A stretch of DNA of 64,000 bases, taken from assembly GCF_006715095.1 (NCBI RefSeq), contig NZ_VFMO01000001.1:1922001-1986000 (forward strand). The letters run 5' to 3'. A program made the translations under genes and the position numbers. Source of the DNA: Yimella lutea. Lineage in GTDB: Bacteria; Actinomycetota; Actinomycetes; Actinomycetales; Dermatophilaceae. Positions 1 to 64,000 of this stretch are shown here, in pieces. The stretch's first letter is position 1. Each line of letters starts with the position of its first letter. Under the pieces are notes generated by a model. The model had not been told where the DNA came from. It made no database searches and saw nothing but the letters and a program-made list of their open reading frames with translations.

Positions 1-1
1 A

Positions 2-457
2 GAGAGGGCGGCCGTGGCCGCTGGGGTTGTTGTGGCGTCCGCTTGCTCAGGTCAGAGTGGGCTGAGGTATCCGACGCCCGCACCTCTGCCACCAGGAGCC
101 TCGGTCGTGGCGACGTCTAACGCTTCTGACGATGACGACCCCTTGCGCGGAAAGATCCAGGTCGTTGACGTTGGTCGGGCTTCCTGGAGAACGGTCCAAG
201 AGCACTACGTTGCTGCGTATCCGCAGAGCAGCGGCTGGCGCGTTCACAAAGGCGACCATGAACGACTGTGCCTTCTAAACACCACCAACGCTCACCACGA
301 CAGCGTTCTCGACGTGGCGCCGTACGAGGGCACACGCGTTGCCTCGACCCCGCATCGGTATCTGGTGATGATCACCCACGTTGAGCGCGGTCAGGGCAAT
401 TGCAACGCTGCGTGGCAGTGGGCGCCCGTTGACCTGCTACCAGGACCATCGAACTAA
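2..457 (+). CDS. Putative lipoprotein, 5' end outside the window
   Basis: The reading frame is open to the left edge, so the true start is probably upstream; the first internal start is GTG at 14. The visible N-terminus is a hydrophobic Ala/Val stretch followed by Ala-Ser-Ala-Cys, which resembles a lipobox, then a Ser/Pro/Ala linker. This suggests an exported, membrane-anchored protein. The remaining 120 or so residues contain two Cys (KGDHERLCLL and GQGNCNAAW) but no family I recognise. It is followed by a long non-coding spacer, so it is probably the last gene of its unit. Confidence 0.6.
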   Translation, partial: ERAAVAAGVVVASACSGQSGLRYPTPAPLPPGASVVATSNASDDDDPLRGKIQVVDVGRASWRTVQEHYVAAYPQSSGWRVHKGDHERLCLLNTTNAHHDSVLDVAPYEGTRVASTPHRYLVMITHVERGQGNCNAAWQWAPVDLLPGPSN

Positions 458-622
458 ACGGGGTCTCACCGGACACATGTCGCAGGGCTGTTGTTGTTCG
501 AAACGCGCGACCGACCCTTTTTGAGTCTCAAATGGGCAATTTCGAACCTTCTCGAGCACGCTCCCCGCGCGCGGCGCGCCGCCATCCGAAAACGATCGTC
601 ACTGAGCGACGGCGCCTGCTGC

Positions 623-684
623 GCATCTAGGGTCTAGACCCTCGACCAGGCTCGTGCAAGAGACGAGTCGGTGACCCTAGATGC
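623..684. repeat. 12-bp inverted repeat with nested palindrome
   Basis: The arms GCATCTAGGGTC (623-634) and GACCCTAGATGC (673-684) are perfectly complementary and 38 nt apart. The left arm overlaps the palindrome GGGTCTAGACCC (630-641). Function unknown. Confidence 0.7.
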
Positions 685-714
685 ACGCGCCCTGCTCCAG
701 ATCCCGGCGTGCGA

Positions 715-730
715 ATGGGGTGTACCCCAT
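715..730. repeat. Palindrome ATGGGGT-GT-ACCCCAT
   Basis: Seven-base perfect arms around a two-base centre, between the 623-684 inverted repeat and the 39-bp tandem array. It could be a regulator-binding site. No gene starts immediately downstream on either strand. Confidence 0.55.
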
Positions 731-802
731 CCGCACTAATCCGAGTAGGGAGGCCAACCGCTTAGGGGAGGTGACCCGTCACCCCATGGCCCAATAGGCC
801 AT

Positions 803-1123
803 CCCTCGTTGAACTCCGCGCCGAGGAAGGCGACCTGGCAGCCCTCGTTGAACTCCGCGCCGAGGAAGGCGACCTGGCAGCCCTCGTTGAACTCCGCGCC
901 GAGGAAGGTGACCTGGCAGCCCTCGTTGAACTCCGCGCCGAGGAAGGTGACCTGGCAGCCCTCGTTGAACTCCGCGCCGAGGAAGGTGACCTGGCAGCCC
1001 TCGTTGAACTCCGCGCCGAGGAAGGTGACCTGGCAGCCCTCGTTGAACTCCGCCTCGCGGAAGTCGACCTGGCAGCCCTTGTTGAACTCCGCGCCGAGGA
1101 AGGTGACCTGGCAGCCCTCGTTG
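803..1123. repeat. 39-bp tandem repeat, eight copies plus a partial ninth
   Basis: Copies start at 803, 842, 881, 920, 959, 998, 1037 and 1076, and a 9-base partial copy follows at 1115. Copies differ by only a few bases; the seventh (1037-1075) is most divergent. The period is 13 codons, so several frames stay open. On the plus strand one frame reads LVELRAEEGDLAA units. On the minus strand one frame reads CQVTFLGAEFNEG units (CQVDFREAEFNEG in the seventh), which resembles pentapeptide-type beta-helix repeats. No frame has a proper start, so this looks like a gene fragment or selfish array fused to a transposase remnant. Confidence 0.75.
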
Positions 1124-1339
1124 TGCTCGTGCCGCCTGCGCAGTGGGCGCGGTGTACACCAGCTTCAACTCCCGGGCGATCTGATCCCAGTACTTACGCG
1201 ACGTGAGCCGGAAACTGTTGCGGAGCAAGTGAATGACACACGTCTTGGCTTGGGAGGTTCCGTTCGACACCAGTTGTAGGCGAGTTCGAGCACCGACGAG
1301 GATCCATCGGGTCAGCATGTTGGCGAGAGTCGACACCAC
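1124..1339 (-). pseudogene. IS256-family transposase remnant
   Basis: On the minus strand the translation contains TCVIHLLRNSFRL followed by KYWDQIA and VYTAPTAQAA. This is the part of IS256-family (Mutator-like) transposases that normally reads TCxxHLIRN...W...Y TAPT. Homology stops where the 39-bp array begins (about 1123), and the upstream part (about 1265-1339) does not match the family. Only some 45 residues of a protein of about 400 survive. No terminal inverted repeats were identified. Confidence 0.7.
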
Positions 1340-1378
1340 CAGACGCCAGCACAGATGCTTGGCCGTGCATGCCGTGAC

Positions 1379-1813
1379 TTAGCCAGGCTGCCGTGCGTGG
1401 TGCCCAACGGCCTGCGCGATGCGGCCAAGGTCACCGTTGAGGCGTTCCCAGTCGAGCTCGCCGACTGTGGCTACCACTTCCGCGACCCACGCGCGGTGAG
1501 CGCTCTGGATCGCCGCGAGTGCGCTCTTTCCGGCTGCCGTCGTGACGAGGAGTCGGGACCGCTGGTGGCGTGGGTTGTCCTCGTAGCGCGCAAGACCGTC
1601 TGCTACGAGTTCGTCGGCGACGCGCTGAACGCTCTGACGCTGGAGCCCGAGCTGGCGGGCGATGTCCGGGACGGTGGCGCGATCGCCGGCTTGGAGGACC
1701 ATGCGCCGGGAATGTGTTTGACTTGCCGCCGCGGACACTCGCTCCCCGGCGTCGCGCAGGAGCCGGTTGACCTCGAAGATGGCATGCAGTGCCGCGTCGG
1801 CGTCGGGGTTCAC
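1379..1813 (-). CDS. MarR-family transcriptional regulator
   Basis: The 144-residue protein has the size and layout of MarR winged-helix dimeric repressors. A DNA-recognition part (about residues 48-100: VPDIARQLGLQRQSVQRV, then the wing DNPRHQRSRLLV) is flanked by N- and C-terminal dimerisation helices. It is divergent from the epoxide hydrolase gene starting at 1861. A perfect 16-bp palindrome (1826-1841) lies between the two starts, a likely operator. By analogy with the family it probably represses the hydrolase operon and responds to a small ligand; the ligand is unknown. Confidence 0.88.
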   Translation of the reverse strand: MNPDADAALHAIFEVNRLLRDAGERVSAAASQTHSRRMVLQAGDRATVPDIARQLGLQRQSVQRVADELVADGLARYEDNPRHQRSRLLVTTAAGKSALAAIQSAHRAWVAEVVATVGELDWERLNGDLGRIAQAVGHHARQPG

Positions 1814-1824
1814 GCAACTCTCCT

Positions 1825-1860
1825 TTGACAGCAGACTGTCATGTGCCTAGGGTTGGCAAT
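1825..1860 (+). promoter_or_regulatory. Promoter with MarR-type operator and leaderless start
   Basis: TTGACA at 1825-1830 and TAGGGT at 1848-1853 are 17 nt apart, a good -35/-10 pair reading rightward. The perfect inverted repeat TGACAG-CAGA-CTGTCA (1826-1841) overlaps the -35. The GTG start at 1861 lies about seven bases after the -10, so transcription would begin at or next to the start codon and give a leaderless mRNA. The palindrome is placed to let the divergent MarR protein block RNA polymerase. Confidence 0.65.
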
Positions 1861-2943
1861 GTGACAGCATGCTACCAACTTCTCGTGGGTGCACTCGGGG
1901 CCGATGCGGGTTTCGAGTCGCTCCGTAGCCGCTTGAGTCAGACGCGGTGGCCGGTGCTGCCATCGTTGGGCGAGGGGGCGCGCGGTCTTGCGCCGTCGAT
2001 CGTGGAGCACTATGCGACTGAGTGGGACCACTGGCTTCAGCAGAAGAGCCACGACGGATTGGGTGAGCACGTCGACTTCAGGATCGCGGGCACCCGCGTC
2101 CATGCCGTCAGGGTCCGCGGATCAGGGCGCGTGCCAATGTTGCTTCTGCACGGCTGGCCCACCTCTTTCCTCGCCTTCCACCGTGTGATCGAGCCTCTCC
2201 GGACTCTCGCCTCCGAGATCGTACTTGCTTCCCTTCCCGGGTTCGGCACCTCGACTTTGCCACCAGGTTCCTGGTCGATCACCGACTCAGCGCGCGCACT
2301 GGCTGATGCCATGCGGGCGATGGGCCACCACCGGTTCCTCGTCCATGGACAGGACTGGGGGTCCGTCGTCGCTCGAGCCATCGCCGCAGTCGAACCCGAG
2401 CGGGTTATCGGTGTCCACGTGAGCGCAGGGCTACGAGGCTTCATGGCCGAGAGCGCGGACGACGAGCCTGCTTGGAGCAGGCTGCAGAGGTTCGCCGTCG
2501 ACGGCGGCGGATACCTTCAGCTGCAGAGTCGCCGACCGGACTCGCTGGCATTCGCGTTGTCGGACTCTCCCGTAGGGCTGCTCGCCTGGCAGCTTGACAA
2601 GTACCAGCTTTGGCAGGCCCCACTGGGGGACGACTTCGGCCTAGGAACCGACTTCATCGTGGCCAACGCGACTCTCTACTGGCTGACAGCGAGTGCCGGC
2701 ACCAGCATGCGGATCTATTCGATGGACGCTCCGGACGTGGATGCCGCGGCCGGGGGCGTGCCGACCGCAGTGAGCGTTTTCGGTCATGGAGACTTCGCCG
2801 CCCGCTCGGTGTCGTCCCGAGCGAACAACCTCGTGGCCTGGTACTCACACGACAGCGGCGGCCACGTCGCCTCACTCGATTCGCCCGCCGAGCTCGTCGA
2901 CGACCTGACCGACTTCATGAACCGCATAGGAGCAGACACATGA
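1861..2943 (+). CDS. Epoxide hydrolase-family alpha/beta hydrolase
   Basis: A 360-residue protein with the epoxide hydrolase N-terminal region (about residues 15-85) followed by an alpha/beta hydrolase fold. The oxyanion motif HGWP is at 97-100, the nucleophile Asp165 lies in GQDWGS, and a late HDSGGHVA supplies the catalytic His. Members open epoxides or act on related substrates; the substrate here is unknown. GTG at 1861 was chosen because a -10 element sits seven bases upstream and the frame before it overlaps the operator. The stop overlaps the next start (ATGA at 2940), so the two hydrolases are translationally coupled. Confidence 0.85.
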   Translation: MTACYQLLVGALGADAGFESLRSRLSQTRWPVLPSLGEGARGLAPSIVEHYATEWDHWLQQKSHDGLGEHVDFRIAGTRVHAVRVRGSGRVPMLLLHGWPTSFLAFHRVIEPLRTLASEIVLASLPGFGTSTLPPGSWSITDSARALADAMRAMGHHRFLVHGQDWGSVVARAIAAVEPERVIGVHVSAGLRGFMAESADDEPAWSRLQRFAVDGGGYLQLQSRRPDSLAFALSDSPVGLLAWQLDKYQLWQAPLGDDFGLGTDFIVANATLYWLTASAGTSMRIYSMDAPDVDAAAGGVPTAVSVFGHGDFAARSVSSRANNLVAWYSHDSGGHVASLDSPAELVDDLTDFMNRIGADT

Positions 2944-3650
2944 CCGCAAGCAGCCCCATCGTCCTCATCGGAGGTAGCGGCCTTGGCCCTTGGGCCTGGG
3001 AACGCGTCACACCGATCCTGCACGACCACGGATTCCGCACCATCACGCCGCAACTACGCACGACGGGCGATGACGCGACGCCCGCGAACGCCGTCAGTCT
3101 GGATAACTGGATCGAGGACATCGACGAAGCCCTCAGCGACCAAGCGGATGCCACTCTCGTCGCTCACTCATTCGCCGGCTACGTCGCGGCAGGAGTGCTC
3201 GAAAGACAACCACAGAGCATCCGCCGACTCATCTTCATCGATGCCGTTCTGCCGCAGCCGGGCAGGTCGTGGTTCGACGTGATGGGGGCCGGGGTCGCCG
3301 GGTTCATGACGAGCCTGGCCAACGACGGGGCGATCCCGTGGTTCTCCCGGGATCAGCTCGACCAGCTCTACCCGGACAACGGGATCGGTGACGCCGACTT
3401 CGCGTGGATGCAGCAGCATCTGACCGCGCAGCCGATCGGCACCTACACGCAACCTGCGATCAACGAGCCACTGAGCGCAGCCGGCGTGCCCGTAGCGTAC
3501 GTTCGCTGCCTCCGGACCAGTCCTCCAGTCGCCGAGGTGTCAGCGGAGAAGCTCGGATGGAGCTACCGCACGCTCGACGCCGGCCACTGGCCGATGATCA
3601 CCCACCCGGCGGAGACAGCGTGCGTCACCATGGAGCTGGCCACATCATGA
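2940..3650 (+). CDS. Alpha/beta hydrolase
   Basis: A 236-residue single-domain alpha/beta hydrolase. It begins with the usual first strand and GGSGLGPWAW loop, carries a nucleophile elbow AHSFAG (Ser77) and ends with DAGHWPM holding the likely catalytic His. It resembles small esterase/methylesterase-type hydrolases; the substrate is unknown. It overlaps the epoxide hydrolase gene by four bases and the following DUF1697 gene by four bases, forming one operon under the MarR promoter. Confidence 0.82.
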   Translation: MTASSPIVLIGGSGLGPWAWERVTPILHDHGFRTITPQLRTTGDDATPANAVSLDNWIEDIDEALSDQADATLVAHSFAGYVAAGVLERQPQSIRRLIFIDAVLPQPGRSWFDVMGAGVAGFMTSLANDGAIPWFSRDQLDQLYPDNGIGDADFAWMQQHLTAQPIGTYTQPAINEPLSAAGVPVAYVRCLRTSPPVAEVSAEKLGWSYRTLDAGHWPMITHPAETACVTMELATS

Positions 3651-4175
3651 TCACCGTCGCCTTGTTCCGCAACGTCAACCTCGGACACCCAGGCAGTCCC
3701 ACTGGTGATGAACTCGTCGAGGCGTTCGGCGGCCCGGCGGTCGCCCGCAGCTTCCAAAGCAACGGCACGGTCGTTTTCGAGGCCATGGATCCGGAGAATG
3801 CCTCGGCCGCGGCGATCATCAGAGCGGGCCACCGGGTATCAGCCAACTGTTGTCATCCGGGCGCTGGAGCAAATTCGGCGCGCGGTAGAGGATGTGCCTC
3901 CGGTAGATCCCGGGGAAGGTGTCTATCGCTCGATGATCTCGTTCTTTGACGTGCGCCAGTTCCCGACTGTCCGCTTACCGTTCCGGAGCCCAGATGGCCT
4001 CGTAGAGATTCGCGCCATGGGGCCCGACTGCGCCCACAGCGTCTGCTGGAAGCCGCGCCAGACCGCAGGCAACGTCACCGGGTGCCTCGAGCAACTGCTG
4101 TCCGTGCCGGTCACGACGCGGACCGTAGCGACGATGCAGCGGCTTCTCGCGACAATTTCGGCCCGCACCCACTGA
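3647..4175 (+). pseudogene. DUF1697-family gene with a frameshift
   Basis: The first part (from ATG 3647) reads MITVALFRNVNLG and SFQSNGTVVFEA, the DUF1697 N-terminal pattern. The family match then moves by one frame at about 3825-3840, where TGYQPTVVIRALEQI continues it to the stop at 4173-4175. The combined length (about 175 residues) is normal for the family, so a single-base indel is enough to explain it. The gene overlaps the upstream hydrolase stop (ATGA). DUF1697 function is unknown. Whether the shift is real or an assembly error cannot be told here. Confidence 0.75.
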
Positions 4176-4189
4176 AGCCGCCATCGCGG

Positions 4190-6034
4190 ATGCCGGCAGT
4201 GAATCAAGTCGAGTTGTATGCGGCGATTCGGCGCGACGCCCGCGCGGGGATTTCGAATCGTGCGCTGCAACGCCAGCACGGCGTCGGCTACCGGACCGTG
4301 GTCGCCGCACTGGAGTCGGCCTGGCCGAAGGAGCGGAAGCCACCCCCGAAGCGCGGGTCACGTCTGGACCAGTACCGAGGCGTCATCAATGACTGGCTAC
4401 GGGCGGACCTGGACGCGCCTCGCAAGCAGCGGCACACCGCGAAGCGGATCTTCGACCGGCTCCAGGATGAGCACCACACCACCGACGTGTCCTACTGGAT
4501 GGTGCGCGAGTATGTCGCCACGAGACGCCGCGAGATCCGGATCGAAGCGGGCCGGGAACCCGCGAACACGTACATTCCGCAGGAGCACCTGCCAGGCCGC
4601 GAGGCCGAGGTCGACTTCGGCGAGGTCGCGATCCGGCTGCGCGGCGAACTGGTCACCTGCACGTTGTTCAGCCTGCGACTCTCATACTCCGGCAAGGCCG
4701 CCCACAGGATCAGTGCGTCCGCCGGGCAGGAAGCCTTCTTCGAGGGCCACACGCACGCGTTCCGAGCCCTCGGGGGCGTCCCGACCGGGAAGATCCGCTA
4801 CGACAACCTCAAGGCCGCCGTCGCGAGCGTGATCGGGTTCTCCCGCCAGCGGGTCGAGGCCGACCGGTGGACCGCGTTCCGCTCCCACTACGGCATCGAG
4901 GCCTTCTACTGCCAGCCCGGCATCCAAGGCGCTCACGAGAAGGGCGGCGTCGAGGGGCAGATCGGCTGGTTCCGACGCAACCACCTCGTCCCCATCCCAG
5001 AAGTCGACTCCGTCGCCGAGCTCAACGCCATGGTCGACGTCTGGGACGAAGCCGACGACGGCCGGCGGATCGGATCCCGCGCCCGCACGGTCGGGGAACA
5101 CTTCGCCACCGAGCAGCCTCTGCTCGCGCCACTGCCCAACGAGTCGTTCGAGACCGGCCGCTGGTTCACCCCACGCGTCGACAGGTACGCCCAGATCACC
5201 GTTCGGATGAACAAATACTCCGTACCCGCCCGCATGGTCGGCCGTCAAGCCCGAGTGCTGCTCAACGCCAGCGACATGGTCGTGTTCGACGGCAAGACCG
5301 AAATCGCCCGCCACGAGCGCCTCATGACCAAGGGCTCGACCCGGGTCGACCTGGACCACTACCTCGAGGTCCTCCTCCGCAAACCCGGCGCGCTACCCGG
5401 CGCGACAGCGCTGGAACAGGCCAGGGCATCGGGGAGGTTCACTCCCGTTCACGACGCCTGGTGGGCCGCGGCCTGCAAGGCCCACGGTGACGCCGACGGC
5501 ACCCGGGCGCTGATCGAGGTCCTGATGCTGCACCGGCACCTTCCCCACGAACACGTCGTCGCCGGGCTCGCGACAGCGCTGCGCGCAGGCGCGCTCACCG
5601 CGGACGCTGTCGCACTTGAAGCGCGCAAGCACAACGAGACGGAAGATGGCGGAGCCGACGACAAGACAGGTCACCGCCCGACCCACTTGGGCGGCGACAG
5701 GGCACGCGGTGAAGGCGAGACCCCTGCCGTGCGATCGCTGACCGAGCGTCGGCTTCGCGCCCACATCCGACCGACACTCGGCCGCTGCCGAGCGTGGACA
5801 AGTACGACCAGCTGCTGGCCAGCCGCCGTGACCCGCCGAACGAAGGAGCCGCACCGTGACCACCAAGCGCCGAGGGATGACCGAGGAAGCAGCCGACGCC
5901 GCGATCGACCAGGCGTGCCGGATGCTGAGGATGCCCACCATCCGCAGCTCCTTCACCGACTACGCCGACCGGGCCGGGCACGAGCAAATGTCCTACCGCG
6001 GATACCTCGCCGAACTACTGCTCGCCGAGTGTGA
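4190..6034 (+). CDS. istA: IS21-family transposase IstA, frameshifted near the C-terminus
   Basis: An IstA-type DDE transposase. It has an N-terminal helix-turn-helix region, then the catalytic core with Asp in EVDFGEV (about residue 141), Asp in KIRYDNLKAAV and Glu in GGVEGQIGWFRRN, and the usual C-terminal beta domain. The start ATG 4190 begins MPAVNQVELYAAIRR. From about 5754 the family-like C-terminus (RPLPSVDKYDQLLASRRDPP) is in another frame that would stop at 5857-5859, overlapping istB by GTGA. The annotated frame instead runs on into istB as Arg-rich nonsense. The catalytic core is intact, so activity is uncertain rather than excluded. Confidence 0.88.
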   Translation: MPAVNQVELYAAIRRDARAGISNRALQRQHGVGYRTVVAALESAWPKERKPPPKRGSRLDQYRGVINDWLRADLDAPRKQRHTAKRIFDRLQDEHHTTDVSYWMVREYVATRRREIRIEAGREPANTYIPQEHLPGREAEVDFGEVAIRLRGELVTCTLFSLRLSYSGKAAHRISASAGQEAFFEGHTHAFRALGGVPTGKIRYDNLKAAVASVIGFSRQRVEADRWTAFRSHYGIEAFYCQPGIQGAHEKGGVEGQIGWFRRNHLVPIPEVDSVAELNAMVDVWDEADDGRRIGSRARTVGEHFATEQPLLAPLPNESFETGRWFTPRVDRYAQITVRMNKYSVPARMVGRQARVLLNASDMVVFDGKTEIARHERLMTKGSTRVDLDHYLEVLLRKPGALPGATALEQARASGRFTPVHDAWWAAACKAHGDADGTRALIEVLMLHRHLPHEHVVAGLATALRAGALTADAVALEARKHNETEDGGADDKTGHRPTHLGGDRARGEGETPAVRSLTERRLRAHIRPTLGRCRAWTSTTSCWPAAVTRRTKEPHRDHQAPRDDRGSSRRRDRPGVPDAEDAHHPQLLHRLRRPGRARANVLPRIPRRTTARRV

Positions 6035-6635
6035 CGACCGTGCACGACGCCGGTCCGAGCGTCGGATCAAGGCCGCCAAGTTCCCCCGCGAGAAGTCCCT
6101 GCGGGCCTTCGACTTCGACGCCAACCCCAACATCGACCCCGCCGTGATCCACACCCTCGCCAAGTGCGAATGGGTCCAGAAGGGGCAACCGCTGTGTCTG
6201 ATCGGCGACTCCGGCACCGGCAAATCTCACCTGCTCATCGCGCTCTGCACAGAGGCCGCCATGGCCGGCTACCGGGTCAAGTACACCCTGGCCACCCATC
6301 TCGCCAACGAGCTCGTCGAGGCCGCCGACGAGATGACACTCGCCAAGACCATCGCCCGCTACGGACGCGTCGACCTGCTCTGCATCGACGAACTCGGATA
6401 CATGCAACTCGACCGGCGCGGGGCCGAGCTGTTGTTCCAGGTCCTCACCGAGCGCGAGGAGAAGGCCTCTGTCGCGATCGCGTCCAACGAGTCCTTCGGC
6501 GGCTGGACCAAGACCTTTACCGACCCCAGGCTGTGCGCTGCCATCGTCGACCGACTCACCTTCGGCGGCACCATCCTCGAGACCGGCACCGACTCCTACC
6601 GCCTGGCCCAAGCCGCAAAACAGCGCACGACCTGA
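5856..6635 (+). CDS. istB: IS21-family helper ATPase IstB
   Basis: A 259-residue AAA+ ATPase of the IstB/DnaC type that assists IstA in target selection. Walker A is GDSGTGKS (residues 117-124), Walker B is LLCIDELGYM, and later SNESFGGW and DRLTF motifs match the family. The start GTG 5856 overlaps the expected istA stop by GTGA. Full length and apparently intact. Confidence 0.93.
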   Translation: MTTKRRGMTEEAADAAIDQACRMLRMPTIRSSFTDYADRAGHEQMSYRGYLAELLLAECDDRARRRSERRIKAAKFPREKSLRAFDFDANPNIDPAVIHTLAKCEWVQKGQPLCLIGDSGTGKSHLLIALCTEAAMAGYRVKYTLATHLANELVEAADEMTLAKTIARYGRVDLLCIDELGYMQLDRRGAELLFQVLTEREEKASVAIASNESFGGWTKTFTDPRLCAAIVDRLTFGGTILETGTDSYRLAQAAKQRTT

Positions 6636-6656
6636 CCGCCGCCATGTGCGAGAAGC

Positions 6657-6740
6657 GGTGTCGACCGAGACCACCATCGCCGGCCCAGATCACGTCTCCT
6701 CGGTGTCAGAACTCGCCTACAAGTGGTGTCGAACGAAACC
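6657..6740. repeat. IS21 right-end repeats
   Basis: GGTGTCGAcCGAgACC at 6657-6672 and GGTGTCGAACGAAACC at 6725-6740 are direct repeats differing at two positions, and a weaker GGTGTCAGAAC lies between them. Multiple short direct repeats inside the ends are characteristic of IS21 elements. Confidence 0.55.
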
Positions 6741-7409
6741 TCCGAAGCCAGGGTGGTGGGGTGCTGCTTCGCTGCATCCGTCGCTGTCCTGATTGCACTC
6801 GGCGCCACACGCGGAACCACGTTCATCGCGTGCGTGATCGCCGGCATGCCGTACGGGCGCCTGCTCGGGTGGGCCATGCAGTCGTGGTTGGTCGACCGTA
6901 AGACCATCGGCCGGCAGATGCTGCGCGACTACAACATGTTCGGAGAGGCCAGCACGAGCCCAGACCATGCGCAGATCGACTCAGCCCTGCAGGCCTTCGT
7001 CGTCGCGCGACCCGGGGCACGGCTGCTGCGGTTCGACAACTTCGGACCCGTCGTCGGCGCCATTGTGGACGGTGTTCGGGTGCGCTTCATCATCGCCGCA
7101 TCGGGGCCGAGCGGGCAGTACGTCGTCAAGCACCACCGGCTCAAAGTGAGGACGGCCGCTGGTGATGAAGAGGTGCTCAATATGAGTCACACAATGCGCC
7201 GGATCACGATGTCGATGCCGCGACCGTGGAGGGCCGTGGTTGTCGTGGACACCGACAAAGTCGCCTTCGAGCCCAAGGGCGCACGGATCAATGCGGTGAC
7301 GACCCTGAGCAGCCTCGCCGAAACGCTCGATGCGCAACTACAGAACCCGGCCAGTTTCATCGACCAGCCTGCGGTGATCGACGCACTGCGCGCTTCGGTG
7401 ACGCGTTAG
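6723..7409 (+). CDS. Hypothetical membrane-anchored protein, start possibly lost to the IS
   Basis: The 228-residue frame begins inside the IS21 end, so the native N-terminus may be truncated; GTG codons near 6750 are alternative starts. One or two hydrophobic segments lie near the N-terminus (about residues 12-52, including AVLIALGATRG and ACVIAGMPYG). A soluble domain follows with GARLLRFDNFGPVVGAIVDG. No family is recognised. It converges on the phosphoesterase fragment, with the two ends overlapping by four bases at 7406-7409. Confidence 0.5.
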   Translation: MVSNETSEARVVGCCFAASVAVLIALGATRGTTFIACVIAGMPYGRLLGWAMQSWLVDRKTIGRQMLRDYNMFGEASTSPDHAQIDSALQAFVVARPGARLLRFDNFGPVVGAIVDGVRVRFIIAASGPSGQYVVKHHRLKVRTAAGDEEVLNMSHTMRRITMSMPRPWRAVVVVDTDKVAFEPKGARINAVTTLSSLAETLDAQLQNPASFIDQPAVIDALRASVTR

Positions 7410-7885
7410 TCAGCCATCAGGTCGAGCACCTCGGTTTCGGCCGCCAGGCGGAAGCCCCAGGCGTCCAGTCCGACGTGCACCTGCAGGCTTCCGGACGCGG
7501 AGCGGGTCGCTCGGTCTGGGGCGTGCGTGTGCCCGTGCAGCAGCGGCTCACCCAGATCCTTCAAGCGCCACTGTGTGAAGCGTTCGGGGCCGGTTCTTCG
7601 TCCCTCGCCGTCGTACGGGAAGTGCGAGGACAGCACCTTGCGCCCGTGCAGCCGAATCGTGGCCGCGGTCGTCACCTGTTCGAAGACATCGGCGAACGGA
7701 CCGAACGCGGCGCCGGCGGTGCGGTGCATCGGGTGTGCCGCGTCGTGGTTTCCGAGGACGATCCGCTTGCGTCCAGGCAGCGCAGCCATCCGCTCCAGCG
7801 CACGGCGGTAGCCGGACATGTGCAGGTCGCCCAGGATCCACACCAGGTCGTTCTTACCGACGGTCGATCGCCACAACCTGTTGCG
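7406..7885 (-). pseudogene. Calcineurin-like phosphoesterase, C-terminal fragment
   Basis: The minus-strand translation from about 7885 contains VGKNDLVWILGDLH, IVLGNHDA and LLHGHTHAP. These are the middle and C-terminal metal-ligand motifs (GD, GNHD, GHTH) of metallophosphoesterases. The N-terminal part is separated by the tnpB element and reappears at 9309-9416. The original protein would be about 195 residues. Confidence 0.85.
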
Positions 7886-7893
7886 CGAGGGTG

Positions 7894-7913
7894 CTCCGTC
7901 CTTCAGGGCGGAG
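7894..7913 (+). repeat. Left-end hairpin of the tnpB element
   Basis: The imperfect stem CTCCGTCC / GGGCGGAG has a TTCA loop and matches the right-end hairpin in loop and general stem design. Confidence 0.65.
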
Positions 7914-8012
7914 GTGAATCGCGCTGGGTCTCGGGCGGCTCTGTGCTGGAACGTCCGCGCCGTCGCACCGTGAGGAGTGACAGGTTCGGTCCATGGTGGA
8001 AGGTGGTGAGGG

Positions 8013-9278
8013 ATGGTGAGCACGACGCGCGCGTTCGTGTTCCGGCTGCGCCCTGCCACCAGGCAACAGGTGCTGTTGCGGGCGATGCTGAACGACCACC
8101 GTCACCTGTACAACGCCGCGCTGCAGGAACGCCGGGATGCCTGGGACACCCGTACCAAGCGCGGCATCACCGATCCTAAGGACCAGTTCGGCAAAATCGG
8201 GTTCGCGATCCAGTCCGCGCAGTTGCCGGCCATCCGCGCCAGTGACCCCGACCAGGCTCGGTGGTCAGCCACCAGCCAGCAGCAGACTCTGCGGAGGCTG
8301 AACAAGTCCTTCGCCGACTTCTACAGACGGTGTCGGGAGGGTCAGACCCCCGGATACCCGCGCTTCAAACCCGAGAAACGGTGGGACTCCGTCGAGTTCC
8401 GTGACGGTGACGGCGCCCGGTGGGACTCGGTCCCGACCGGCCGCGATGACTCCCGCCGGGTGTACCTGCAAGGCGTCGGGCACATCAAGACCAGCACCCA
8501 CCGACCCATCAGGGGCACGGTAGCCACGATCCGGGTCAAGCGCCAGGGTGACCACCGCGCCCATACCCGTTGGGTCGTCATCGTCACCTGCAACAACGTC
8601 CCCCTGAAGGTGCTGCCGCGCACCAGCCGGGTGATCGGGATCGACATGGCCACCGGCGACAACGGACTGGCCTACACCAGTCACGGCGACCGGATCGACA
8701 ACCTGCAACCGCACAAGCACGCTGCGCAACGGTTGACCCGGTTGCAGCAGCAACGATCTAAGACCAGGCGTGGCTCGATGCCCTACCGCGACCTGACCCG
8801 GCAATTGGCTCGGGCGCACGCCAGAATCGCCCGGCAACGCTACGACCACCATCACCAGGTCGCCGCGCGACTGGTCGCCAGCTACGACATCATCTGCATC
8901 GAAGGATTGCCGGTGGCGTCCATGACCCGGCGAGCGAAAGCCAAACCTGACCCCGACGCTCCGGGGGCGTTCCTACCGAACGGGGCTCGCGCCAAAGCCG
9001 GGCTCAACCGATCCATCCGTGACGCGGGTTGGGGACAGTTCATTGCCATCCTGAAAGACAAGGCAGCATGCGCCGGTCGTCAGGTCATCGTGGTGAACCC
9101 CGCCTACACGTCACAAACCTGTGTCCAATGCCAACGCACGGACCCGGCCAGCCGGTCGGGCAAGGTGTTCTACTGCACCGGCTGCGGACACTACGACGAC
9201 GCCGACATCAACGCGGCACAAACGATTCTGTGTGTGGGGACTGGACTGGTCCCCGAGCAACCCACCCGGGCTGCTTGA
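8013..9278 (+). CDS. tnpB: TnpB-like RNA-guided nuclease of an IS605-type element
   Basis: A 421-residue TnpB with all expected parts: N-terminal RNA/DNA-binding region, the RuvC acid in GIDMATGD (about Asp211), the Glu in IICIEGLPV (about 296), the four-Cys zinc finger CVQC...CTGC, and the final Asp in YDDADINAAQ. All three catalytic acids and zinc ligands are present, so it may be active. TnpB proteins cut DNA next to a short TAM under guidance of RNA from the element's right end, favouring element retention. Confidence 0.93.
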   Translation: MVSTTRAFVFRLRPATRQQVLLRAMLNDHRHLYNAALQERRDAWDTRTKRGITDPKDQFGKIGFAIQSAQLPAIRASDPDQARWSATSQQQTLRRLNKSFADFYRRCREGQTPGYPRFKPEKRWDSVEFRDGDGARWDSVPTGRDDSRRVYLQGVGHIKTSTHRPIRGTVATIRVKRQGDHRAHTRWVVIVTCNNVPLKVLPRTSRVIGIDMATGDNGLAYTSHGDRIDNLQPHKHAAQRLTRLQQQRSKTRRGSMPYRDLTRQLARAHARIARQRYDHHHQVAARLVASYDIICIEGLPVASMTRRAKAKPDPDAPGAFLPNGARAKAGLNRSIRDAGWGQFIAILKDKAACAGRQVIVVNPAYTSQTCVQCQRTDPASRSGKVFYCTGCGHYDDADINAAQTILCVGTGLVPEQPTRAA

Positions 9279-9283
9279 AGAAG

Positions 9284-9303
9284 CCCCCGCCTTCAGGCGG
9301 GGG
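9284..9303 (+). repeat. Right-end hairpin of the tnpB element
   Basis: The perfect eight-base stem CCCCCGCC / GGCGGGGG with TTCA loop lies six bases after the tnpB stop. It is the expected subterminal hairpin and part of the omega RNA scaffold. Confidence 0.75.
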
Positions 9304-9308
9304 AGAAG

Positions 9309-9416
9309 TCACATCTCATCGAAGGAATCGTCGTGTGCTTCCGGCGACTCGAAGCCGCGCAGGAAGGACACCAAGCGGTGCTCGTAGTGGATGTCGGAGG
9401 TGAAGTACGTCGGCAT
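9309..9416 (-). pseudogene. Calcineurin-like phosphoesterase, N-terminal fragment
   Basis: From ATG at 9416 the minus strand reads MPTYFTSDIHYEHRLV and so on for 35 residues, then stops at the element edge. TSDIHYEH is the first metal-ligand motif (D-x-H) of the family, and the rest of the protein is at 7406-7885. The start codon follows the conserved GTCGCACCGT box directly, so the gene belonged to the same regulon as the other box-led genes before the insertion. Confidence 0.85.
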
Positions 9417-9432
9417 GTCGGTACGGTGCGAC
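9417..9432 (-). promoter_or_regulatory. GTCGCACCGT start-linked box (phosphoesterase)
   Basis: Reading in gene direction, GTCGCACCGTACCGAC ends immediately before the ATG at 9416. It is identical to the box before the gene starting at 11744. Confidence 0.75.
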
Positions 9433-9465
9433 GCGCCTGGGCGGTGAGGCCCGTCGCGCGACTGC

Positions 9466-9615
9466 TCAGTCTGCGTAGTGACCGGCTGCCGCGAGCTCCT
9501 TGAGCTTTTCTATCGCGCACGGGGCCATCGTGGCGCGCGGCTGCGGGGACCCGTCGAGTGCATCGAGCAGGTCGACCGAGCAGCGGATGTCACCCCTGAC
9601 CGACTCCGGAGTCAC
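9466..9615 (-). CDS. Small hypothetical protein, 49 residues
   Basis: From GTG at 9615 the frame reads MTPESVRGDIRCSV, continues through LLDALDGSP and ends IEKLKELAAAGHYAD. Codon use is typical for this genome, and the start overlaps the end of the upstream small gene (stop at 9590-9592), suggesting coupling. It contains two Cys and an amphipathic C-terminal helix. No family is recognised; too short for certainty. Confidence 0.45.
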   Translation of the reverse strand: MTPESVRGDIRCSVDLLDALDGSPQPRATMAPCAIEKLKELAAAGHYAD

Positions 9616-9778
9616 GCAAGTCGCGGCACCCGAAGGCATGAACACGCTTGCACTTCGACGCGATCGTGTCGTCTTCTTCGAGTGCGACGTTGGCCGGATC
9701 GGGGACTGTGTGAGTGGTCATCGACGGTGGGTCCGTCGTCTGGACACGAGGTTCGCCGCAGGCGGTCCGAGTGTTCAT
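9590..9778 (-). CDS. Small hypothetical protein led by the conserved box
   Basis: A 62-residue frame (MNTRTACGEPRVQTTD...) whose ATG at 9778 follows the box variant ATCGCACCGTAGCGGT with the same 16-base spacing as the larger genes. An internal Met at residue 20 (MTTHTVPDP) is an alternative start. The middle is acidic (NVALEEDD) and the C-terminus has two Cys. No family is recognised. The box is the main reason to accept it. Confidence 0.5.
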   Translation of the reverse strand: MNTRTACGEPRVQTTDPPSMTTHTVPDPANVALEEDDTIASKCKRVHAFGCRDLRDSGVGQG

Positions 9779-9794
9779 ACCGCTACGGTGCGAT
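9779..9794 (-). promoter_or_regulatory. GTCGCACCGT start-linked box, one-base variant
   Basis: ATCGCACCGTAGCGGT lies directly before ATG 9778. It matches the conserved ten bases except for A in place of the first G, with identical spacing to the start codon. Confidence 0.65.
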
Positions 9795-9797
9795 GGG

Positions 9798-10187
9798 CTA
9801 CGGCTGGTCCGCTCCGACGCCGAGACGTTCGAGCTCGCCGGTCAGCTGGTCGCGGAACTCCTCGTGCACGGCGCAATCCGGTCCGCCACCGTGCTCTGTG
9901 CACCATTCGGCCTCGTACTCACCGCCGTTGCTCGAACCGGACGCGCTCTGTTTGTCGCAGCCGGCGAGCTGGCTCGCGCAGTTCTCGAGCACGGTGTCGT
10001 AGTCGGACCAGTCGGTGCTGCCGCCAGCGTCGTCGAACATTTCCTGCGCCTCGTCGGCAACGCAGGGGTCGACGTAGGTGTCGGTGGCGGGCAGGTCGGC
10101 GGGCGATTCGGCGGCGACGTAGCCGGAGAACGTGCCGTCGCTGTTGCGCAGCTGGCGCGACTCGTCGCGGGTTGTGGTGCTCGACAT
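9798..10187 (-). CDS. Hypothetical acidic protein
   Basis: A 129-residue, strongly acidic, Cys-containing protein (MSSTTTRDESRQLRNSDGTF, later CVADEAQEMFDDAG, ENCASQLAGC and EWCTEHGGGPDCAVHEEF). No membrane segment or known domain. Its start is four bases after the stop of the 10191-10430 gene, so the two form an operon driven from the box at 10454. Function unknown; a mobile-element accessory role is inferred from position only. Confidence 0.6.
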   Translation of the reverse strand: MSSTTTRDESRQLRNSDGTFSGYVAAESPADLPATDTYVDPCVADEAQEMFDDAGGSTDWSDYDTVLENCASQLAGCDKQSASGSSNGGEYEAEWCTEHGGGPDCAVHEEFRDQLTGELERLGVGADQP

Positions 10188-10190
10188 GCC

Positions 10191-10430
10191 CTAAAGAACG
10201 GCGGGAGTGGTCTGCGTTGCGCTGCCGTGCCGCTCCTCATACCGGATACGCGCTTCGAGGCTGCGGGCGGTGTTCCGGTTGTCCTGTGCCTGAGCCTCGA
10301 GAGCTCGTGCAGCCTTTTCCATGTCGACCGCCCGCAGATATTCGGCGGCGTCCTCGTAGGAGTCGGCACGATCTCGAAGGTCGGCGGCGTACTGGGTGTC
10401 GAAGGACATTTGCTCGGACGCGCTGTGCAT
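10191..10430 (-). CDS. Hypothetical helical protein
   Basis: A 79-residue, highly charged, mostly alpha-helical protein (QMSFDTQYAADLRDRADSYE, then EKAARALEAQAQDNRNTARS) likely to form a coiled coil. ATG 10430 is preceded by a GAGGAG Shine-Dalgarno, and about 23 bases further upstream is a conserved box (10454-10469). Unlike the neighbours it therefore has a short leader. No family is recognised. Confidence 0.6.
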   Translation of the reverse strand: MHSASEQMSFDTQYAADLRDRADSYEDAAEYLRAVDMEKAARALEAQAQDNRNTARSLEARIRYEERHGSATQTTPAVL

Positions 10431-10453
10431 GGTGGCTCCTCGGATCTGGTGAT

Positions 10454-10469
10454 GTCGGTACGGTGCGAC
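10454..10469 (-). promoter_or_regulatory. GTCGCACCGT box with a leader
   Basis: GTCGCACCGTACCGAC, identical over 16 bases to the sites at 9417 and 11745, but here 23 bases upstream of the ATG at 10430, with a GAGGAG ribosome-binding site between. This argues that the box is a DNA-level (promoter or operator) signal rather than a translation signal. Confidence 0.7.
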
Positions 10470-10511
10470 GAGCTCGGATCGGTTGGCCGAGGGGGTCGCG
10501 CTGGTCGGAGC

Positions 10512-11744
10512 TCAGCTCGCGGCGGCCTCGATCCGCTTGGCGCGGGTGAGCACAGTCTGCTTGTCCGTGCCGTACATCTCGTGCTTCTTGACGACAGCCG
10601 ACAGGGTGACCGTGTCGCCGGACCGAACGTTGTAGGCCCACGCAGCGCTGGTGTAGATCTTCGCCAGCGTCGCGCCCGCGTCCACGACAAGGAAGCGCTG
10701 CGTGGTGTTGTAAGCGAACCCGTCGACGGTCATCGCGGTGGCAACCACGCCGGTCACCTCGACCTTGTCGCCCACTGTGCCGAGCCACTCGCGCTCGACC
10801 GGCTCGGGTGCGTCCTTGCGGTTGGCGTGCTCGCCACGCATCCGGGCGTAGGCGCCGACCGTGGAAGCCAGCAGGCCGAACTGGCGGGACTCGACCACAT
10901 CGGCTTCCAGCACCGCGACCATGTTGGCCGCGTAGTCGCTGTCCTCGTCCTCGAAGTGTTCACGCACGGCGGTTCGGATCGACTCGGCGGCGGTGGTGTG
11001 CGCAGCCAGGACCGCATCGACCTCGGCACGCAGCTTGCGGTCAACCGTGCTGTTGCCCCACAGGTAGCTCGCCATCAGGTCACGGGTGCTGACGCCGAAG
11101 CTGGAGGCGGCCTTGAACCCACCTCCGACCTCGGCGACCGCGAAGGCCAGGGCCAGCGCGTAGGTCGTCTCGAAGGACTGCGGAGTGTACGAGCCGCGAC
11201 CCCTGCCCGCCTCGATGTCCTCAGTGGACAGGAACACCGGTTTGCCCTCGTGGCCAAGGAAGTCCTTGATGCAGGCCGAGCCGACCTGGATCCGCTCGCC
11301 GGTCTCGACGTTCTCCACCAGGTAGGACTTGCGGCGGTTCGGACGATTGGTGGTGCAGTGGCCGCAGTACCCGACGATGAGTGTTGATCGGTCGACGTTC
11401 GCCTCGGTGCCGGCCGCGCTGCGCACGATCCACGTCACTGACTCACCGGCCGGAAGCACGTCCAGCGACGCCAGGAAGCGCCAGCCGGCATAGCACGGCG
11501 CCTCGCCGGTGATGGTGGTGTCGATCACAGTGACGCGGGCGCCGGCGGGTAGGTCGGGGAACTGGCCTTTGTTCGTGATGATGCGCCGGGTGCCGGTTAC
11601 CTCCAAGCGTCCGGTGAATCCGCGCTTGATCGCACGGGCGTTGATCTTGGCGATCTTGTCGCGGGTCGCTGCGTACTCCTGCGGCAGCAGAGTCGTGGGG
11701 TGGACCTGCGGGTCGGTGTCAGCGGTGGCGGTCTGGTTCGTCAT
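10512..11744 (-). CDS. Zinc-ribbon and OB-fold-like hypothetical protein of mobile elements
   Basis: A 410-residue protein. Around residues 120-160 it reads GYCGHCTTNRPNRRKSYLV then IQVGSACIKDFLG, a four-Cys zinc-ribbon-like pattern also seen in proteins of actinophages and plasmids. The C-terminus (DKVEVTGVVATAM, then SGDTVTLSAVVKKHEMYG) looks like an OB-fold, suggesting nucleic-acid binding. ATG 11744 was chosen because it follows the conserved box directly; the longer upstream frame runs through the box. It is divergent from 11855. The role is inferred, not known. Confidence 0.7.
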   Translation of the reverse strand: MTNQTATADTDPQVHPTTLLPQEYAATRDKIAKINARAIKRGFTGRLEVTGTRRIITNKGQFPDLPAGARVTVIDTTITGEAPCYAGWRFLASLDVLPAGESVTWIVRSAAGTEANVDRSTLIVGYCGHCTTNRPNRRKSYLVENVETGERIQVGSACIKDFLGHEGKPVFLSTEDIEAGRGRGSYTPQSFETTYALALAFAVAEVGGGFKAASSFGVSTRDLMASYLWGNSTVDRKLRAEVDAVLAAHTTAAESIRTAVREHFEDEDSDYAANMVAVLEADVVESRQFGLLASTVGAYARMRGEHANRKDAPEPVEREWLGTVGDKVEVTGVVATAMTVDGFAYNTTQRFLVVDAGATLAKIYTSAAWAYNVRSGDTVTLSAVVKKHEMYGTDKQTVLTRAKRIEAAAS

Positions 11745-11760
11745 GTCGGTACGGTGCGAC
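11745..11760 (-). promoter_or_regulatory. GTCGCACCGT start-linked box
   Basis: GTCGCACCGTACCGAC ends immediately before ATG 11744. A second, oppositely oriented box at 11839 serves the divergent gene; the two are 78 bases apart. Confidence 0.75.
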
Positions 11761-11838
11761 ACGGCTCGGCCGGCCGCTTGGCCCGAGTCCCGTACTGGCA
11801 CAGGGATGCGAGGGACCTATGCGCGAAACGTCACGGGC

Positions 11839-11854
11839 GTCGCACCGTATCGAA
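11839..11854 (+). promoter_or_regulatory. GTCGCACCGT start-linked box
   Basis: GTCGCACCGTATCGAA is followed immediately by ATG 11855. It has the same ten-base core and 16-base spacing as the other sites. Confidence 0.75.
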
Positions 11855-12514
11855 ATGGTTGCTCACCAATCCGCTTCGGCGACGAAGAAGCCGCTGGGCA
11901 AGAAGTCCCTCGCCTTCCGGTTCCGCGCAGTCGCCGCGCAATGGCACCCGACCAAGAACGGGGACCTCACCCCGCGTGACGTCGCGCCGTCGAGCAAGGA
12001 CCGCGCGTGGTGGCGGTGCGAGGTCGACCACGAATGGCAGGCCGCGATCTACACGCGCACCTACCGGGGCTACGGATGCCCGATCTGCTCCAAGAAGGTC
12101 GTCATGCCTGGCGTGAACGACCTCGCGACAGTCCACCCGGACATCGCCGCGCAGTGGCACCCGATCAAGAACGGCACACTGACTCCGCGACAGATCATGT
12201 CCGGCGCCCGCAAGATGCTGTGGTGGGTCTGCGACGCGGGCCATGAGTGGCAATCCACCGGGGCACACCGTGTCAACGGTCACGGATGCCCGATCTGTAC
12301 CAACCAATCGGTTGCTGCCGGGGTCAACGATCTCGCCTCGCAGCGACCCGACCTGGCAAGGCAGTGGCACGCGACCAAGAACAAGCCCGCCTGGCCGGAT
12401 CAGGTGCTCGCGACCGGCACGTTCCTGGCATGGTGGAAGTGCGACAACGGACACGTCTGGCAAGCGACCGTGGCACAGCGGGTCCGTGGCAACACCTGCC
12501 CACGCTGCAGGTAG
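11855..12514 (+). CDS. Treble-clef zinc-ribbon repeat protein (DUF4379-like)
   Basis: A 219-residue protein made of three full repeats. Each has W-W-x-C-x-x-x-H-x-W, about 15 residues, then C-P-x-C, preceded by AxQWHPxKN: WWRCEVDHEWQ/GCPICSKK, WWVCDAGHEWQ/GCPICTNQ and WWKCDNGHVWQ/TCPRCR. These are the treble-clef zinc fingers of the DUF4379 type, common in large phages and in nuclease fusions. No nuclease domain is attached here. ATG 11855 follows the box; an in-frame ATG at 11819 would run through it. A DNA-binding role within the element is inferred. Confidence 0.75.
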   Translation: MVAHQSASATKKPLGKKSLAFRFRAVAAQWHPTKNGDLTPRDVAPSSKDRAWWRCEVDHEWQAAIYTRTYRGYGCPICSKKVVMPGVNDLATVHPDIAAQWHPIKNGTLTPRQIMSGARKMLWWVCDAGHEWQSTGAHRVNGHGCPICTNQSVAAGVNDLASQRPDLARQWHATKNKPAWPDQVLATGTFLAWWKCDNGHVWQATVAQRVRGNTCPRCR

Positions 12515-12562
12515 GACGCGCGCCAGCCCCACCAGGCCTGGCAGGCAGACCGGCCCAAGCGC

Positions 12563-12578
12563 GTCGCACCGTATCTCT
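12563..12578 (+). promoter_or_regulatory. GTCGCACCGT start-linked box
   Basis: GTCGCACCGTATCTCT is followed immediately by ATG 12579, keeping the 16-base spacing. Confidence 0.75.
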
Positions 12579-12971
12579 ATGACTACCGAAACCCGCACCG
12601 TCCTCGTTGAACGCTCCTACCTGGTCCGCGTGACCCAGACGTATCGGGTCACCGCGCCGGTGGATCTGATCGAGGACGACGACGCCGACTTCGACCAGTT
12701 CGTCTGTGACCAGGGCGAACTGCTGTCCGACGAGACCGCCTGCATCGACGACGACCAACTCGAGACGGTTGTCCGTGGCGACGCCCCGGACAAGCCGGCG
12801 TACGCACCGGGTCTGTACCGACTGATCCGCGTCCTGCAGAAAGGCGACGTGTCGACCCGATTCGCTGAGCACACCACCGAGGGGCTCTGGATGATCGGCG
12901 GCATCGAGGGCCTGCTGTCGACCCAGTTCGTTAAGGAGATCCTCCTCTTCCCCATGATCGAAGCCGTCTGA
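12579..12971 (+). CDS. Hypothetical acidic protein led by the conserved box
   Basis: A 130-residue acidic protein (MTTETRTVLVERSYLVRVTQ, then APVDLIEDDDADFDQFVCDQ). No membrane segment and no recognised domain. The start is fixed by the box; the longer frame upstream overlaps the zinc-ribbon gene in another frame. Likely an accessory gene of the mobile element. Confidence 0.65.
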   Translation: MTTETRTVLVERSYLVRVTQTYRVTAPVDLIEDDDADFDQFVCDQGELLSDETACIDDDQLETVVRGDAPDKPAYAPGLYRLIRVLQKGDVSTRFAEHTTEGLWMIGGIEGLLSTQFVKEILLFPMIEAV

Positions 12972-13071
12972 ACGACAAGGCGAGCAAGCCGCTCGGGGAC
13001 GCTTTGTAGGCAGATCACTGAGACCGCCGCACGTCCTGCGGAGCGAGCCATGCGTGCCGTTCCTGTTTCAT

Positions 13072-13242
13072 ATGGTTGAACTGACGCAGACCGCAACCGA
13101 GAAGTTGTGGGCAGACGAGCACCCGCTGGGTTTGCTCGAGCGCGGCGACCTTGACTTACTTCCGGACCGGGTGGAGCACCCGGACCTGTTGAGGTACCTG
13201 GACAGTGTCTTGAGGCGACACCTTTGTACCGGGTCGCGATAG
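13072..13242 (+). CDS. Possible small protein upstream of the RiPP-like operon
   Basis: From ATG 13072 a 56-residue frame reads MVELTQTATEKLWADEHPLG and ends LDSVLRRHLCTGSR; an in-frame ATG at 13054 would add six residues. Third-position base use is moderately GC-rich, consistent with coding, but no ribosome-binding site stands out. It lies 120 bases before the precursor-like gene and could be a second small peptide of that system or unrelated. Weak evidence. Confidence 0.3.
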   Translation: MVELTQTATEKLWADEHPLGLLERGDLDLLPDRVEHPDLLRYLDSVLRRHLCTGSR

Positions 13243-13361
13243 TACGAACTAGGTAAAAAACCGACAAGTAGGGTTTGTTTGGCGAGTGCGCAGGAACAAG
13301 ATGTTGGTGCGGACGATCCGACAGGCGGATCGACCAAGCCGCAGTTCCGAAGGAGAGTGCA

Positions 13362-13520
13362 ATGCGTTACGAGAGCACATACGAGGACGACCTCGCCGCA
13401 GCCGTCGCCCGCATGGAGGCATCGGAGAACGGATTGGCCGACCAGGCTCGCACCTACGAGCCCGGCACGAACGTCTGGTACATCGCCTACAAGACCATCG
13501 CGCCGAGCGAATCCGCCTGA
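13362..13520 (+). CDS. Putative RiPP precursor peptide, 52 residues
   Basis: ATG 13362 has a strong ribosome-binding site (AAGGAGA, 13350-13356). The peptide starts MRYESTYEDDLAAAVARMEA, an acidic helical leader-like half, and ends in an aromatic/hydroxyl-rich tail with YEPGTNVWYIAYKTIAPSESA-type composition. Size, charge split and position at the head of an operon with a modifying-enzyme-like protein, an exporter and a methyltransferase fit a RiPP precursor. A hairpin (13531-13574) separates it from the next gene, as is usual for precursors. No known RiPP class is recognised, so this is inference from context. Confidence 0.55.
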   Translation: MRYESTYEDDLAAAVARMEASENGLADQARTYEPGTNVWYIAYKTIAPSESA

Positions 13521-13530
13521 GCCCACTCCT

Positions 13531-13574
13531 GGTACGGGGTGGGAATGGCTAATCACGGCACCTCGCCCCGTACC
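13531..13574 (+). terminator. Stem-loop between precursor-like gene and operon
   Basis: GGTACGGGG (13531-13539) pairs perfectly with CCCCGTACC (13566-13574). It sits 10 bases after the peptide stop and 44 bases before the next start, with no U-run. It may act as a leaky terminator or RNA-stabilising hairpin giving more peptide than enzyme mRNA. Confidence 0.5.
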
Positions 13575-13617
13575 CGGGATTGTTTACACCGTCAATCGCG
13601 CAGAAGGAGCAAATATC

Positions 13618-14766
13618 GTGCACACCGCAGTGAACGACCTATCCCTCCGGGAGGGAGTGACTCGCCTGCTCGACAGCTACATCGGCGTGTCGTCGCACGA
13701 CCACGTTCTACTTGCGTACACACCAGATAGCCGCAGGTATGCCGCGGCCGTCTCGCTGGAGCTGGCTGGCAGGGGCATCCGCCATACGACGTTCCCCATG
13801 CTTCCGCTCGAAGACCCCGGTCTTCGGGACCGACTCGCGTGCGTCCTTCCGGACCCGGCGTCATTCCGTGGTTCGTTCGTTGCTCTGACACTCGAATTGG
13901 ACACGATGTCACATTTCGACGAGTTCTCGGACATCATCGACGCGTACGGCGCGGCACGGGCAAAAGTGGTCCGCATCATCAGTGCAACGGAGGAGTTGTT
14001 CACCTCGGGACTTGCACTTTCTCCGACCGTGATGGAGCGCCTTAATGCGACGCTCATGGCATGGCTCCGGGATGCACGCTCCGTTCATCTGAGCAACGAG
14101 GCGGGCACGGACCTCACGGTGGAACTCGACCAGGATCGCTATGACTGGATCAGCAACCGCGGACGCCACCGGCCGGGTGCATTCCTGGTGCTCCCACCGG
14201 GTGAGATAGCGACCTACCCCGCTCGGGTCAACGGCATCTACTGCCCCGACGGTGCGATCAACTGCAACGTCCTGACGGAGCTCGACGTTCTGCTCGCCGA
14301 CGCAGCACTTCGGCTTGAGATCGTCGATTCCAGAGTCGTTTCGTTCCAAACGACGCGGGACGATGTGCGGCAGTTCCTGTCATCAGCATTCGCCCAGGAG
14401 CATGGCAACCGGATCGGCGAGCTAGGCTTCGGGACGAATCGGGCGCTGCACCGCTTCATCCCGCACAATAGTCATCTCAACGAGCGTTTCCCCGGCATCC
14501 ATCTGGGGATTGGTCAGCACAATCAGACTCTTGAGAATGTGCCCTACTACTGTCCGACACACATCGATTTGGTGGCGACACGTGCGCGGATCACCAAGGA
14601 GAGCGGCGAGACGCTCGACTTAGCGTCATTCCCACCGGATCCCTCGGTCGAACACCCGCGCCTCGTCCGTGATCAGGACGTGAACGGCGACTGCTGTTCA
14701 AGTGGCTGCTCCCTCGTCACCCTTCCGACACGCGGTACAGGGCCGGAGGCCGTCGTCATTGGGTAG
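13618..14766 (+). CDS. M29 aminopeptidase-fold (aminopeptidase T-like) metalloprotein
   Basis: A 382-residue protein. The second half follows the M29/AmpT fold: GTDLTVELDQDRYDW, GAFLVLPPGEIATYPA, then the metal-site segments IGELGFGTN (Glu), LNERFPGIHLGIG (Glu and His) and CPTHIDLVATRA (His and Asp). The fold also occurs in NicX-type ring dioxygenases, so peptidase activity is not certain. Two vicinal Cys and a third lie near the C-terminus (GDCCSSGCSL). GTG 13618 has AGAAGGAGC upstream. In this operon it may process or modify the upstream peptide. It overlaps the MFS gene by eight bases. Confidence 0.75.
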   Translation: MHTAVNDLSLREGVTRLLDSYIGVSSHDHVLLAYTPDSRRYAAAVSLELAGRGIRHTTFPMLPLEDPGLRDRLACVLPDPASFRGSFVALTLELDTMSHFDEFSDIIDAYGAARAKVVRIISATEELFTSGLALSPTVMERLNATLMAWLRDARSVHLSNEAGTDLTVELDQDRYDWISNRGRHRPGAFLVLPPGEIATYPARVNGIYCPDGAINCNVLTELDVLLADAALRLEIVDSRVVSFQTTRDDVRQFLSSAFAQEHGNRIGELGFGTNRALHRFIPHNSHLNERFPGIHLGIGQHNQTLENVPYYCPTHIDLVATRARITKESGETLDLASFPPDPSVEHPRLVRDQDVNGDCCSSGCSLVTLPTRGTGPEAVVIG

Positions 14767-15994
14767 GACGCGCGAGTTGCTCACGGACGTGCCGCGGTTG
14801 GAGGCAGCGCGTCGCTCCGCACTGCAGCGGCGATACCTCGCGACGCGGGGTATTGCGGTGGTTGGCAGCTCGACGGCGGAAGCAGTCATCCCGCTGGTCA
14901 TCGTGGTAACGCTCGGGGGTGGTCCGGGTGAGATAAGCGCCGTCCTGTTCGCGACGCTCGGGACAGCACTTGTGCTTCGCCTTCCGATCGCGCGGATCCT
15001 GGATCACAGGACCGACGAGGCGAGCGTTCAGGCATTGGCCCTTGTGCTTGCAGGCATCGGGTCAGCCTTGATTTGGGCGGCCTGGATGATCGGCGTGCTG
15101 ACCTACCCCTTCCTTCTGGCCTGCGTTCTACTCATCGCCCTTGGCCGCACGGTTGTCTCCACTTCCGGGTATGCGGTGGTCGGCAGAATCGCGGATGGGC
15201 CGGAACGGCTCCGCATGACCGGGCACTTGAGCAGCGTGAACAGTGTGGGCTCAGTCGTCGGCGAGGCGGTGGGTCCCGCACTGACACGGTTCGTTCCGCC
15301 GCCGGTGGTGCTTCTCGTCGACGTCGTCCTGAGCGTGGTATCAGCGATATGCGTCCGATCATTGCGTCGCGCCACCGGTGAGGTGGCCAACGCTGATGAG
15401 GACGTGTCATCGACGGATGCGACGTCGGTGTGGACATCGATTCGGACGAACCGACCATTGCTGACCATCTGGATGATCGGGTTCGTTGCTTCCGTCTCGG
15501 CACCCGCGATCCTGGTGTTCCTGTTGGACGTACTCCGGATTCCGATGTGGCTCATCGGTGTCACCTTCGCCGCAGCCGCTCCTGGCGGCATTGTTGGGGG
15601 TTTGCTGGTCCGCGCGGTCGCCGGCCGCTTCCGGGCGAGCGTTGTGCTGGCGACCGGTGCTGTCATGTCCGCTCTCGCCATTGGCCTGCTCCTGGGCGCC
15701 AACGGTCTCGGTCATTGGGCGCTTCCGGCTGCCATCGCCTACGAATTCCTCACAGCCCTTTTCGGCACTCTCATGATCGCGTCGACGATGGGGCGCCTGC
15801 AGATGATCACGCCCAGTCACCGCGTGGCACGGACGATGTCCGCCGCCAGCATCGGCCTGGAGGCTGCTGCACTCCCCGGACTGCTGGTCGGTGGCACCGT
15901 CGGCTCGACCGCGGGTGCGGAGGCGGCGCTGACCGCAGCCGTCGCGCTGTACGTTCTGCTGGCCGGGGTGGCGGTCATGTGGGTGCGAGGGTGA
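14759..15994 (+). CDS. MFS transporter
   Basis: About 411 residues with roughly 11-12 hydrophobic segments and a central hydrophilic loop (about residues 205-230), the layout of major facilitator exporters. TTG 14759 is preferred: it overlaps the previous stop (TTGGGTAG), has GGAGG upstream and places LGRTRELLTD before the first helix; the longer in-frame ATG at 14702 lies inside the previous gene. It is coupled to the methyltransferase by GTGA. Likely exports the product of this operon or confers self-resistance. Confidence 0.8.
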   Translation: MGRTRELLTDVPRLEAARRSALQRRYLATRGIAVVGSSTAEAVIPLVIVVTLGGGPGEISAVLFATLGTALVLRLPIARILDHRTDEASVQALALVLAGIGSALIWAAWMIGVLTYPFLLACVLLIALGRTVVSTSGYAVVGRIADGPERLRMTGHLSSVNSVGSVVGEAVGPALTRFVPPPVVLLVDVVLSVVSAICVRSLRRATGEVANADEDVSSTDATSVWTSIRTNRPLLTIWMIGFVASVSAPAILVFLLDVLRIPMWLIGVTFAAAAPGGIVGGLLVRAVAGRFRASVVLATGAVMSALAIGLLLGANGLGHWALPAAIAYEFLTALFGTLMIASTMGRLQMITPSHRVARTMSAASIGLEAAALPGLLVGGTVGSTAGAEAALTAAVALYVLLAGVAVMWVRG

Positions 15995-16791
15995 CTGTGG
16001 GTGCCTGCGGTGACGCGTGGGCGCCGTCCGCCGACCTGCTCGGGCCCGCCTACGCACGACACGCCGAGTCGGTTCTGGGACGTGTCCGATTCGAACTGGT
16101 TTCGAGTCAACTCCTGGAGGTCTTTCCGCGGACGGAGGGCCACGTGGTCGATGTGGGTGGCGGGTTCGGCGAGCAGGCAATCATGCTCGCGCGCGAAGGA
16201 TTCCGTGTCACGGTTTGCGACCCGGACCCCGCCATGCTGGCCATGGCGAAGTCGCGAATTCAGACCCTGGAGGAAGCGCTTGCCTCGCGGGTTGTCCTAG
16301 TGCCGGACGACGGTCGGCGGCTGGAGAGTCTCGGCGCCGGCGAGTGCGATGCGGTGCTGCTCCACAGCGTGCTCATGTACTTCCAAGATGTTCGACCCTT
16401 CTTCGAGGCCGCATCGCGTGTCCTCAAGAGCACGGCACGCGTCTCCGTGCTTTCCACGAACCCGCGGTCAATCGCTATGCGATCGGCCTTACAGCGTCGC
16501 TGGGATGAGGCACTTACCGCGATGCAGCACGGCGACGAGGCGCAGAGTCGATACCTGCCGACGTGGACCCATGATCGCGACACGCTGGTTGATGTCGCCG
16601 CCGAATTCGGCTTCGTTCCCGAAGCGGAGTTTGGGGTGCGGGTGTTCACGGATCACTTGGAGGACACTGATGTCCCCCATGATCCCGCTGAGCTGGCAGC
16701 GCTCATGGAGCTTGAGCGCCTCGCCGGTTCCAGGGATCCCTACCGCTCGGTGGCGAGGCTCTATCACTTGGTATTACGTCGAGGAGGATGA
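15991..16791 (+). CDS. SAM-dependent class I methyltransferase
   Basis: A 266-residue methyltransferase with motif I VVDVGGGFGEQAI (about residues 51-63), the acidic residue of motif II in VTVCDPDPAML, and LLHSVLMYFQD as motif IV. Overall form resembles small-molecule O- or N-methyltransferases of the CmoA/Smt type. GTG 15991 overlaps the MFS stop. As the last gene of the precursor/M29/MFS operon it probably methylates the peptide product; the target atom is unknown. Its last 18 bases overlap a convergent small gene. Confidence 0.8.
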   Translation: MTVGACGDAWAPSADLLGPAYARHAESVLGRVRFELVSSQLLEVFPRTEGHVVDVGGGFGEQAIMLAREGFRVTVCDPDPAMLAMAKSRIQTLEEALASRVVLVPDDGRRLESLGAGECDAVLLHSVLMYFQDVRPFFEAASRVLKSTARVSVLSTNPRSIAMRSALQRRWDEALTAMQHGDEAQSRYLPTWTHDRDTLVDVAAEFGFVPEAEFGVRVFTDHLEDTDVPHDPAELAALMELERLAGSRDPYRSVARLYHLVLRRGG

Positions 16792-16923
16792 CGCCTCACC
16801 GTCGGGCTGCACGAGGATTCCTGTCGGCGCCGGGCGGATGGTGCGCGCGTTCGGCGGCCAAGCGGTGTTAAGCACCTGCTGAACGACGAATCGCCGCTGA
16901 CCGTGCTCGTCGACCTCGCGCAT
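16774..16923 (-). CDS. Small hypothetical protein, 49 residues
   Basis: From ATG 16923 the frame reads MREVDEHGQRRFVVQQV, then LNTAWPPNARTIRPAP, and ends in a Ser-rich tail. Codon use looks genuine, and it follows the small membrane protein gene on the same strand by 22 bases. Its 3' end overlaps the convergent methyltransferase gene. No family is recognised. Confidence 0.4.
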   Translation of the reverse strand: MREVDEHGQRRFVVQQVLNTAWPPNARTIRPAPTGILVQPDGEASSSST

Positions 16924-16945
16924 GACGACATCGTCGCACCGGGCA

Positions 16946-17074
16946 TCAGGCTGTCAGAACGACCGAGATCGGGATGGCGACGAAGAAGAACAACAACAGG
17001 CAGACGACAACGACCTTGCCTGCGCTGACCTCGGCCTCGTCGTTCCTGTGGCGCTTCTCCTGAGGCTGGCTCAC
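16946..17074 (-). CDS. Small single-pass membrane protein, 42 residues
   Basis: GTG 17074 overlaps the stop of the upstream gene (GTGA). The product has a charged N-terminus (MSQPQEKRHRNDEAEV) and one strongly hydrophobic segment (VVVVCLLLFFFVAIPI). Small membrane proteins of this kind are common in conjugation operons. The coupling to its neighbour supports it being real. Confidence 0.55.
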   Translation of the reverse strand: MSQPQEKRHRNDEAEVSAGKVVVVCLLLFFFVAIPISVVLTA

Positions 17075-17295
17075 TGCCCGATTCCGAGGACGAACCACCC
17101 GAGTCCAACGAGTGCCGCCAGCGCGGTGAGACCAGCAAGTGCGGCCAGCAACGCGACGCGTGTCCCGTAACGCAGCTCGGGCTCATCCTGGCCGTACTGC
17201 AATGCCACGAACATCGCCAACCCGCGCCGGGAAGTGATGACTTCGCCGGTTCCTGGGTGCTGCCAACGATAGAGCTGTGTCTGCGACTTCGCCAC
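17071..17295 (-). CDS. Small membrane protein
   Basis: A 74-residue protein. The N-terminal half reads QLYRWQHPGTGEVITSRRGL, and the C-terminal half is one long hydrophobic segment (LLAALAGLTALAALVGLGWF). The start overlaps the end of the lipoprotein gene region by close spacing (stop at 17297), and GGAAGGAGA upstream is a good ribosome-binding site. Part of the minus-strand conjugation-associated operon; function unknown. Confidence 0.6.
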   Translation of the reverse strand: MAKSQTQLYRWQHPGTGEVITSRRGLAMFVALQYGQDEPELRYGTRVALLAALAGLTALAALVGLGWFVLGIGQ

Positions 17296-17296
17296 G

Positions 17297-18514
17297 TCAT
17301 GCTTTCCGGAAGGAGATCGTCGAGACGACGTTCTGGGTGAGGGTGACCGTCTGCGGGGCGTTGACCCCCGGCAGCGTCTTGGTGCTGCTCGGCGACGGAA
17401 CCGTGCTCGACGTCGTGCTCCGCGGCGCGCTGGGGTCGCTCGGGCTGCTTGACGGATCGGACGGTGCAGCGGTCGAGGTCGGCGATGTCGACGTGCTCGT
17501 CGGCTCCGGTGCCACTGCGGCCGTCTGCGGCGGGGCGACCTGCGTCGTGATGCCGGTGAGCTTCTGGTTCAGCACCAGCTGCATCGAGGCCTTGCCGGCG
17601 GGGGCTGCGAAGGTGATGTTGAAGGAGTTGCCCGTGCGGCTGATCGAACTGCTCGGCTTCCCACCCAGGCTTGCCCCGGTCAGCTCAACCTTGGTCGTGT
17701 ACGTGGAAACGGTCTTGTCCGGGTTGTGCCAGACGAACGAACCGGGGTTGACGATGACGGTGGCCGTGACCCACGCGGTCCCGGCCGGAGCCCACCCGGA
17801 GCCCTTGAGGTAGGAGGCCCGGGTGACCGCGACGATGCCGCAGGTCGCGCGCACCTGCAGACCGACGCCGGAAGTGAAGCCATTGGAAATCTCAGGACAC
17901 GTTCCCGAGCCGGAGGTCGAGAGTCCGTCGTACAGGCCGGCGGCGCGTTCGGTGCCGGTGACCTTGCCGGTACGCAGGTCAATCGTCTGCGTCAGGTCGC
18001 GGTAGGTGACCCGTAGGGACAGCGGTTGGTTGGCCGCTCCGGGTACGGCGACGATCTGAGCGTCGGAACTCGTCATGTCCGGCGTGAGCAGGTAAGGCTT
18101 GCCGCCGGCGACCATCCGGATCTCGGTCTGGTCCGGTTGACTCACAGCCCCGGCCTGTTCGGCCTGGGAGTATCCGCCGGGCGGGGTGAAGGACCACGCC
18201 ACCGGAACCAGGACGTTCTTACCTTCGGTGAGGTAACTCATCGTTTCGCCGTCGACGGAGCTGGCAACCTTGCCGAGTCCGAAGTGCCACGTTCCCTCCG
18301 GTGTGGCGACGATTCCGCCGTCCCCGAACGTGATCATGCCGTCGTAGGGCTCCGAAGATCCTGCGTCGTACATCTTGGTGACCGTCTTGGCGGTCGGCGC
18401 TGACGGCTTCACGGTCACGGTCTTGGTGATGGTGGTCGGCTTGGTCTCACCGCAGCCGGTCAGGACGACCGATCCGATGGCAAGGGCGGCCACGAGCGCG
18501 CGGGTGGTGCGCAT
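17297..18514 (-). CDS. Lipoprotein with Ser/Thr/Pro-rich C-terminus
   Basis: A 405-residue exported protein. The signal peptide MRTTRALVAALAIGSVVLTG ends in the lipobox LTGC (Cys21). A folded middle domain of about 290 residues follows, with two Cys probably forming a disulfide (SGTCPEIS and RATCGIVA), then a long Ser/Thr/Pro linker (about residues 330-380). It probably sits on the outer face of the membrane as part of the conjugation apparatus. The domain is not recognised. Its start overlaps the upstream gene's stop (both at 18514-18516), giving tight coupling. Confidence 0.7.
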   Translation of the reverse strand: MRTTRALVAALAIGSVVLTGCGETKPTTITKTVTVKPSAPTAKTVTKMYDAGSSEPYDGMITFGDGGIVATPEGTWHFGLGKVASSVDGETMSYLTEGKNVLVPVAWSFTPPGGYSQAEQAGAVSQPDQTEIRMVAGGKPYLLTPDMTSSDAQIVAVPGAANQPLSLRVTYRDLTQTIDLRTGKVTGTERAAGLYDGLSTSGSGTCPEISNGFTSGVGLQVRATCGIVAVTRASYLKGSGWAPAGTAWVTATVIVNPGSFVWHNPDKTVSTYTTKVELTGASLGGKPSSSISRTGNSFNITFAAPAGKASMQLVLNQKLTGITTQVAPPQTAAVAPEPTSTSTSPTSTAAPSDPSSSPSDPSAPRSTTSSTVPSPSSTKTLPGVNAPQTVTLTQNVVSTISFRKA

Positions 18515-19644
18515 CAGGCGATCTCCTCAGCGTGGGCGACAGCAGCCTGCTCGAGCGCGTTGAACATCTCGTCGAGGCGGGCGCTGATCTGAACCGGCGT
18601 CATACCGGCGAACGTGGTGGTGTTATCGGCGGCGTCCACCGCGCAGGAGCTGAACTTCGCCCACTCGACCTGCCGTTGCTGTGGGGTCTTCTCCGCGGCG
18701 TTCGGGTCGCGCCATTCGGAGACCTCGAGCTCGGCTGCTGCGGTGGCCCAGGTGCGCACGAGCTTGGTAATCCGCCCGGGAACGGCCTGCGGGTTCTGGG
18801 TCTGCAGGTTGGCAATGAGCTGCTGGCACAACGACTGCTTCGGTACCGGACGGGGGACCGCAGCCGCGGTGAGCATCTGACGCAACACGACGTCCTGCTG
18901 GTCAAGCAGTCGGCGTAGTTCGGACACCTTGTGGTGGCTGACCATCTGCTCGACGACGCGCAGGTGGCGGATCGGACACGCGGTCTCCTTGCCGGAGGCG
19001 ATCCGGCCGAGCGCGAACACCACAGCGGCGACGCCTTCGTCGGTCGCCACCCATGACAGGAACTCCGATCGCTGGTGCGGCCCTTCGAAGGTGGGACGCA
19101 TCAACGGTTTCAGGTTGAGTCCGCGAGCCAGGGCATTCGCCAAGCGCAGGTGACGTGAGGATCCACGCAGAGCCGACTGGTCGTGATGCAGTCCCTGGGC
19201 GATCTGGTCGATGAGGTCTTCGCGGGCACGCGCCGCCGAAGGCACCATCCACGGCACTTCAAGATCAGCCAGGTCCGTCGGGTCGATCGGCGTGGCAGGC
19301 CTCCAGGACCGCAGGAACGAGGCGACCTCGTGGGCGGCGACCGGGGTGCAGAACCGGTCGAGCCAGCCACTGAACGATGCACCGTCGGCGACTTTGGACG
19401 GGTGGAACGTCGGTGGGGCACCGGGGGTACCCATGATCGAACGCCCGAGTGCGGCATGCACCTTCGAGCGCACTTGGTCGGTGATCTCATCGACGGTGGC
19501 CGGCGACAAGTTGCGGGATGCCCGGCGAACGGCGCGACGGATCGCCTTCTCCGTTTCAGGGGACCGCAGAGCCAACCGGAGGATGCGCTCAGTATCCGGC
19601 TGCGGCTGTGAGCACATGTCATGCGCGAGTCGATCGACCAACAT
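18514..19644 (-). CDS. Hypothetical protein of the mobile element
   Basis: A 376-residue soluble, helix-rich protein (MLVDRLAHDMCSQPQPDTER..., later PIRHLRVVEQMVSHHKVSEL and MTPVQISARLDEMFNALEQA). The start ATG 19644 is fixed by the conserved box ending one base upstream; the longer frame to 19701 would run through the box. No domain is recognised. First gene of the operon running to the lipoprotein and small membrane proteins, so a role in transfer or maintenance is inferred. Confidence 0.65.
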   Translation of the reverse strand: MLVDRLAHDMCSQPQPDTERILRLALRSPETEKAIRRAVRRASRNLSPATVDEITDQVRSKVHAALGRSIMGTPGAPPTFHPSKVADGASFSGWLDRFCTPVAAHEVASFLRSWRPATPIDPTDLADLEVPWMVPSAARAREDLIDQIAQGLHHDQSALRGSSRHLRLANALARGLNLKPLMRPTFEGPHQRSEFLSWVATDEGVAAVVFALGRIASGKETACPIRHLRVVEQMVSHHKVSELRRLLDQQDVVLRQMLTAAAVPRPVPKQSLCQQLIANLQTQNPQAVPGRITKLVRTWATAAAELEVSEWRDPNAAEKTPQQRQVEWAKFSSCAVDAADNTTTFAGMTPVQISARLDEMFNALEQAAVAHAEEIA

Positions 19645-19645
19645 G

Positions 19646-19661
19646 ATGCTGACGGTGCGAC
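19646..19661 (-). promoter_or_regulatory. GTCGCACCGT start-linked box
   Basis: GTCGCACCGTCAGCAT is followed by one base and ATG 19644, so spacing is 17 rather than 16 bases. Confidence 0.7.
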
Positions 19662-19750
19662 GTCCGTGAAAAATGGACATCACGATCGACGAACCGCGCA
19701 ATGCCGCGGCTCATTGGGCGTCAGAAACCGCTAAGTCGTCAGCGATGAGG

Positions 19751-19795
19751 CGACGAACCCCGGCAGAGCCCACCCATGCCTGCCGGGGTTCGTCG
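19751..19795. terminator. Strong stem-loop after the VirB4-like gene
   Basis: CGACGAACCCCGGCAG (19751-19766) pairs perfectly with CTGCCGGGGTTCGTCG (19780-19795) around a 13-base loop. It lies just after the VirB4-like stop (19810, minus strand) and before the box of the next gene. The 16-bp GC-rich stem should act as a transcription terminator, separating the two operons. Confidence 0.8.
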
Positions 19796-19809
19796 GTCTA
19801 TGAGTTCGC

Positions 19810-22800
19810 CTAACTGGCGGCGAACATGTCGGCATCCTCGTCGGCGGCGGTGATGATGACCGGCTCGGTGGCCTCGATCGGGGCCGAGTCCTTGGACAGC
19901 AACCGCAACCGCTTCTTCGCCTCACGGCGCGCGATGTCGACAGGGTTCGTCGACGCCATCTCGAGGAAGTCCGGCGGCAGGTCGATGACGACAGGAACGG
20001 CTCGACCTTCCAGGTCGATGTGAATACCGACCGCGCCGCGTTTGACGATTCGCGGCCCGCCCTCGTCGTCGCTCTTCATGACCAACGCCTTGAGTGAGTT
20101 CCAGTTCAGGCCAGCGGAGTCCTCCGCGGCATCCGTGCCCTTACCGAGCGACGACCGGGCGGTGATCCGCTCCAACCGCTCCTCGGTCGGTTCCAGTTTG
20201 AACAAGGCGCAGGCGGCCAGTGCCTCTTCCCGGTCAGCGATGTGCATGATCAGCCCGCGACTGATGAATCCGGTCAGACCCGCGTTCACGGCGTCGCTGA
20301 CGCGCTGGGTGTAGAGAATTGGCAGCACCCTCAACTGGCGCACCAGACGACCGATGCGGTCCAGCTCCTCGGGGCTGTTGTTCGTGAGAACCCACGCCTC
20401 GTCGAAGTGGCAAACACCGTCGCGGTACGCCAGCGCCATCACTGAACCGAAGACCGCCATGCGCACCAGCTGCGCGGCGATGCGCTGGTTCATCGTCGTC
20501 GCCGGCTTGCCCATCGGCGGCAGCTCCAGGCTGGAGTCACCGACGAAGATGTAGGTGATGCCGTCGGCCACGGCGAGCCCCTCAGCCTGCGGGTCCATCC
20601 CCACACAGGCGCGGAAGTTGATGGAGGTTTCCGCGTAGTCGAGGATCGGCTTCACCATGTCCTCGGATGCCTTCTTGGCGTCCAGAGCGATCTTGAGGGC
20701 CTGACCGATGCAGGTGGCACCGTTCTTCACGCCGTAGTCGAGCGCGACCATCAGCTGCGACTCATACTTCTTGGAGCCTTCCGGCCACGGCGAGACTTCC
20801 AGCAGCATCGAGCTCGCGTACTCCAGGCCGGCCTTGACGTCGTGACTGAAACGCAGCGGGTCGAAGACACCGTCACCGGAGGTGAGGTCGGACAGCTTGA
20901 GGCACTGTCCTCCAGCTGCACGCACGGTGTCGGAGTGGTCGGATCCCGGCTTCCAGTCGGTGATGATCTGGGGGACACCGGCACGGGCCCACTGATCGGC
21001 CATGTTCAGCAGCGACATCGTGTTGCTGCTTGGGATGAAGCCGCCGGCGAGGTAGACGTGGTCCGGGTCGGCCACGGTCAGGCACCGACCAGGCACTGAT
21101 TCGATCGGCTGGATGTCGGTGATGTAGAGCCACTTCTGGGTGTCGCGAACCGTCAACGGCAGCTTCTCCCGCTTTCGGGGCAGACGGAAGATCTCCTGGT
21201 TGGTGGTGAACACCATCCGGTAGCGGGTTCCGGTGACGGTGCGGGTCTTCTCACCGGTCTCCGGGTCGGTGAGCGTGTACGCGGCCTCAGCCTCCCGCAT
21301 CGCTACCTTGATGCCGAGCGAACGGGTGAGCTCCAGTGCGTCGTGGGCGAGATCTTGCTTGCACAGGGTGAGTTCGCACGCGCCTTCGGCGCCGATCGAC
21401 CCGTCGGTGTCCATGAGCCCCTGCAGCACCGCGAGGCGCTGCTCGTAGCTGCCGCGCAGGTAGGCCATTGGGATGCGCTTGTCTGCGAACACCCCTGCCT
21501 CCCGAAGCGCGGGACGCATTCCGAGCACGTTGATCGTCTTCACGCCACACGTACCCACCGTGAAACCAGCGCGCTCCAGTTCGCGACACAGGTACTCCTG
21601 GTCGGTCACACCGCAGCGATCCGTACAGGATCCCGCGGTGCCACTGGTGAACTGCCCATTCCCTGTGGTGCCGTCACCGAGCCACGCACCCAGGATGTAC
21701 GGATCCAACGGCAGGTCGGCTTCAGGCAGCTGGATCGCTTCGGCGAGGCGGATCGCGAAGTTGCTGTGCGTGCCGGCGTGCTTCAGCCCGGCAGCCAGCA
21801 TTTCGCCGGTGGTCATCCGCTGCTCCATGACACCGGTGACCGGCTTGTTGTGGAGCTGCTGGTCCAGGCGGGCTGCCAGCGACTTCAGGGCGATGTTGGT
21901 CGCGTAGAAGTTGACCGGGTGCTGGCCGGTGAAGTGACCGCCGAGCGGGACGGTGACTTCACGGAAACCCTTGCGGGACTGCACTCCAGCGGCGCGGCCG
22001 CACGTTGCCAGTTCGGCCTTGGCCCCCTGACGGAAGTCTCCTTGGTGAGCACGCAGCATCCGGGCGATCTCAGCGGCGGTTTCTTCGCGGCCGTCGTCCA
22101 GGTCGGCCAGGATCGACTGGGCCGCGGCGACGCGCGAGGCGATGCGGTCCTTCCACCGGGCAGCGTTGCCGGGGGAGGTGGTGGTCCAGCGGGAGATGTT
22201 GGCTTCGAGCAGTTCACGCACCGGCCACAGCACCACCGGGTCGATCTTGACGATCGGCTCGGTGCGGTGACGGGTGGCGGTCTTTGACTGCATCCTGGTG
22301 ACGAACGGGGCGTCCATCATCACTAGGGCGGCACGGACAGCGTCCGGACCGGACCACGGGTTGAGCGCACCGAGCTCGACATCGAGCAGGCGGTGCAGTT
22401 CGGTCACGCTGGCACCGGTGTCGTCGGCAGCCAAACGCTCAGCGAGGTCGTGGACGCGGTCCGCGACGGCGCGCTTCTCCTCCCACCGAGTGATGGCCTC
22501 GCGGTGATCGCCGGAGTTGTTACGGTGCCGGTCCTTGAAGCTGGACACGACCCACTGGTGGTCGAAGTCCGCGTCGAGGGTCTGGCCATCGGAGAAGGTG
22601 ATCCGGTACAGGTCCGGGTTCGGGTTGACCGGCGACAGGTAGGTGATCGTGGTGATCTTCCCGTTGCGTCCGAGGACCTCGTCACCGACCTTTAGATCGC
22701 CAACTCGCGTGTTGCCCAACGGAGTTGGCAAAGTAGTTGACATGTCAAGGAGCTTACCCGACCCGGTTCCGGCGGCAACCAGGAACATCGGCAGTTGGTC

Positions 22801-24183
22801 CTCGTTGGCTGCCGCGTCGCTGGAGATGTAGACCGGCTGCTTGTCGTTCTCGGTGAAGCCGAGCAGCGCACCGGTCCTGTCGCCGCACATCGCGAGGTTC
22901 GGTGCCCCGGTGAAGGCCGCGGCTGTCGCCGGCAGGTCGCGCAGGTTGGGGTTGGATCGGACATTGGACCCAAGCATCATCTCGGCCAGCGCCTTCTCCT
23001 GGCGCTCAGTGAGCAGGCCGAGCTTCACTCGGGCCGTCTCACCACGCACGTCGTAGGACCCGCCTCGCGAACCGTTGAGCGCCGTAACGATCGAGCAGTC
23101 GATGATGCTCGGCAACGACAAGGTCGAACCGGAGTACAGGTCTTCCATCTGGCGCAGCGTTTCGAGCTTCTCGTCCTGCTCGGCGCGGTCCATCGCACCC
23201 TGAGAGCGCGACTCGTTGATGTCGGCCATCATCCGGCGGCGGCCGGAGCGCAGCTCGTTGCGGGTAATGTCCGTCGGTTCGACCTTGCCGCGCAGACTGA
23301 CCGCCTGAGCGCCGGCGCCGAGCAGCTCCGGGAAGAAATGCACCTCGGAGGAGTTGATGTCGCGCCAGTTGAAGTTGAAGGTGTCGAAGGCCGACATCGA
23401 CAGTGTGTGCGTCTGCCGCAGCTTCTTCCACTCCGGGGCCGAGCACGGCACCTTGTCCCGCTCGAGCCGGGCGGCGTCGGTGAGTGAACCGGGCGCGGTG
23501 AACATGTGCAGGTGGTCGGAGTGAACCAGGTAGGGCACGTCGGCGTTGCGACCCAGGTTCCACCACGAGTCCGCCAGGTGCAGCTGCTCACTAGTGGCCT
23601 CGATCATGCCGGCACGGGTCAGTGCAGCGGAGACCTTCTTGAAGTCCGCGGCGTACTCGGGAAGTTGCACGCCGACGTTCTGCAACGTGATCGCCTCGGT
23701 GAGCGCCTGCAGGGCGTAGTCCCAACCGGAACGGAAAGCCGAGTTACGCAGCCGGACCCCGAACAGCAGCAAGCGCTGGTCGACAGTCTTGCCGGAGAAC
23801 TGCTGGGCGAGGTAGGCCTTCAGCGGCTGCTTGTCGTCCGGGACGTACAACTTCGGCACGTTCACCAGCAGCATGTGGATGTCCCGGTAGTTGTGCTTGG
23901 ACATGCGCCGGTTCTTCGCCATCGACCGAGAGGTGAGCGCTTCGACCTCCTGGCAGGCCCGGAAGATCGGGGATCCGATGTCGACGGCGTCCTTCATCGA
24001 CCGCGCGGAAACGACGGGGCCGAGCGGCACACGGCGGTACAGCCAGACCTCGTTGTTGACCGTGACGATGACGCCGGAGGAGTAGACCTTCTTGACCTGA
24101 GTGGGCCAGTCCGGCTGGTCGTCGGTGATCGGCGAGTTCAGCTTCTTGGGCTTGCTGTTCTTGGGTGCGTTCTTGGTAGCCAT
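19810..24183 (-). CDS. VirB4/TraC-like conjugation ATPase interrupted by an intein
   Basis: A 1457-residue precursor. Residues 1-477 and 1055-1457 form a VirB4-like type IV secretion ATPase of about 880 residues. Walker A is split: GTGSGK (472-477) comes before the intein and T1055 (TMSLLNM) after it, restoring GTGSGKT on splicing. Walker B is VCHFDEAW, followed by RVLPILYTQR. Such ATPases sit at the inner face of the membrane and power DNA transfer. ATG 24183 has AAGGAGA upstream; the longer frame to 24456 is Arg/Pro nonsense over the neighbouring gene. It lies 20 bases after the TcpC-like gene and ends before a strong terminator. Confidence 0.9.
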   Translation of the reverse strand: MATKNAPKNSKPKKLNSPITDDQPDWPTQVKKVYSSGVIVTVNNEVWLYRRVPLGPVVSARSMKDAVDIGSPIFRACQEVEALTSRSMAKNRRMSKHNYRDIHMLLVNVPKLYVPDDKQPLKAYLAQQFSGKTVDQRLLLFGVRLRNSAFRSGWDYALQALTEAITLQNVGVQLPEYAADFKKVSAALTRAGMIEATSEQLHLADSWWNLGRNADVPYLVHSDHLHMFTAPGSLTDAARLERDKVPCSAPEWKKLRQTHTLSMSAFDTFNFNWRDINSSEVHFFPELLGAGAQAVSLRGKVEPTDITRNELRSGRRRMMADINESRSQGAMDRAEQDEKLETLRQMEDLYSGSTLSLPSIIDCSIVTALNGSRGGSYDVRGETARVKLGLLTERQEKALAEMMLGSNVRSNPNLRDLPATAAAFTGAPNLAMCGDRTGALLGFTENDKQPVYISSDAAANEDQLPMFLVAAGTGSGKLLDMSTTLPTPLGNTRVGDLKVGDEVLGRNGKITTITYLSPVNPNPDLYRITFSDGQTLDADFDHQWVVSSFKDRHRNNSGDHREAITRWEEKRAVADRVHDLAERLAADDTGASVTELHRLLDVELGALNPWSGPDAVRAALVMMDAPFVTRMQSKTATRHRTEPIVKIDPVVLWPVRELLEANISRWTTTSPGNAARWKDRIASRVAAAQSILADLDDGREETAAEIARMLRAHQGDFRQGAKAELATCGRAAGVQSRKGFREVTVPLGGHFTGQHPVNFYATNIALKSLAARLDQQLHNKPVTGVMEQRMTTGEMLAAGLKHAGTHSNFAIRLAEAIQLPEADLPLDPYILGAWLGDGTTGNGQFTSGTAGSCTDRCGVTDQEYLCRELERAGFTVGTCGVKTINVLGMRPALREAGVFADKRIPMAYLRGSYEQRLAVLQGLMDTDGSIGAEGACELTLCKQDLAHDALELTRSLGIKVAMREAEAAYTLTDPETGEKTRTVTGTRYRMVFTTNQEIFRLPRKREKLPLTVRDTQKWLYITDIQPIESVPGRCLTVADPDHVYLAGGFIPSSNTMSLLNMADQWARAGVPQIITDWKPGSDHSDTVRAAGGQCLKLSDLTSGDGVFDPLRFSHDVKAGLEYASSMLLEVSPWPEGSKKYESQLMVALDYGVKNGATCIGQALKIALDAKKASEDMVKPILDYAETSINFRACVGMDPQAEGLAVADGITYIFVGDSSLELPPMGKPATTMNQRIAAQLVRMAVFGSVMALAYRDGVCHFDEAWVLTNNSPEELDRIGRLVRQLRVLPILYTQRVSDAVNAGLTGFISRGLIMHIADREEALAACALFKLEPTEERLERITARSSLGKGTDAAEDSAGLNWNSLKALVMKSDDEGGPRIVKRGAVGIHIDLEGRAVPVVIDLPPDFLEMASTNPVDIARREAKKRLRLLSKDSAPIEATEPVIITAADEDADMFAAS
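21022..22752 (-). other. Class 3 intein with LAGLIDADG homing endonuclease
   Basis: A 577-residue insertion (residues 478-1054 of the ATPase). It begins LLDMSTTLPTPLG, with no Cys/Ser at position 1. Block B ends DADFDHQWVV (intein 61-69), block F has VPGRCLTVADPDHVYL (Cys557), and it ends FIPSSN followed by extein Thr. HQW plus block F Cys plus +1 Thr is the WCT signature of class 3 inteins, as in mycobacterial DnaB. Two LAGLIDADG motifs, ILGAWLGDG (353-361) and LQGLMDTDG (443-451), keep their acidic residues, so the endonuclease may be active. The 577-residue length allows a large extra region between splicing and endonuclease blocks. Confidence 0.92.
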
Positions 24184-24202
24184 GTTGGGTGGTCTCCTTG
24201 GA

Positions 24203-25363
24203 TCAGTTCGAGGAGGACGCGTCGGAGGTACTCGACGGCGCGGCCGGAGTGGAGGTGCCGCCGCCTGACGCGGACGGCGATCCGGTTCCGGTCGGGGCGC
24301 TGGTGTTCGCGGTGCCGCCGGGGTCGCCCTTCGTCGTGGGCTCCGAGGTCTCCGCTGACGGGGCGGTCGCGGTACCGAGCACGTTCGCAGGCACCGTGAT
24401 CGCGTTGACGTACGGCTTGAGCCGGGGCCCGGACCCAGGGGCACCCCAGGCGACAACCTGCGGCGCGGCCGTGTCGGCGCGCTGGATGAGGACGTCGAAG
24501 ATCATCGGGGTGACTTGCCCGCTGCTGCTGTTCGAGCGACCCGCCCAGGTCGGCTGGAGTTCGACGCGAGCGATCGTGCCGTCCTTGGTCGTCGCCATCG
24601 CGGACGCCGAGGCTGTGACCGAGGTGATGCCGGACAGCGCCAAGTAGGTGTGCGAGGAGTCGCCGTCACCGACAGCCACGCGCAGAGCGTCGGCATCGCC
24701 GGAGGTGTAAGCAGTCGCCCATGACTGCACAGCCGTCGAAACCGACGGTGTGACGTCGCCGCCCGGCTCCAGACCCGGCCACAGTTCGGTGCCGGCCCAT
24801 CCGTCGGTCGCGGCCTGCGGGATCGGAATGAGCGATGGACCGAACATGACCTGCGCTCCGCCGCGGGGGTCGACCGACACCTCGAGAGTGGCGGTGTACC
24901 CGCGTCCGGCGCCATCGAGAACGGTGAAGTTCTCCAACATCCGGCTGACCTTGGTCTTGTCATATCCGGGCTGCTTCACCGAACCGTCCCAGGACATGAT
25001 CTGTCCGCCGGGGAGCGGGGCGGGCACCGCGTCAAGCCAGGACTGTAGTGCCGAGGTGGCTGCGAACTTTCCAGGATCGTCCTCGACCTTGCCCATGTCA
25101 GCGATGCCGTTCGCCTTCAGTTCGGCGACCTCGTCCTGGTTGCTCGCGGCCAGGTTGGAGGCGTTCACCGAGCCGAGGCAGGAGACCGGGATCATCGACA
25201 AGGAGACGATGAGACCCCACTTGATGAGCTTGCCGCGCCGAATGTTCTTCTCGCGCAGGTCGAGGTCCGCGCGCGGCGCGGTCTCCATTTCACCGAACAG
25301 GTCACCGCCGTCTGCGATGTCCAGGTTCTCGGTGCCTGACTTCTTCTTGGTCAGCAGGGCCAT
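24203..25363 (-). CDS. TcpC/VirB8-like conjugation protein
   Basis: A 386-residue protein with a cytoplasmic N-terminus rich in Lys/Asp, one membrane segment (about residues 50-70, KWGLIVSLSMIPVSCLGSV) and an extracytoplasmic part. That part has two stretches resembling NTF2-like domains (ALQSWLDAVPAPL and VQSWATAYTSGDADALRVAV), then a Ser/Thr/Pro/Gly-rich tail. This is the layout of TcpC (Tn916 Orf13-like)/VirB8-type scaffold proteins. ATG 25363 has AAGGAGC upstream. It is adjacent to the VirB4-like gene, as in Gram-positive conjugation loci. The family call is from layout and context. Confidence 0.65.
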   Translation of the reverse strand: MALLTKKKSGTENLDIADGGDLFGEMETAPRADLDLREKNIRRGKLIKWGLIVSLSMIPVSCLGSVNASNLAASNQDEVAELKANGIADMGKVEDDPGKFAATSALQSWLDAVPAPLPGGQIMSWDGSVKQPGYDKTKVSRMLENFTVLDGAGRGYTATLEVSVDPRGGAQVMFGPSLIPIPQAATDGWAGTELWPGLEPGGDVTPSVSTAVQSWATAYTSGDADALRVAVGDGDSSHTYLALSGITSVTASASAMATTKDGTIARVELQPTWAGRSNSSSGQVTPMIFDVLIQRADTAAPQVVAWGAPGSGPRLKPYVNAITVPANVLGTATAPSAETSEPTTKGDPGGTANTSAPTGTGSPSASGGGTSTPAAPSSTSDASSSN

Positions 25364-25400
25364 GTGGGGTGGGCTCCTTGGTCGCGGGTGGGAAGGACGG

Positions 25401-26006
25401 TCAGCGCAGGGTGGACAGCACGGATTGCACGGTCTGCAGGTCGTCGTCGGACAAGCGGCCGGCGGCACGAGCCAGGTCACGGCCGACGTGCAAGTTGTCG
25501 CCGGTCGGGACGCGCTCAGACAGGTCAGGCAGGAAGATGCCGAGCAGCGACCAGACGCCGCGCAGCATCGGCTTGTCCTCGGCGATCCCAGCGGCAGCCA
25601 CCAGGGCGTCCATCGGGTCGTCAGCGCGCAGCTGGTCGATGAGTTCGGCGACGGCTGACGGGCTGGACGCTCCAGCCGGCGGCATGACGGCGGCGATCGT
25701 CACCGACTTGGCGTCCGCGGAGCAGCCGAGCAACGTCGCGGCCAACTGCAGGTGCGCGGACTCCATGTCGCGGAAGTCCTCGTACTTGTCCAGCGCTGCC
25801 ACGAGCTTGCGGCGCTGGGTGCGCTCCCGCTCGGCGGCAGCACGAGCCTGCTTCTGCTCCTCGGAGAACTCCCGGGCCTTGGTGGCCTTCTTCTTCGGCG
25901 CCTCGGTCTGCTCGACCTGCTGCGTCGACGCGTCGTCGGAAACGGGATCGGATCCGCGGTCGGACGCCGAACCGTAGGTGCTGTTGGGAAGGCTGTAATC
26001 GCTCAC
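25401..26006 (-). CDS. Hypothetical helical protein of the conjugation operon
   Basis: A 201-residue protein. The N-terminus is Ser/Asp-rich; a Lys/Arg/Glu coiled-coil-like stretch follows (APKKKATKAREFSEEQKQAR, then AAAERERTQRRKLV), and then a helical C-terminal half (SAVAELIDQLRADDPMDALV). GTG 26006 starts MSDYSLPNSTYG; the longer frame upstream crosses repeats and other genes. No domain is recognised. It precedes the TcpC-like gene by 37 bases. Confidence 0.55.
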   Translation of the reverse strand: MSDYSLPNSTYGSASDRGSDPVSDDASTQQVEQTEAPKKKATKAREFSEEQKQARAAAERERTQRRKLVAALDKYEDFRDMESAHLQLAATLLGCSADAKSVTIAAVMPPAGASSPSAVAELIDQLRADDPMDALVAAAGIAEDKPMLRGVWSLLGIFLPDLSERVPTGDNLHVGRDLARAAGRLSDDDLQTVQSVLSTLR

Positions 26007-26017
26007 ACCTGTTTCAT

Positions 26018-26181
26018 GGGCAACCTTTACGGAGCCAGGGTGCGGTTTCTGCCGGCGGTCGGAAGTTGCCCAGCCGGACGTAGTCCGGTGGGTAGATCCC
26101 GTTGAGCCAGGGTCGACCTTTGCGGGGGAGGGAGCTACCCACCGGCGCTTCACCTCCGTGGGCAACTTCCACGGAGCCAGG
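26018..26181. repeat. Repeat cluster: direct repeats plus two inverted repeats
   Basis: Two 22-base direct repeats (26018-26039 and 26160-26181, three differences, both ending ACGGAGCCAGG) flank a hairpin CCGGAC-GTA-GTCCGG (26074-26088). They also flank an 11-bp perfect inverted repeat CCGGTGGGTAG (26085-26095) / CTACCCACCGG (26135-26145). The cluster lies between two minus-strand conjugation-region genes. It could be an origin of transfer, an operator array or a duplicated leader region; nothing here decides between them. Confidence 0.55.
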
Positions 26182-26206
26182 CCTGTCAGGGCTGCGCCGT
26201 TGGTCA

Positions 26207-26383
26207 CTACCGGGGGATCGCCAGGTAGCCGACTCCGGCGCAGGTCCAGAGCGAGACGATGAACGCCGCAGTTGTTGCCCAGCGGGCGATGGCATGTGGG
26301 TGGTCTGCGTACTGCCGTGCCGCCCACCCGGACAAGGCCAACGAGGACAGAGCCGTCGCGGCGGCCCAGGCGAGGGATGTCAC
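26207..26383 (-). CDS. Small membrane protein, 58 residues
   Basis: GTG 26383 overlaps the stop of the upstream gene (GTGA). Two hydrophobic segments are present (SLAWAAATALSSLALSGWAA and ATTAAFIVSLWTCAGVGYL), separated by a short charged loop. It is translated with the 64-residue box-led gene upstream. Function unknown. Confidence 0.55.
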   Translation of the reverse strand: MTSLAWAAATALSSLALSGWAARQYADHPHAIARWATTAAFIVSLWTCAGVGYLAIPR

Positions 26384-26574
26384 TGCGCAGCGGAAGGCAG
26401 CTCGACCAGATCGCCGGGGCGATACACGATGTGCTGTCCGCGCAGGTGGGCCGCAGTGGGATTGGTGGCGGCGAGGTCGGCATCGAACAGGTCGGCCGGT
26501 TCGAGCCACAATCCGCGCCGGGCCCGGAGCCGTTCCACGGCGTTCACGGTTGTCGTTGAGCTGGTCGGTTCCAT
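26380..26574 (-). CDS. Small hypothetical protein led by the conserved box
   Basis: A 64-residue protein (MEPTSSTTTVNAVERLRARR, ending VYRPGDLVELPSAAQ). ATG 26574 follows the box with one extra base; the in-frame start at 26670 would run through the box and the divergent regulator gene. No family is recognised. Coupled to the small membrane protein downstream. Confidence 0.55.
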   Translation of the reverse strand: MEPTSSTTTVNAVERLRARRGLWLEPADLFDADLAATNPTAAHLRGQHIVYRPGDLVELPSAAQ

Positions 26575-26575
26575 G

Positions 26576-26591
26576 ATTCCCACGGTGCGAC
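26576..26591 (-). promoter_or_regulatory. GTCGCACCGT start-linked box
   Basis: GTCGCACCGTGGGAAT, then one base and ATG 26574 (17-base spacing). It lies between this gene and the divergent HTH regulator starting near 26623. Confidence 0.7.
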
Positions 26592-26622
26592 GTAGGGGCT
26601 GTCCCACCGTCTCCTGCGATGG

Positions 26623-26921
26623 TTGGACGCAGAGGTGGACGAGGACATGGCTGAAGAGATAGGACGGCACGGATCAGGTCCGGCCGGGGAACCCGGCCTG
26701 ACGTGGAACCTGCGGGTGCTGGCCGCCGAGCGGAAGATCTGGACGGCTGTCGATCTGCACCGCCGGTTGCTTGATGAGGGCGTCGGGATCAGTCACCCAC
26801 AGGCGAACCGAGTGCGCGGTCTGTTCCGATCCGGCTGCCGATCGAGCAACTGGCCGCGCTGTGCCGGATCCTGGAGTGCACGCCGAGCGACTTGCTGCTG
26901 CCGCGCGACGCAGTGAACTGA
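26623..26921 (+). pseudogene. XRE-family (Cro/C1-type) regulator with a frameshift
   Basis: The first frame gives TWNLRVLAAERKIWTAVDLH and LLDEGVGISHPQANRV, the N-terminal helices of a common actinobacterial Cro/C1-type regulator. The expected second half (RLPIEQLAALCRILECTPSD, then LLLPRDAVN and stop at 26919-26921) lies in the next frame, so one base is missing or extra at about 26815-26830. It is divergent from a box-led operon and just upstream of another box (26929). The intact protein would be a natural candidate regulator of the boxes, but this is inference. Confidence 0.7.
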
Positions 26922-26928
26922 CAGGTCC

Positions 26929-26944
26929 GTCGCACCGTGCCGGT
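26929..26944 (+). promoter_or_regulatory. GTCGCACCGT box upstream of a leadered gene
   Basis: GTCGCACCGTGCCGGT lies 33 bases before TTG 26978, with a GAAAGAAGG ribosome-binding site between. Like the site at 10454 it serves a gene with a short leader. Confidence 0.65.
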
Positions 26945-26977
26945 TGACTGTCCGTTTCTCGACGAAAGAAGGCCGCC

Positions 26978-27262
26978 TTGGACGCCGAAGGCCACCTGTA
27001 CGCCAACATCCAGCTCTTCACCGAGGGCGCCAACCTCGAGGTCGCGCTCGGCGACTTCCCAAGTATCCTCATCCAACCCTCGGACGACCAGCGCGGCGAT
27101 GAGAGTTCACTGTCCCTCGATGTCGCACTCAGCCAGCTGACCATCGAAGAGGCGGTCGGCATCCTGCGTGACCTCGCCGACGCAATGGAGAACGCCGAGG
27201 CCGTCAGCAGCGGCTCGGGGCAACAGGACGCTTCGGAGTCCGCTGAGTCCACCGAGGGCTGA
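26978..27262 (+). CDS. Hypothetical acidic protein
   Basis: A 94-residue acidic protein (MDAEGHLYANIQLFTEGANL, then LSQLTIEEAVGILRDLADAM, ending in a Ser/Glu tail). TTG 26978 has GAAAGAAGG about eight bases upstream. No membrane segment or domain is recognised. It appears to be the last gene of the box-controlled element before unrelated, fragmented DNA begins. Confidence 0.6.
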   Translation: MDAEGHLYANIQLFTEGANLEVALGDFPSILIQPSDDQRGDESSLSLDVALSQLTIEEAVGILRDLADAMENAEAVSSGSGQQDASESAESTEG

Positions 27263-27275
27263 CCTCGGCCACACC

Positions 27276-27965
27276 TGGTCGACCGACGGTGCGGCGGACC
27301 GCACTGATGTCCTTCATGCTGACGACACCATGCGCCTCCTTGTGCTTGAGCACGTGTCATTGCCTCGTCTCTCAAGCCTAGCGACGCCTGAGGTGGCGCG
27401 CATTCTTCCCCGTATCCCCGAGGTATATGCCTCCATTTTTGGCATCCGCTGCTGGCGAGGCGCCCAACCGGACCGCTCGGACGTTCAGGATTCGTACGAT
27501 AGCCTCGCCCGCTCCGCAACCTCTGAACTCCCGGGGGCGGCGACAGTGCTCGATATCCTCAGCGATCTGCCCGGGGTGGCGACTCACGGCGACGTCCAGC
27601 CCAATAACGTGCTTGCAGACGACCGCGATGTCTATGTCGTCGACTACGAGTCATACGGACCCAATCTGCCAGCCATCGATATCGCGCGCTTCGCGTGCAA
27701 CCCCGCATTCCACATGACACACGACCAGCGCAGCGAGCTCGCGAGAGAGATGTTCGCGCAGCTCGCAGTGTGTGGGTTCCCGGTCGCCAGCTACGAGCAG
27801 TACTCCGCCGCGTGCGTCTACTGGGCTGTCAGCTGCGCCAGCTACTTCCAGATGGTGTGCGGACGGACGGAGGCATCAGATACTGCGCTCCCCGAGTACG
27901 AGCTGCTCGCACCTCGTCCCCTTAAGGTCGCTGCTGAGACATGGGGTAACCAGTCAGCGTGGTAG
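27276..27965 (+). pseudogene. Aminoglycoside phosphotransferase-like kinase, N-terminus missing
   Basis: The frame reads TMRLLVLEHVSLPRLSSLA, then GVATHGDVQPNNVLADD with the catalytic HGDxxxxN loop, and VYVVDYESYGPNLPAIDIAR with the metal-binding Asp, as in APH/choline-kinase-like enzymes. The N-lobe that should precede it (nucleotide loop and Lys) is absent, because the upstream sequence belongs to the 26978 gene and its 3' spacer. ATG 27330 could start a shortened product. Probably a recombination scar at the end of the mobile element. Confidence 0.65.
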
Positions 27966-28450
27966 GACCTGACCAGACCTCCGACAGGCCCGGCACGGCA
28001 AGGTCAGGCTCAAGCAACTGACCCGGTGACCTCCAAGCCAAGGCCGGTCCAAGCGGGTAAAGGTGGTCAGGTCAGGTCTCGCGAAGGTAGCGTCAGGCAC
28101 GTCGAGGTCTTTCGGATAGCTGCGTGTAGGAGCCTCCATCATCGGAAGACTAGGACGCCTGCCCCCTGACTGAACGCGCCAGTCGCCGCTGCATCGGCTA
28201 CGCGTTGATACTTGAAGGGCACTGAGTGGCATGACCCGACGCCTACACTGACGGGCTCCTTGAGGGTTCTGTCTTCCGAGGGATCTGTCTGCTGCTCGGA
28301 GCAAGCAGGAGTAGTGGGGTGCCGACCGAACCCGCCATGACCTGATAGGAGCGTGACCCGCCGATTCAGCCCGGTTTCGTCAACGTGTTGTCTGACCGGT
28401 CCGGCCGACGCCTTCCATGGTGAACCGTTGGCAGGAAAGGGCACAACCTG
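27966..28450. other. Spacer before the IS110 remnant
   Basis: No convincing gene on either strand. It contains the inverted repeat GACCTGACCA (27966-27975) / TGGTCAGGTC (28064-28073) immediately after the kinase-like stop, which could be a terminator-like structure. The rest is presumably the left end of the IS110-type element plus flank. Confidence 0.4.
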
Positions 28451-29440
28451 ATGAATCAGCTAGTCGTCATCGCGGGTGTCGACACACACAAGGACACTCA
28501 TCACGCCGCGGTGATCACCGCGACAGGTCAGCACCTGGGTGCTGCGCAGTTCCCGACCACTACGGCTGGCTATCGAGCTTTGGCTGCCTTCATTGCCGGG
28601 TTCGGGACGGTGGACAAGGTGGGTGTCGAGGGCACCGGATCCTACGGCGCGGGTCTGGCCCGATATCTGAGCTCTGCTGGGGTGCCAGTGCTGGAGGTCT
28701 TGCGCCCAAGTCGGCAGATCCGCCGGATGCGTGGCAAGTCCGACGAGATCGATGCCTACGCCGCCGCGGAGACCGCGTTGGCCGGCACGAACTGTTCGGT
28801 CCCCAAGGACCGTGACGGACGCGTGGAGGCGATCCGTGTCGTGGCGACCGCCCGCAGGTCAGCCGTTGCCGCGACCACCGACGCGGTGCTGCAGATCCGG
28901 GACATCCTGGTCACCGCACCCGAGCCAGCCGACCTACTGATCGCCGCCGGCGAAAACCCCGACCGAATCAGCAGCGAGGCAGCCTTCGCCGCCCTGTGCG
29001 GCGCCTGCCCGGTGCCGGCCTCCTCTGGCAAGATCACCCGTCACCGGCTCAACCGCGGTGGCAACCGTTACGCGAACCGCGCCCTGCATCGCGTCGCCGT
29101 GTCCGGCTCCGCACCGACCAGCGCATCCGTGACTACACCGCCAGCAGACGAGCCGCGGGCAAGACCAGCAAAGAGATCCTGCGGTGCCTCAAGCGCGCGA
29201 TCGCACGAGAGGTTTACCACCTGCTCACGAACCCTCCAGAGCCGATCAGCACCACCCAGCTCCGCCCGCTGCGTCAGGCCGCCGGGATCACCATCGAGAC
29301 CGCCGCGCACGACCTGCACTGGTCCATGGCCACCGTCTCTCACATCGAACGCGGACACACCTCCGACCGCGCCGCGATCATCACCTACCGCAACTACCTC
29401 GCCACCCAGCAGCCACCCGGTTGCGCAATATAGGAGCATC
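28451..29440 (+). pseudogene. IS110-family transposase, internally deleted and frameshifted
   Basis: The N-terminal DEDD domain begins MNQLVVIAGVDTHKDTHHAA and continues to about 28925 (DILVTAPEP). The frame then jumps straight to the C-terminal domain (AGENPDRISSEAAFAALCGA, SSGKITRHRLNRGGNRYANR), so roughly 100 residues in between are missing. At about 29095 the match changes frame to RIRDYTASRRAAGKTSKEIL, and a C-terminal HTH tail ends at 29433. The sequence ATAGGAGCATC (29430-29440) marks the element's right end. It cannot encode a normal transposase. Confidence 0.8.
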
Positions 29441-29978
29441 CCTCATTTCGGAAGAGCCAGGATGTCGGTGGAGGACGTGCGCAACTCGCGATGGTTCGTG
29501 CCGAGGTGGTCCGCGACCAGGCGGGCCTGATCGAACTCGTCACCGAGCTCGGTCCCCATCGAAACGGTGGTCAGTTGTGCTCCGCACCGGACCGCGAGAG
29601 CTGCGACAGAGCTGGAGTCGATCCCGCCCGAGAGAACGGCGGTGGGTTGACGGTCGTGGCATAGGTCATCCACTGCACGGGCCAAGGTGTCACGGATGAG
29701 TCCGGGCATGCTGTGAATCGCCCCGGAGGGTCCGGAGACTTTCTCAAACGGTCAGCGCGGCGGTTTTCTGGGTTGTCTTGCGAGCGTAGTACGCCTGCTC
29801 AAGCTCGACGGGTGGGATGTCGCCGCAGTACTCGTACAGGCGCCGATGGTTGAACCAATCGACCATTCGGCGGTCGCGATCTCGACGTCATCGGCGCCTT
29901 TCCAGGGCTTGCCCCGCTTGATCAACTCGGTCTTGTACAACCCGTTGATCGACTCCGCTAACGCGTTGATGCTCCTAT
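29430..29978. repeat. 11-bp inverted IS110 right-end sequences
   Basis: ATAGGAGCATC (29430-29440) and GATGCTCCTAT (29968-29978) are perfect inverted copies. Each immediately follows an IS110-type transposase 3' end on its own strand, so they are the right ends of two elements facing each other across the asparagine-synthase and IS3 fragments. Confidence 0.65.
29443..29709 (-). pseudogene. Asparagine synthase-like fragment
   Basis: 88 residues read TLARAVDDLCHDRQPTAVLSGGIDSSSVAALA, written here as its two parts: the helix before and the PP-loop SGGIDSS of asparagine synthase-type amidotransferases. Then comes a typical ELGDEFDQARLVADHLGT segment. The N-terminal glutaminase domain and the rest of the synthetase domain are missing on both sides, cut by IS3 and IS110 ends. 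It may derive from asparagine synthase or from a lasso-peptide or other biosynthetic homologue. Confidence 0.75.
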
Positions 29979-29985
29979 GTCTGTC
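29712..29985 (-). pseudogene. IS3-family transposase OrfB, C-terminal fragment
   Basis: The minus strand reads NALAESINGLYKTELIKRGK and VEIATAEW, the last part of the DDE domain of IS3-family OrfB. After a one-base deletion at about 29855 the family-like end WFNHRRLYEYCGDIPPVELE continues in another frame to a stop at 29744-29746. The terminal sequence TGAATCGCCCCGGAGGGTCC around 29713 resembles an IS3 inverted repeat. Everything upstream of about 29985 is replaced by the second IS110 end. Confidence 0.75.
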
Positions 29986-30070
29986 AACGGGCCGGGATGG
30001 CGGCCCTGGGAGTGGGGTTGAGCAGGTGGTAGACCTCGCGGATGACGCGCACAGCGCACCGGTTACTCGG
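29968..30070 (-). pseudogene. Second IS110-type element, 3' tail
   Basis: On the minus strand the sequence reads RVIREVYHLLNPTP and stops, which resembles the REVYHLL segment at the end of IS110 transposases. It is followed by ATAGGAGCATC, the same right-end sequence as the other copy. Only about 30 codons are recognisable. Confidence 0.45.
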
Positions 30071-30513
30071 CGGAGGTCAGGGAGCCCTTGTTCCGGCGCC
30101 CATGTTTTCGTGGGAGACCGGTTCGCCCTCGGGCCGGACGATACCCATCGTTGTCTACTACCACCGTGCGGCCACCTCATGGTCGGGGGAAGCAAGGTGG
30201 GGGAGAGCGTGCCGCCAGATCGAGGTGGTCGGGTCGGTCAGTTTGAAGGGTGTGTCCTGTCCGTCCGAGGTTCCGTACAGTCCCGGGCCATCAGCTGTCA
30301 GTGGGAACCGCTGAGCTCCGGTCTGCGACTACGCCTCGTCCCGATTCCCGGCGCCTACTTTCATTCTGAACCCGGTTGGATAGTTCCCCGAAACAATGCG
30401 CCGATCCGACGGGCGGGGAACACCGCATAGTGGAATTTTTCCGCTAGCCGGCACGAACCAACGGGATCGACGGTATGTTTTCCATGTTCGGCAAGGGAGA
30501 GCTAGGAGCGAAC
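30071..30513. promoter_or_regulatory. Region upstream of afsA with a possible operator
   Basis: No gene is seen. GTTCCCCG (30383-30390) and CGGGGAAC (30414-30421) form a perfect 8-bp inverted repeat about 100 bases before the afsA start. It could be the target of the neighbouring TetR-type receptor. The left part (30071-30300) shows nothing recognisable. Confidence 0.35.
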
Positions 30514-31392
30514 ATGGAGGACCGGTGTCCGACGACTGCATCGCCGGTGACGATGCAGAACTGGGTGCACAAGAGATCGGCAGCACAGGTGCTCGTCCGG
30601 GCAATACGAACCTCCACCACATCCATGGCGACCCTCGACGTGCACTGGTCGCCCGACATCGACGCCGTGTTCCGCTGCCTGGGTGCGTATTCCCCGCTCA
30701 TTGTCATCGAGACCGTCCGGCAGTCGGTCATTGCGACGGCGCACCACCTGCTGGGCGTGGAACTCGGAACGGCGTTCATGATGCGTGAGATCGATGTCGA
30801 GTTCTTGGGGTTCGCGTCCATCCGTGACGTTTCAGAAGAAGGAGTGTCCCTCACCGTCGAAGTCGAGTGCGCAGCACGGATCCGGAACACACAGCATTGG
30901 ACGATCAGAATCCGGGTTGACGACTCGGATGTCGCGCGGGCAACGGGCATCTCAATGCTTGCGGTGCAGCCGCTGTACGCGAGATTGCGAGGCGGGCGGG
31001 CCCACAAGCTGATCGAATCCGTCAAGGTCGAAGCGAACCGTTCCTTGAGTTCCCGCGGACGGGACGGCTGCCTGGGACGTCTCGGCGGTGTCCCGGTCCT
31101 CCATGTCGATCAGGACCATCCGGTCTTCTTCGACCACCCGTTGGACCACGTGCCGGGATTGCTGGTCATCGAAGCAGCACTCCAAGTGCCACTCATCGGC
31201 GAGTTCGCGGTCCGTTTTCCGATCGCGAGAGTGGTGGCCGCGTTCTCGACATTCATCGAACTGGATGTTCCGTGTTACGTGACATGGAACGACGACGACT
31301 ACGGGTGGCATGCCACCTTCACGCAGGGAACCGAGACCAAATCGGTTGTCAGGGTGGACCTCGGTGGTGCTCCGATGGCCGGTCAGGGATGA
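30514..31392 (+). CDS. AfsA-family gamma-butyrolactone synthase
   Basis: A 292-residue protein with two AfsA hot-dog repeats. The first includes VHKRSAAQVLV and YSPLIVIETVRQSVIATAHH; the second includes VFFDHPLDHVPGLLVIEAAL. AfsA enzymes join a beta-keto acyl chain to dihydroxyacetone phosphate, the key step of A-factor-type signal synthesis. ATG 30514 is preferred over 30475 because CTAGGAG lies six bases upstream. It is convergent with a TetR-type receptor gene (3' ends overlap by ten bases) and next to the lantibiotic island it probably controls. Confidence 0.88.
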   Translation: MEDRCPTTASPVTMQNWVHKRSAAQVLVRAIRTSTTSMATLDVHWSPDIDAVFRCLGAYSPLIVIETVRQSVIATAHHLLGVELGTAFMMREIDVEFLGFASIRDVSEEGVSLTVEVECAARIRNTQHWTIRIRVDDSDVARATGISMLAVQPLYARLRGGRAHKLIESVKVEANRSLSSRGRDGCLGRLGGVPVLHVDQDHPVFFDHPLDHVPGLLVIEAALQVPLIGEFAVRFPIARVVAAFSTFIELDVPCYVTWNDDDYGWHATFTQGTETKSVVRVDLGGAPMAGQG

Positions 31393-31997
31393 AGGCGGAG
31401 TGTCTTCATCCCTTTCGGGGTGAAGAGCCCGGGCGCGAGCATTTTCCAGAGCGCGCACAGCCGTTCGACCAAGTCGGCGTACTGGCTGAAGATCAGCGAG
31501 GACTGCTGCGCGCCGTTCACAGCCGCGGTCAGGGTTTCGGCAACCTGTAGGGCGGTCCACGTGCTCCGAATGTCCCCCTCGATGATCGCCTTCTGCGCGA
31601 GGTCGGATCCGAGATGGAGCCATGTTTCGAAAGTGTGATGCTGCTCTTGGTCGAAACCATGCCCTTCCGTGGCCATCCTGACCGATGCCCGCATCAGGGG
31701 ATCGGTCAGGAGGGCCTTGGCAAAGCGGAAACTCACGTCGATCAGGTGTTGGGCCGCAGGTTGTCCATTCGAGACCTCGAAGCTGTCGATCACGTCGGTC
31801 TGGATCGTGACGATGGCTCGCCCCAAGTGTTCCTTGGATGGGAAATGGAAGTACATGGCACCCTTGGTGACCTCGCTGGCCACGAGGATGTCGGCGACGG
31901 TGGTGCCCTCGTACCCCTTCTTCGAGAACACCTCGGCACCGCCACGCAAGATCTTCTCGCGGGTTGCGATGGCCCTGGACTGCTGCAGCTCTGGCAT
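31383..31997 (-). CDS. TetR-family regulator, probable gamma-butyrolactone receptor
   Basis: A 204-residue TetR-type repressor with the N-terminal HTH TTVADILVASEVTKGAMYFH and a C-terminal ligand domain including ATEGHGFDQEQHHTF. Position next to afsA and overall similarity to ArpA/ScbR-type receptors suggest it binds the butyrolactone made by AfsA and controls the island. A perfect palindrome (32041-32056) lies 44 bases upstream of its start and may be an autoregulatory operator. Confidence 0.85.
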   Translation of the reverse strand: MPELQQSRAIATREKILRGGAEVFSKKGYEGTTVADILVASEVTKGAMYFHFPSKEHLGRAIVTIQTDVIDSFEVSNGQPAAQHLIDVSFRFAKALLTDPLMRASVRMATEGHGFDQEQHHTFETWLHLGSDLAQKAIIEGDIRSTWTALQVAETLTAAVNGAQQSSLIFSQYADLVERLCALWKMLAPGLFTPKGMKTLRLHP

Positions 31998-32040
31998 CTA
32001 CTTGTTGCTCCGTTGCGCGTGTGGGTGTTGGAAGGATAGC

Positions 32041-32056
32041 GGACACCCGAGTGTCC
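32041..32056. promoter_or_regulatory. Palindrome GGACAC-CCGA-GTGTCC
   Basis: A perfect 6-4-6 inverted repeat between the TetR gene (starts 31997, minus) and the HAD hydrolase gene (starts 32185, plus). Its position suits an operator acting on one or both genes. Confidence 0.55.
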
Positions 32057-32184
32057 AGTGGACTGAACTCCGAGGTCAGGCCGGCGCGCCCTAGCCCACG
32101 AAACAAACCAGCGCCGTGATTTAGTAGCCGAGTACGCCGGAGCGACCTAAGGGCATGACCACCGACTCACGATAGGGGACTGCT

Positions 32185-32826
32185 GTGAATCCGGTCATCG
32201 TCTGGACCGACTTCGGCGGAGTCGTCGTACCGGGGCCGCGGGAGAGCCTGCCCGCGTTTGCCGGTGAACTCGGGGTGTCCACGGCTCGCATGACCTCCGC
32301 GTTGACCATGCTCGCGAGCGAACTCGGGACGGCGGAGCCCTTGGCCATGATCGAAGCGGGACGAATGCCGGAGGGCGAGTGGTGCCGTCGGCTCGGCAAG
32401 CATCTCGGGGTATCCGTCCCGCAGACCGCGCTGGCAGGGCCATGGTTCGTCGACCGTCCGGTGAACGAGCCATGGCTCGCAGTGCTCCGAGCTGTTCGGG
32501 GGGCGGGAGTGTCCGTGGGGTTGCTGAGCAACATGCCGCCCAGTTGGGCGTCGGCATGGCGACGAATGGTCCCGGCAGTCACGTTCGACGTTGTCCTCAC
32601 CTCGGCTCAGGCCGGCTGCCGAAAGCCCGAACCGGCAATCTTCGCGGCCGCCGAGTGCACCGTGACGACCCGGACGGCCCGGCATGTCCTGGTCGACGAC
32701 TCGATCGAAAATTGTCAAGGTGCAAGGGCCGCCGGGTGGTTGGCCGTGCACTTCACCAGCGCGGTGCAGGCGGACGCTGATCTGACGAAAGTCCTGGGAA
32801 ACGAAGGAGAGCGGAATGACGGATAA
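32185..32826 (+). CDS. HAD-superfamily hydrolase
   Basis: A 213-residue HAD-like protein. Motif I is represented by WTDFGGVVVPG, where the usual DxDGT/V nucleophile is replaced by D-F-G-G as in some HAD subfamily IA members. Motif II is VGLLSNMPPS, the Lys is in CRKPEPAIF, and motif IV is VLVDDSIENCQGA. HAD phosphatases are often found with AfsA and may remove the phosphate from the butenolide or butanolide intermediate; that role is inferred. GTG 32185 has AGGGGA upstream. It overlaps the next gene by 11 bases. Confidence 0.8.
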   Translation: MNPVIVWTDFGGVVVPGPRESLPAFAGELGVSTARMTSALTMLASELGTAEPLAMIEAGRMPEGEWCRRLGKHLGVSVPQTALAGPWFVDRPVNEPWLAVLRAVRGAGVSVGLLSNMPPSWASAWRRMVPAVTFDVVLTSAQAGCRKPEPAIFAAAECTVTTRTARHVLVDDSIENCQGARAAGWLAVHFTSAVQADADLTKVLGNEGERNDG

Positions 32827-33226
32827 TGGGTTCGCGACTGTCGACTCGGCGGACGTGGGTGTGGTGACGGCGTTGCTCGCGGGGTTTCGCTCCGAGGACT
32901 GGTCAACGGTGCGTCAACTTCTGCACCCCGGCGTCGTCTGGACGCTCCCCGGTACGTCATCCGTCTCGGGCAGGAAAGAGGGCGTCGAGGCCGTCGTCGA
33001 CACGGCTCGTGCGATCAACGCGGCAACTCTGAACAGCCGCCTGCGGGACGTGATGGTTGGCCACAGCACCGTGGTCGTGACATTGCACAACTCCGCCGAC
33101 CAGCCGGTGGAACTGGACGAGTCGCTCGCCCTCGTCTTCGAAGTCCGGGATGGGTTGGTCGCGGCGGTGTCCACGCATCTGTCGGATGTCGAAGGCCTGG
33201 ACCGGTTCTACGCAGCACTCGCCTGA
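32816..33226 (+). CDS. SnoaL/NTF2-like protein
   Basis: A 136-residue single-domain protein with the NTF2/SnoaL-like cone fold pattern: VVTALLAGFRSEDWSTVRQL, LHPGVVWTLPGTS, then alternating strands VVVTLHNSA and LALVFEVRDG. Members are cyclases, isomerases or ligand binders; no catalytic assignment is possible here. ATG 32816 has GAAGGAG upstream and lies inside the end of the HAD gene, so the two are co-translated. Confidence 0.7.
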   Translation: MTDNGFATVDSADVGVVTALLAGFRSEDWSTVRQLLHPGVVWTLPGTSSVSGRKEGVEAVVDTARAINAATLNSRLRDVMVGHSTVVVTLHNSADQPVELDESLALVFEVRDGLVAAVSTHLSDVEGLDRFYAALA

Positions 33227-33294
33227 TCGTCGGATCGCCGCAAGGTTCGGTACGCCGGGACAAACCAGATGACGGGTATGTTTCTTGCGTCACG

Positions 33295-33750
33295 ATGACG
33301 CCAGGATCCCGGGAAGCGAAGATTAACGTACTCAGCCGGCGAAGTGCACTGATTGCAGGCAGCTCGATCGTCACCACACTGATGACGGCGCCGGCTTTCG
33401 CTTGGGAAGGCAGTTGGACCTCCACGCTGTCCGGAATACTTCCGCCCTAATCCTCCCGGACATGGACGGACCACAACACCACATCGAATGCGACAACCAT
33501 CCGATTCCGTGGATGCCGCTACGTCACGCCCTAGTCGTCATTCAGCAATGTCACAGTCCAGGTCACGTACGAGAACACGTGGACTCCGGACGAGAACTTG
33601 GGTCAGCGGTCTCTCTACTGCTCAACGGACGACTGGGACTCGTGGGGTCGGCTGAAGGCAGGAAAGCACCACTTCACCGTCGTGAAGGTTGACGGGACCG
33701 ATCGCGCGAAGGACAGGATGAATGCCAGCTACGTCGGGGTTGCGTACTGA
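33295..33750 (+). pseudogene. Degraded gene for a small secreted protein
   Basis: ATG 33295 opens a Tat/Sec-type signal peptide (NVLSRRSALIAGSSIVTTLM, then TAPAFA) that stops at 33450. Further on, another frame encodes WTDHNTTSNATTIRFRGC, a TAG at about 33531, then SFSNVTVQVTYENTWTPDEN, LYCSTDDWDSWGRL and a stop at 33748-33750. Together they resemble one small actinobacterial secreted protein of about 140 residues, broken by at least one frameshift and one stop. Function of the family is unknown. Confidence 0.6.
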
Positions 33751-33761
33751 GCGCCCGGGGG

Positions 33762-34462
33762 ATGGCTTCGCTGGTTTTCGAGGGTGTTCGTTTCGCTCGG
33801 GGGCGACGACTGATCTTCGACGGTCTGGATGTCCGCTTCGGTCGGCGGTCGTTGTTGTTGGGACCCAACGGGGCTGGCAATTCGACGTTGCTGCGGTTGG
33901 GGGTCGGGCTGCTGCGTCCCTCGGCCGGCGCGGTTCGGTTCGGTGTGCGCGACGTCGGCAACAGGCTTGCCGCCGGATCGGGTACCTGCCACAGGATGTC
34001 GGGGTCGTACGTGGACTGGCGGCGCTGGAGCAGGTGACGTACGCCGGTTGGCTCAAGGGGCTCGACACGGGGAAGGCCGGCGATGATGCACGCAGGTTGA
34101 TAAAGGAGGTGCAACTGGAGGCGAAACTGCACGATCGGGTGACCACGCTGTCCGGTGGGGAACGTCGCCGGCTCGGGCTTGCGGAGGCGTTGACGGGCCG
34201 GTGCGATGCGGTGCTGCTGGATGAACCGACGGCGGGGCTGGACCCGCAGCAGAGGTCGGTGTTCCTGGACGTGCTCGGTGGTCTGTCCGTCGACGTCCTG
34301 ATGTCGACCCACCAGATCACCGACGTCGCAGCGCAGTTCGAGGACGTCCATGTTCTCCGTCGAGGTCGCGTGCTGTGGTCCGGGACCGTTGCGGAGCTTC
34401 GGGATCTCGGGGACGGCGATGCGAAGGCCGGGTACCTGCGGCTGATGCAGGGGCAGCAGTGA
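33762..34462 (+). pseudogene. ABC transporter ATPase, frameshifted, with altered Walker A
   Basis: From ATG 33762 the frame reads MASLVFEGVRFARGRRLIFD and the P-loop GPNGAGNST, where the essential Lys is Asn. At about 33950-33965 the match moves frame to RRIGYLPQDVGVV (Q-loop), VTTLSGGERRRLGLAEAL (signature) and DAVLLDEPTAGLDPQQ (Walker B), ending at 34462. With both a lost Lys and a frameshift the gene is probably dead. It overlaps the permease gene start. Likely once an immunity or export component of the lantibiotic island. Confidence 0.75.
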
Positions 34463-35717
34463 GGGCACGCACTCATCTGTGGTTCTCACTGGTGTGGGCA
34501 CTTGTGCCGATTGCGGTCGGTTTCGGGCTGCTGTTCGTCGACAGTGCGGTGCCCGCGGTGGGTAACTCTCCCTTGGCTGCGCAGACAGCCGGCGCGGGCG
34601 CATGGGTGATCGTCATGCCGTGGCTGGCGTTGTGCTGTGCGATCATCGCGCGGCGTCTGGTCGAGGGGGCAAGGGTCACGGGTTCCCGGCGCAGGGGACC
34701 CGTGGCTCGAATTCTCGGGCAGATCGCGTTGCCGGTCGTGGCCACCACTGCCGCGGTGTTGCTCGTGGGTGCGATCTACGCGTCGGGGCGTGGGGTTCTC
34801 GCGTGGCCCACCCCCTCCTTGGGGTGGCGACACTTGCTGCGTCCACGATGTACGCACTCCTGGGGTTCGCGGTCGGAACGTGGCTGAGGCTCATGGTGGC
34901 GGCGCCGATCGCCCTGTTGATCCCGTATCTGGTGATGGCTTTCCCGCCGGCGATGGAACCGGTCTGGTTGCGTCATCTCGTGGTGGTCAGCTCGAATTGC
35001 TGTACCACCGCCGAGACTCTTTCCCTGCGGGCGGTCGGCGGCTTCCTCGTGCTGACGTGCACCGTTGCGTTCGGTGCCTTTCTGGTCTCCGCCCACCGTT
35101 ACGGCGGCGGCCTCCGCCTCGTGCACGGCGTTCCCGCGGTCGGGGTGGGTGTCGCGCTGGCCTTGGTCCTGGCAGCCGGTCTGGCGGCGGTGGCCACGGA
35201 TGCGCGCAGGCAGGGACTGAGATGCCAGGACGCATCCGGAACGCAGTTGTGCCTATGGCCCGAGCACGAGCAGGTTCGCAGCGAGGCGGCTGCGATCCTT
35301 GCGCGGGTCGGTGCGGACGCGCGTCGGACGGGCGCGCGGTACCCGCGACGGGTCACCGAATCGGGGCGGGCGCGGCCGATGGAGGGGGTGGTGTCGTTGG
35401 AGCCCGGTGCCACGGCGTCCGAACGGACGGGTGAACTGTTGGGTGCCCTCACACCGCGTCCGTCCGAGGAATGCCTCCAGCGTGTGCGCCTGACGAAGAG
35501 GGTGGACCGGGAACTCTACTGGTCCGTGACGGTCGTGGTCGCCGGTTGGTGGGCTCACCGTCTGGGTGTCCCGATCGACTCCACGGCCGCAACCGATCCC
35601 GGTCAGGTCCGGCAATGGTTACGCGGGCTCGAGGCCAGACCGATGCATCAGCAGGTATCCGCGATGAACCAGATCGTGACCGCAGTACCGGGCTGCGGCC
35701 GGTTGCCGGCCATGTGA
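34459..35717 (+). pseudogene. Membrane protein partner of the damaged ABC ATPase, frameshifted
   Basis: GTG 34459 overlaps the ATPase stop. The first frame has three hydrophobic segments (LVWALVPIAVGFGLLFV, AWVIVMPWLALCCAIIA, ALPVVATTAAVLLVGAIYA). At about 34805-34830, next to a run of five C, the sense frame changes to LLGVATLAASTMYALLGFAV, with three more segments, and ends at 35717 after a hydrophilic C-terminal part. An intact version would be about 420 residues. The homopolymer makes either a real indel or a sequencing error plausible. Confidence 0.65.
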
Positions 35718-35726
35718 GGCCGCCGG

Positions 35727-36026
35727 ATGCGTTTATGGATCCGAGCACGGATCGGTGTGGCTGCGGTGGTCTTCACGACCGTCGGGACGCTGCTCGTCCT
35801 GTTCGCCGGGAGTCGCCCGACGCCCCTGCCACAACTGGCCGGCCGTGCACCGATCCCGACCGCGCTCCTCGCGCCCGCCTTGGTCGCCGCGGGAATCCTG
35901 ATCGCCTCCCGGCCACGGCTCGTGACCGCAGAAGCTCTGAGCGTGCGCCGCGTCGGACTGCTTGATGGCCTCACCGTCATGCTGTCGACCGCCCTCATCG
36001 CGACGATCTGGGTTCTCGGTGGATGA
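35727..36026 (+). CDS. Small membrane protein, 99 residues
   Basis: MRLWIRARIGVAAVVFTTVG starts a protein with three hydrophobic segments (VAAVVFTTVGTLLVLFAG, LLAPALVAAGILIASRP, LDGLTVMLSTALIATIWVLG). The stop overlaps the next start (ATGA at 36023), so it is coupled to the following broken gene. Probably part of the same transport set; no family recognised. Confidence 0.55.
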   Translation: MRLWIRARIGVAAVVFTTVGTLLVLFAGSRPTPLPQLAGRAPIPTALLAPALVAAGILIASRPRLVTAEALSVRRVGLLDGLTVMLSTALIATIWVLGG

Positions 36027-36325
36027 TCGGCGGGCAGACGTTGCTGTTCCTTGCGGCTCGCAACCTGTTCGTCTAAGTCGCGGTGGGGCTCCTGGTCAGG
36101 GCACTGATCGTCGATGCCGCGTCGGCGGCACCGATCGCATACGCCATCGTCTGTGGTCTGCTCGGCAGCGAACAGTCGCTCTGGTCCATACCCCTGGCGC
36201 CGCCCTCCGGTGATGTCGCCATGGTCGCCGCCATCCTCCTGCCAGTGGCCGGGTTGACTGCGGGCAGCGGACGGCACCCGTACCTGGCTGCGAGTACTTG
36301 CCGTCCGACCGGGGACGGCGACTGA
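36023..36325 (+). pseudogene. Small membrane protein gene with an in-frame stop
   Basis: ATG 36023 opens MIGGQTLLFLAARNLFV, then TAA at 36074-36076. The same frame continues VAVGLLVRALIVDAASAAPI and GDVAMVAAILLPVAGLTAGS to 36325. Hydrophobicity continues across the stop, so a single substitution has probably split one small membrane protein. An internal GTG (36083) could restart a shorter product. Confidence 0.5.
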
Positions 36326-36566
36326 ACGGTCGAGGAACGGCGACGAGGGCGGAATGCGCTCCGTGATGGTTCGCGAGCTGCTGCAGGCTCGTGGCCGGTC
36401 GCGCAGATGTAGCGGCAGTGGCCTTCGAGAGCGTTCGCTGTTCTGATGTGCTCCTCGGCGCCGCGGTCATCGGCGTCAAGAAAAAACCAACTGGATGGTT
36501 GACAAATGTCGGATGCGGTGCAACGATAGGTCGTGCAAGCACGGAACGGCCTGCGGAGGAGGGCAA
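36326..36566 (+). promoter_or_regulatory. Promoter region of the ABC immunity operon
   Basis: No gene is seen. TTGACA (36499-36504) and AACGAT (36522-36527) are 17 bases apart and lie about 40 bases before the GTG at 36567, a plausible sigma-70-type promoter. An A6 tract precedes it at 36481-36486. Confidence 0.5.
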
Positions 36567-37484
36567 GTGATCCAAGTCGAGAGGCTGACTAAGCGCTACG
36601 GGGATCGCCTTGCCGTGAACGAGTTGAGCTTCATCGCCCGTGATGGCGCAGTTACCGGGTTCGTGGGACCGAACGGCGCGGGAAAATCGACAACACTGCG
36701 TTGCATCGCCGGCTTGGACACACCGGACGCGGGAACGGCCCATATCGACGGCCAATCGTACGACCGCCTGCTCCGGCCGATGACGGTCCTCGGTGCCATG
36801 CTCGACCCGGCATGGGTCCACCCCGGCCGAACGGCGTCCGCGCACCTGAGATGGATCTGCGCAGCGAGCTCGATCGCGAAGCAACGCTGCGAGGAAGTCC
36901 TGAACCTGACCGGACTGACGAACGTCGCCAACGATCGCGTGTCGTCGTTCTCCCTCGGTATGCGGCAACGGTTGGGATTGGCGGTCTCCCTAATCGGCGA
37001 CCCGAAACATCTGATCCTGGATGAGCCACTCAACGGGCTCGACCCGGAAGGTGTCCGATGGATGCGCACCTTCCTCAGGGCCGCCGCAGCCGATGGGAAA
37101 TGCATTGTCGTGAGCAGCCACCTGCTGACGGAACTCCAGCTCGTCGCGGATGATGTGGTCCTCATCGCACAGGGAACCTTGTTGGACCAAGCCCCCGTCA
37201 CCGACCTCGTGTCACGGACCGGCGGTACCGCGGCAACGCTGCGCATCGAAGGGGCAGCGGGGACCGCGGCGCGCGTGCTCCGCGAGGCAGGGTGGTGTGT
37301 CACCGACGGTGGTGACCATCTGTCCGTGAGCGGCGGCGGGGATTTCGACGACATCGGACGGGCGTGCCACTCGGCGGGTGTTGCGGTACTCGAGCTGAGC
37401 CGACAGGTCCACACGCTGGAGGACGCGGTGCTCGGTCTGACCCAGGACCACGTCGAATACGTCAGTGGTGGTGGGCAGCGATGA
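36567..37484 (+). CDS. ABC transporter ATP-binding protein (probable lantibiotic immunity)
   Basis: A 305-residue ABC ATPase of the drug/antibiotic-efflux type. Walker A is GPNGAGKST, the signature SFSLGMRQRLGLA, Walker B HLILDEPLNGLD, and the H-loop is in VVSSHLLTEL, followed by a C-terminal domain of about 90 residues. GTG 36567 is chosen for its position after AGGAGGG; the frame upstream runs into the promoter. It is coupled to a permease gene by ATGA. As the intact ABC pair next to the lantibiotic genes, it probably provides producer immunity (LanFE-like). Confidence 0.88.
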   Translation: MIQVERLTKRYGDRLAVNELSFIARDGAVTGFVGPNGAGKSTTLRCIAGLDTPDAGTAHIDGQSYDRLLRPMTVLGAMLDPAWVHPGRTASAHLRWICAASSIAKQRCEEVLNLTGLTNVANDRVSSFSLGMRQRLGLAVSLIGDPKHLILDEPLNGLDPEGVRWMRTFLRAAAADGKCIVVSSHLLTELQLVADDVVLIAQGTLLDQAPVTDLVSRTGGTAATLRIEGAAGTAARVLREAGWCVTDGGDHLSVSGGGDFDDIGRACHSAGVAVLELSRQVHTLEDAVLGLTQDHVEYVSGGGQR

Positions 37485-38206
37485 CAACAGTCGCCATTGA
37501 TCAAGTCCGCTCCGAATGGCTGAAATCGCTCAGCCTGCGGTCCTCGTGGGCGTGCATTGTCGCGTCGGTGGTCGCGGTTGTCGGACTCGGGGCACTGCAG
37601 GTTCTCACCGCGGACCACCCGACACCGGGAGGTCTTGGCGTGGGGTCGGGCCTGGGCCTGCTCATCGTGATGGCGTTCGGTGTCGTCTCCGCGACATCCG
37701 ATGTGCAGTTCGGCACGCTACGGACCACTCGGCTGGCAAACCCCAATCGTGGTCTCGGTTACCTCTGCAAAGTCGTCTCAGTCGGCTTGATCGGTTCCGG
37801 CATCGGGGCGGTTTCCGGTGCGATCATGCTCGCGATCGGAGGAGCCGGGACCGACCTCGACGTCAGCGATGCGGCAGTACTGCGCGCCACGATCGGTTTG
37901 TGCCCCGTGTACTTCGCTGCCGCAGCCCTGTCTTGCGCGGTCGGGCTCGTTATCGGACGGACCGGCCTGGGTGTGGCCGCCGTGATCATCTGGGTACAGG
38001 CAATCGAGCCCCTGGCTCCGGCCCTGCCGGGCATCGGCGATGCAGTTCGTGCGTGGTTGCCGTTCATGAACTCGGTCATGTTCACCAACCCCGCCCAGTT
38101 CGGCGATCCGCCGCGACAGCCCCTCCCCGCCCTCGGTTACTTCTACGGATTTTGTGTCACCGTCGTTTCCCTCATCGGGTTGTGGATGCGTCGCCGTGAC
38201 CTCTAG
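37481..38206 (+). CDS. ABC transporter permease (probable lantibiotic immunity)
   Basis: A 241-residue membrane protein with about six hydrophobic segments and the N-terminal pattern VRSEWLKSLSLRSSWACIVA seen in ABC-2 type permeases paired with efflux ATPases. ATG 37481 overlaps the ATPase stop. It ends 56 bases before the precursor gene. Works with the 36567 ATPase; substrate inferred from context to be the lantibiotic. Confidence 0.82.
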   Translation: MTTVAIDQVRSEWLKSLSLRSSWACIVASVVAVVGLGALQVLTADHPTPGGLGVGSGLGLLIVMAFGVVSATSDVQFGTLRTTRLANPNRGLGYLCKVVSVGLIGSGIGAVSGAIMLAIGGAGTDLDVSDAAVLRATIGLCPVYFAAAALSCAVGLVIGRTGLGVAAVIIWVQAIEPLAPALPGIGDAVRAWLPFMNSVMFTNPAQFGDPPRQPLPALGYFYGFCVTVVSLIGLWMRRRDL

Positions 38207-38262
38207 AACGCGGGCAACCAAGTCCGTGACACCACGAAAGATCACACGAGAAGGAGAAGTAC

Positions 38263-38429
38263 ATGAACACCAAGGCATGGAGTGTCACTCCGGACGTCAG
38301 TGTCGCGCCGAGCCAGCAGGGCGCCATCGACGCAGCGTTCGACGAGTTCGTCGCACCGTCGATGAGCGCTCCGGCTGGGTCTGCACCCTCACCATCGAGT
38401 GCGGAACGTTCGTCTGCGCCTGCCGCTGA
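38263..38429 (+). pseudogene. lanA: Actagardine/michiganin-like lantibiotic precursor, leader and core in different frames
   Basis: ATG 38263 (GAGAAGGAGA upstream) opens a leader MNTKAWSVTPDVSVAPSQQG, then AIDAAFDEFVAPSM. In another frame, ending at TGA 38427-38429, lies the core SGWVCTLTIECGTFVCACR, nearly identical to actagardine (SSGWVCTLTIECGTVICAC) and michiganin A. One added base at about 38368-38370 would join them as ...PSMSA-SGWVC..., with Ala just before the core as expected for cleavage. As read, the leader frame continues without Cys-rich core. The shift may be a mutation, a sequencing error or, less likely, recoding. Confidence 0.85.
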
Positions 38430-38440
38430 CGTAGGAACAT

Positions 38441-38489
38441 GCGACGACTGGAACTCGGACACTCGAACTGTCCGAGTTCCAGTAGTCGC
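38441..38489 (+). terminator. Strong stem-loop between lanA and lanM
   Basis: The arms at 38441-38461 and 38469-38489 are 21 bases long with one mismatch around a 7-base loop; the central 14 bp (CTGGAACTCGGACA) are perfect. It begins 11 bases after the precursor stop and ends 27 bases before lanM. Such hairpins usually attenuate transcription so that precursor mRNA exceeds synthetase mRNA. Confidence 0.8.
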
Positions 38490-38515
38490 TGTATTGGAAC
38501 ACATCGGAGGTCGGC

Positions 38516-41500
38516 ATGCTCAATCCGTTAGATTTCATGGACGCATTACCCGTCGACGACCGGCGAGGAACGGGCGCCGTCGACCCGGATGAGATCCGCG
38601 CAACCGTGGAGGCATGGCGATCACCCTGGCTCACCGACGACGAGGCCTTCACGGAGTACCTGCGCCACCACGGGCTGACGACCACCGAACTCGTACAACG
38701 CCTCACGCCGGGACACTGGGAGCCCGGTCCGGGTGCACTCGACTGGGTCGAGCGCCTGAACCAGATGGTCTCGGCTGCTCCGTACCAGGGCGCTTTGGCC
38801 GCAAACGTCGGTTCACAACGATTCGAACAGGTTCCCTTCGACGGTTTCGTCCGCCCTTTCGTCGGTTGGCTGCTCGGGGTCGTTGCGGTGACGACGGATC
38901 ATGACGACTCATCGGTGCTGCGCCCACAGTTGGCGGAGTATGCAGCCGCCGCCGTCCTGAACCAATGCATTCGTCCGCTGGCCGCCGAGTCGGCACGGTC
39001 GGGGTTCGAATCCGGGTTGGTTGAGGTTGGGGCACGGGAGGAGTTCCTCATCAAGTACCCGGTGGCGGCGTTGGACATCGTCCGCGCCCTCGGCGACGCG
39101 GCGTCGTCGATCGTCCGCATCCTGGAGTCGTTCGTCCGGGACAGGGACGATCTCCTGCGAAACGGGTTCATCGGCACGGGGGAACTGATCCGGGTCCGGG
39201 CCGGTGTCGGGGACACCCATCACAGGGGGCAATCCGTCGCCATCCTGGAGACGACCGGTGGCACGGTCGTGTTCCGTCCCCACGATTGCGGCGCCTTCGC
39301 GGCGGCGCGTCGGATCGGCGAGGTCGTGGGTGCGACCCATGTGCCGCGGTCCATGAACCGAACCGGTTACGGGTGGGTCGAGTTCGCACACCACGACGGT
39401 CGGGCTTCCGAGGCGTACTACGAACAGTTCGGGTCGCTCGTCGGATTGGGGTGGACGTGCGGTAGCCGGGACCTTCACCTGGAGAACGTGGTCGCCACCA
39501 GCGCCGGCCCGAAGGCGGTCGACGTCGAGACATTCTTCAGTGCGTCACCGACAGCACGGAACGGCTTGGCTGCCCAACAACTTGCGACCGAGTGGTTGAA
39601 CGCCAGCGTGATGGGGGCAGGGTTGCTTCCGGTCGTGGCAGCCACATCCGCGGCCGATCTCGACGTGAGTGCGTTGACCGGTGGGCTGGAATCGGTCCGT
39701 GGCGAGGTGGAGGTCTACCGCCGCCGGGACGACGGGACGATGGTGACCGAAATGACGTCCGGCAACTCCGGGGCCCGGCAGAACCAACCGGTCGACTCGA
39801 CCAAGACCACGATCGCCGCCCATCGTGCTGCGATAACACGCGGCTTCGTGGAACGGTGCGGTGCGTTGAGGAGCAGCGCGTCCGAGGTTCTTGCGATCCT
39901 CGATGCGTCGGCGTTCCACGTTCGGATTGTGGTACGACCCACACGGATCTACGCGCTGCTACAGCACGAGGTGAGGCATCCCTCCTACCTGCGATCGATG
40001 CTGGCGCGGGAGAACCAGTACAACCGCCTCTACAAGTACGGGAACGCCGCGTACGTCGGCACCGGACTGGTCCACCACGAGGTCGACCAACTCCTCCGGG
40101 GCGATATCCCATACTTCAGCGTTCGCTCGGACGGCACGCAGCTCGTCTCCGATCTCGGGCCGACCGGGTCGGTGTGCGGGATGTCACCCAGGGACCTGGT
40201 TGAGACCCGGCTCCGCGGGCTCGCTCCGGCGAGGGTCGCAACGCAGCTTGAACTCATCGAGGACTCGGTGGGGTGTGCCGTGAGCGAACCGGGGGTGGGC
40301 GCGCGGGAGCGACCCTGGGACCACGAACCGCCGAGCGGCTTCGCGGACGCGCTTCTCGACAGTCTCATACAGAAGTACGTCAGTAACGCCGTGGTCGGAA
40401 CCGATGACGCGACCTGGATCGGTATGGCCAGCAGTACGAACAGCGGGATCCTTGAACTGCGGCCGGTCGGCCCGGGGCTCTTCGACGGGCTCGCGGGGGT
40501 TTCCACGGCCTTGGTCTCGGCCGCAGTTGTTCGTCCGAAAGAGTCGGCGGCCATCGAAAGCCTCGCCCGTCGCGCGCTGACTCCCGTCGTCGCGGAGCTG
40601 GATCGTTGGTGCGATAGCCCGCGTGGCCCCGTGGGCGCTTTCAGTGGCGCAGCGGGATTCGCGTACGCGGTGGCCCACTACGAGCTGGGAACCGGTGACG
40701 ACACGTGGCGTCCCGCCGTTCAACGGTTCGTGCGGGTTGCCGCCGAAAGTGCCGCCGATGACTCCTACCTGGATCTGTCCTCCGGGATCGCTGGAGCACT
40801 CGCGGTCGGCGCGGCCCTGCGTGACGCCGAAATGTGCAGCGCCGCCGCGTTCGATCACCTGGTGGGCGCGGCCGCGGAACGGCTCAGGCGAGGAGCGCAA
40901 GGAATCGCGGGTACGAACGCCATCGGGTGGCCGGTCGGCGACTCCCGGGTGGCGCTGGGGGGCTTCTCGCACGGGGCCACGGGTATCGCCTGGGCACTGG
41001 CGCGTGCCTCGGTCACGCATGGGGAGTGTGCGGAGCTCGCCGAGCGCGGCCTCCTGTTCGATGACCTGCACCTGGACGAACGTACCGGACTTTGGAAGGA
41101 CCTGCGGGCGGAGACGGGAGACCACCACCCCGAGGCGTTGCCCGTTCACTGGTGCCATGGTGCGGGCGGGATCGCCCTCGGACGTAAGGGGGCCGGAGCG
41201 GCGCTCGGGTCGACGACGTGGAACAACCACGCTCACGTCGCCGCGGAGCGGCTTGCGATCGCTGCCCTGCCGCCCAACGACTCCTTGTGCCATGGTGCCC
41301 CGGGCAACGCGATCATCCTGCAGGACGTTCTCGGGGCGAACCACCCGACGGTCGCCGCGTACTGGGGACGGACGCTCGGTGCGGTTGCCGGCGACAAACC
41401 CGTGCCCGGGCTCGGTTTCCCGGTACGACGTGCACCGGGCCTCATGGTGGGTCACGCCGGCCTGATGTATGCGCTGGCACGGTTCAGTCGTCCCGACCTG

Positions 41501-41560
41501 GTGCCGAACGTGCTGGCATTGGAGTTGGGTCCGGCCCTCCAGCGGGACGCCCGCGGGTGA
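38516..41560 (+). CDS. lanM: Class II lanthipeptide synthetase LanM
   Basis: A 1014-residue bifunctional synthetase. The N-terminal dehydratase domain includes CGSRDLHLENVVA (about residues 315-327) and VDVETFF, typical active-site motifs of LanM kinases/lyases. The C-terminal LanC-like cyclase (about residue 660 on) carries the zinc-site motifs HWCHGAGG (about 877) and LCHGAPGN (about 924). It would phosphorylate and eliminate Ser/Thr of the core and form the thioether rings. ATG 38516 has ATCGGAGG upstream. The gene is intact despite the damaged precursor and neighbours. Confidence 0.93.
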   Translation: MLNPLDFMDALPVDDRRGTGAVDPDEIRATVEAWRSPWLTDDEAFTEYLRHHGLTTTELVQRLTPGHWEPGPGALDWVERLNQMVSAAPYQGALAANVGSQRFEQVPFDGFVRPFVGWLLGVVAVTTDHDDSSVLRPQLAEYAAAAVLNQCIRPLAAESARSGFESGLVEVGAREEFLIKYPVAALDIVRALGDAASSIVRILESFVRDRDDLLRNGFIGTGELIRVRAGVGDTHHRGQSVAILETTGGTVVFRPHDCGAFAAARRIGEVVGATHVPRSMNRTGYGWVEFAHHDGRASEAYYEQFGSLVGLGWTCGSRDLHLENVVATSAGPKAVDVETFFSASPTARNGLAAQQLATEWLNASVMGAGLLPVVAATSAADLDVSALTGGLESVRGEVEVYRRRDDGTMVTEMTSGNSGARQNQPVDSTKTTIAAHRAAITRGFVERCGALRSSASEVLAILDASAFHVRIVVRPTRIYALLQHEVRHPSYLRSMLARENQYNRLYKYGNAAYVGTGLVHHEVDQLLRGDIPYFSVRSDGTQLVSDLGPTGSVCGMSPRDLVETRLRGLAPARVATQLELIEDSVGCAVSEPGVGARERPWDHEPPSGFADALLDSLIQKYVSNAVVGTDDATWIGMASSTNSGILELRPVGPGLFDGLAGVSTALVSAAVVRPKESAAIESLARRALTPVVAELDRWCDSPRGPVGAFSGAAGFAYAVAHYELGTGDDTWRPAVQRFVRVAAESAADDSYLDLSSGIAGALAVGAALRDAEMCSAAAFDHLVGAAAERLRRGAQGIAGTNAIGWPVGDSRVALGGFSHGATGIAWALARASVTHGECAELAERGLLFDDLHLDERTGLWKDLRAETGDHHPEALPVHWCHGAGGIALGRKGAGAALGSTTWNNHAHVAAERLAIAALPPNDSLCHGAPGNAIILQDVLGANHPTVAAYWGRTLGAVAGDKPVPGLGFPVRRAPGLMVGHAGLMYALARFSRPDLVPNVLALELGPALQRDARG

Positions 41561-41582
41561 CCACCCGAGCGGTGGCGACATC

Positions 41583-43283
41583 ATGACGAGTCCCACGGTT
41601 GCTCTGGTGCGGGCGGAGTTTGGTCGGGGCCGAGCAAGACTTGCCGGTGCGGCCACTCTCGCACTGACGGGCGCCGCCTGCGCGGTGGCTGCCCCTCTCC
41701 TCGTCGCCGGCGCCATCGGCGAACTTGCCGGTGGGAGGTCGGCTTGGGCGGACCTGATCATCGTGGCATTCGTATCGGTTGTCGGTGCCGTTGCCGGAGC
41801 TGGGTCGTCGTTCCTGGTGACGTCCGTCGGTGAATTGGCGGTTGCCGGGACTCGCATGGAACTGGTTCGCCGGGCACTGACGACCGACCTGACCACCTTG
41901 CGCACAGCGGGGACCGGCGAGATCACCTCCCGGATCGTGGGCGATGCGGGACAGATGAGGACATACACCGATGTCCTCGCCTCCGGTCTGCCGGTGTCAG
42001 CCCTGTCGGCGTGCGCGTTCACGGCGGTGATGATCTGGCTGGATTGGGTGCTCTTCGTTGTGGTGGTGTCGACATTCCTCGTCGCATCGCTGTCAATGCG
42101 GACATTCCTGCGAAGTACCCGTCGTGCGGGCCTTCGGCAGCAGGCCGCCCTCGGTCAGGTCACGCAACAGTTTCAATCGGTCATGGCCTCGGTCACCACG
42201 GTGAAGGCGTTCGGTGCCGAATCGACCATGTTGGAGCGGATCCGATCGGACGTCGAGGAAGTCGCGGCGAGCGGGGTTCGGGGCGCCCTTTCACAAAGTT
42301 GCATCACTCCACTGGCCGGTGTTGCGCAGCAGGTGGCGGTTGTCGGTGTGCTGGCGGTCGGCGGTTTGCGTGTCAGCTCCGGGGCGTTGTCGCTCGCGCA
42401 CTTCGTCGCATTCCTCATGTACCTGTTCCAACTGGTTGGCCCGCTGGTCACGATCGCCCAGAGTCTGGGCCGAATCCAGCTGGCGCACAGTGCCATCGAA
42501 CGAATGGACGAGGTCCTGCGGTTTCCGCCGGAGGCCAGCGGCGTGGCCCCGGCGTCAAGGGCGGAACCGAGTGATGACGAGCCGGCACTCTCGTTCCAGG
42601 ACGTGCGGGTTCAAGTGAACGAGCACCATGTGCTTCGCGGTGTCACGCTGCAGGTGCCTCGTACGGGCATGGTCGCGCTCGTCGGGCCCAGCGGCGCCGG
42701 AAAGACATCGATCCTGAACGTCATCGAGGGGTTCCTTCCACTCACCTCGGGACGTATCACGATTCACGGTCATCCGATCGAGGCGTGGTCGGTTGCCGAG
42801 CGCCGCGCCCGAGTGAGCCTGGTCGAACAAAGGCCGACCCTCCTCAATGTCGCCCTCAGGCAGAACCTCACGCTCGGAGCGACGACTTGGGGAGGGGGTG
42901 ACGAATCCGTGTGGTGCGCGCTGGAGAAGGTGAACCTGCGGGAAAAGGTCGAGTCCCTGCCGCACGGTTTGGACACCGTTGTTGACGAAGCGACGGGACT
43001 GTCCGGTGGTGAGATGCAGCGACTGGCGATTGCGCGAGCACTGTTACGGGACGCGGACATCGTCCTGTTCGACGAGCCGACATCGGCGTTGGACGAGGAG
43101 AACGAGAACGCGACAACCCGGGCCCTGCAATCGCTGGCAGCGGTGAAGGCGGTGGTCGTGGTCGCACATCGCCCTTCCTTGATCAGGAATGCCTGCACGG
43201 TGTACTCGGTCGATCGCGGCCGGGTCGTGACGCGGTACGACGCCGGTGACGGCAGGGAGAAGGGGTGTATCCGCAACCCTTAA
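41583..43283 (+). CDS. ABC exporter, fused membrane and ATPase domains (LanT-like, no peptidase)
   Basis: A 566-residue half-transporter with an N-terminal six-helix membrane domain, then Walker A GPSGAGKTS (about residue 370), signature LSGGEMQRLAIARALL and Walker B DIVLFDEPTSALD. Unlike many LanT proteins it lacks the N-terminal C39 peptidase, so leader removal must be done elsewhere or by a separate protease, as for actagardine-type systems. ATG 41583 lies 22 bases after the lanM stop. Probably exports the lantibiotic. Confidence 0.87.
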   Translation: MTSPTVALVRAEFGRGRARLAGAATLALTGAACAVAAPLLVAGAIGELAGGRSAWADLIIVAFVSVVGAVAGAGSSFLVTSVGELAVAGTRMELVRRALTTDLTTLRTAGTGEITSRIVGDAGQMRTYTDVLASGLPVSALSACAFTAVMIWLDWVLFVVVVSTFLVASLSMRTFLRSTRRAGLRQQAALGQVTQQFQSVMASVTTVKAFGAESTMLERIRSDVEEVAASGVRGALSQSCITPLAGVAQQVAVVGVLAVGGLRVSSGALSLAHFVAFLMYLFQLVGPLVTIAQSLGRIQLAHSAIERMDEVLRFPPEASGVAPASRAEPSDDEPALSFQDVRVQVNEHHVLRGVTLQVPRTGMVALVGPSGAGKTSILNVIEGFLPLTSGRITIHGHPIEAWSVAERRARVSLVEQRPTLLNVALRQNLTLGATTWGGGDESVWCALEKVNLREKVESLPHGLDTVVDEATGLSGGEMQRLAIARALLRDADIVLFDEPTSALDEENENATTRALQSLAAVKAVVVVAHRPSLIRNACTVYSVDRGRVVTRYDAGDGREKGCIRNP

Positions 43284-43515
43284 CCAATGGTCGGGACGCA
43301 GGCCCCCTGCTTTGGCTGTGGGGTAAGTCCCGACCGTGACGGATTACGGACCCGTCGGACCACTGGGGTGTGAGTATCCGGCAGCGCATGTACCCGACCC
43401 CGGCACAGTGGGGTGCCGAGCCTCGGGGCGGTAGCGTGTCGCCCGAGGTTCGCCGACGGGGTTGTCGGTGGCGGGTGGCAGGTTCCTCTCCCATAGCCGG
43501 ACGCGCAGACCACCC

Positions 43516-43531
43516 GTCGCACCACGTCACC
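43516..43531 (+). promoter_or_regulatory. Weak copy of the start-linked box before the methyltransferase gene
   Basis: GTCGCACCACGTCACC is followed at once by ATG 43532. It shares the first eight bases and the 16-base spacing of the GTCGCACCGT boxes but differs in the last two core bases. It may be chance. Confidence 0.3.
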
Positions 43532-45538
43532 ATGACAGCAGAATCGGAAACCGACGCAGTTCACCTCTTCCCGCCGTGCCGCGATGACTCAGAGCCTCCC
43601 GTTGAATACCCTGCCGGAAGGTTCCCCGGAGCCACCGCACCGACCACCACCGAGGACACGCGACAGACAAGCATGAGCATCCTTCCCGCCACAGAAGTGA
43701 CCTCGCGGTTCTACGGTGTTCCGCTGCAACGTAGTGCTCGCGTCGAACTCGCTCCCCACGATGACAGTTGCGACTTCGACGAACTCGGTGCCTGGCTGAC
43801 CGCGCACCGCGGCGATCGACTCGCGGTCGACCTCTTCTCCGGGGCCGGCGGTCTCAGTCACGGCCTCATCGATGCGGGTTGGACGACGGCTGTCGCGGTG
43901 GACAACGACGAACGTGCCCTCCAGACGCACCGGGCCAACTTCCCGGGTGCTTCCGTCGGACTCGACCTGGGCAGCTCGGATGATCGGGACATCCTCGTCG
44001 ATGCGTTGAAGGACGCGACCATCGATCTGGTTGCCGGCGGCCCGCCCTGCCAGCCGTTCAGCCGGGCGGGGCGGAGCAAGATTCGCTCACTGGTGGACCG
44101 GGCCGGTCGGGATCCCCGTGATCGGCGCAAGGAGTTGTGGGCCGCCTACATGGACGTCGTCACCCGGCTGCGGCCGCGAGCGGTCATCATGGAGAACGTC
44201 CCCGACATGGGGCTGTCGGATGACTTCCGGGTGCTGCGCGTCATGGAGAGCAGGTTCGAGGCGCTCGGCTATGCGACCGATTACCGGATAGTCGAGGCGT
44301 GGCGGTACGGGGTGCCGCAGCATCGACGGCGCCTCATCCTCCTCGCCCGCCGCGACATCGACCGCTTCGACTGGCCGAAGGCGACCTCGCAGACAACGCT
44401 CGGTGACGCCATCGGGGATCTTCCCCCGCTCGAGGTGACCCCGCTCGAGGCGATCGGAGCGGCCGCGATGGGCTACCGCGGTCCCGCCACGACCCCATTC
44501 CAGAAACTCATGCGACGCGGTGCCGGACCGACGCTGCACGACCACCACACCCGCCGCGTGCGTGTGGACGACCATGACGTCTTCGCCTCGATGACCACGA
44601 CGACGCTGTACAGCGATATCGAGGAGTCGAAGCGCCGCTACGCGGCGGACACGTTTCGTGACAAGTACAAGCGGCTCGACGCGAATGGTTTGAGTCGGAC
44701 CATCACGGCGCACATCGCCAAGGACGGATACTGGTACATCCACCCCCACCAGCACCGAACCATTACCGTGCGTGAAGCGGCGCGCGTGCAGACCTTCCCC
44801 GACACGTTCCGATTCGCGGGGACGCGAAGCGACGCGTTCAAGCAGATCGGCAATGCGGTGCCCCCGATGCTCGGTGCTGCCGTCGCCCGGGCCGTGCTCC
44901 CGGTGGAGGGCCGCGCCACGATCGGGGACCTGCCGCACTGGGCCTGTACCAGGAAAGCCCTCGACCTCTGGGTCGGGGAGCAGCAGAAGGACCCCGTTGC
45001 CAAGTACTACCTGCCCGGACCCCGCATCAGCGTCACCCAGCATGCCGTCGCATCCGTCCTGGGGGGCGCACCCCGTGACGCGCTCCAGTCAGTGTTCGGT
45101 GCCGCGTACGGACCACTCGATGCCGAACGGTTCCTCGCGATTCTCGCGCGAGCAGGGTCCAGCCGCCGCCGCCTCGAAGGGCGGCTCGAGCAGGTCGTCG
45201 GACGTCCGGAACTGCTCGCCGACCCCGTCAACCTCGTCGACGCAGCGGGGTGGGGCAAATCAGAGGCCATGTTGCTCGCCGTCATGAGGGGTGTCGACCT
45301 GATCTGGTCGGGGAGCCCCGCTCAACGCGTCGCCTCGAGAATGCACGGTCAGGATCCGTCGAACACAGTGAATCGCCAGACCGATGGTCGCGCCCGGATC
45401 GCCCGCCTGGTCGGGGCGGGCGATGGTGCAGCAGCACGTATGGCGGCACTGCGTCTGCTTGGTGTCACGACGTGTGTCAGCGACCCGTTGTGCGGCTCGT
45501 GCCCGTTGAAGGAATTCTGCCCGTCGTCGAAGCCGTGA
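43532..45538 (+). CDS. DNA cytosine-5 methyltransferase fused to an iron-sulfur glycosylase-like domain
   Basis: A 668-residue protein. The first about 450 residues are a C5 methyltransferase: motif I AVDLFSGAGGLSHGL, catalytic GGPPCQPFS, ENVPDMG, PQHRRRLILLARR, and GNAVPPMLGAAV near the end. The next about 220 residues end in C-x5-C-x2-C-x5-C (TCVSDPLCGSCPLKEFC) after a helical region, the pattern of the 4Fe-4S loop of MutY/endonuclease III-type glycosylases. The catalytic HhH-GPD loop is not obvious. ATG 43673 is an alternative start; neither has a clear ribosome-binding site. It is coupled to vsr by GTGA. Confidence 0.88.
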   Translation: MTAESETDAVHLFPPCRDDSEPPVEYPAGRFPGATAPTTTEDTRQTSMSILPATEVTSRFYGVPLQRSARVELAPHDDSCDFDELGAWLTAHRGDRLAVDLFSGAGGLSHGLIDAGWTTAVAVDNDERALQTHRANFPGASVGLDLGSSDDRDILVDALKDATIDLVAGGPPCQPFSRAGRSKIRSLVDRAGRDPRDRRKELWAAYMDVVTRLRPRAVIMENVPDMGLSDDFRVLRVMESRFEALGYATDYRIVEAWRYGVPQHRRRLILLARRDIDRFDWPKATSQTTLGDAIGDLPPLEVTPLEAIGAAAMGYRGPATTPFQKLMRRGAGPTLHDHHTRRVRVDDHDVFASMTTTTLYSDIEESKRRYAADTFRDKYKRLDANGLSRTITAHIAKDGYWYIHPHQHRTITVREAARVQTFPDTFRFAGTRSDAFKQIGNAVPPMLGAAVARAVLPVEGRATIGDLPHWACTRKALDLWVGEQQKDPVAKYYLPGPRISVTQHAVASVLGGAPRDALQSVFGAAYGPLDAERFLAILARAGSSRRRLEGRLEQVVGRPELLADPVNLVDAAGWGKSEAMLLAVMRGVDLIWSGSPAQRVASRMHGQDPSNTVNRQTDGRARIARLVGAGDGAAARMAALRLLGVTTCVSDPLCGSCPLKEFCPSSKP

Positions 45539-45945
45539 GTTCCCCCGGTAATCCCGAACCCGCCGTCAGCCTCCGGATGGCCGTACAACGGACCAGCGAC
45601 ACATCAGCGGAGATCAGGCTTCGTCGGGCGCTTCATCGGGCCGGCCTGCGGTACCGGGTACATGTGCCGGTTCCCGGTGCGCCACGCAGAACGATGGATA
45701 TTGCGTTCACACGGCAACGGGTTGCCGTCCACGTCGACGGGTGCTTCTGGCACGGTTGCGAGGAGCATTTCGTCCGGCCGGGAACGAACAGTTCGTGGTG
45801 GCTGGCCAAGATCGACTCGAATCGGGCACGGGACGCCGAGACCGATGACCTGTTGCGGGTCGCCGGCTGGACCGTCCTCAGGGTCTGGGAACACGAACCC
45901 ACGGAGAGCGCCGTCGAGCGCACCGTGCGTGTCGTGCGTGGCTGA
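45535..45945 (+). CDS. vsr: Very-short-patch repair endonuclease (Vsr)
   Basis: A 136-residue Vsr-family protein. Motifs DIAFTRQRVAVHVDGCFWHG (catalytic Asp and zinc Cys/His), CEEHFVRP, NSSWWLAKIDSNRARD and GWTVLRVWEHE match the family. Vsr nicks next to T:G mismatches made by deamination of 5-methylcytosine and so protects sites modified by the partner methyltransferase. GTG 45535 overlaps the methyltransferase stop. Confidence 0.93.
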   Translation: MSSPGNPEPAVSLRMAVQRTSDTSAEIRLRRALHRAGLRYRVHVPVPGAPRRTMDIAFTRQRVAVHVDGCFWHGCEEHFVRPGTNSSWWLAKIDSNRARDAETDDLLRVAGWTVLRVWEHEPTESAVERTVRVVRG

Positions 45946-47162
45946 TCGCCGATCAGTTCCCGGGCCCCGAGCCACGCCACTGCGGATCACCCCGAGCGGG
46001 TCGGTGTCGGGCTGGTCCGGGTTAGGGGACTCTTGGCCGAAAAGTCGCTCGGCGCCCACGTACAGGTCCCGTGGCGGTGGCGGCAAGTTGATGATGAAAT
46101 CCCGGGGATACAGATCCTCGCCCGCATCCGAGTCGGTGACCAACGGAGCGATGAGCACGTTCGCGAACGGAGTCGCGGTGTAGGCGACGTACGCATATTG
46201 TCCGAAGCGGTCCAACAGCTTGCGGATCTCCGCGTTGATGATGCTCGGTGCCAGCTCGCTCGAGGCATTTGCACCGGCCTCGACATCCGTATCCGACAGG
46301 TCGACGTCGTCGAGGAGGAGCTCATCCTCCTCGACCGCCGGGGACGTGCGATTGCCGCCGGTGTTGACGGATGCCTGGTCGCCCTCGTCGTCGATTACCA
46401 GGACGGGCACGCCACGGGGGACCGCATCGCCGATCCACTCGTTGAGCCGTCTCAGGCGGGAGGCGTTCTTCTTTACGACGAAAATAACCGCCTGATTGCC
46501 CTGAAGCATCGCGTGGTTGTCGACCGTTCCCGGGTTGAAGTCGCCCCACGGGGTGGAATCGGTCATCCATTGCCAGTGATGTCCGGCCCGTGGTTCCCCG
46601 ACCCCACCGGCCCCCGTGCGTCCGAGCTCACGCTCCAACCGCCGCTGCGTCTGCAGGCGCAAACTGTTGTGGATTCCCGACAGTACGATGACGATGCGGT
46701 AACCGGCGTCGGCGGCCTTGGCGATGAGAGCGCTGAAGTTCCCGGTTTTGCCGGACTGCACGTGACCCAACACGAGGCCTCGCGTTCCGAAGGGCGCCCC
46801 GCGACCCGGCGGGGGTAGATGGCGAAGGATCATGTCGGTCGAGGTGTCCAGTGCGTCGACCTCGGGTGCTCGTCGGTCCACCGCTTCCGTGAGATAGGCG
46901 CGCAGACGAAGCCAGTAGTCGCCGGCGGACGGGTCGTAATCCCCCAGTCCTGCGGCCCACCCCCGGACAGGACGGTCGGGGAGGCCGGCCGTAGCAGGAC
47001 GGTGCTGTCATGGAGCATGCATTGTCTCAGTTTGTCCGTCATCCCGTCGGGGACGACCGGGCCCAGTTCCGCCACGGCGCCGTCTAAGTCGGTGCCCCTG
47101 ATCTCCATAGTCAGACGGACGATGTGGCACAACTTGTCGATCGCGTCACCAGCCGAGCTCAC
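45946..47162 (-). pseudogene. Z1-domain protein of a MORC-type restriction system, frameshifted and 3'-truncated
   Basis: GTG 47162 opens MSSAGDAIDKLCHIVRLTME. At about 46941, in a run of five G, the sense frame shifts to LGDYDPSAGDYWLRLRAYLT and on through the P-loop GHVQSGKTGNFSALI, VIDDEGDQAS (Walker B) and AYTATPFANVL, all Z1 (PF10593) helicase-like motifs. Homology fades near 45975 (ERLFGQESPNPDQPDTD), and the frame then runs antisense into vsr. A normal Z1 protein is about twice this length, so the C-terminal half is missing as well. Confidence 0.8.
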
Positions 47163-47380
47163 GGGCCACCTCCGGGTTGTTACGTGTCAGGTCCATCCGG
47201 ATCCGGTGCAACGCTTCGACATCCCCGATGCGGTGAGCCGCACGTGTGAGGGCGCCGGCGACGCCGGTTTCGGTCGTCGGAGCGGTACGCGGTTCGAAAG
47301 CGGGGTCCGTCGGCCAACGCCGGGGGATGGGGTCGGGGGATGGGGTCGGGGGTGATCGGCGTCGCAGTCGCCGTTGTCAT
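47146..47380 (-). pseudogene. Small gene between MORC ATPase and Z1 gene, homopolymer frameshift
   Basis: ATG 47380 opens MTTATATPITPDPIP. After a run of five C (about 47330) the sensible reading lies in another frame: RRWPTDPAFEPRT, then LTRAAHRIGDVEALHRIRMD and NNPEVARELGW, stop 47146-47148. The stop overlaps the Z1 start, so the small protein (about 77 residues if repaired) belongs to the same operon. No family is recognised. Confidence 0.5.
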
Positions 47381-47464
47381 TGATTCGGGATCGCGGTTCG
47401 GTGTGGGGGAGGGGCGCGTCCTTGGCGGGGGTTGCGGTGTGGGGGTTTTGCGTCGGTAGGCCGC

Positions 47465-48549
47465 CTAGGCCGCCGACACAGTTCTGGACGCGATGGTGCT
47501 CAACTCCTCGCGCATCTCGGTTGGGATCACCACGACTGCTTTCGAGATGTTGATATGGAACGCGGGGTCCAGTGCAGGTTTGAAGTCGATCGCGATCCGG
47601 GCGAGCTTGATGTGCTCGTCCAGCGTGCGCAGGCGACTCCAACCGCCCCACTGGATGAGGCGGTCGGCGCGGTACACGTAGAACCCCTGATGGCGATTCC
47701 ATTTGTTCGGACCGGCAGCTGCGTTGAATGCCTCGGTGGTGGAGAAGCTGGCCTTGTCGGGTAGCACGTAGGACTTGACCCGGACGATCTGCGGTTCGGA
47801 GCCCACGTGGATCCATAGGAAGTCGGTGCTGATCTCCCGCGTCGCCGGTTCGGAAACACAGAAGGGGTCCCAGGGCTGCAGCCCATTCCCATTGAGGGTG
47901 ATTCGTAGTCTCTTGCGCCCGCCCACCTGCTGCGCGAGGAGCGGTGGAAAACCATGGACAGATGTTGGTCCAGTGAGTCCAAGAGACTCATCACATGTTT
48001 GCGGGCCCAGCCGCCGTACGGGTCCCGGTATTTCAGGATCCGGTGGAGCTTCTTCCATAGCACGACGGTGCCCGTCGTGCTCTGCAACGGCTGTATGAGA
48101 TGGGCCGGACGTTCGTCGACCGGCAGGGTGACGACTTCCCAACGATTCGTCCTCGCGATGTGGTCCAGATCGAGCACCCGTGTCTCGATGCGTGCCCGTT
48201 CCGGAGCGATACGGGAGGCGACCTCGACCCGACGGCACATCGCGGTCGAGGCCGTCTTGAGTCCGAACCCGAACTTGCCCAAGTCGTCATCGTCGTAATC
48301 CCGCTTGGCGCCATACCGGAGCGCCTCGGTGATCTGTGCCGTGTCCATGCCGGACCCGTCGTCGGCGATCCGTATCGAGGATCCTCCGGGCTCGTGGTGG
48401 AAGTCGACCGCAATGTTCCCGGCACCCGCACTGATGCTTTTGTCGATCAGGTCCGCCACCGCCTGATTGAGGTCGTACCCGATGTCGCGCAGCGACTCGA
48501 TCGTGCGCGACGCGTCCGGGACGATGTCAAAGCTGTCTCGCCGATTCAA
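47465..48549 (-). pseudogene. MORC/MutL-like GHKL ATPase, frameshifted
   Basis: TTG 48549 (AAGGGGA upstream) opens LNRRDSFDIVPDASRTIESL. The ATP-binding Bergerat fold has an N-box NQAVADLIDKSISA, where the usual Asn is Lys, then IRIADDGSGM and LGKFGFGLKTASTAM. At about 47935 the sense frame changes to LAQQVGGRKRLRITLNGNG, QGFYVYRADRLIQWGGWSRL and so on to 47465. MORC-like ATPases with Z1 proteins, methyltransferases and Vsr form a known type of predicted restriction system. Both the frameshift and the N-box change suggest loss of function. Confidence 0.8.
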
Positions 48550-48672
48550 TTGCTTCCCCTTGAAGCTGTCATGTTGGCGGCACGATATCCGAGGAAGCGT
48601 CGCGAGTGGCGGAACATCATGTGCGCCATCCGGACGGCAAACAGTTGAGTAGAACCGTATCCATGCTATAAA

Positions 48673-48690
48673 ACAGTCCAAACGGTCTGT
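48673..48690. promoter_or_regulatory. Imperfect palindrome before the sensor ATPase gene
   Basis: ACAGTCC-AAAC-GGTCTGT has 7-base arms with one mismatch and lies 16 bases upstream of ATG 48706, in the spacer shared with the divergent MORC gene. It could be an autoregulatory operator, for instance for the response regulator downstream. Confidence 0.45.
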
Positions 48691-48705
48691 ATCGAAGGGG
48701 GTCCC

Positions 48706-50823
48706 ATGCCCGAGTCCGCTCCGTTCCGCCCACGAGCCCGGATCGTGGGCACACTCGGCGCCGACCTCATCAGCAGCGAACGCGTCGCGCTCGTCGAACT
48801 CGTCAAGAATGCGTACGACGCCGACGCGACGACGTGCCTCATCGCATACGGACCCGCTGAATCCGGCACGGGCCGTGAACTAGTCGTGCTCGACGACGGT
48901 CACGGAATGACGCTTGACGAACTGACCTCCGGCTGGCTGGACCTGGCCGGAACCGCGAAAGTCAAGACCCGGCTGAGCGAGAGCAAGGGCCGCCCCCTGC
49001 TGGGGGAGAAGGGTGTTGGCCGACTGGCCGCGTCGCGGTTGGGCAGCGAACTCATGGTCACCACCCGTCGACGGGGTCACGAGGAATGCCAGTTGATGAT
49101 CGACTGGGCGCAGTTCAGGAACCCCGACCTGTACCTCGACCAGATCGAGGTGGCCGTGACGACCGGCGAATCGGACGACCTCGGCCCCTACGGTCGGGCG
49201 AGCCGACTGCGCGACGAGGCGGGGGTCGAGCATGAAGGCTCGTACGGCACCATGCTGACGATCACCGGTGAGACGCAGGCGTGGACGCATGATGACGTAG
49301 CTGAGATCCAGCGGGCTCTGCAGCGTCTCGTCGCTCCCGCGACGGTCGGCACACGGTCCGACTTCAGAATCGTTCTGTCGCTTCCGAGCGAATTCGAGGA
49401 TTTGGCCGGTGAGGTCGGACCGCCGCAGTTCACCACCGCCCCGCTGTACCGGCTGCGTGCCACGGTGGACGAATCGGGCGACGCCGTCATCGAATTCGAC
49501 GGACAACACCCGGACCTCGTACCACGGTCAAAAACCCGGCATCTCTGGACGGCCGACCGGAAACCCGTGTGTGGCCCCTTCACCGTCGAGATCCGTGCGT
49601 GGGACCTAGACCGTGAGGGCATCGACCTCGCCGCACCGACGATGGGCGTGCGGGACTTCCGCCGTCAGCTCGCGATGATGGCGGGCGTAAGCATGTACCG
49701 GGACGGTTTCCGGCTGTTCCCGTACGGCGAGCGCGGCGACGACTGGCTCGGCCTCGACCTGCGACGGGTGAACCAACCCACGATGAGGGTGTCGAACAAC
49801 CAGATCATCGGCTTCGTCTTCCTCTCACACTCGCGGAACCCGCTGTTGCAGGACCAGTCGAACAGGGAGGGGCTCATCGACAACGTCGCCTACGACGACC
49901 TGCGAACCATGGTGACAACTCTGACCGCCGAGCTGGAGGCGTTGCGGGTCAGCCTGCGACGCCGGGAGAAGCCGGCCGAGCCGACAGGCGGCCTGTTCGA
50001 CAACCTGACCATCGACGACCTTCCCGACGTTCTGAGATCCCACGGTGCAAAGGCGGAAGTCATCGCGGAAGTCGAGCGCCGAGCCGAGTTGATCTCGGGA
50101 GCAGTCCAGGTTGTCAAGGACACCTTGACCCGCTTCCAGATGCACGCGACGCTCGGACAACTCGTCGATCGGGTCGTGCACGAGGGGCGCAACGCGATCG
50201 CTCCGCTACGGAACAAGGCCAACCTGCTGTCGCGTGCCGTCGAGAGGTCCGACGACAACGCAATCACCAAACGCCGTGACGAGCTCCTCTCGACGGTGGA
50301 ATCGCAGGCGTCGCTGCTCGGCGCCCTTTTCGACGGGCTCGACCCGCTCAGCGGCCGCAAACGTGGTCGGCCCGCGAACGTCAACGCGATGCGTGCCATC
50401 AATGAAGCGGTCAGGGCGAGCGACACGACGCTGTGCCCAACGGCGACCATCACGGTCGAGGGCAACGACACCAGGGTGCGATGGGCGGAATCGGACATCA
50501 TCTTGGCCGTCGTCAACCTCATCAACAACGCCCTCTACTGGCTATCCGGGTCCGGCAATCGGGACAAGGCCGTTCGGGTCACGTTCACCAGGGTTGCGGA
50601 CGACCAGGTACTCATTCGCGTATCCGATAACGGTCCGGGAGTGGACCCCCAGTACGAAGGGCACATCTTCGACCCCTACTTCTCGTTGAAATCCAACGGT
50701 GTAGGGCTCGGGCTGTCAATCGTCGGCAGCATCGCGGACAACTACGGGGGGGCACTCACCCTCTCCGAACACCCGGAGCTCGGTGGGGCGAGCTTCGAAC
50801 TCACCCTTGGGAGGCACGTATGA
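48706..50823 (+). CDS. Sensor protein with two GHKL ATPase domains (HSP90-like plus histidine kinase)
   Basis: A 705-residue protein. The N-terminal GHKL domain has ALVELVKNAYDADATTC, VVLDDGHGM and GEKGVGRLAASRLG. A middle domain follows, then a histidine-kinase part with a likely phosphoacceptor in DRVVHEGRNAI (about residue 491), and a second ATPase domain with LAVVNLINNALYWL, VSDNGPGVDP and SNGVGLGLSIVGSIADNYGG. No membrane segment is seen, so it senses a cytoplasmic signal. It overlaps the response regulator gene by ATGA. Location beside a MORC/Z1/methyltransferase set suggests a defence role; this is inferred. Confidence 0.8.
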   Translation: MPESAPFRPRARIVGTLGADLISSERVALVELVKNAYDADATTCLIAYGPAESGTGRELVVLDDGHGMTLDELTSGWLDLAGTAKVKTRLSESKGRPLLGEKGVGRLAASRLGSELMVTTRRRGHEECQLMIDWAQFRNPDLYLDQIEVAVTTGESDDLGPYGRASRLRDEAGVEHEGSYGTMLTITGETQAWTHDDVAEIQRALQRLVAPATVGTRSDFRIVLSLPSEFEDLAGEVGPPQFTTAPLYRLRATVDESGDAVIEFDGQHPDLVPRSKTRHLWTADRKPVCGPFTVEIRAWDLDREGIDLAAPTMGVRDFRRQLAMMAGVSMYRDGFRLFPYGERGDDWLGLDLRRVNQPTMRVSNNQIIGFVFLSHSRNPLLQDQSNREGLIDNVAYDDLRTMVTTLTAELEALRVSLRRREKPAEPTGGLFDNLTIDDLPDVLRSHGAKAEVIAEVERRAELISGAVQVVKDTLTRFQMHATLGQLVDRVVHEGRNAIAPLRNKANLLSRAVERSDDNAITKRRDELLSTVESQASLLGALFDGLDPLSGRKRGRPANVNAMRAINEAVRASDTTLCPTATITVEGNDTRVRWAESDIILAVVNLINNALYWLSGSGNRDKAVRVTFTRVADDQVLIRVSDNGPGVDPQYEGHIFDPYFSLKSNGVGLGLSIVGSIADNYGGALTLSEHPELGGASFELTLGRHV

Positions 50824-51851
50824 CGGGAATGGATTCATCGGAGGCGCTGAGGGTCCTCGTCGTGGACGACCAAGCCAGTGCCCGCGAGACGGTGACGGAT
50901 CGGCTGGAGGTGGTCTCGGAGGACACCGGTCTCAGCTTCGACCCGGACTGTTACGACAGTTTCGAGGCAGCGGCAGCCGCGTCCAGGAGTCGTGAGTTCG
51001 ACCTCGCGATCGTCGACCTTCGCGACGGCCAGTCCGACCACATCCCCGGGAACGACCGTGGTCTGCAATTGTTCGGGACGATGAAGTCTTGGGGCTTTGT
51101 GCCAACCGTGTTCTATACGGCGTACGCGAGCGATATCGGCGCCGAACTGCGCGACCTCCGATTCGTGCGGGTGGTGCCGAAGGAACACACAGAACAACTC
51201 GATGTCGCCGTGCGGGATCTGATCGAGTCCGGAGCCGTCACCGCTGCGCGTGACGTGAAGGGTGCGGTACGCGACGAACTGCGTAACTTCATGTGGTCCC
51301 AAGCGGATCGACCATCGGACGAGACGCCGGAAGACCTGCGTTCGCAGGTGTTCCGGCGGGCAGCCGCTCGACTCGACCGTCTCGCACCGGAGGGAGCGAC
51401 CGGTGCGGGACCGTCACGAATGTATTTGGTTCCCCCGATGTCGCAGGACCCGGAATGCGGTGCCGTCCTCCGGGACCGCGACGACGAGTGGTGGGTGGTC
51501 GCGACCCCGGCGTGTGACCTGGTGATGCGCGGTGGCAAGAGGAAAGCCGGGTTCATTCGACTGCTGCGTGCGAAGCCGCTGGAGGAGATGGGCATCAAAC
51601 ACCGGAACGACGTCGCGACCGGTTCGAAACCCCGGTTCTTCCACCTGGCGGCGCACGGCCCGATCCCCGAGTTGGTGGTGGACCTCCAGCACGTGCGCTC
51701 CGAACCGTGTGAATGGTGGTCGTCCACCGCGCGGGGAACGATCGAGGCCACGCTTGACGCCCCCTTCGCAGAAGCCCTTCTCGTCCGTTACGGGCAGTAT
51801 GCGGGCAGGGTCGGGACGCCGACCCTGGACAAGGATCGACTTGGTAACTGA
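50820..51851 (+). CDS. Response regulator with uncharacterised C-terminal effector domain
   Basis: A 343-residue protein. The receiver domain has the acidic pair in RVLVVDDQASA, the phosphoacceptor Asp in FDLAIVDLRDG, and the Lys in VRVVPKEHT. The C-terminal part (about residues 150-343) includes ECGAVLRDRDDEWWVVATPA and CDLVMRGGKRKAGFIRLLRA and shows no DNA-binding helix-turn-helix, so the output may be enzymatic or protein-binding. It is co-translated with the sensor kinase and likely its phosphorylation partner. Confidence 0.8.
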   Translation: MTGMDSSEALRVLVVDDQASARETVTDRLEVVSEDTGLSFDPDCYDSFEAAAAASRSREFDLAIVDLRDGQSDHIPGNDRGLQLFGTMKSWGFVPTVFYTAYASDIGAELRDLRFVRVVPKEHTEQLDVAVRDLIESGAVTAARDVKGAVRDELRNFMWSQADRPSDETPEDLRSQVFRRAAARLDRLAPEGATGAGPSRMYLVPPMSQDPECGAVLRDRDDEWWVVATPACDLVMRGGKRKAGFIRLLRAKPLEEMGIKHRNDVATGSKPRFFHLAAHGPIPELVVDLQHVRSEPCEWWSSTARGTIEATLDAPFAEALLVRYGQYAGRVGTPTLDKDRLGN

Positions 51852-51947
51852 CCCGGGTCGCCCCGACGCCGGCACGGACATCGACTCCTTCGGCGAGGGA
51901 AGCGGTCTTGACGGCTTGGAAATAGTGAAGAAGGGCGTGATGAAGAC

Positions 51948-52505
51948 ATGATGTTCACAGAGTTGCCTGTGATCAGTGGAACGGGCCGGGAACAGCCCAT
52001 GTTGCGCGAATATCTGACATACCAGCGGGTAGTGGTCAGGCGCAAGGCGGAGGGACTGAGCGACGGACAGCTTCGTGCTCGACTTTCAGGTCATCCCTCT
52101 GCCCTGACCGTTGGCGGGATTCTGAAACATCTCAGCTGGGTGGAGGTCAAGTGGGCTGAGGCGGTGTTCCGGGGAATTCCATACGAGTTGATCCAGGAAC
52201 CCTGGGCTTCCCGACGGGGCACAGACGCCGAGTGGGAGTGGGATACAAGGGGAGAATCCGGGGAGCAGGTACTAGCTCTTTACGACAGGGCCACACGGGT
52301 TGCCGACGACGTTTACGACTCGGTGCTGGACTTCGACCGGGTGGGGGTACGGGCGGGATCTGAAGATCCCGGCCAAACTCCCGACGCTGACGCGCCGTCG
52401 TACGCGCTGCGTTGGATCCTGTTGCACCTCATTCAGGAGTACAGCAGGCATGCCGGGCACTTGGATCTGCTCAGAGAACAAATCGATGGTTCCACGGGGG
52501 ATTGA
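51948..52505 (+). CDS. DinB-family (DUF664-like) protein
   Basis: A 185-residue protein with the DinB four-helix layout and metal-site His pattern: GGILKHLSWVEVKWAE for the first His and HLIQEYSRHAGHLDLLRE for the later ones. DinB-like proteins are thought to be metal-dependent transferases, for example thiol transferases; no specific role is clear. ATG 51948 lies about 100 bases after the response regulator; an internal ATG at residue 18 is an alternative start. Convergent with korB, only five bases between the ends. Confidence 0.8.
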   Translation: MMFTELPVISGTGREQPMLREYLTYQRVVVRRKAEGLSDGQLRARLSGHPSALTVGGILKHLSWVEVKWAEAVFRGIPYELIQEPWASRRGTDAEWEWDTRGESGEQVLALYDRATRVADDVYDSVLDFDRVGVRAGSEDPGQTPDADAPSYALRWILLHLIQEYSRHAGHLDLLREQIDGSTGD

Positions 52506-52510
52506 TCGCC

Positions 52511-53602
52511 TCACGCCAGTGCATTCGTGAGACTGACGTCCCAGGTGTCGGCACCGGACAGCAGTTGCTGCAGGTCGGCGTCGGCCACCTGTTCGCCGCC
52601 GGTGGCCTGGTCGATCTGGGCGCGTACACGGTCGTCGTACGTCGGCACCTCGACCTGGCGGAAGATGCCCATCGGTACGTGCGCGAACGACGGGTCGTCC
52701 AGCCGCGACAGCGCGAACGCGAGACCGAGGTCGGTGGGGTCGTGGTGGACGATGCGATTCGGATCGGCGTCCGCCTCGGGAACGACGGCGAGAGAACCGT
52801 TCTCGGCGCTGACGACCACGCGCACGTCGTCGCCGGTGCCGGCACGGACGGGTTCGCCGGGCACGAGGTGCAACAGGCGCGCGGTCGCCTCGTCACGGTC
52901 CTTCAGCAGTTCGAAGGCGCCGTCGTTGAAGATCGGGCAGTTTTGGTAGATCTCCACCAGCGACGTACCGCGGTGTGCCGCAGCGGCTTTCAGCGTCTCG
53001 GTGAGGTGCTTGCGGTCGGAGTCCATGGTGCGGGCGACGAACGTGCCCTCGGCTCCGAGCGCCAGCGAGACCGGGTTGAACGGCCGGTCTACCGAACCGG
53101 CGGGCGACGACTTCGTCACGGCACCGACGTCCGAGGTGGGGGAGTACTGACCCTTGGTGAGGCCGTAGATCTTGTTGTTGAACAACAGGATCGTCAGGTT
53201 CACGTTGCGGCGCAGCGCGTGGATCAGGTGGTTGCCACCGATCGACAGCGCGTCGCCGTCACCGGTCACGACCCACACCGACAGGTCACCGCGCGAGGTG
53301 GCGAGCCCGGTCGCGATGGCCGGGGCGCGGCCGTGGATCGAGTGCATGCCGTAGGTGTCGAGGTAGTACGGGAAACGGCTGGAGCAACCGATGCCGGAGA
53401 CGAACACGATGTTCTCGCGCTTGAGGCCGAGTTCGGGAAGGAAGCCCTGGACGGCGGCGAGGATCGCGTAATCGCCGCAGCCAGGGCACCAGCGCACTTC
53501 CTGATCGGAGGTGAAGTCCTTCTTGGTCTGCTTCGCGTCGGTGGTCGGGACGCCGGCGGTGCCGCCGCCGATGGTGGCGGGCATGCCCAGGTCGATGCTC
53601 AC
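52511..53602 (-). CDS. korB: 2-oxoglutarate:ferredoxin oxidoreductase, beta subunit
   Basis: A 363-residue beta subunit. CPGCGDYAIL supplies two of the cluster Cys, GIGCSSRFPYYL another, and the thiamine diphosphate site is VTGDGDALSIGGNHLIHALR with NNKIYGLTKGQYSP. With KorA it converts 2-oxoglutarate and CoA to succinyl-CoA with reduction of ferredoxin. GTG 53602 overlaps the korA stop (GTGA); the longer frame upstream is antisense-like nonsense over korA. Confidence 0.92.
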   Translation of the reverse strand: MSIDLGMPATIGGGTAGVPTTDAKQTKKDFTSDQEVRWCPGCGDYAILAAVQGFLPELGLKRENIVFVSGIGCSSRFPYYLDTYGMHSIHGRAPAIATGLATSRGDLSVWVVTGDGDALSIGGNHLIHALRRNVNLTILLFNNKIYGLTKGQYSPTSDVGAVTKSSPAGSVDRPFNPVSLALGAEGTFVARTMDSDRKHLTETLKAAAAHRGTSLVEIYQNCPIFNDGAFELLKDRDEATARLLHLVPGEPVRAGTGDDVRVVVSAENGSLAVVPEADADPNRIVHHDPTDLGLAFALSRLDDPSFAHVPMGIFRQVEVPTYDDRVRAQIDQATGGEQVADADLQQLLSGADTWDVSLTNALA

Positions 53603-55467
53603 TGCGAGACCCCCTCGAGGTGTTCGGTGATGACGGTGGCGAGTTCGGTTGCGGTGAAAGGCAATCCGCGGACGGCGGTGTGCGACTTGATGTCGACGAG
53701 GTACTTGCTGCGCAGCAGCATCGCGAGCTGGCCGAGGTTCATCTCCGGCACGATCACCCGGTCGTATGACTTGAGCACGGTTCCGAGGTTCGCCGGGAAC
53801 GGGTTGAGGTGGCGGACGTGTGCGGTGGCCAGTTCGGCGCCGCCGGCACGCACCAGCCGTGCCGCGGCCTGGATCGGTCCGTAGGTCGAACCCCAGCCGA
53901 GCACCAGCACCTTGGCCTTGCCGCTCGGGTCGTCGACCTCGACGTCGGGCACCTCGATGCCGGCGATCTTGGCGGCGCGGGTGCGCACCATGTGGTCGTG
54001 GTTGGCCGGGTCGTAGCTGATGTTGCCGGTGATGTCGGCCTTCTCGATACCGCCGACGCGGTGCTCGAGACCGGGGGTGCCGGGCACGGCCCACGGCCGA
54101 GCGAGCGTCTCCGGATCGCGCTTGTAGCCGTGGAAGACCGGTTTGCCGTCGGCGTCCACGTCGTTGGGCTCGGTGGTGAATTCGACTGTCAGATCGGGCA
54201 GTTCGTCCACGGATGGCACCAGCCACGGCTCGGAACCATTGGCCAGGTAACCGTCGGACAGCACGATGACCGGGGTGCGGTACTTCGTGGCCATGCGAAC
54301 GGCGTCCAGCGCGGCGTCGAAGCAGTCGATCGGGGTGCACGGCGCGATGACGGCCACGGGGGACTCGCCGTTGCGGCCGAACATCGCCTGCAGCAGGTCT
54401 GATTGTTCGGTCTTGGTCGGCAGGCCGGTGGACGGGCCACCGCGCTGCACGTCGACGATCACCAGGGGCAGTTCGAGGGAGACCGCGAGGCCGATGGTCT
54501 CGGCCTTGAGCGCGAGGCCGGGTCCGCTGGTCGTGGTGACAGCGAGCGACCCACCGAACGACGCGCCGAGTGCGGCACCGACAGCGGCGATCTCGTCCTC
54601 GGCCTGCAGCGTCATGACGTTGAAGCGCTTGAGCCCCGACAGGGTGTGCAGCAGATCGGACGCCGGCGTGATCGGGTAGCTGCCGAGTGTCAGCGGGATG
54701 CCCGCACGGTGCGACGCAGCCACCAATCCGTAGGCGAGAGCTACGTTTCCGGTGATGTTGCGGTAGGTGCCCTGCGGCATCGGGGCCGGCGCGATCTCGT
54801 ACTGGACTCCGAACGCCTCGGTCGTCTCGCCGTACGCGTGACCGGCGTGCAGTGCCTTGATGTTGGCGGCGAGGATGTCGGGCAACTTGGCGAACTTGGT
54901 GGACAGGAACTTCTCGGTGCCCTCCAGCGGACGCGAGTACATCCACGACAGCAGGCCGAGCGCGAACATGTTCTTCGCGCGTTCCTTGTCCTTGCGGCTC
55001 AGGCTCTCGAACTCCTGAAGCGCCTCGACGGTGATCGAGGTCAGCGGGACAGGGTGCACCTGCCATGAGGCGAGGGATTCATCGTCCAACGGGCTGGTGG
55101 TGTAACCGACCTTGGCCAGGTTGCGCTTGGTGAACTCGTCGGTGTTGACGATGACCGTCGCGCCGCGTGGCAGATCACCCAGATTCGCTTTGAGTGCAGC
55201 GGGATTTATCGCCACGAGCACGTCGGGCGCGTCACCCGGGGTGAGCACGTCGTGGTCGGCGAAGTGCAGCTGGAAGCTGGAGACACCCGGCAGCGTGCCC
55301 TGGGGCGCGCGGATCTCGGCGGGGAAGTTGGGCAACGTCGACAGGTCGTTGCCGAGCGAGGCCGCCTCGGCGGTGAATCGGTCACCGGTCAACTGCATGC
55401 CGTCGCCGGAGTCGCCGGCGAAACGAATGACCACACGGTCGAGTGCTTGGGACTGCTTACTTCTCAC
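53599..55467 (-). CDS. korA: 2-oxoglutarate:ferredoxin oxidoreductase, fused gamma/alpha subunit
   Basis: A 622-residue subunit with the N-terminal gamma domain (RVVIRFAGDSGDGMQLTGDR, about residues 11-200) and the alpha domain (GSYPITPASDLLHTLSGLKR, TTTSGPGLALKAETIGLAV). The layout is that of actinobacterial KorA. GTG 55467 gives MRSKQSQALDRVV, the usual start of the family, and overlaps the end of the upstream thioesterase gene by 11 bases. This places korAB translationally behind the NRPS-type cluster. Confidence 0.9.
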   Translation of the reverse strand: MRSKQSQALDRVVIRFAGDSGDGMQLTGDRFTAEAASLGNDLSTLPNFPAEIRAPQGTLPGVSSFQLHFADHDVLTPGDAPDVLVAINPAALKANLGDLPRGATVIVNTDEFTKRNLAKVGYTTSPLDDESLASWQVHPVPLTSITVEALQEFESLSRKDKERAKNMFALGLLSWMYSRPLEGTEKFLSTKFAKLPDILAANIKALHAGHAYGETTEAFGVQYEIAPAPMPQGTYRNITGNVALAYGLVAASHRAGIPLTLGSYPITPASDLLHTLSGLKRFNVMTLQAEDEIAAVGAALGASFGGSLAVTTTSGPGLALKAETIGLAVSLELPLVIVDVQRGGPSTGLPTKTEQSDLLQAMFGRNGESPVAVIAPCTPIDCFDAALDAVRMATKYRTPVIVLSDGYLANGSEPWLVPSVDELPDLTVEFTTEPNDVDADGKPVFHGYKRDPETLARPWAVPGTPGLEHRVGGIEKADITGNISYDPANHDHMVRTRAAKIAGIEVPDVEVDDPSGKAKVLVLGWGSTYGPIQAAARLVRAGGAELATAHVRHLNPFPANLGTVLKSYDRVIVPEMNLGQLAMLLRSKYLVDIKSHTAVRGLPFTATELATVITEHLEGVSQ

Positions 55468-56299
55468 TGTTGGCCCCACAACTGGAATCAACCGCCGTAG
55501 CGATCATTGCGAGGCCGTCCGCGAGCCAGAGCGTGTGGTGATCTCCGGGAACAGAGCGTTCACGTAGGGCCGGGATGAACGTTGGCCATTCAGTCGGCGA
55601 CAGCCCGGAGTCGCGGGCCGTCAGATGCATCGCTGGACCGTAATAGGTTTCAGTGGGCGTGTACGCGTATGACGCGGCGACCAAGGCCCGAAAGATCGTG
55701 TAGCGCTCCGTCAAGAAGCCGGCGTCCAGGTCGTCGAATCCCCAATCGCCGGATCGTTCCAGTCGCACGAACAGATCGTGCGCATCGTCGTCAGGGGCGG
55801 TTTCGATCACTGGAGCAACCTGCTCAAGGATGGCCGATTGATTGCCGAACAGCTCCTGCAGGAATCGCAGGACCAATTGCTTCTCCGGCGGAAGGCTCGC
55901 AATACGCGGAACACTCACATCCACGAGGACGAGGGCCTTGACGCTGACATCACCGACGTGTTGCAACCGGCAGGCTATGGCGTGGGCGATGATGCCCCCC
56001 AACGACCATCCGAGGAGAGCAACATCGGACCCCTCGACGGTTTGCATCACCTCCCGTACGTCGTCGCTGTACACGGCAGCAAGGTCCCGGATGGAGGGTG
56101 CCGCACGGCCTGACCCGGGTAAGGATGGTGCTTGAACCCCGTAGGTTCGCTGCCCAGCTTGGAGCGACTTGGCCAGTTCGTAGTAGTGGAAAGGTGAGCC
56201 GGAACTGGGATGCACACAGAACAGGTGGACTCCCTCACCTTCTGTGTTGAGGGGGACGAGCGAGGCCGGGAGGCGGGTTTGTTGCTGTTCACTGGACAC
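55457..56299 (-). CDS. Thioesterase of the NRPS-type cluster
   Basis: A 280-residue alpha/beta hydrolase of the thioesterase type found in NRPS/PKS systems. It opens with FCVHPSSGSPFHYYELAKSL, has the nucleophile motif GWSLGG, and the late His in PGDHHTLWL. GTG 56299 overlaps the stop of the C-PCP gene by 11 bases. It resembles C-terminal NRPS thioesterase domains encoded as a separate protein, so it probably releases the product from the upstream carrier. Confidence 0.85.
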   Translation of the reverse strand: MSSEQQQTRLPASLVPLNTEGEGVHLFCVHPSSGSPFHYYELAKSLQAGQRTYGVQAPSLPGSGRAAPSIRDLAAVYSDDVREVMQTVEGSDVALLGWSLGGIIAHAIACRLQHVGDVSVKALVLVDVSVPRIASLPPEKQLVLRFLQELFGNQSAILEQVAPVIETAPDDDAHDLFVRLERSGDWGFDDLDAGFLTERYTIFRALVAASYAYTPTETYYGPAMHLTARDSGLSPTEWPTFIPALRERSVPGDHHTLWLADGLAMIATAVDSSCGANSEK

Positions 56300-58289
56300 T
56301 GGACGCTGTCCTGTCTGACGCGTTGAGTGCTTCCGTTGCGGCTGCGGCAACGGCCCGGATTGTCGGGTCGGCGTACATGGTTCGAACACTCAGCTTTATC
56401 CCCAGCTTCTTGTTGACACGGCTGATGACACGCATTGCTCGCAAGGAGCTGCCGCCAGCGTCGAAGAAGTTGTCGTCGGGACCAAGATGCGTAACTTCGA
56501 GAACGTCTGTGAATGCCTGTGCCACGTCCTCCTGAACTGCGCTGTCGCGGGGAGCCCGCGAGTCGATACCGCTCTCTGGTTCGGAAGGGCCCGTTCGGGC
56601 GACGGCCGCCGTGTGTGGGGGCTCTCCGGAGGTGACTGGCTGCAGATCCATATCCCGTCCCCAGACGGCATGCAGTCCGGTGGGGCGGGTGGGCACACAG
56701 GTCACGCTGCCCGTAGTAGCGATCTGATCCGCCACCTCATCGGTCCACGGGGACAGACCGAGTACCACTTCACCCGGGATGCCGCGTGGTGTGAGGTTGC
56801 CTTGGGCGTCGACCACGGCGAGAGGGAGATCACGTGCGTCGGGAAGGGCGGCGTCGAGATTGATCCGCGAGGTTCGCGGGCCCCGTCCGGCGGCCACGAG
56901 TTCGGTGGCTTCATCCGTGGGGACCATCGCCAGACTCGAGAGTCTCATCGTTGGGTTGGTCGCTCCCTGTCGGATGACCTCTTCGAGGTGGCCAAGCAGT
57001 CCCATGATGCGCCACTCGTCGAAGAGGTGCGTCGAATACTCCGCGGATACCTGGATGTCTTCGCCGGAGTCGAAAAGATTGAGGGACACGTCGAAACGTG
57101 AGGTGTCGGATCTGGGCGGGATGAACTCAACGTCGACGCCCGTGAGCGTGAGGGTCTGGCCCGCGCTACTGGCGTCCAGGACCTGCAGGCTAACCTGGAA
57201 CAGGGGATTCTGGTTTGCGGCACGAGCCGGGGCCACCTGTTCGACCACCATGGAGAACGGCGCCTCCTGGTGATCCATGAGTTCGAACAGGCTCTCCATG
57301 ACCTGCTCTCGTAGCTCGGCGAAGGTCAGTTCGGGATTCGGGTGCGAGCGCAACACGGTCATGTTGATGAACATGCCGACCACGCCTTCCCACTCTGCGT
57401 CGATGCGCCCGAGCATCGGAATCCCAATTGGGATGTCCGTGCTTGTCGAGTATCGGCTGAGCACCACCGAAAGTGCCGCGCCGATTACGGCAAGTGTGGA
57501 GGTTCCGCCCTCAGCCGCTGACTTCTTGACTGCCGTGTAGGCCGTCCGATCCATGGCACGTACGAACGTGTCACCGGGTTGGGCCACTGCGTCGTTGGAT
57601 GCAGCGGCTAGGGCGCGCGAGCGTTCGGTGGGAAGCTGCAGTGGTGCGAGTCCCTTGAGTCGTTCGGTCCAGAAACTGAGTTCCTCAGCAAGGACGTTGG
57701 GTGTCAGACGGGCCCGCTGATTGGTGATGAAGTCGATGTAGGTGGGGTCCGACGACTGGGGGAGCATCTGTTTGCCCTCGACCACGGCGTTATAGAAGCG
57801 GCTGAGGTCGTCGTTCACGATCGATGAGGACCATCCATCCAAGATCGAGTGGTGGAAGCACTCCAGAAAAAAGAACTCGTCCTCGGTGAGCTGTATGAGC
57901 TCGAAGAAGAACAGGGGGCCGACCGTGAGATTGAAACGTTGATTCTGCCGTCTGTTCACCTCGTCGGACAGCCATTGCTGGCGGGACGTCGGGTCCAAGG
58001 ATCGGAGGTCGATGACCGGAAGTCCGACATGGACGCTGTCGGCCTCAGCCGCGACAACGCGGGGGGTGCCATTGCCGTCGTGAAAGGTCATGCGGAGCGC
58101 GTCATGTCGTGCGACAACGGCAGCTATGGATTCGCGGAGGAGGTCGGCTCTGACTTCGCCGGTCAGTCCCCAACTCAGCATGATGTTGTAGGCGCTGCCA
58201 CCGGAAGAAAGTTGGTCAAGGAACCACAATTGTTCCTGTGCGAACGACGCACGAACAGCCTCGATCGGTGCAGCGGAAGATTGGTTCAT
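56289..58289 (-). CDS. NRPS protein: condensation domain, vestigial adenylation segment, carrier domain
   Basis: A 666-residue protein. The condensation domain (about residues 5-440) has the active-site motif HHSILDG (about 140-146) and later VGMFINMTVLR. Residues about 455-560 hold a shrunken remnant of the end of an adenylation domain (PRGIPGEVVLGLSPWTDEVA, then PTRPTGLHAVWGRDMD) without catalytic motifs. The C-terminus is a peptidyl carrier with DDNFFDAGGSSLRAMRVI. Loading must therefore come in trans. ATG 58289 has GGAGAGGA upstream; the longer frame overlaps the MFS gene region. It forms a peptide or ester bond between carrier-bound units. Confidence 0.87.
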   Translation of the reverse strand: MNQSSAAPIEAVRASFAQEQLWFLDQLSSGGSAYNIMLSWGLTGEVRADLLRESIAAVVARHDALRMTFHDGNGTPRVVAAEADSVHVGLPVIDLRSLDPTSRQQWLSDEVNRRQNQRFNLTVGPLFFFELIQLTEDEFFFLECFHHSILDGWSSSIVNDDLSRFYNAVVEGKQMLPQSSDPTYIDFITNQRARLTPNVLAEELSFWTERLKGLAPLQLPTERSRALAAASNDAVAQPGDTFVRAMDRTAYTAVKKSAAEGGTSTLAVIGAALSVVLSRYSTSTDIPIGIPMLGRIDAEWEGVVGMFINMTVLRSHPNPELTFAELREQVMESLFELMDHQEAPFSMVVEQVAPARAANQNPLFQVSLQVLDASSAGQTLTLTGVDVEFIPPRSDTSRFDVSLNLFDSGEDIQVSAEYSTHLFDEWRIMGLLGHLEEVIRQGATNPTMRLSSLAMVPTDEATELVAAGRGPRTSRINLDAALPDARDLPLAVVDAQGNLTPRGIPGEVVLGLSPWTDEVADQIATTGSVTCVPTRPTGLHAVWGRDMDLQPVTSGEPPHTAAVARTGPSEPESGIDSRAPRDSAVQEDVAQAFTDVLEVTHLGPDDNFFDAGGSSLRAMRVISRVNKKLGIKLSVRTMYADPTIRAVAAAATEALNASDRTASSVQ

Positions 58290-58321
58290 TGATGTGATCC
58301 TCTCCATGGTTATCGATTCGT

Positions 58322-59632
58322 TCAGGGGGCTTCCGTGGTCATGGCGTCCGAGACGTCGCGGAGCCGGACGACGGGTGTCATCAGAATGGGCAGGACGAGG
58401 AGTGCCGAACAGATGGTCACGAGCCTGAGCGCGTCTTCCACACCGAGGCTTTCGCCCAAGAAACCGGCGATGAGCGCGCCGACGGCCGCCCCCCCGAACA
58501 GGAGAGTGCGGAATGCGGCACTCATACGGCCCATCATCGGCGTCGGGGTACACGTCTGGCGAAGCGACAGCTGGATGACGTTCGATAACCCGCTCCCGAA
58601 GTAGCTGATCATGAGTGTTGCGGCGAATACAGCCATTACGACGGACTTCGCTCCGTCAGCGAACGTCAGCGGCAAGGGGGCTGCGTACAGAGCAAGCATC
58701 GCGGCTCCGTACAGCGGACCGACGGGGAACCGGGCGAGGAGGCGTTTCGAGACAAGAGCTCCGAGCAGGGCCCCGACGGCCGATACGGAGAAGACCGTCC
58801 CGATTTCCGCCGGCGTCAGTCCGGAATTGCGGACCCCGTAGAGGAGGAAAAGTGTCGAAATACACGTCAACGACATGTTGGTGAAGGGTGCAATCAGAGC
58901 CAAAGGTCGAAGAACGGTGTGCCGGAAAACCAACGTTACCCCGTCGCTGAGCTCGCGGGTGAAGGACCTGTCTGGCGAAACCTCTGGTTTCTCCTCTGGC
59001 GCCCTTACAAATGCCATGGTGACCAGAGACAGGAGGTAGGAGACCGAGTCGACGACAAGGACCGTGATCGGCCCCACCCAACCGATGAGGAGTCCTGCGA
59101 GCCCCGGGCCCGCGAGGTCCGTGGTCGACTGGGTGACACCGAGCCTCTGGTTGGCGTCGACGAGATGGTCCCTGCGCTTCACCAGCGTCGGAATGTAGGA
59201 CATCCACGTGACTTCGAACAGCACGGAGAAGACACCTACGGCGCCGGCGATCACCAGTAACACATGAACCGTCAAGAGGTCGAAATGCGCCAGAACGGGG
59301 ACGGCGAGTAGGAGAAGCATTCGCAATGCGTTCGCGGTAATCATCACGGGCTTCTTCTTCCGCCGATCGACCCAGACGCCGAACGGTAATGCGAAGAACA
59401 AGTACGGGATGGTCTCGACGAAGCGCAGTAGACCCACCTCACCGGACGATGCTGAGAACACTGTGATTGCTGCGAGGGGGAGTGCCAAGAGGGTCATCTG
59501 CGAGCCGAGGAGCGAAACCCCTTGGCCGAACCAAAACTTCGTGAAATCGTAGTTCGAACGCAGAGTCGGTTCGGTTGGTGCCGTCTCCTCGGGGCGGCCG
59601 CTGCCAGCCGACTGTCGAGTCCGCTCACTCAT
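58322..59632 (-). CDS. MFS transporter, probable product exporter
   Basis: A 436-residue major facilitator protein of the EntS/MFS_3-like type with about 12 hydrophobic segments and motif GVWVDRRKKKPVM between helices 2 and 3. Its start overlaps the upstream thioesterase gene by eight bases, and it ends 33 bases before the C-PCP start. It likely exports the NRPS product. Confidence 0.85.
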   Translation of the reverse strand: MSERTRQSAGSGRPEETAPTEPTLRSNYDFTKFWFGQGVSLLGSQMTLLALPLAAITVFSASSGEVGLLRFVETIPYLFFALPFGVWVDRRKKKPVMITANALRMLLLLAVPVLAHFDLLTVHVLLVIAGAVGVFSVLFEVTWMSYIPTLVKRRDHLVDANQRLGVTQSTTDLAGPGLAGLLIGWVGPITVLVVDSVSYLLSLVTMAFVRAPEEKPEVSPDRSFTRELSDGVTLVFRHTVLRPLALIAPFTNMSLTCISTLFLLYGVRNSGLTPAEIGTVFSVSAVGALLGALVSKRLLARFPVGPLYGAAMLALYAAPLPLTFADGAKSVVMAVFAATLMISYFGSGLSNVIQLSLRQTCTPTPMMGRMSAAFRTLLFGGAAVGALIAGFLGESLGVEDALRLVTICSALLVLPILMTPVVRLRDVSDAMTTEAP

Positions 59633-60356
59633 CGTGGTTCACACCCTTGGTGGGTTCGGGACCACTGGCCAGTTGATGAACCTGCTCTGTCAACCACGAC
59701 GCGAAAGTTGACGTTGTGAGGTAATCGGAATGGCCGCCAGCGAAGACGATGGAGGAGAACGGGCCGCTGCAGAATTCACCCCAAGCTTCCAACGCGGCCC
59801 TGTCGACGAGTGTGTCCTGCTCACCCCGACAGACGGTTGCAGGAATGGCGAGCATGCTATCGGCACCCCTCGGCTGCGTCCTGTAGTCACGTAGCAGTCG
59901 TAGGTCGTCCGCGGCTGTTTCACAGATGATGTCGGCCCATTCGGAGGACGGTGCCGACGTGAGCAGGTGTGGATCCACGCGGTCGAAGTACCGTCTGACC
60001 TCAGGCACGGTGACGGGCAAGCGCGAAGTGTCGTGCGAAGGTGACGCTGCACCTGCCAGGAACAGACCGCGGACGCTCGTACCCTCCGCCTCGAGTCTCA
60101 TCGCCGTTTCCCAGGCGACGTATGCGCCATAACTGTGGCCTAGGAGCGCTACTGGCTGCCGACGACTCTCCGTGCCGCGGACTTGTTCCATGCAGTGGTC
60201 CACGACCGTACGGAACGACTCCGGTGGGTGACCGAAGGTTGCGCCGCGGCGGCCCGGGTAGTCGATGACCGCCGAAGCAAACGGCAATGAACGCCCCAAC
60301 GTTGCGAACTCCGTGCCGAACGATCCTGCACCGGGAAAAAACAATAGATGTGTCAT
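59625..60356 (-). CDS. Type II thioesterase
   Basis: A 243-residue protein. MTHLLFFPGAGSFGTEFATL, nucleophile motif LLGHSYGAYVAWETA, Asp in VCRGEQDTLVDR and His in FAGGHSDYL match the editing (type II) thioesterases of NRPS/PKS clusters, which clear wrongly loaded carriers. Its start overlaps the permease gene stop by four bases (ATGA). Confidence 0.88.
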   Translation of the reverse strand: MTHLLFFPGAGSFGTEFATLGRSLPFASAVIDYPGRRGATFGHPPESFRTVVDHCMEQVRGTESRRQPVALLGHSYGAYVAWETAMRLEAEGTSVRGLFLAGAASPSHDTSRLPVTVPEVRRYFDRVDPHLLTSAPSSEWADIICETAADDLRLLRDYRTQPRGADSMLAIPATVCRGEQDTLVDRAALEAWGEFCSGPFSSIVFAGGHSDYLTTSTFASWLTEQVHQLASGPEPTKGVNHDE

Positions 60357-61660
60357 GTTTCTCCGTTCCCATATGCGCCAGATCTAGTTTCATCCGTGGC
60401 GGGTTGTCTCCAAGTCCTGGCAACCAGCTTGATCACAGCGAAAACACCTGCTGCTAGGCATAGGGAAACCACGAGTGACGAGGCTGCCAATACGCCCACC
60501 GAGATCACCGCGACGAGACTCAACAGGGTGACGAGCTTCGCTCCTCGACGGGGATTCAGGGCTGCGTAGGAGGCGGCACCCACGGCGTACAGCAAGAAGT
60601 AGATCCCGCCGGACAACACGAACAATTGCTCGAATGGCAGCAATCCAACGCACACGCTGGAGGCGATGAGCAGCAACGTTCCCCCGACGAAGAAGACTGA
60701 ACGTAGTGGATTGCCAGTGGCTGTCAGAACTCCTAAGTGGCGCGGTAGATGGCGGTCACGTGCCATGCCGAAAACGAGCCGGGAGAGGGCAACAGCAGAG
60801 GCAAGAACGTTAGACAGGATGGCTGCCACCACGAACCCAGTCACCAAGTACCGTCCCACGTCGCCCCCCAAGACCTTCTGGGCGAGAAGCAGGAGCGGTG
60901 CCTCCGTCAAACCCGGATCATCCGAGGCCACCACCGAGAACAGTGCGAGCAGAATTAGTGCGTAAACGGTCGTGACGATCACGTAGGAGATGGCGAAGAT
61001 GCGGGGGATGAGGTCCGGTCGGGCATGCTCCTCGAACGTGAACGCGACAGTCTCCCACCCGGTGAACGCAACGAATACAGCGGCGAGAGGCGCGGCGACC
61101 GATTCTCCGGGGAACGACAGGTCGGGGCGAGGCGAGTCGGCGGAAGCAATGGCCGCCGTGCACACCACAACGACGACGATGCACAGCGACAAAGTCAGCC
61201 CTGTCTGGACTCGCCCCGACACCGTGGTGCCGCTTGCTGCTACGCAGATCGCTGTACCGACAAGGACCAGCGGGATGAGCCACTGCAGGGCCGGCTCGTC
61301 AGTGAACTGCGCGGCGTAACGTCCGCCGGTCAGGGCCGTGGCGGGTATCCCGGTCGCGAGGGCGATGATGGCGAGTACGCCCGACGTAGCACCCAAGGGA
61401 CGACCGAACGCCAACTGCGAATAATGAGCCACGCCGGACGCGGAAGGGAAGGAGCGACCCAGCCACGAGTACGCGACTAGCAGAGGCGCCACGCTCAACG
61501 CCGCGATAGCCCACGGGATCCACGCCGAGCGATCCAGGCTGCTGTACGTCAATCCGGGCAGGATCATGATTCCGCTGCCCAGGACCGTCCCGAGCGCGAT
61601 GAACGTGGCGGTTACCCCGTTGAGCGAGCGGCGCAGCTCGTGAGTTCCCGCAGCCGTCAT
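60353..61660 (-). CDS. APC-superfamily amino acid permease
   Basis: A 435-residue permease with about 12 hydrophobic segments and the first-helix motif TVLGSGIMILPG and AFTGWETVAFTFEEHARPD of the APC family. It overlaps the adjoining genes on both sides by four bases. A permease within the cluster may supply the amino acid precursor or move the product. Substrate unknown. Confidence 0.85.
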   Translation of the reverse strand: MTAAGTHELRRSLNGVTATFIALGTVLGSGIMILPGLTYSSLDRSAWIPWAIAALSVAPLLVAYSWLGRSFPSASGVAHYSQLAFGRPLGATSGVLAIIALATGIPATALTGGRYAAQFTDEPALQWLIPLVLVGTAICVAASGTTVSGRVQTGLTLSLCIVVVVVCTAAIASADSPRPDLSFPGESVAAPLAAVFVAFTGWETVAFTFEEHARPDLIPRIFAISYVIVTTVYALILLALFSVVASDDPGLTEAPLLLLAQKVLGGDVGRYLVTGFVVAAILSNVLASAVALSRLVFGMARDRHLPRHLGVLTATGNPLRSVFFVGGTLLLIASSVCVGLLPFEQLFVLSGGIYFLLYAVGAASYAALNPRRGAKLVTLLSLVAVISVGVLAASSLVVSLCLAAGVFAVIKLVARTWRQPATDETRSGAYGNGET

Positions 61661-62364
61661 GCCAGTTCACCGAAGAGCGACATGATCGTTCGCCGAAGAA
61701 CCGGAGCACTGGCTTCGTTGATGGCATGACCACCCTCACAGATTGTCCAACCGAACAACCCGCATGACCGGCGTGACCAACCTTCGCAGTCGCCCGGGGT
61801 GATGAACGGGTCCCCACGGGTCGACAGAGCGTGGAGCGGAACACAGTCGGTTCGCTCATGGATCGCCCCAGCCACTCTGTCCGCGACAGTAGCTTCGGCT
61901 CGTAGGTTCGTGGCAACTTCCTCAAGCATGTCCACGTCGTCGATCAATTCTTGCGGGAAACCCTCAGCCCCGAGTAGCTCGCCAATAGCACTGTCCGACA
62001 GGGCTGACATGGTCGGGATACGCCCGTCCCGTCCGGGGTACGGAGTGTTTATGACAAGAGCTCCGACCCGAACATCCGGGCTCGTGGAACGGAGCAATGA
62101 AGCAGCGGTGAACGCCGACAGGCCGCCCATGCAGTGACCGACCAAGACGAGCCGGCTGTTGCCGTCCTTGGCAATTTGTGCACGCACGATGTGTTCGAGG
62201 CCGTTGTACCACCGACCGGTGGTGAAGTCGTCGATCGTCGGCGGGTTGGGCAGTTCGAGCAGCGCGCACCCTAGTTGGTCGGCAATCTCACGGCTGGAGT
62301 CGAGCGTGCTGCCGCCCGCACCCGCAGCAGGGAAGAATCCGATGATGTCGTTTGGCTTGATCAT
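61657..62364 (-). CDS. Thioesterase-like alpha/beta hydrolase
   Basis: A 235-residue protein. It opens MIKPNDIIGFFPAAGAGGST, has the nucleophile motif LVGHCMGGLSAF and the His in CEGGHAINE. It resembles thioesterases that release a beta-hydroxylated amino acid from a carrier protein in aminocoumarin/glycopeptide-type pathways. ATG 62364 lies seven bases after the P450 stop; the longer frame overlaps P450. The cluster thus has three thioesterase-like enzymes. Confidence 0.78.
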   Translation of the reverse strand: MIKPNDIIGFFPAAGAGGSTLDSSREIADQLGCALLELPNPPTIDDFTTGRWYNGLEHIVRAQIAKDGNSRLVLVGHCMGGLSAFTAASLLRSTSPDVRVGALVINTPYPGRDGRIPTMSALSDSAIGELLGAEGFPQELIDDVDMLEEVATNLRAEATVADRVAGAIHERTDCVPLHALSTRGDPFITPGDCEGWSRRSCGLFGWTICEGGHAINEASAPVLRRTIMSLFGELA

Positions 62365-62371
62365 GGAGAAG

Positions 62372-63598
62372 TCAGCTCTTCCGGGCAGGAATGACCTCAA
62401 CCTGCAATTCGGTGAAGCCGAGCATGAAGTTGGAGCGAAGACGGCGGGGCGGCTCAAGTACTGCAAACTCTTTGTCCCAGCTACGTAAGGCATCCAAGAA
62501 CATTTTGATCTCGAGTGTGGCTACCGGTGCACCGATGCATCGGTGGACGCCGGCGCCAAACGCAATCTGCCGGTTGTGAGGTCGGTCGATGACAAACTCG
62601 TCCGGTCGGTCGAACACGTCCGGGTCACGGTTTGCCGCCATGTTCCACAGGGTTACGAAGGAGCGCGGAGGGATGGTTGCCTCACCGAAACTCACCTCGT
62701 TGAGACTGAGCCGCTGTACGTAGGTGTTCGTTGACGTCCATCGCAGGAACTCCTCCGTTGCGAGGTCGAGATCGGCCTCTCCACTCGTGACTTTGCTCCA
62801 CTCGTCAGGGTGTGCGTCAATCGTATGGATGCTCAGGCTCGCGGTATGGGGCGTGGTTTCGTTGCCGCCGACTGCGACGTTGAGACCGTTCAGAAGTGCA
62901 ACATCCCGGGTCATTTCACCCCGTGATACACACGAGGCGAGAAAGCCGATCATGTCGCTGTCGTCGCCGGTCCGTTGGCGCTGCCCGATGAGGTCGTCGA
63001 TGAAGTCTAGGATCTCCTGCTGTGCATCTACGAGCGAGTCCAACGGTGCGGCGCCGCTGTAGTTGGCGTCCCGATAGCCGATCATGGTTCGGGTCGCTTG
63101 AAGTAGCTCCGCGGCGTCAGCTGGCCCGACCCCGAAGAGCACCTCCAGGACGCCCTTCGGCAACTCCGGTGCAACGTGCGTGGTGAAGTCGATGTGGTCA
63201 CCGACGCTTAGCCCATTCAAACTGGTGGCAATGTTCCGCGAAACGGTGCGACCGATGGACTCAATCATTCCGCGATTGAAGCCGCTCTGTTTCACCGGCT
63301 TCTTAATCCGTCCGTGCGCCGGCTCATCAGCCACGATGAGCATCCGACCGGAGGCCGTATCCTCCTGCGGGATGAACGACCCGTCGATCATCGTTCCGTA
63401 TGACGAACTCAGGTTTACGTGATCGATGTATGCGTCGCGGACGTCCTCGTAGGTTGTGAGGGCGTAGAACTCATATCCGTCCGCCCGCCGGTGGAGCGAC
63501 ACGGGACTTTCTGTGCGGAGTTCGTTGAGATACGCCCACGGGTCTTGGTCAGCGAAGAAGTCGGCTGAGTAGAGTGGGCTGTCGTCAACCGTTCTCAC
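62372..63598 (-). CDS. Cytochrome P450
   Basis: A 408-residue P450. The I-helix is VAVGGNETTPHTAS, the K-helix E-x-x-R is EEFLRWT, and the haem loop FGAGVHRCIGAPVA holds the Cys ligand. GTG 63598 (TGAGGAAATCC upstream) overlaps the carrier gene stop by 14 bases; the longer frame runs into that gene. Coupling to a carrier protein and adenylation gene suggests it oxidises a carrier-bound amino acid, as the beta-hydroxylases of the NovI type do. The actual position oxidised is unknown. Confidence 0.88.
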   Translation of the reverse strand: MRTVDDSPLYSADFFADQDPWAYLNELRTESPVSLHRRADGYEFYALTTYEDVRDAYIDHVNLSSSYGTMIDGSFIPQEDTASGRMLIVADEPAHGRIKKPVKQSGFNRGMIESIGRTVSRNIATSLNGLSVGDHIDFTTHVAPELPKGVLEVLFGVGPADAAELLQATRTMIGYRDANYSGAAPLDSLVDAQQEILDFIDDLIGQRQRTGDDSDMIGFLASCVSRGEMTRDVALLNGLNVAVGGNETTPHTASLSIHTIDAHPDEWSKVTSGEADLDLATEEFLRWTSTNTYVQRLSLNEVSFGEATIPPRSFVTLWNMAANRDPDVFDRPDEFVIDRPHNRQIAFGAGVHRCIGAPVATLEIKMFLDALRSWDKEFAVLEPPRRLRSNFMLGFTELQVEVIPARKS

Positions 63599-63842
63599 GG
63601 ATTTCCTCAATTCGTTGTGCGATACCGGTCGGAGTCCGTCCGTTGAAGAAGGCACTGGCCGGGACTGGAAAGCCGAACTTGGTCTTTAAGTTGGCCCGAC
63701 AGCGGAGGATGGAGAGGGAGTCAACGCCGGCTGAGTCGAAGATGTCGGTGTCAGGCGTGACGTCACGGTTCGTAACGGCTTTGATGCACTCGACGATCTC
63801 TTGGGCCGAAGGTGTGCTGTTCGCAGGTGTTGAGGTTGTCAT
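63585..63842 (-). CDS. Stand-alone acyl/peptidyl carrier protein
   Basis: An 85-residue carrier protein with the phosphopantetheine site GVDSLS (Ser42) in DTDIFDSAGVDSLSILR and the usual C-terminal helix GIAQRIEEI. ATG 63842 has ATAGGAGGAAA upstream. It follows the adenylation gene by 13 bases and overlaps the P450 gene. Likely holds the amino acid during oxidation. Confidence 0.88.
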   Translation of the reverse strand: MTTSTPANSTPSAQEIVECIKAVTNRDVTPDTDIFDSAGVDSLSILRCRANLKTKFGFPVPASAFFNGRTPTGIAQRIEEIRENG

Positions 63843-63855
63843 TGCGGGTTTCCTC

Positions 63856-64000
63856 CTATACGGTGGTGTTATATGTCTCGAACAGGGCGCCCTCATCGAC
63901 TTTGCCGCCGCCCCTCAGTGGCAGGTTGTCGACTAACTGGACGTGAATCGCTGCCGAGTAGCTTCGGACGACGTTCAGCAGGTCATCCGTAGGGGTTCGG
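63856..64000 (-). CDS. Adenylation-domain protein, C-terminal end only
   Basis: The 47 codons visible before the window edge read VQLVDNLPLRGGGKVDEGAL near the end. The LPLxxxGKVD motif is the A10 core motif of adenylating (AMP-forming) enzymes, with the catalytic Lys. Stop at 63856-63858. This would activate the substrate loaded on the downstream carrier. Specificity cannot be read because the binding pocket is outside the window. Confidence 0.8.
   Translation of the reverse strand, partial: RTPTDDLLNVVRSYSAAIHVQLVDNLPLRGGGKVDEGALFETYNTTV

Follow-up and report, generated by a model that had tools for sequence, protein, structure and literature searches.

Results

The box in the 64-kb window

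The window, which is the whole 64-kb stretch of DNA analysed here (genome positions 1922001-1986000), contains repeated copies of the ten-base box GTCGCACCGT, many of them placed six or seven bases before a start codon. All eight exact copies listed by the first-pass annotation, together with a one-base variant at 9785, are present on the strands that it gave, and the spacings that it described are also correct. Six bases (N6) separate the box from the ATG in five cases. On the minus strand, these are the box at 9423..9432, before the ATG at 9416 of a short open reading frame of 35 codons, the variant box ATCGCACCGT at 9785..9794, before the ATG at 9778, and the box at 11751..11760, before the ATG at 11744 of a 410-aa gene; on the plus strand, the boxes at 11839..11848 and 12563..12572 precede the ATG at 11855 of a 219-aa gene and the ATG at 12579 of a 130-aa gene. 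The spacing is seven bases (N7) for two boxes of the minus strand, at 26582..26591 (ATG 26574, 64-aa gene) and at 19652..19661 (ATG 19644). The latter belongs to the core gene A67 (18514..19644, minus strand), whose 376-aa product matches no Pfam family at E 0.001 and is 36.5% identical to its counterpart in a second element, where the orthologous gene is also preceded by the box.

Two other copies had been described as having a ribosome-binding site between box and start codon. A leadered arrangement of this kind is seen at the box at 10460..10469 (minus strand), in which an A at the predicted +1 (ATC) is followed by a GAGGAG ribosome-binding site and, further downstream, by an ATG; for the box at 26929..26938 (plus strand), which has no start codon at N6 or N7, such an arrangement is only likely. 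Four further exact copies bring the window total to 12. One of them, at 7962..7971 (plus strand), has no start codon at N6 or N7 and lies at the upstream edge of an IS200/IS605-type TnpB unit (TnpB ATG at 8013) that is present with its box in three copies in the element, 99-100% identical. The copy at 38350..38359 (plus strand) is intergenic by our gene calls, has no start codon at N6 or N7 and may be a chance occurrence, as is probably the case for those at 54706..54715 and 63243..63252 (both minus strand), located within called genes and lacking a start codon at this spacing. Against these 12 copies, 0.5-0.7 are expected from Markov orders 1-4. When one mismatch is allowed, 28 copies are found against 14.5 expected, a number reached by none of 100 shuffles.

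The box belongs to a large integrated element

The whole genome (3.53 Mb) contains 141 exact copies of the box, against 10 for a reversed-pattern control, and 107 of them fall within an integrated element of 316,617 bp (element A, 1900976-2217593) that encloses the entire window. None is found in the other 43 kb around the element. Six further copies occur in a 20-kb stretch at 2.68 Mb, part of which is a 97% copy of part of element A. The range 9417-26944 in which the box was initially noticed is therefore a small part of the real feature. Element A lies between two tRNA-Pro copies (71/75 identical), one of which adjoins an integrase gene (2215726-2217003; Phage_integrase, E = 1e-17), so that it has the flanking tRNA repeat and the adjacent integrase of an integrative element.

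A start codon, ATG or GTG, is found exactly six or seven bases after the box in 77 of the 107 copies. Our custom gene caller rewarded box-preceded starts, which inflates the number of genes called behind a box, the A/B pairing reported below and the count of boxes outside genes. Although called genes cover 79% of the element, 98 of the 107 boxes lie outside them. Start choice favours this position for boxes with a start codon; among the boxes without one, 23 of 30 are outside called genes too. The window, genome-wide and outside-gene counts lead us to reject a chance origin of the box, and the comparison with unrelated genomes proposed in the first-pass annotation gave background counts in the genomes sampled, these samples being subsets.

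Concerning gene content, a 1000-aa protein encoded outside the window (2015436-2018438) is presumably a replication protein, its sole match being a sub-threshold one to DUF3854. Conjugation-like genes encode FtsK/SpoIIIE-type ATPases, M23 and NlpC/P60 hydrolases and a sortase; no relaxase or VirB4 model matched among the element proteins scanned. The box is absent from the starts of several conjugation-like genes and of the cargo genes in the 28-64 kb part of the window. In a PHROGs scan of 10 core proteins (one from element B), five matched helicase, exonuclease or FtsK-like families and five had no match; the RecG-like protein also strongly matched phrog_34613, of unknown function (E 6e-109). 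The presumed replication protein has no match in 50,697 phage records and scans of viral_contigs found no relative. Judging from these sequence comparisons, a phage origin of the element is disfavoured.

A second element with the same box

Element B (151 kb), found in another genus, carries 55 copies of GTCGCACCGT, 46 of them at N6/N7 spacing. Its ends are marked by a repeat of the tRNA-Ala region (93.6% identity over 110 bases), with a homologue of the integrase beside it. Among nine genomes or records, only G000 and G024 have the box at start spacing. The test named beforehand, that the box should precede the same genes in a related element, was borne out at 16 orthologous pairs. Indeed, the 56 reciprocal-best pairs between A and B divide into 16 with the box in both, three with the box in A only, three in B only and 34 in neither (odds ratio 60, p = 2e-8). 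At the 16 shared sites the 11-mer is 100% identical, while the flanks are 26% identical, no more than by chance, and the encoded proteins 27-55%. Only eight single-substitution variants with an ATG at N6 or N7 exist in the two elements, that at 9785 among them, and nearly no mismatch is tolerated.

Related plasmids carry other boxes

Eight of 72,556 plasmids encode both the presumed replication protein and the sigma-like protein described below, with the two genes at most 5 kb apart. Five giant actinobacterial plasmids, pACHL01, pPA-B-2242, pS16, D40 and an unnamed Arthrobacter caoxuetaonis plasmid, share with the elements a homologous presumed replication protein and a related gene cassette, but are recorded as free circular molecules of 375-608 kb and have other boxes, whereas elements A and B are integrated. 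None of these five, which are those of the eight that were checked for boxes, has CGTCGCACCGT, the GTCGCACCGT box, at start-codon spacing. Other boxes are found at the matching distance from the predicted start, namely CCGCACACAT in the Arthrobacter group and CCGCGCATAG in Curtobacterium, the bases at -9 to -7 varying between lineages. Within the nine genomes or records, high counts of CCGCGCATAG are limited to the two Curtobacterium plasmids. CCGCACACAT with start spacing is a feature of the Arthrobacter group and, in lower numbers, of Curtobacterium (14 and 15 copies in the two plasmids), a spread that counts against our reading.

Moreover, the CCGCACACAT boxes of the Arthrobacter group have a second element fixed at -35: among 40 sites pooled from five loci, G-37 is present in 40 and G-37 together with A-33 in 37. 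In sequence terms, this fixed -37/-33 element is the geometry of a sigma-70-type promoter. In elements A and B, a search for a conserved -35 or other upstream element gave none, so the claim that there is no shared -35 holds for the element of the window, while its Arthrobacter-group relatives do have one.

The presumed replication protein is also encoded by three GTDB contigs. In L067 (Sinomonas) the sigma-like gene is represented by a fragment only, though the genome has 10 boxes, and in the 22.9 kb of L066 (A. globiformis) neither the gene nor CCGCACACAT was found; both cases count against our reading.

Position relative to start codons

The start codons of both elements concentrate at N6 and N7, every other offset from the box having at most three ATG or five GTG, and TTG is absent at N6 and N7. 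At N6 sites, the base at -1 is C or T in 95% of cases in A and in 83% in B. A purine at +1 is trivial at these start sites, since ATG and GTG were selected; boxes lacking a start codon nevertheless keep the signature. In Curtobacterium, 38 of 57 boxes have no start codon at +1, and the predicted +1 is a purine in 36 of these 38 (p = 5e-9 against 0.5, a generous null, the values at positions -6 to -2 lying between 0.37 and 0.79). The corresponding count is 16 of 19 in the Arthrobacter group, and a purine stands at N6 or N7, two positions being allowed, in 24 of 25 such boxes in A and 7 of 7 in B.

The low tolerance of mismatches and the mostly pyrimidine -1 make the box read as the extended -10 of leaderless promoters. 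The case that it is a promoter element, predicted to be such an extended -10, is strong, and we infer that the mRNAs of box-preceded genes may be leaderless. The first-pass annotation had proposed an extended -10, leaderless transcripts and a single regulon of a mobile element; that proposal fits the pattern found, at more than ten times the sites on which it was built.

A divergent sigma-like protein

Elements A and B and all eight plasmids encode a divergent sigma-70-like protein near the presumed replication gene; in element A its gene (2008261-2009295, minus strand) is located about 22 kb past the end of the window. The element A protein matches the sigma70-ECF model TIGR02937 colinearly over its full length (residues 41-274, E = 3.1e-5), with a score of 23.7 bits that is below the 42.9 cut-off, and that of element B matches Sigma70_r3 below cut-off (E = 0.0037). 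The sigma-like protein is under every curated cut-off: Pfam gave no sigma match for the element A protein, and a sigma factor recognisable through Sigma70_r2 was rejected, as no such match was found in either element.

The family profile has sigma-28/FliA as its best PDB match (E = 1e-4), the runner-up being 8vd6, a designed repeat protein that aligns with the C-terminal HTH (E = 5e-4), and it matches four host sigma factors weakly (probability 15%, P = 0.0017). Judged by titles, the Foldseek top-50 lists for two structure models consist of sigma factors or of chains from RNA polymerase complexes, and the VIA-align lists of sigma factors; both models are of low confidence (mean pLDDT 63 and 54, from two-sequence alignments). 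When both whole genomes were searched with a Curtobacterium member of the family (E up to 0.1), a single gene was retrieved in each, the sigma-like one. By itself, the element A protein matched no plasmid at E 0.01 and only one near-identical protein in a large protein database; an Arthrobacter sigma-like protein had no match in the 50,697 phage records.

The A and B proteins are 30% identical overall despite identical boxes, which counts against a role of this protein in reading the box. Their best-conserved stretch (20 of 32 columns, against 77 of 261 overall) is, by eye, sigma region 3, which in known sigma factors reads extended -10 DNA. From these comparisons we infer that the element-encoded sigma-like protein may be the reader of the box. 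The product of the 26623 open reading frame, earlier suggested as the regulator, was dismissed: it has no Pfam match at E 0.01 and nothing points to it, the sigma-like protein being the best candidate. A likeness to sigma region 2 noticed by eye in A120, A67 and A296 found no confirmation, as no sigma Pfam model matched at E up to 10 and the A120 family stayed at background in hhalign.

Two box types occur in the Curtobacterium plasmids, together with additional partial matches to the sigma-like protein that do not pair evidently with them, and this too counts against our reading. Two of the additional matches that are full-length lack, by eye, the region-3 stretch.

Discussion

The arrangement described here is probably best explained by an element-encoded sigma factor that reads a private promoter code, C-GTCGCACCGT. 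The box would be the extended -10, from -17 to -7, of an element-specific promoter, recognised by host core RNA polymerase together with the divergent sigma-70-family factor of the element. Transcription would start six to seven bases downstream of the box, at a purine that is mostly the first base of the start codon, and the mRNA would therefore be leaderless. Some 80-100 transcription units of the element would run as one regulon separate from host promoters, and the related giant plasmids would follow the same design, each with its own sigma-like protein and its own box. We lean slightly towards a broader view, in which a fast-diverging sigma encoded near the replication gene provides an orthogonal element-wide system with lineage-specific codes, sigma and box having changed together and one branch having dropped the -35. 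The invariance of the box exceeds what we would expect for a sigma promoter, and this counts against a sigma reading.

The box could instead be the operator of a repressor or activator of the element, lying over the -10 of host main-sigma promoters. It does cover the -10 region, it contains the A at -11 and the T at -7 of a TANNNT hexamer, and leaderless promoters are common in actinobacteria. However, the box lacks clear palindromic symmetry and its register with the start codon is fixed; T at -12, the host -10 preference, is not tolerated, the C-to-T variant occurring once and never with an ATG at N6 or N7; the bases from -9 to -7 differ between lineages; the fixed-spacing partner in the Arthrobacter group reads GG..A rather than TTGACA; and A and B have no conserved -35. 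The operator alternative is thus weakened, and we regard it as unlikely. Rather doubtful, too, is a promoter read by the A120 family, by an unrecognised phage-type polymerase or by a host sigma with an element factor. In the loci compared, the A120 family equals the sigma-like protein in conservation and synteny, the near-absolute invariance of the box recalls the promoters of single-subunit polymerases, and several large core proteins have no Pfam match; yet Pfam gave no polymerase-like match in the scanned subset of element proteins, the A120 family has no similarity to host sigmas, and the bipartite layout of the Arthrobacter group fits a sigma factor.

The position directly before start codons would also suit a translation signal in the mRNA, like the start-associated sequences of mycobacteriophages. 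This is very improbable: the 10460 box precedes a gene with its own ribosome-binding site, most Curtobacterium boxes lack a +1 start codon while keeping the purine, and the -37 to -33 partner would lie far upstream in such an mRNA. Least credible, to the point of being almost dismissed, is that the repeats are copies from recent duplication or an insertion sequence without regulatory role, in spite of the three-copy IS200/IS605-type unit and the 2.68 Mb satellite. Spread by duplication was rejected on the chance-level identity of the flanks around orthologous boxes, which surround an unchanged 11-mer; the location of the boxes outside called genes, including those without start codons, also speaks against it.

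The sigma factor reading can be compared with known systems. With the sigma-70 family (FliA/WhiG, ECF), the sigma-like protein shares the weak full-length TIGR02937 match and FliA as best PDB match; it differs in being more divergent and encoded on giant mobile elements near the presumed replication gene, and its predicted promoters combine a C-rich extended -10 with starts that, in A and B, are mostly leaderless. SigN (ZpdN) of Bacillus subtilis pBS32 is a plasmid-encoded sigma that drives element genes through a smaller, induced regulon. The likeness is a mobile element encoding its own sigma for its own genes; here the phylum is another one, dozens of units share one nearly invariant and mostly leaderless box, and the boxes of relatives differ. 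The start-associated sequences of cluster K mycobacteriophages, which overlap the ribosome-binding site, are also short conserved repeats just before the start codons of one mobile genome, but the box has no GGAGG-type core, lies at -17 to -7 and, at 10460, is upstream of the ribosome-binding site. The phiKZ late promoters, transcribed by a phage RNA polymerase into leaderless transcripts, similarly tie a private motif to the start codon; in contrast, no polymerase was recognised among the proteins scanned here, and relatives have a -35 partner.

If our reading is correct, a private promoter code would govern a large part of the genes of elements that measure hundreds of kilobases, and such independence from host promoters would help to account for their life in different genera. 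It would also provide a large natural set of predicted leaderless mRNAs. On the broader view, this would be a transcription programme of a whole replicon, not a stress or induction regulon. Furthermore, natural sigma/promoter pairs differing by a few bases would offer a direct system for studying the evolution of sigma specificity. The box and its spacing give a way to find such elements in genomes. A function would also be proposed for the sigma-like family, whose members in the plasmids examined bear no annotation beyond 'hypothetical' or 'HTH domain-containing' protein. Two other proteins of the cassette, the A120 family, of no recognised kind, and an IHF-like protein, could contribute to box recognition.

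Distribution of the box

The first-pass annotation had given the positions of a conserved ten-mer (hereafter the box; an 11-mer with its preceding C) on both strands of the window, together with its spacing from start codons, and all of these were borne out. Exact copies number 12 in the window (genome 1922001-1986000), where 0.5-0.7 would be expected, and 141 in the whole Yimella lutea genome (G000, a single contig of 3,533,116 bases), against 10 for the reversed pattern. Boxes were mapped in two fetched stretches of this genome, 1,880,001-2,240,000 (107 boxes) and 2,680,001-2,700,000 (6 boxes). All 107 boxes of the former fall inside 1900976-2217593, the ends of which are two tRNA-Pro(GGG) copies, 71/75 identical, with a Phage_integrase-family protein encoded beside one of them. 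As the boxed stretch is bounded by these tRNA copies, the window lies wholly within an integrated element of 316,617 bp (element A). Called genes make up 79% of the element, yet 98 of its 107 boxes fall outside them; the caller's choice of starts favours this outcome for boxes with a start codon, and 23 of the 30 boxes without one are also outside called genes.

In element A, ATG follows the box after exactly 6 bases (N6) in 56 cases and after 7 (N7) in 17, which with four GTG codons gives 77/107, while at any other offset from 0 to 26 ATG occurs 0-3 times; no TTG was found at N6 or N7. Among the 59 N6 sites, 93% have C immediately before the box and 95% have C or T at -1, the purine at +1 being a consequence of the selection for ATG and GTG. 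The absence of a shared -35 noted in the first-pass annotation holds for element A, where the largest information content upstream of the box is 0.27 bits.

The same box is found in element B, a 150.6 kb element in a genome of another genus (G024), with a tRNA-Ala gene at one end and a repeat of that gene (94%) at the other, where 46 of 55 boxes are at N6/N7. Box frequency in other genomes is low: only G000 and G024 stand out among 197 genomes of relatives (80 and 35 matches, the rest ≤5) and 186 genomes of the family (73 and 35, the rest ≤2), and in a draw of 396 phylum genomes the 395 others have one match at most. The box was also looked for before the same genes in the related element. Of 56 reciprocal-best protein pairs between A and B, 16 have it before both members, 6 before one and 34 before neither (odds ratio 60, p = 2e-8, with a gene caller that gave a bonus to box-preceded starts). 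In the 16 doubly boxed pairs the 11-mer is 100% identical and the flanks 26%.

Taking A and B together, 104 exact 11-mers have an ATG at N6/N7, against 8 altogether for all 33 single-substitution variants and a mean of 0.013 (maximum 1) for about 300 letter-shuffled controls; tolerance of the box to mismatch is almost nil. Some boxes, such as that at window position 10460, have no start codon at +1 and, as had been reported for this site, a ribosome-binding site between box and start, which indicates that the box does not need a start codon.

Related megaplasmids carry other boxes

A large core protein of element A (1000 aa, sub-threshold DUF3854 match) is presumably a replication protein. Its homologues occur in 8 of 72,556 plasmid records, all of 375-608 kb, from Arthrobacter, Pseudarthrobacter, Paenarthrobacter and Curtobacterium, and on three GTDB contigs; none was found among phage records. 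In 43 kb fetched from five of the eight plasmids, GTCGCACCGT occurs once and never at start-codon spacing. A blind k-mer count in these stretches gave CCGCACACA(T) in the Arthrobacter group and CCGCGCATAG in Curtobacterium.

In nine whole genomes or records, CCGCACACAT-N6-8-RTG was counted 48, 68 and 81 times in three Arthrobacter-group plasmids, 70 in A. terrae, 10 in Sinomonas, 14 and 15 in two Curtobacterium plasmids and 0 in G000 and G024, with a reversed control of 0 throughout. CGTCGCACCGT-N6/7-RTG occurs 78 times in G000 and 46 in G024 (control 1) and is absent from the other seven. CCGCGCATAG occurs 105 and 88 times in the Curtobacterium plasmids and 0-16 times in the rest, the highest count being that of the 4.3 Mb Sinomonas genome (control 5). 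Among 396 genomes of the order, one (G545) has six CCGCACACAT-N6-8-ATG matches and the others ≤3.

When positions are numbered relative to the predicted start, the three boxes have in common C-17, C-14, a purine at -13, C-12, A-11 and a pyrimidine at -10; A-11 is the base flipped out in promoter melting by sigma region 2. In 40 Arthrobacter-group sites pooled from five loci, G-37 is present in 40/40 and G-37 with A-33 in 37/40, and these bases form a predicted -35 element at fixed spacing. In Curtobacterium, 221 kb contain 57 boxes, with a purine at +1 in 55 and a start codon there in 19. Without a start codon the purine is found in 36/38 (p = 5e-9 against 0.5, the true contrast being smaller since the purine fraction at nearby positions is 0.29 to 0.79), as well as in 16/19 such boxes of the Arthrobacter group. 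Thus the start signature persists without a start codon.

A sigma-like protein as candidate reader

All five plasmids have, close to the presumed replication gene, genes for an AAA/ParA-like ATPase, a conserved cassette protein (A120 family) and a sigma-like protein of 278-295 aa. A small protein is annotated in four of the five, and in one plasmid it resembles actinobacterial IHF (E = 0.0014, below cut-off). The A120-family, small and sigma-like proteins were all found by tblastn in A. terrae. Element B has all four cassette proteins; in A, a predicted membrane protein occupies the place of the small gene, as judged by eye. The sigma-like and presumed replication proteins are common to the same 8 plasmids, <5 kb apart by coordinates. 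The element A sigma-like protein alone as query gave no plasmid match; a Curtobacterium member searched against both whole genomes returned only the sigma-like gene in each (E 5.5e-4 and 1.8e-4).

This protein measures 344 aa in A and 273 in B. Residues 41-274 of the former match the sigma70-ECF superfamily model (E = 3.1e-5) and the latter matches Sigma70_r3 (E 0.0037), both below cut-off. Against PDB sequences, the family profile has sigma-28/FliA as top match (E = 1.1e-4), followed by a designed repeat protein on the HTH (5e-4) and SigA entries at 0.07-0.7; an hhalign comparison with four host sigmas gave a weak match (probability 15%, P = 0.0017). Two AlphaFold models are of low confidence (pLDDT 63 and 54); the Foldseek top 50 of each are, judged from titles, sigma factors or RNA polymerase complex chains, and residues 2-108 of one model superpose on SigW at 3.4 A over 91 residues. 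The best-conserved 32 columns between A and B (20 identical, against 77/261 overall) correspond by eye to region 3, which in known sigma factors touches extended -10 DNA. The region-4 helix appears by eye most divergent in A and B, the elements without a -35, which is suggestive only.

Most likely, the host core polymerase with the element's sigma-like factor reads the box. Transcription would begin 6-7 bases after the box, which for most sites in elements A and B means at the start codon, and A120-family and IHF-like proteins may be co-factors. With its own factor reading the box, the element may rely little on host promoters for the expression of its genes in hosts of different genera. There is precedent for mobile elements that carry a sigma factor of their own (SigN of pBS32). 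Three features look new here: the scale, with each element having dozens of units or up to about a hundred, the near-invariant box with a mostly leaderless predicted layout in A and B, and the different boxes in related plasmids beside a diverging sigma-like family.

The Curtobacterium plasmids have extra partial sigma-like matches (W02:C1:35580-36206, 403706-403975 and 409179-409451; W05:C1:365574-366185, 529019-529294 and 535391-535636), by eye two full-length copies without region 3 and others matching the C-terminal part alone. In both elements, the gap that separates the sigma-like operon from the presumed replication gene (genome 2013398-2014467; G024 1842803-1843953) contains AT-rich stretches, ACT/AGT repeats and CGCGCG-rich palindromes, and looks origin-like by eye.

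Gene content of element A

Element A encodes FtsK-type ATPases, peptidoglycan hydrolases, a sortase, SSB, a RecG-like helicase and a PD-(D/E)XK nuclease; several of its conjugation-like genes begin without a box. A 1457-aa core protein (window 19810-24183, minus strand; 1363 aa in element B) contains a stretch with weak LAGLIDADG/homing-endonuclease similarity (E about 0.02), which may be an intein. A cargo block without boxes at gene starts occupies window 28000-64000 (genome 1949.5-1986 kb, continuing to about 1994 kb), with a LanM-like lanthionine synthetase (window 38516-41560), an ABC exporter, a C5 cytosine methylase, an HATPase protein, a TPP enzyme, and MFS and amino-acid permeases. 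There are 27 tRNA genes at genome 2086789-2142780, including 22 in one array at 2139753-2142780; at 2089827 a box lies immediately after a tRNA-Gln gene.

An IS200/IS605-type TnpB unit is present in three copies, 99-100% identical (window 8013-9278; genome 2012133-2013398 and 2195625-2196890), each with a box at its upstream edge. Adjoining the end of the unit in the window, a 35-codon ORF behind a box (window 9309-9416, minus strand) resembles by eye the beginning of a metallophosphoesterase that the insertion may have truncated. A direct repeat array of 39-bp period lies near the window's start (722-1189). Finally, a satellite near a tRNA-Met gene (locus L027, genome 2685582-2688085) comprises 2.1 kb 97% identical to 2002408-2004499 of the element and two short neighbouring pieces; this 20 kb locus has six boxes, five of them with ATG at N6.
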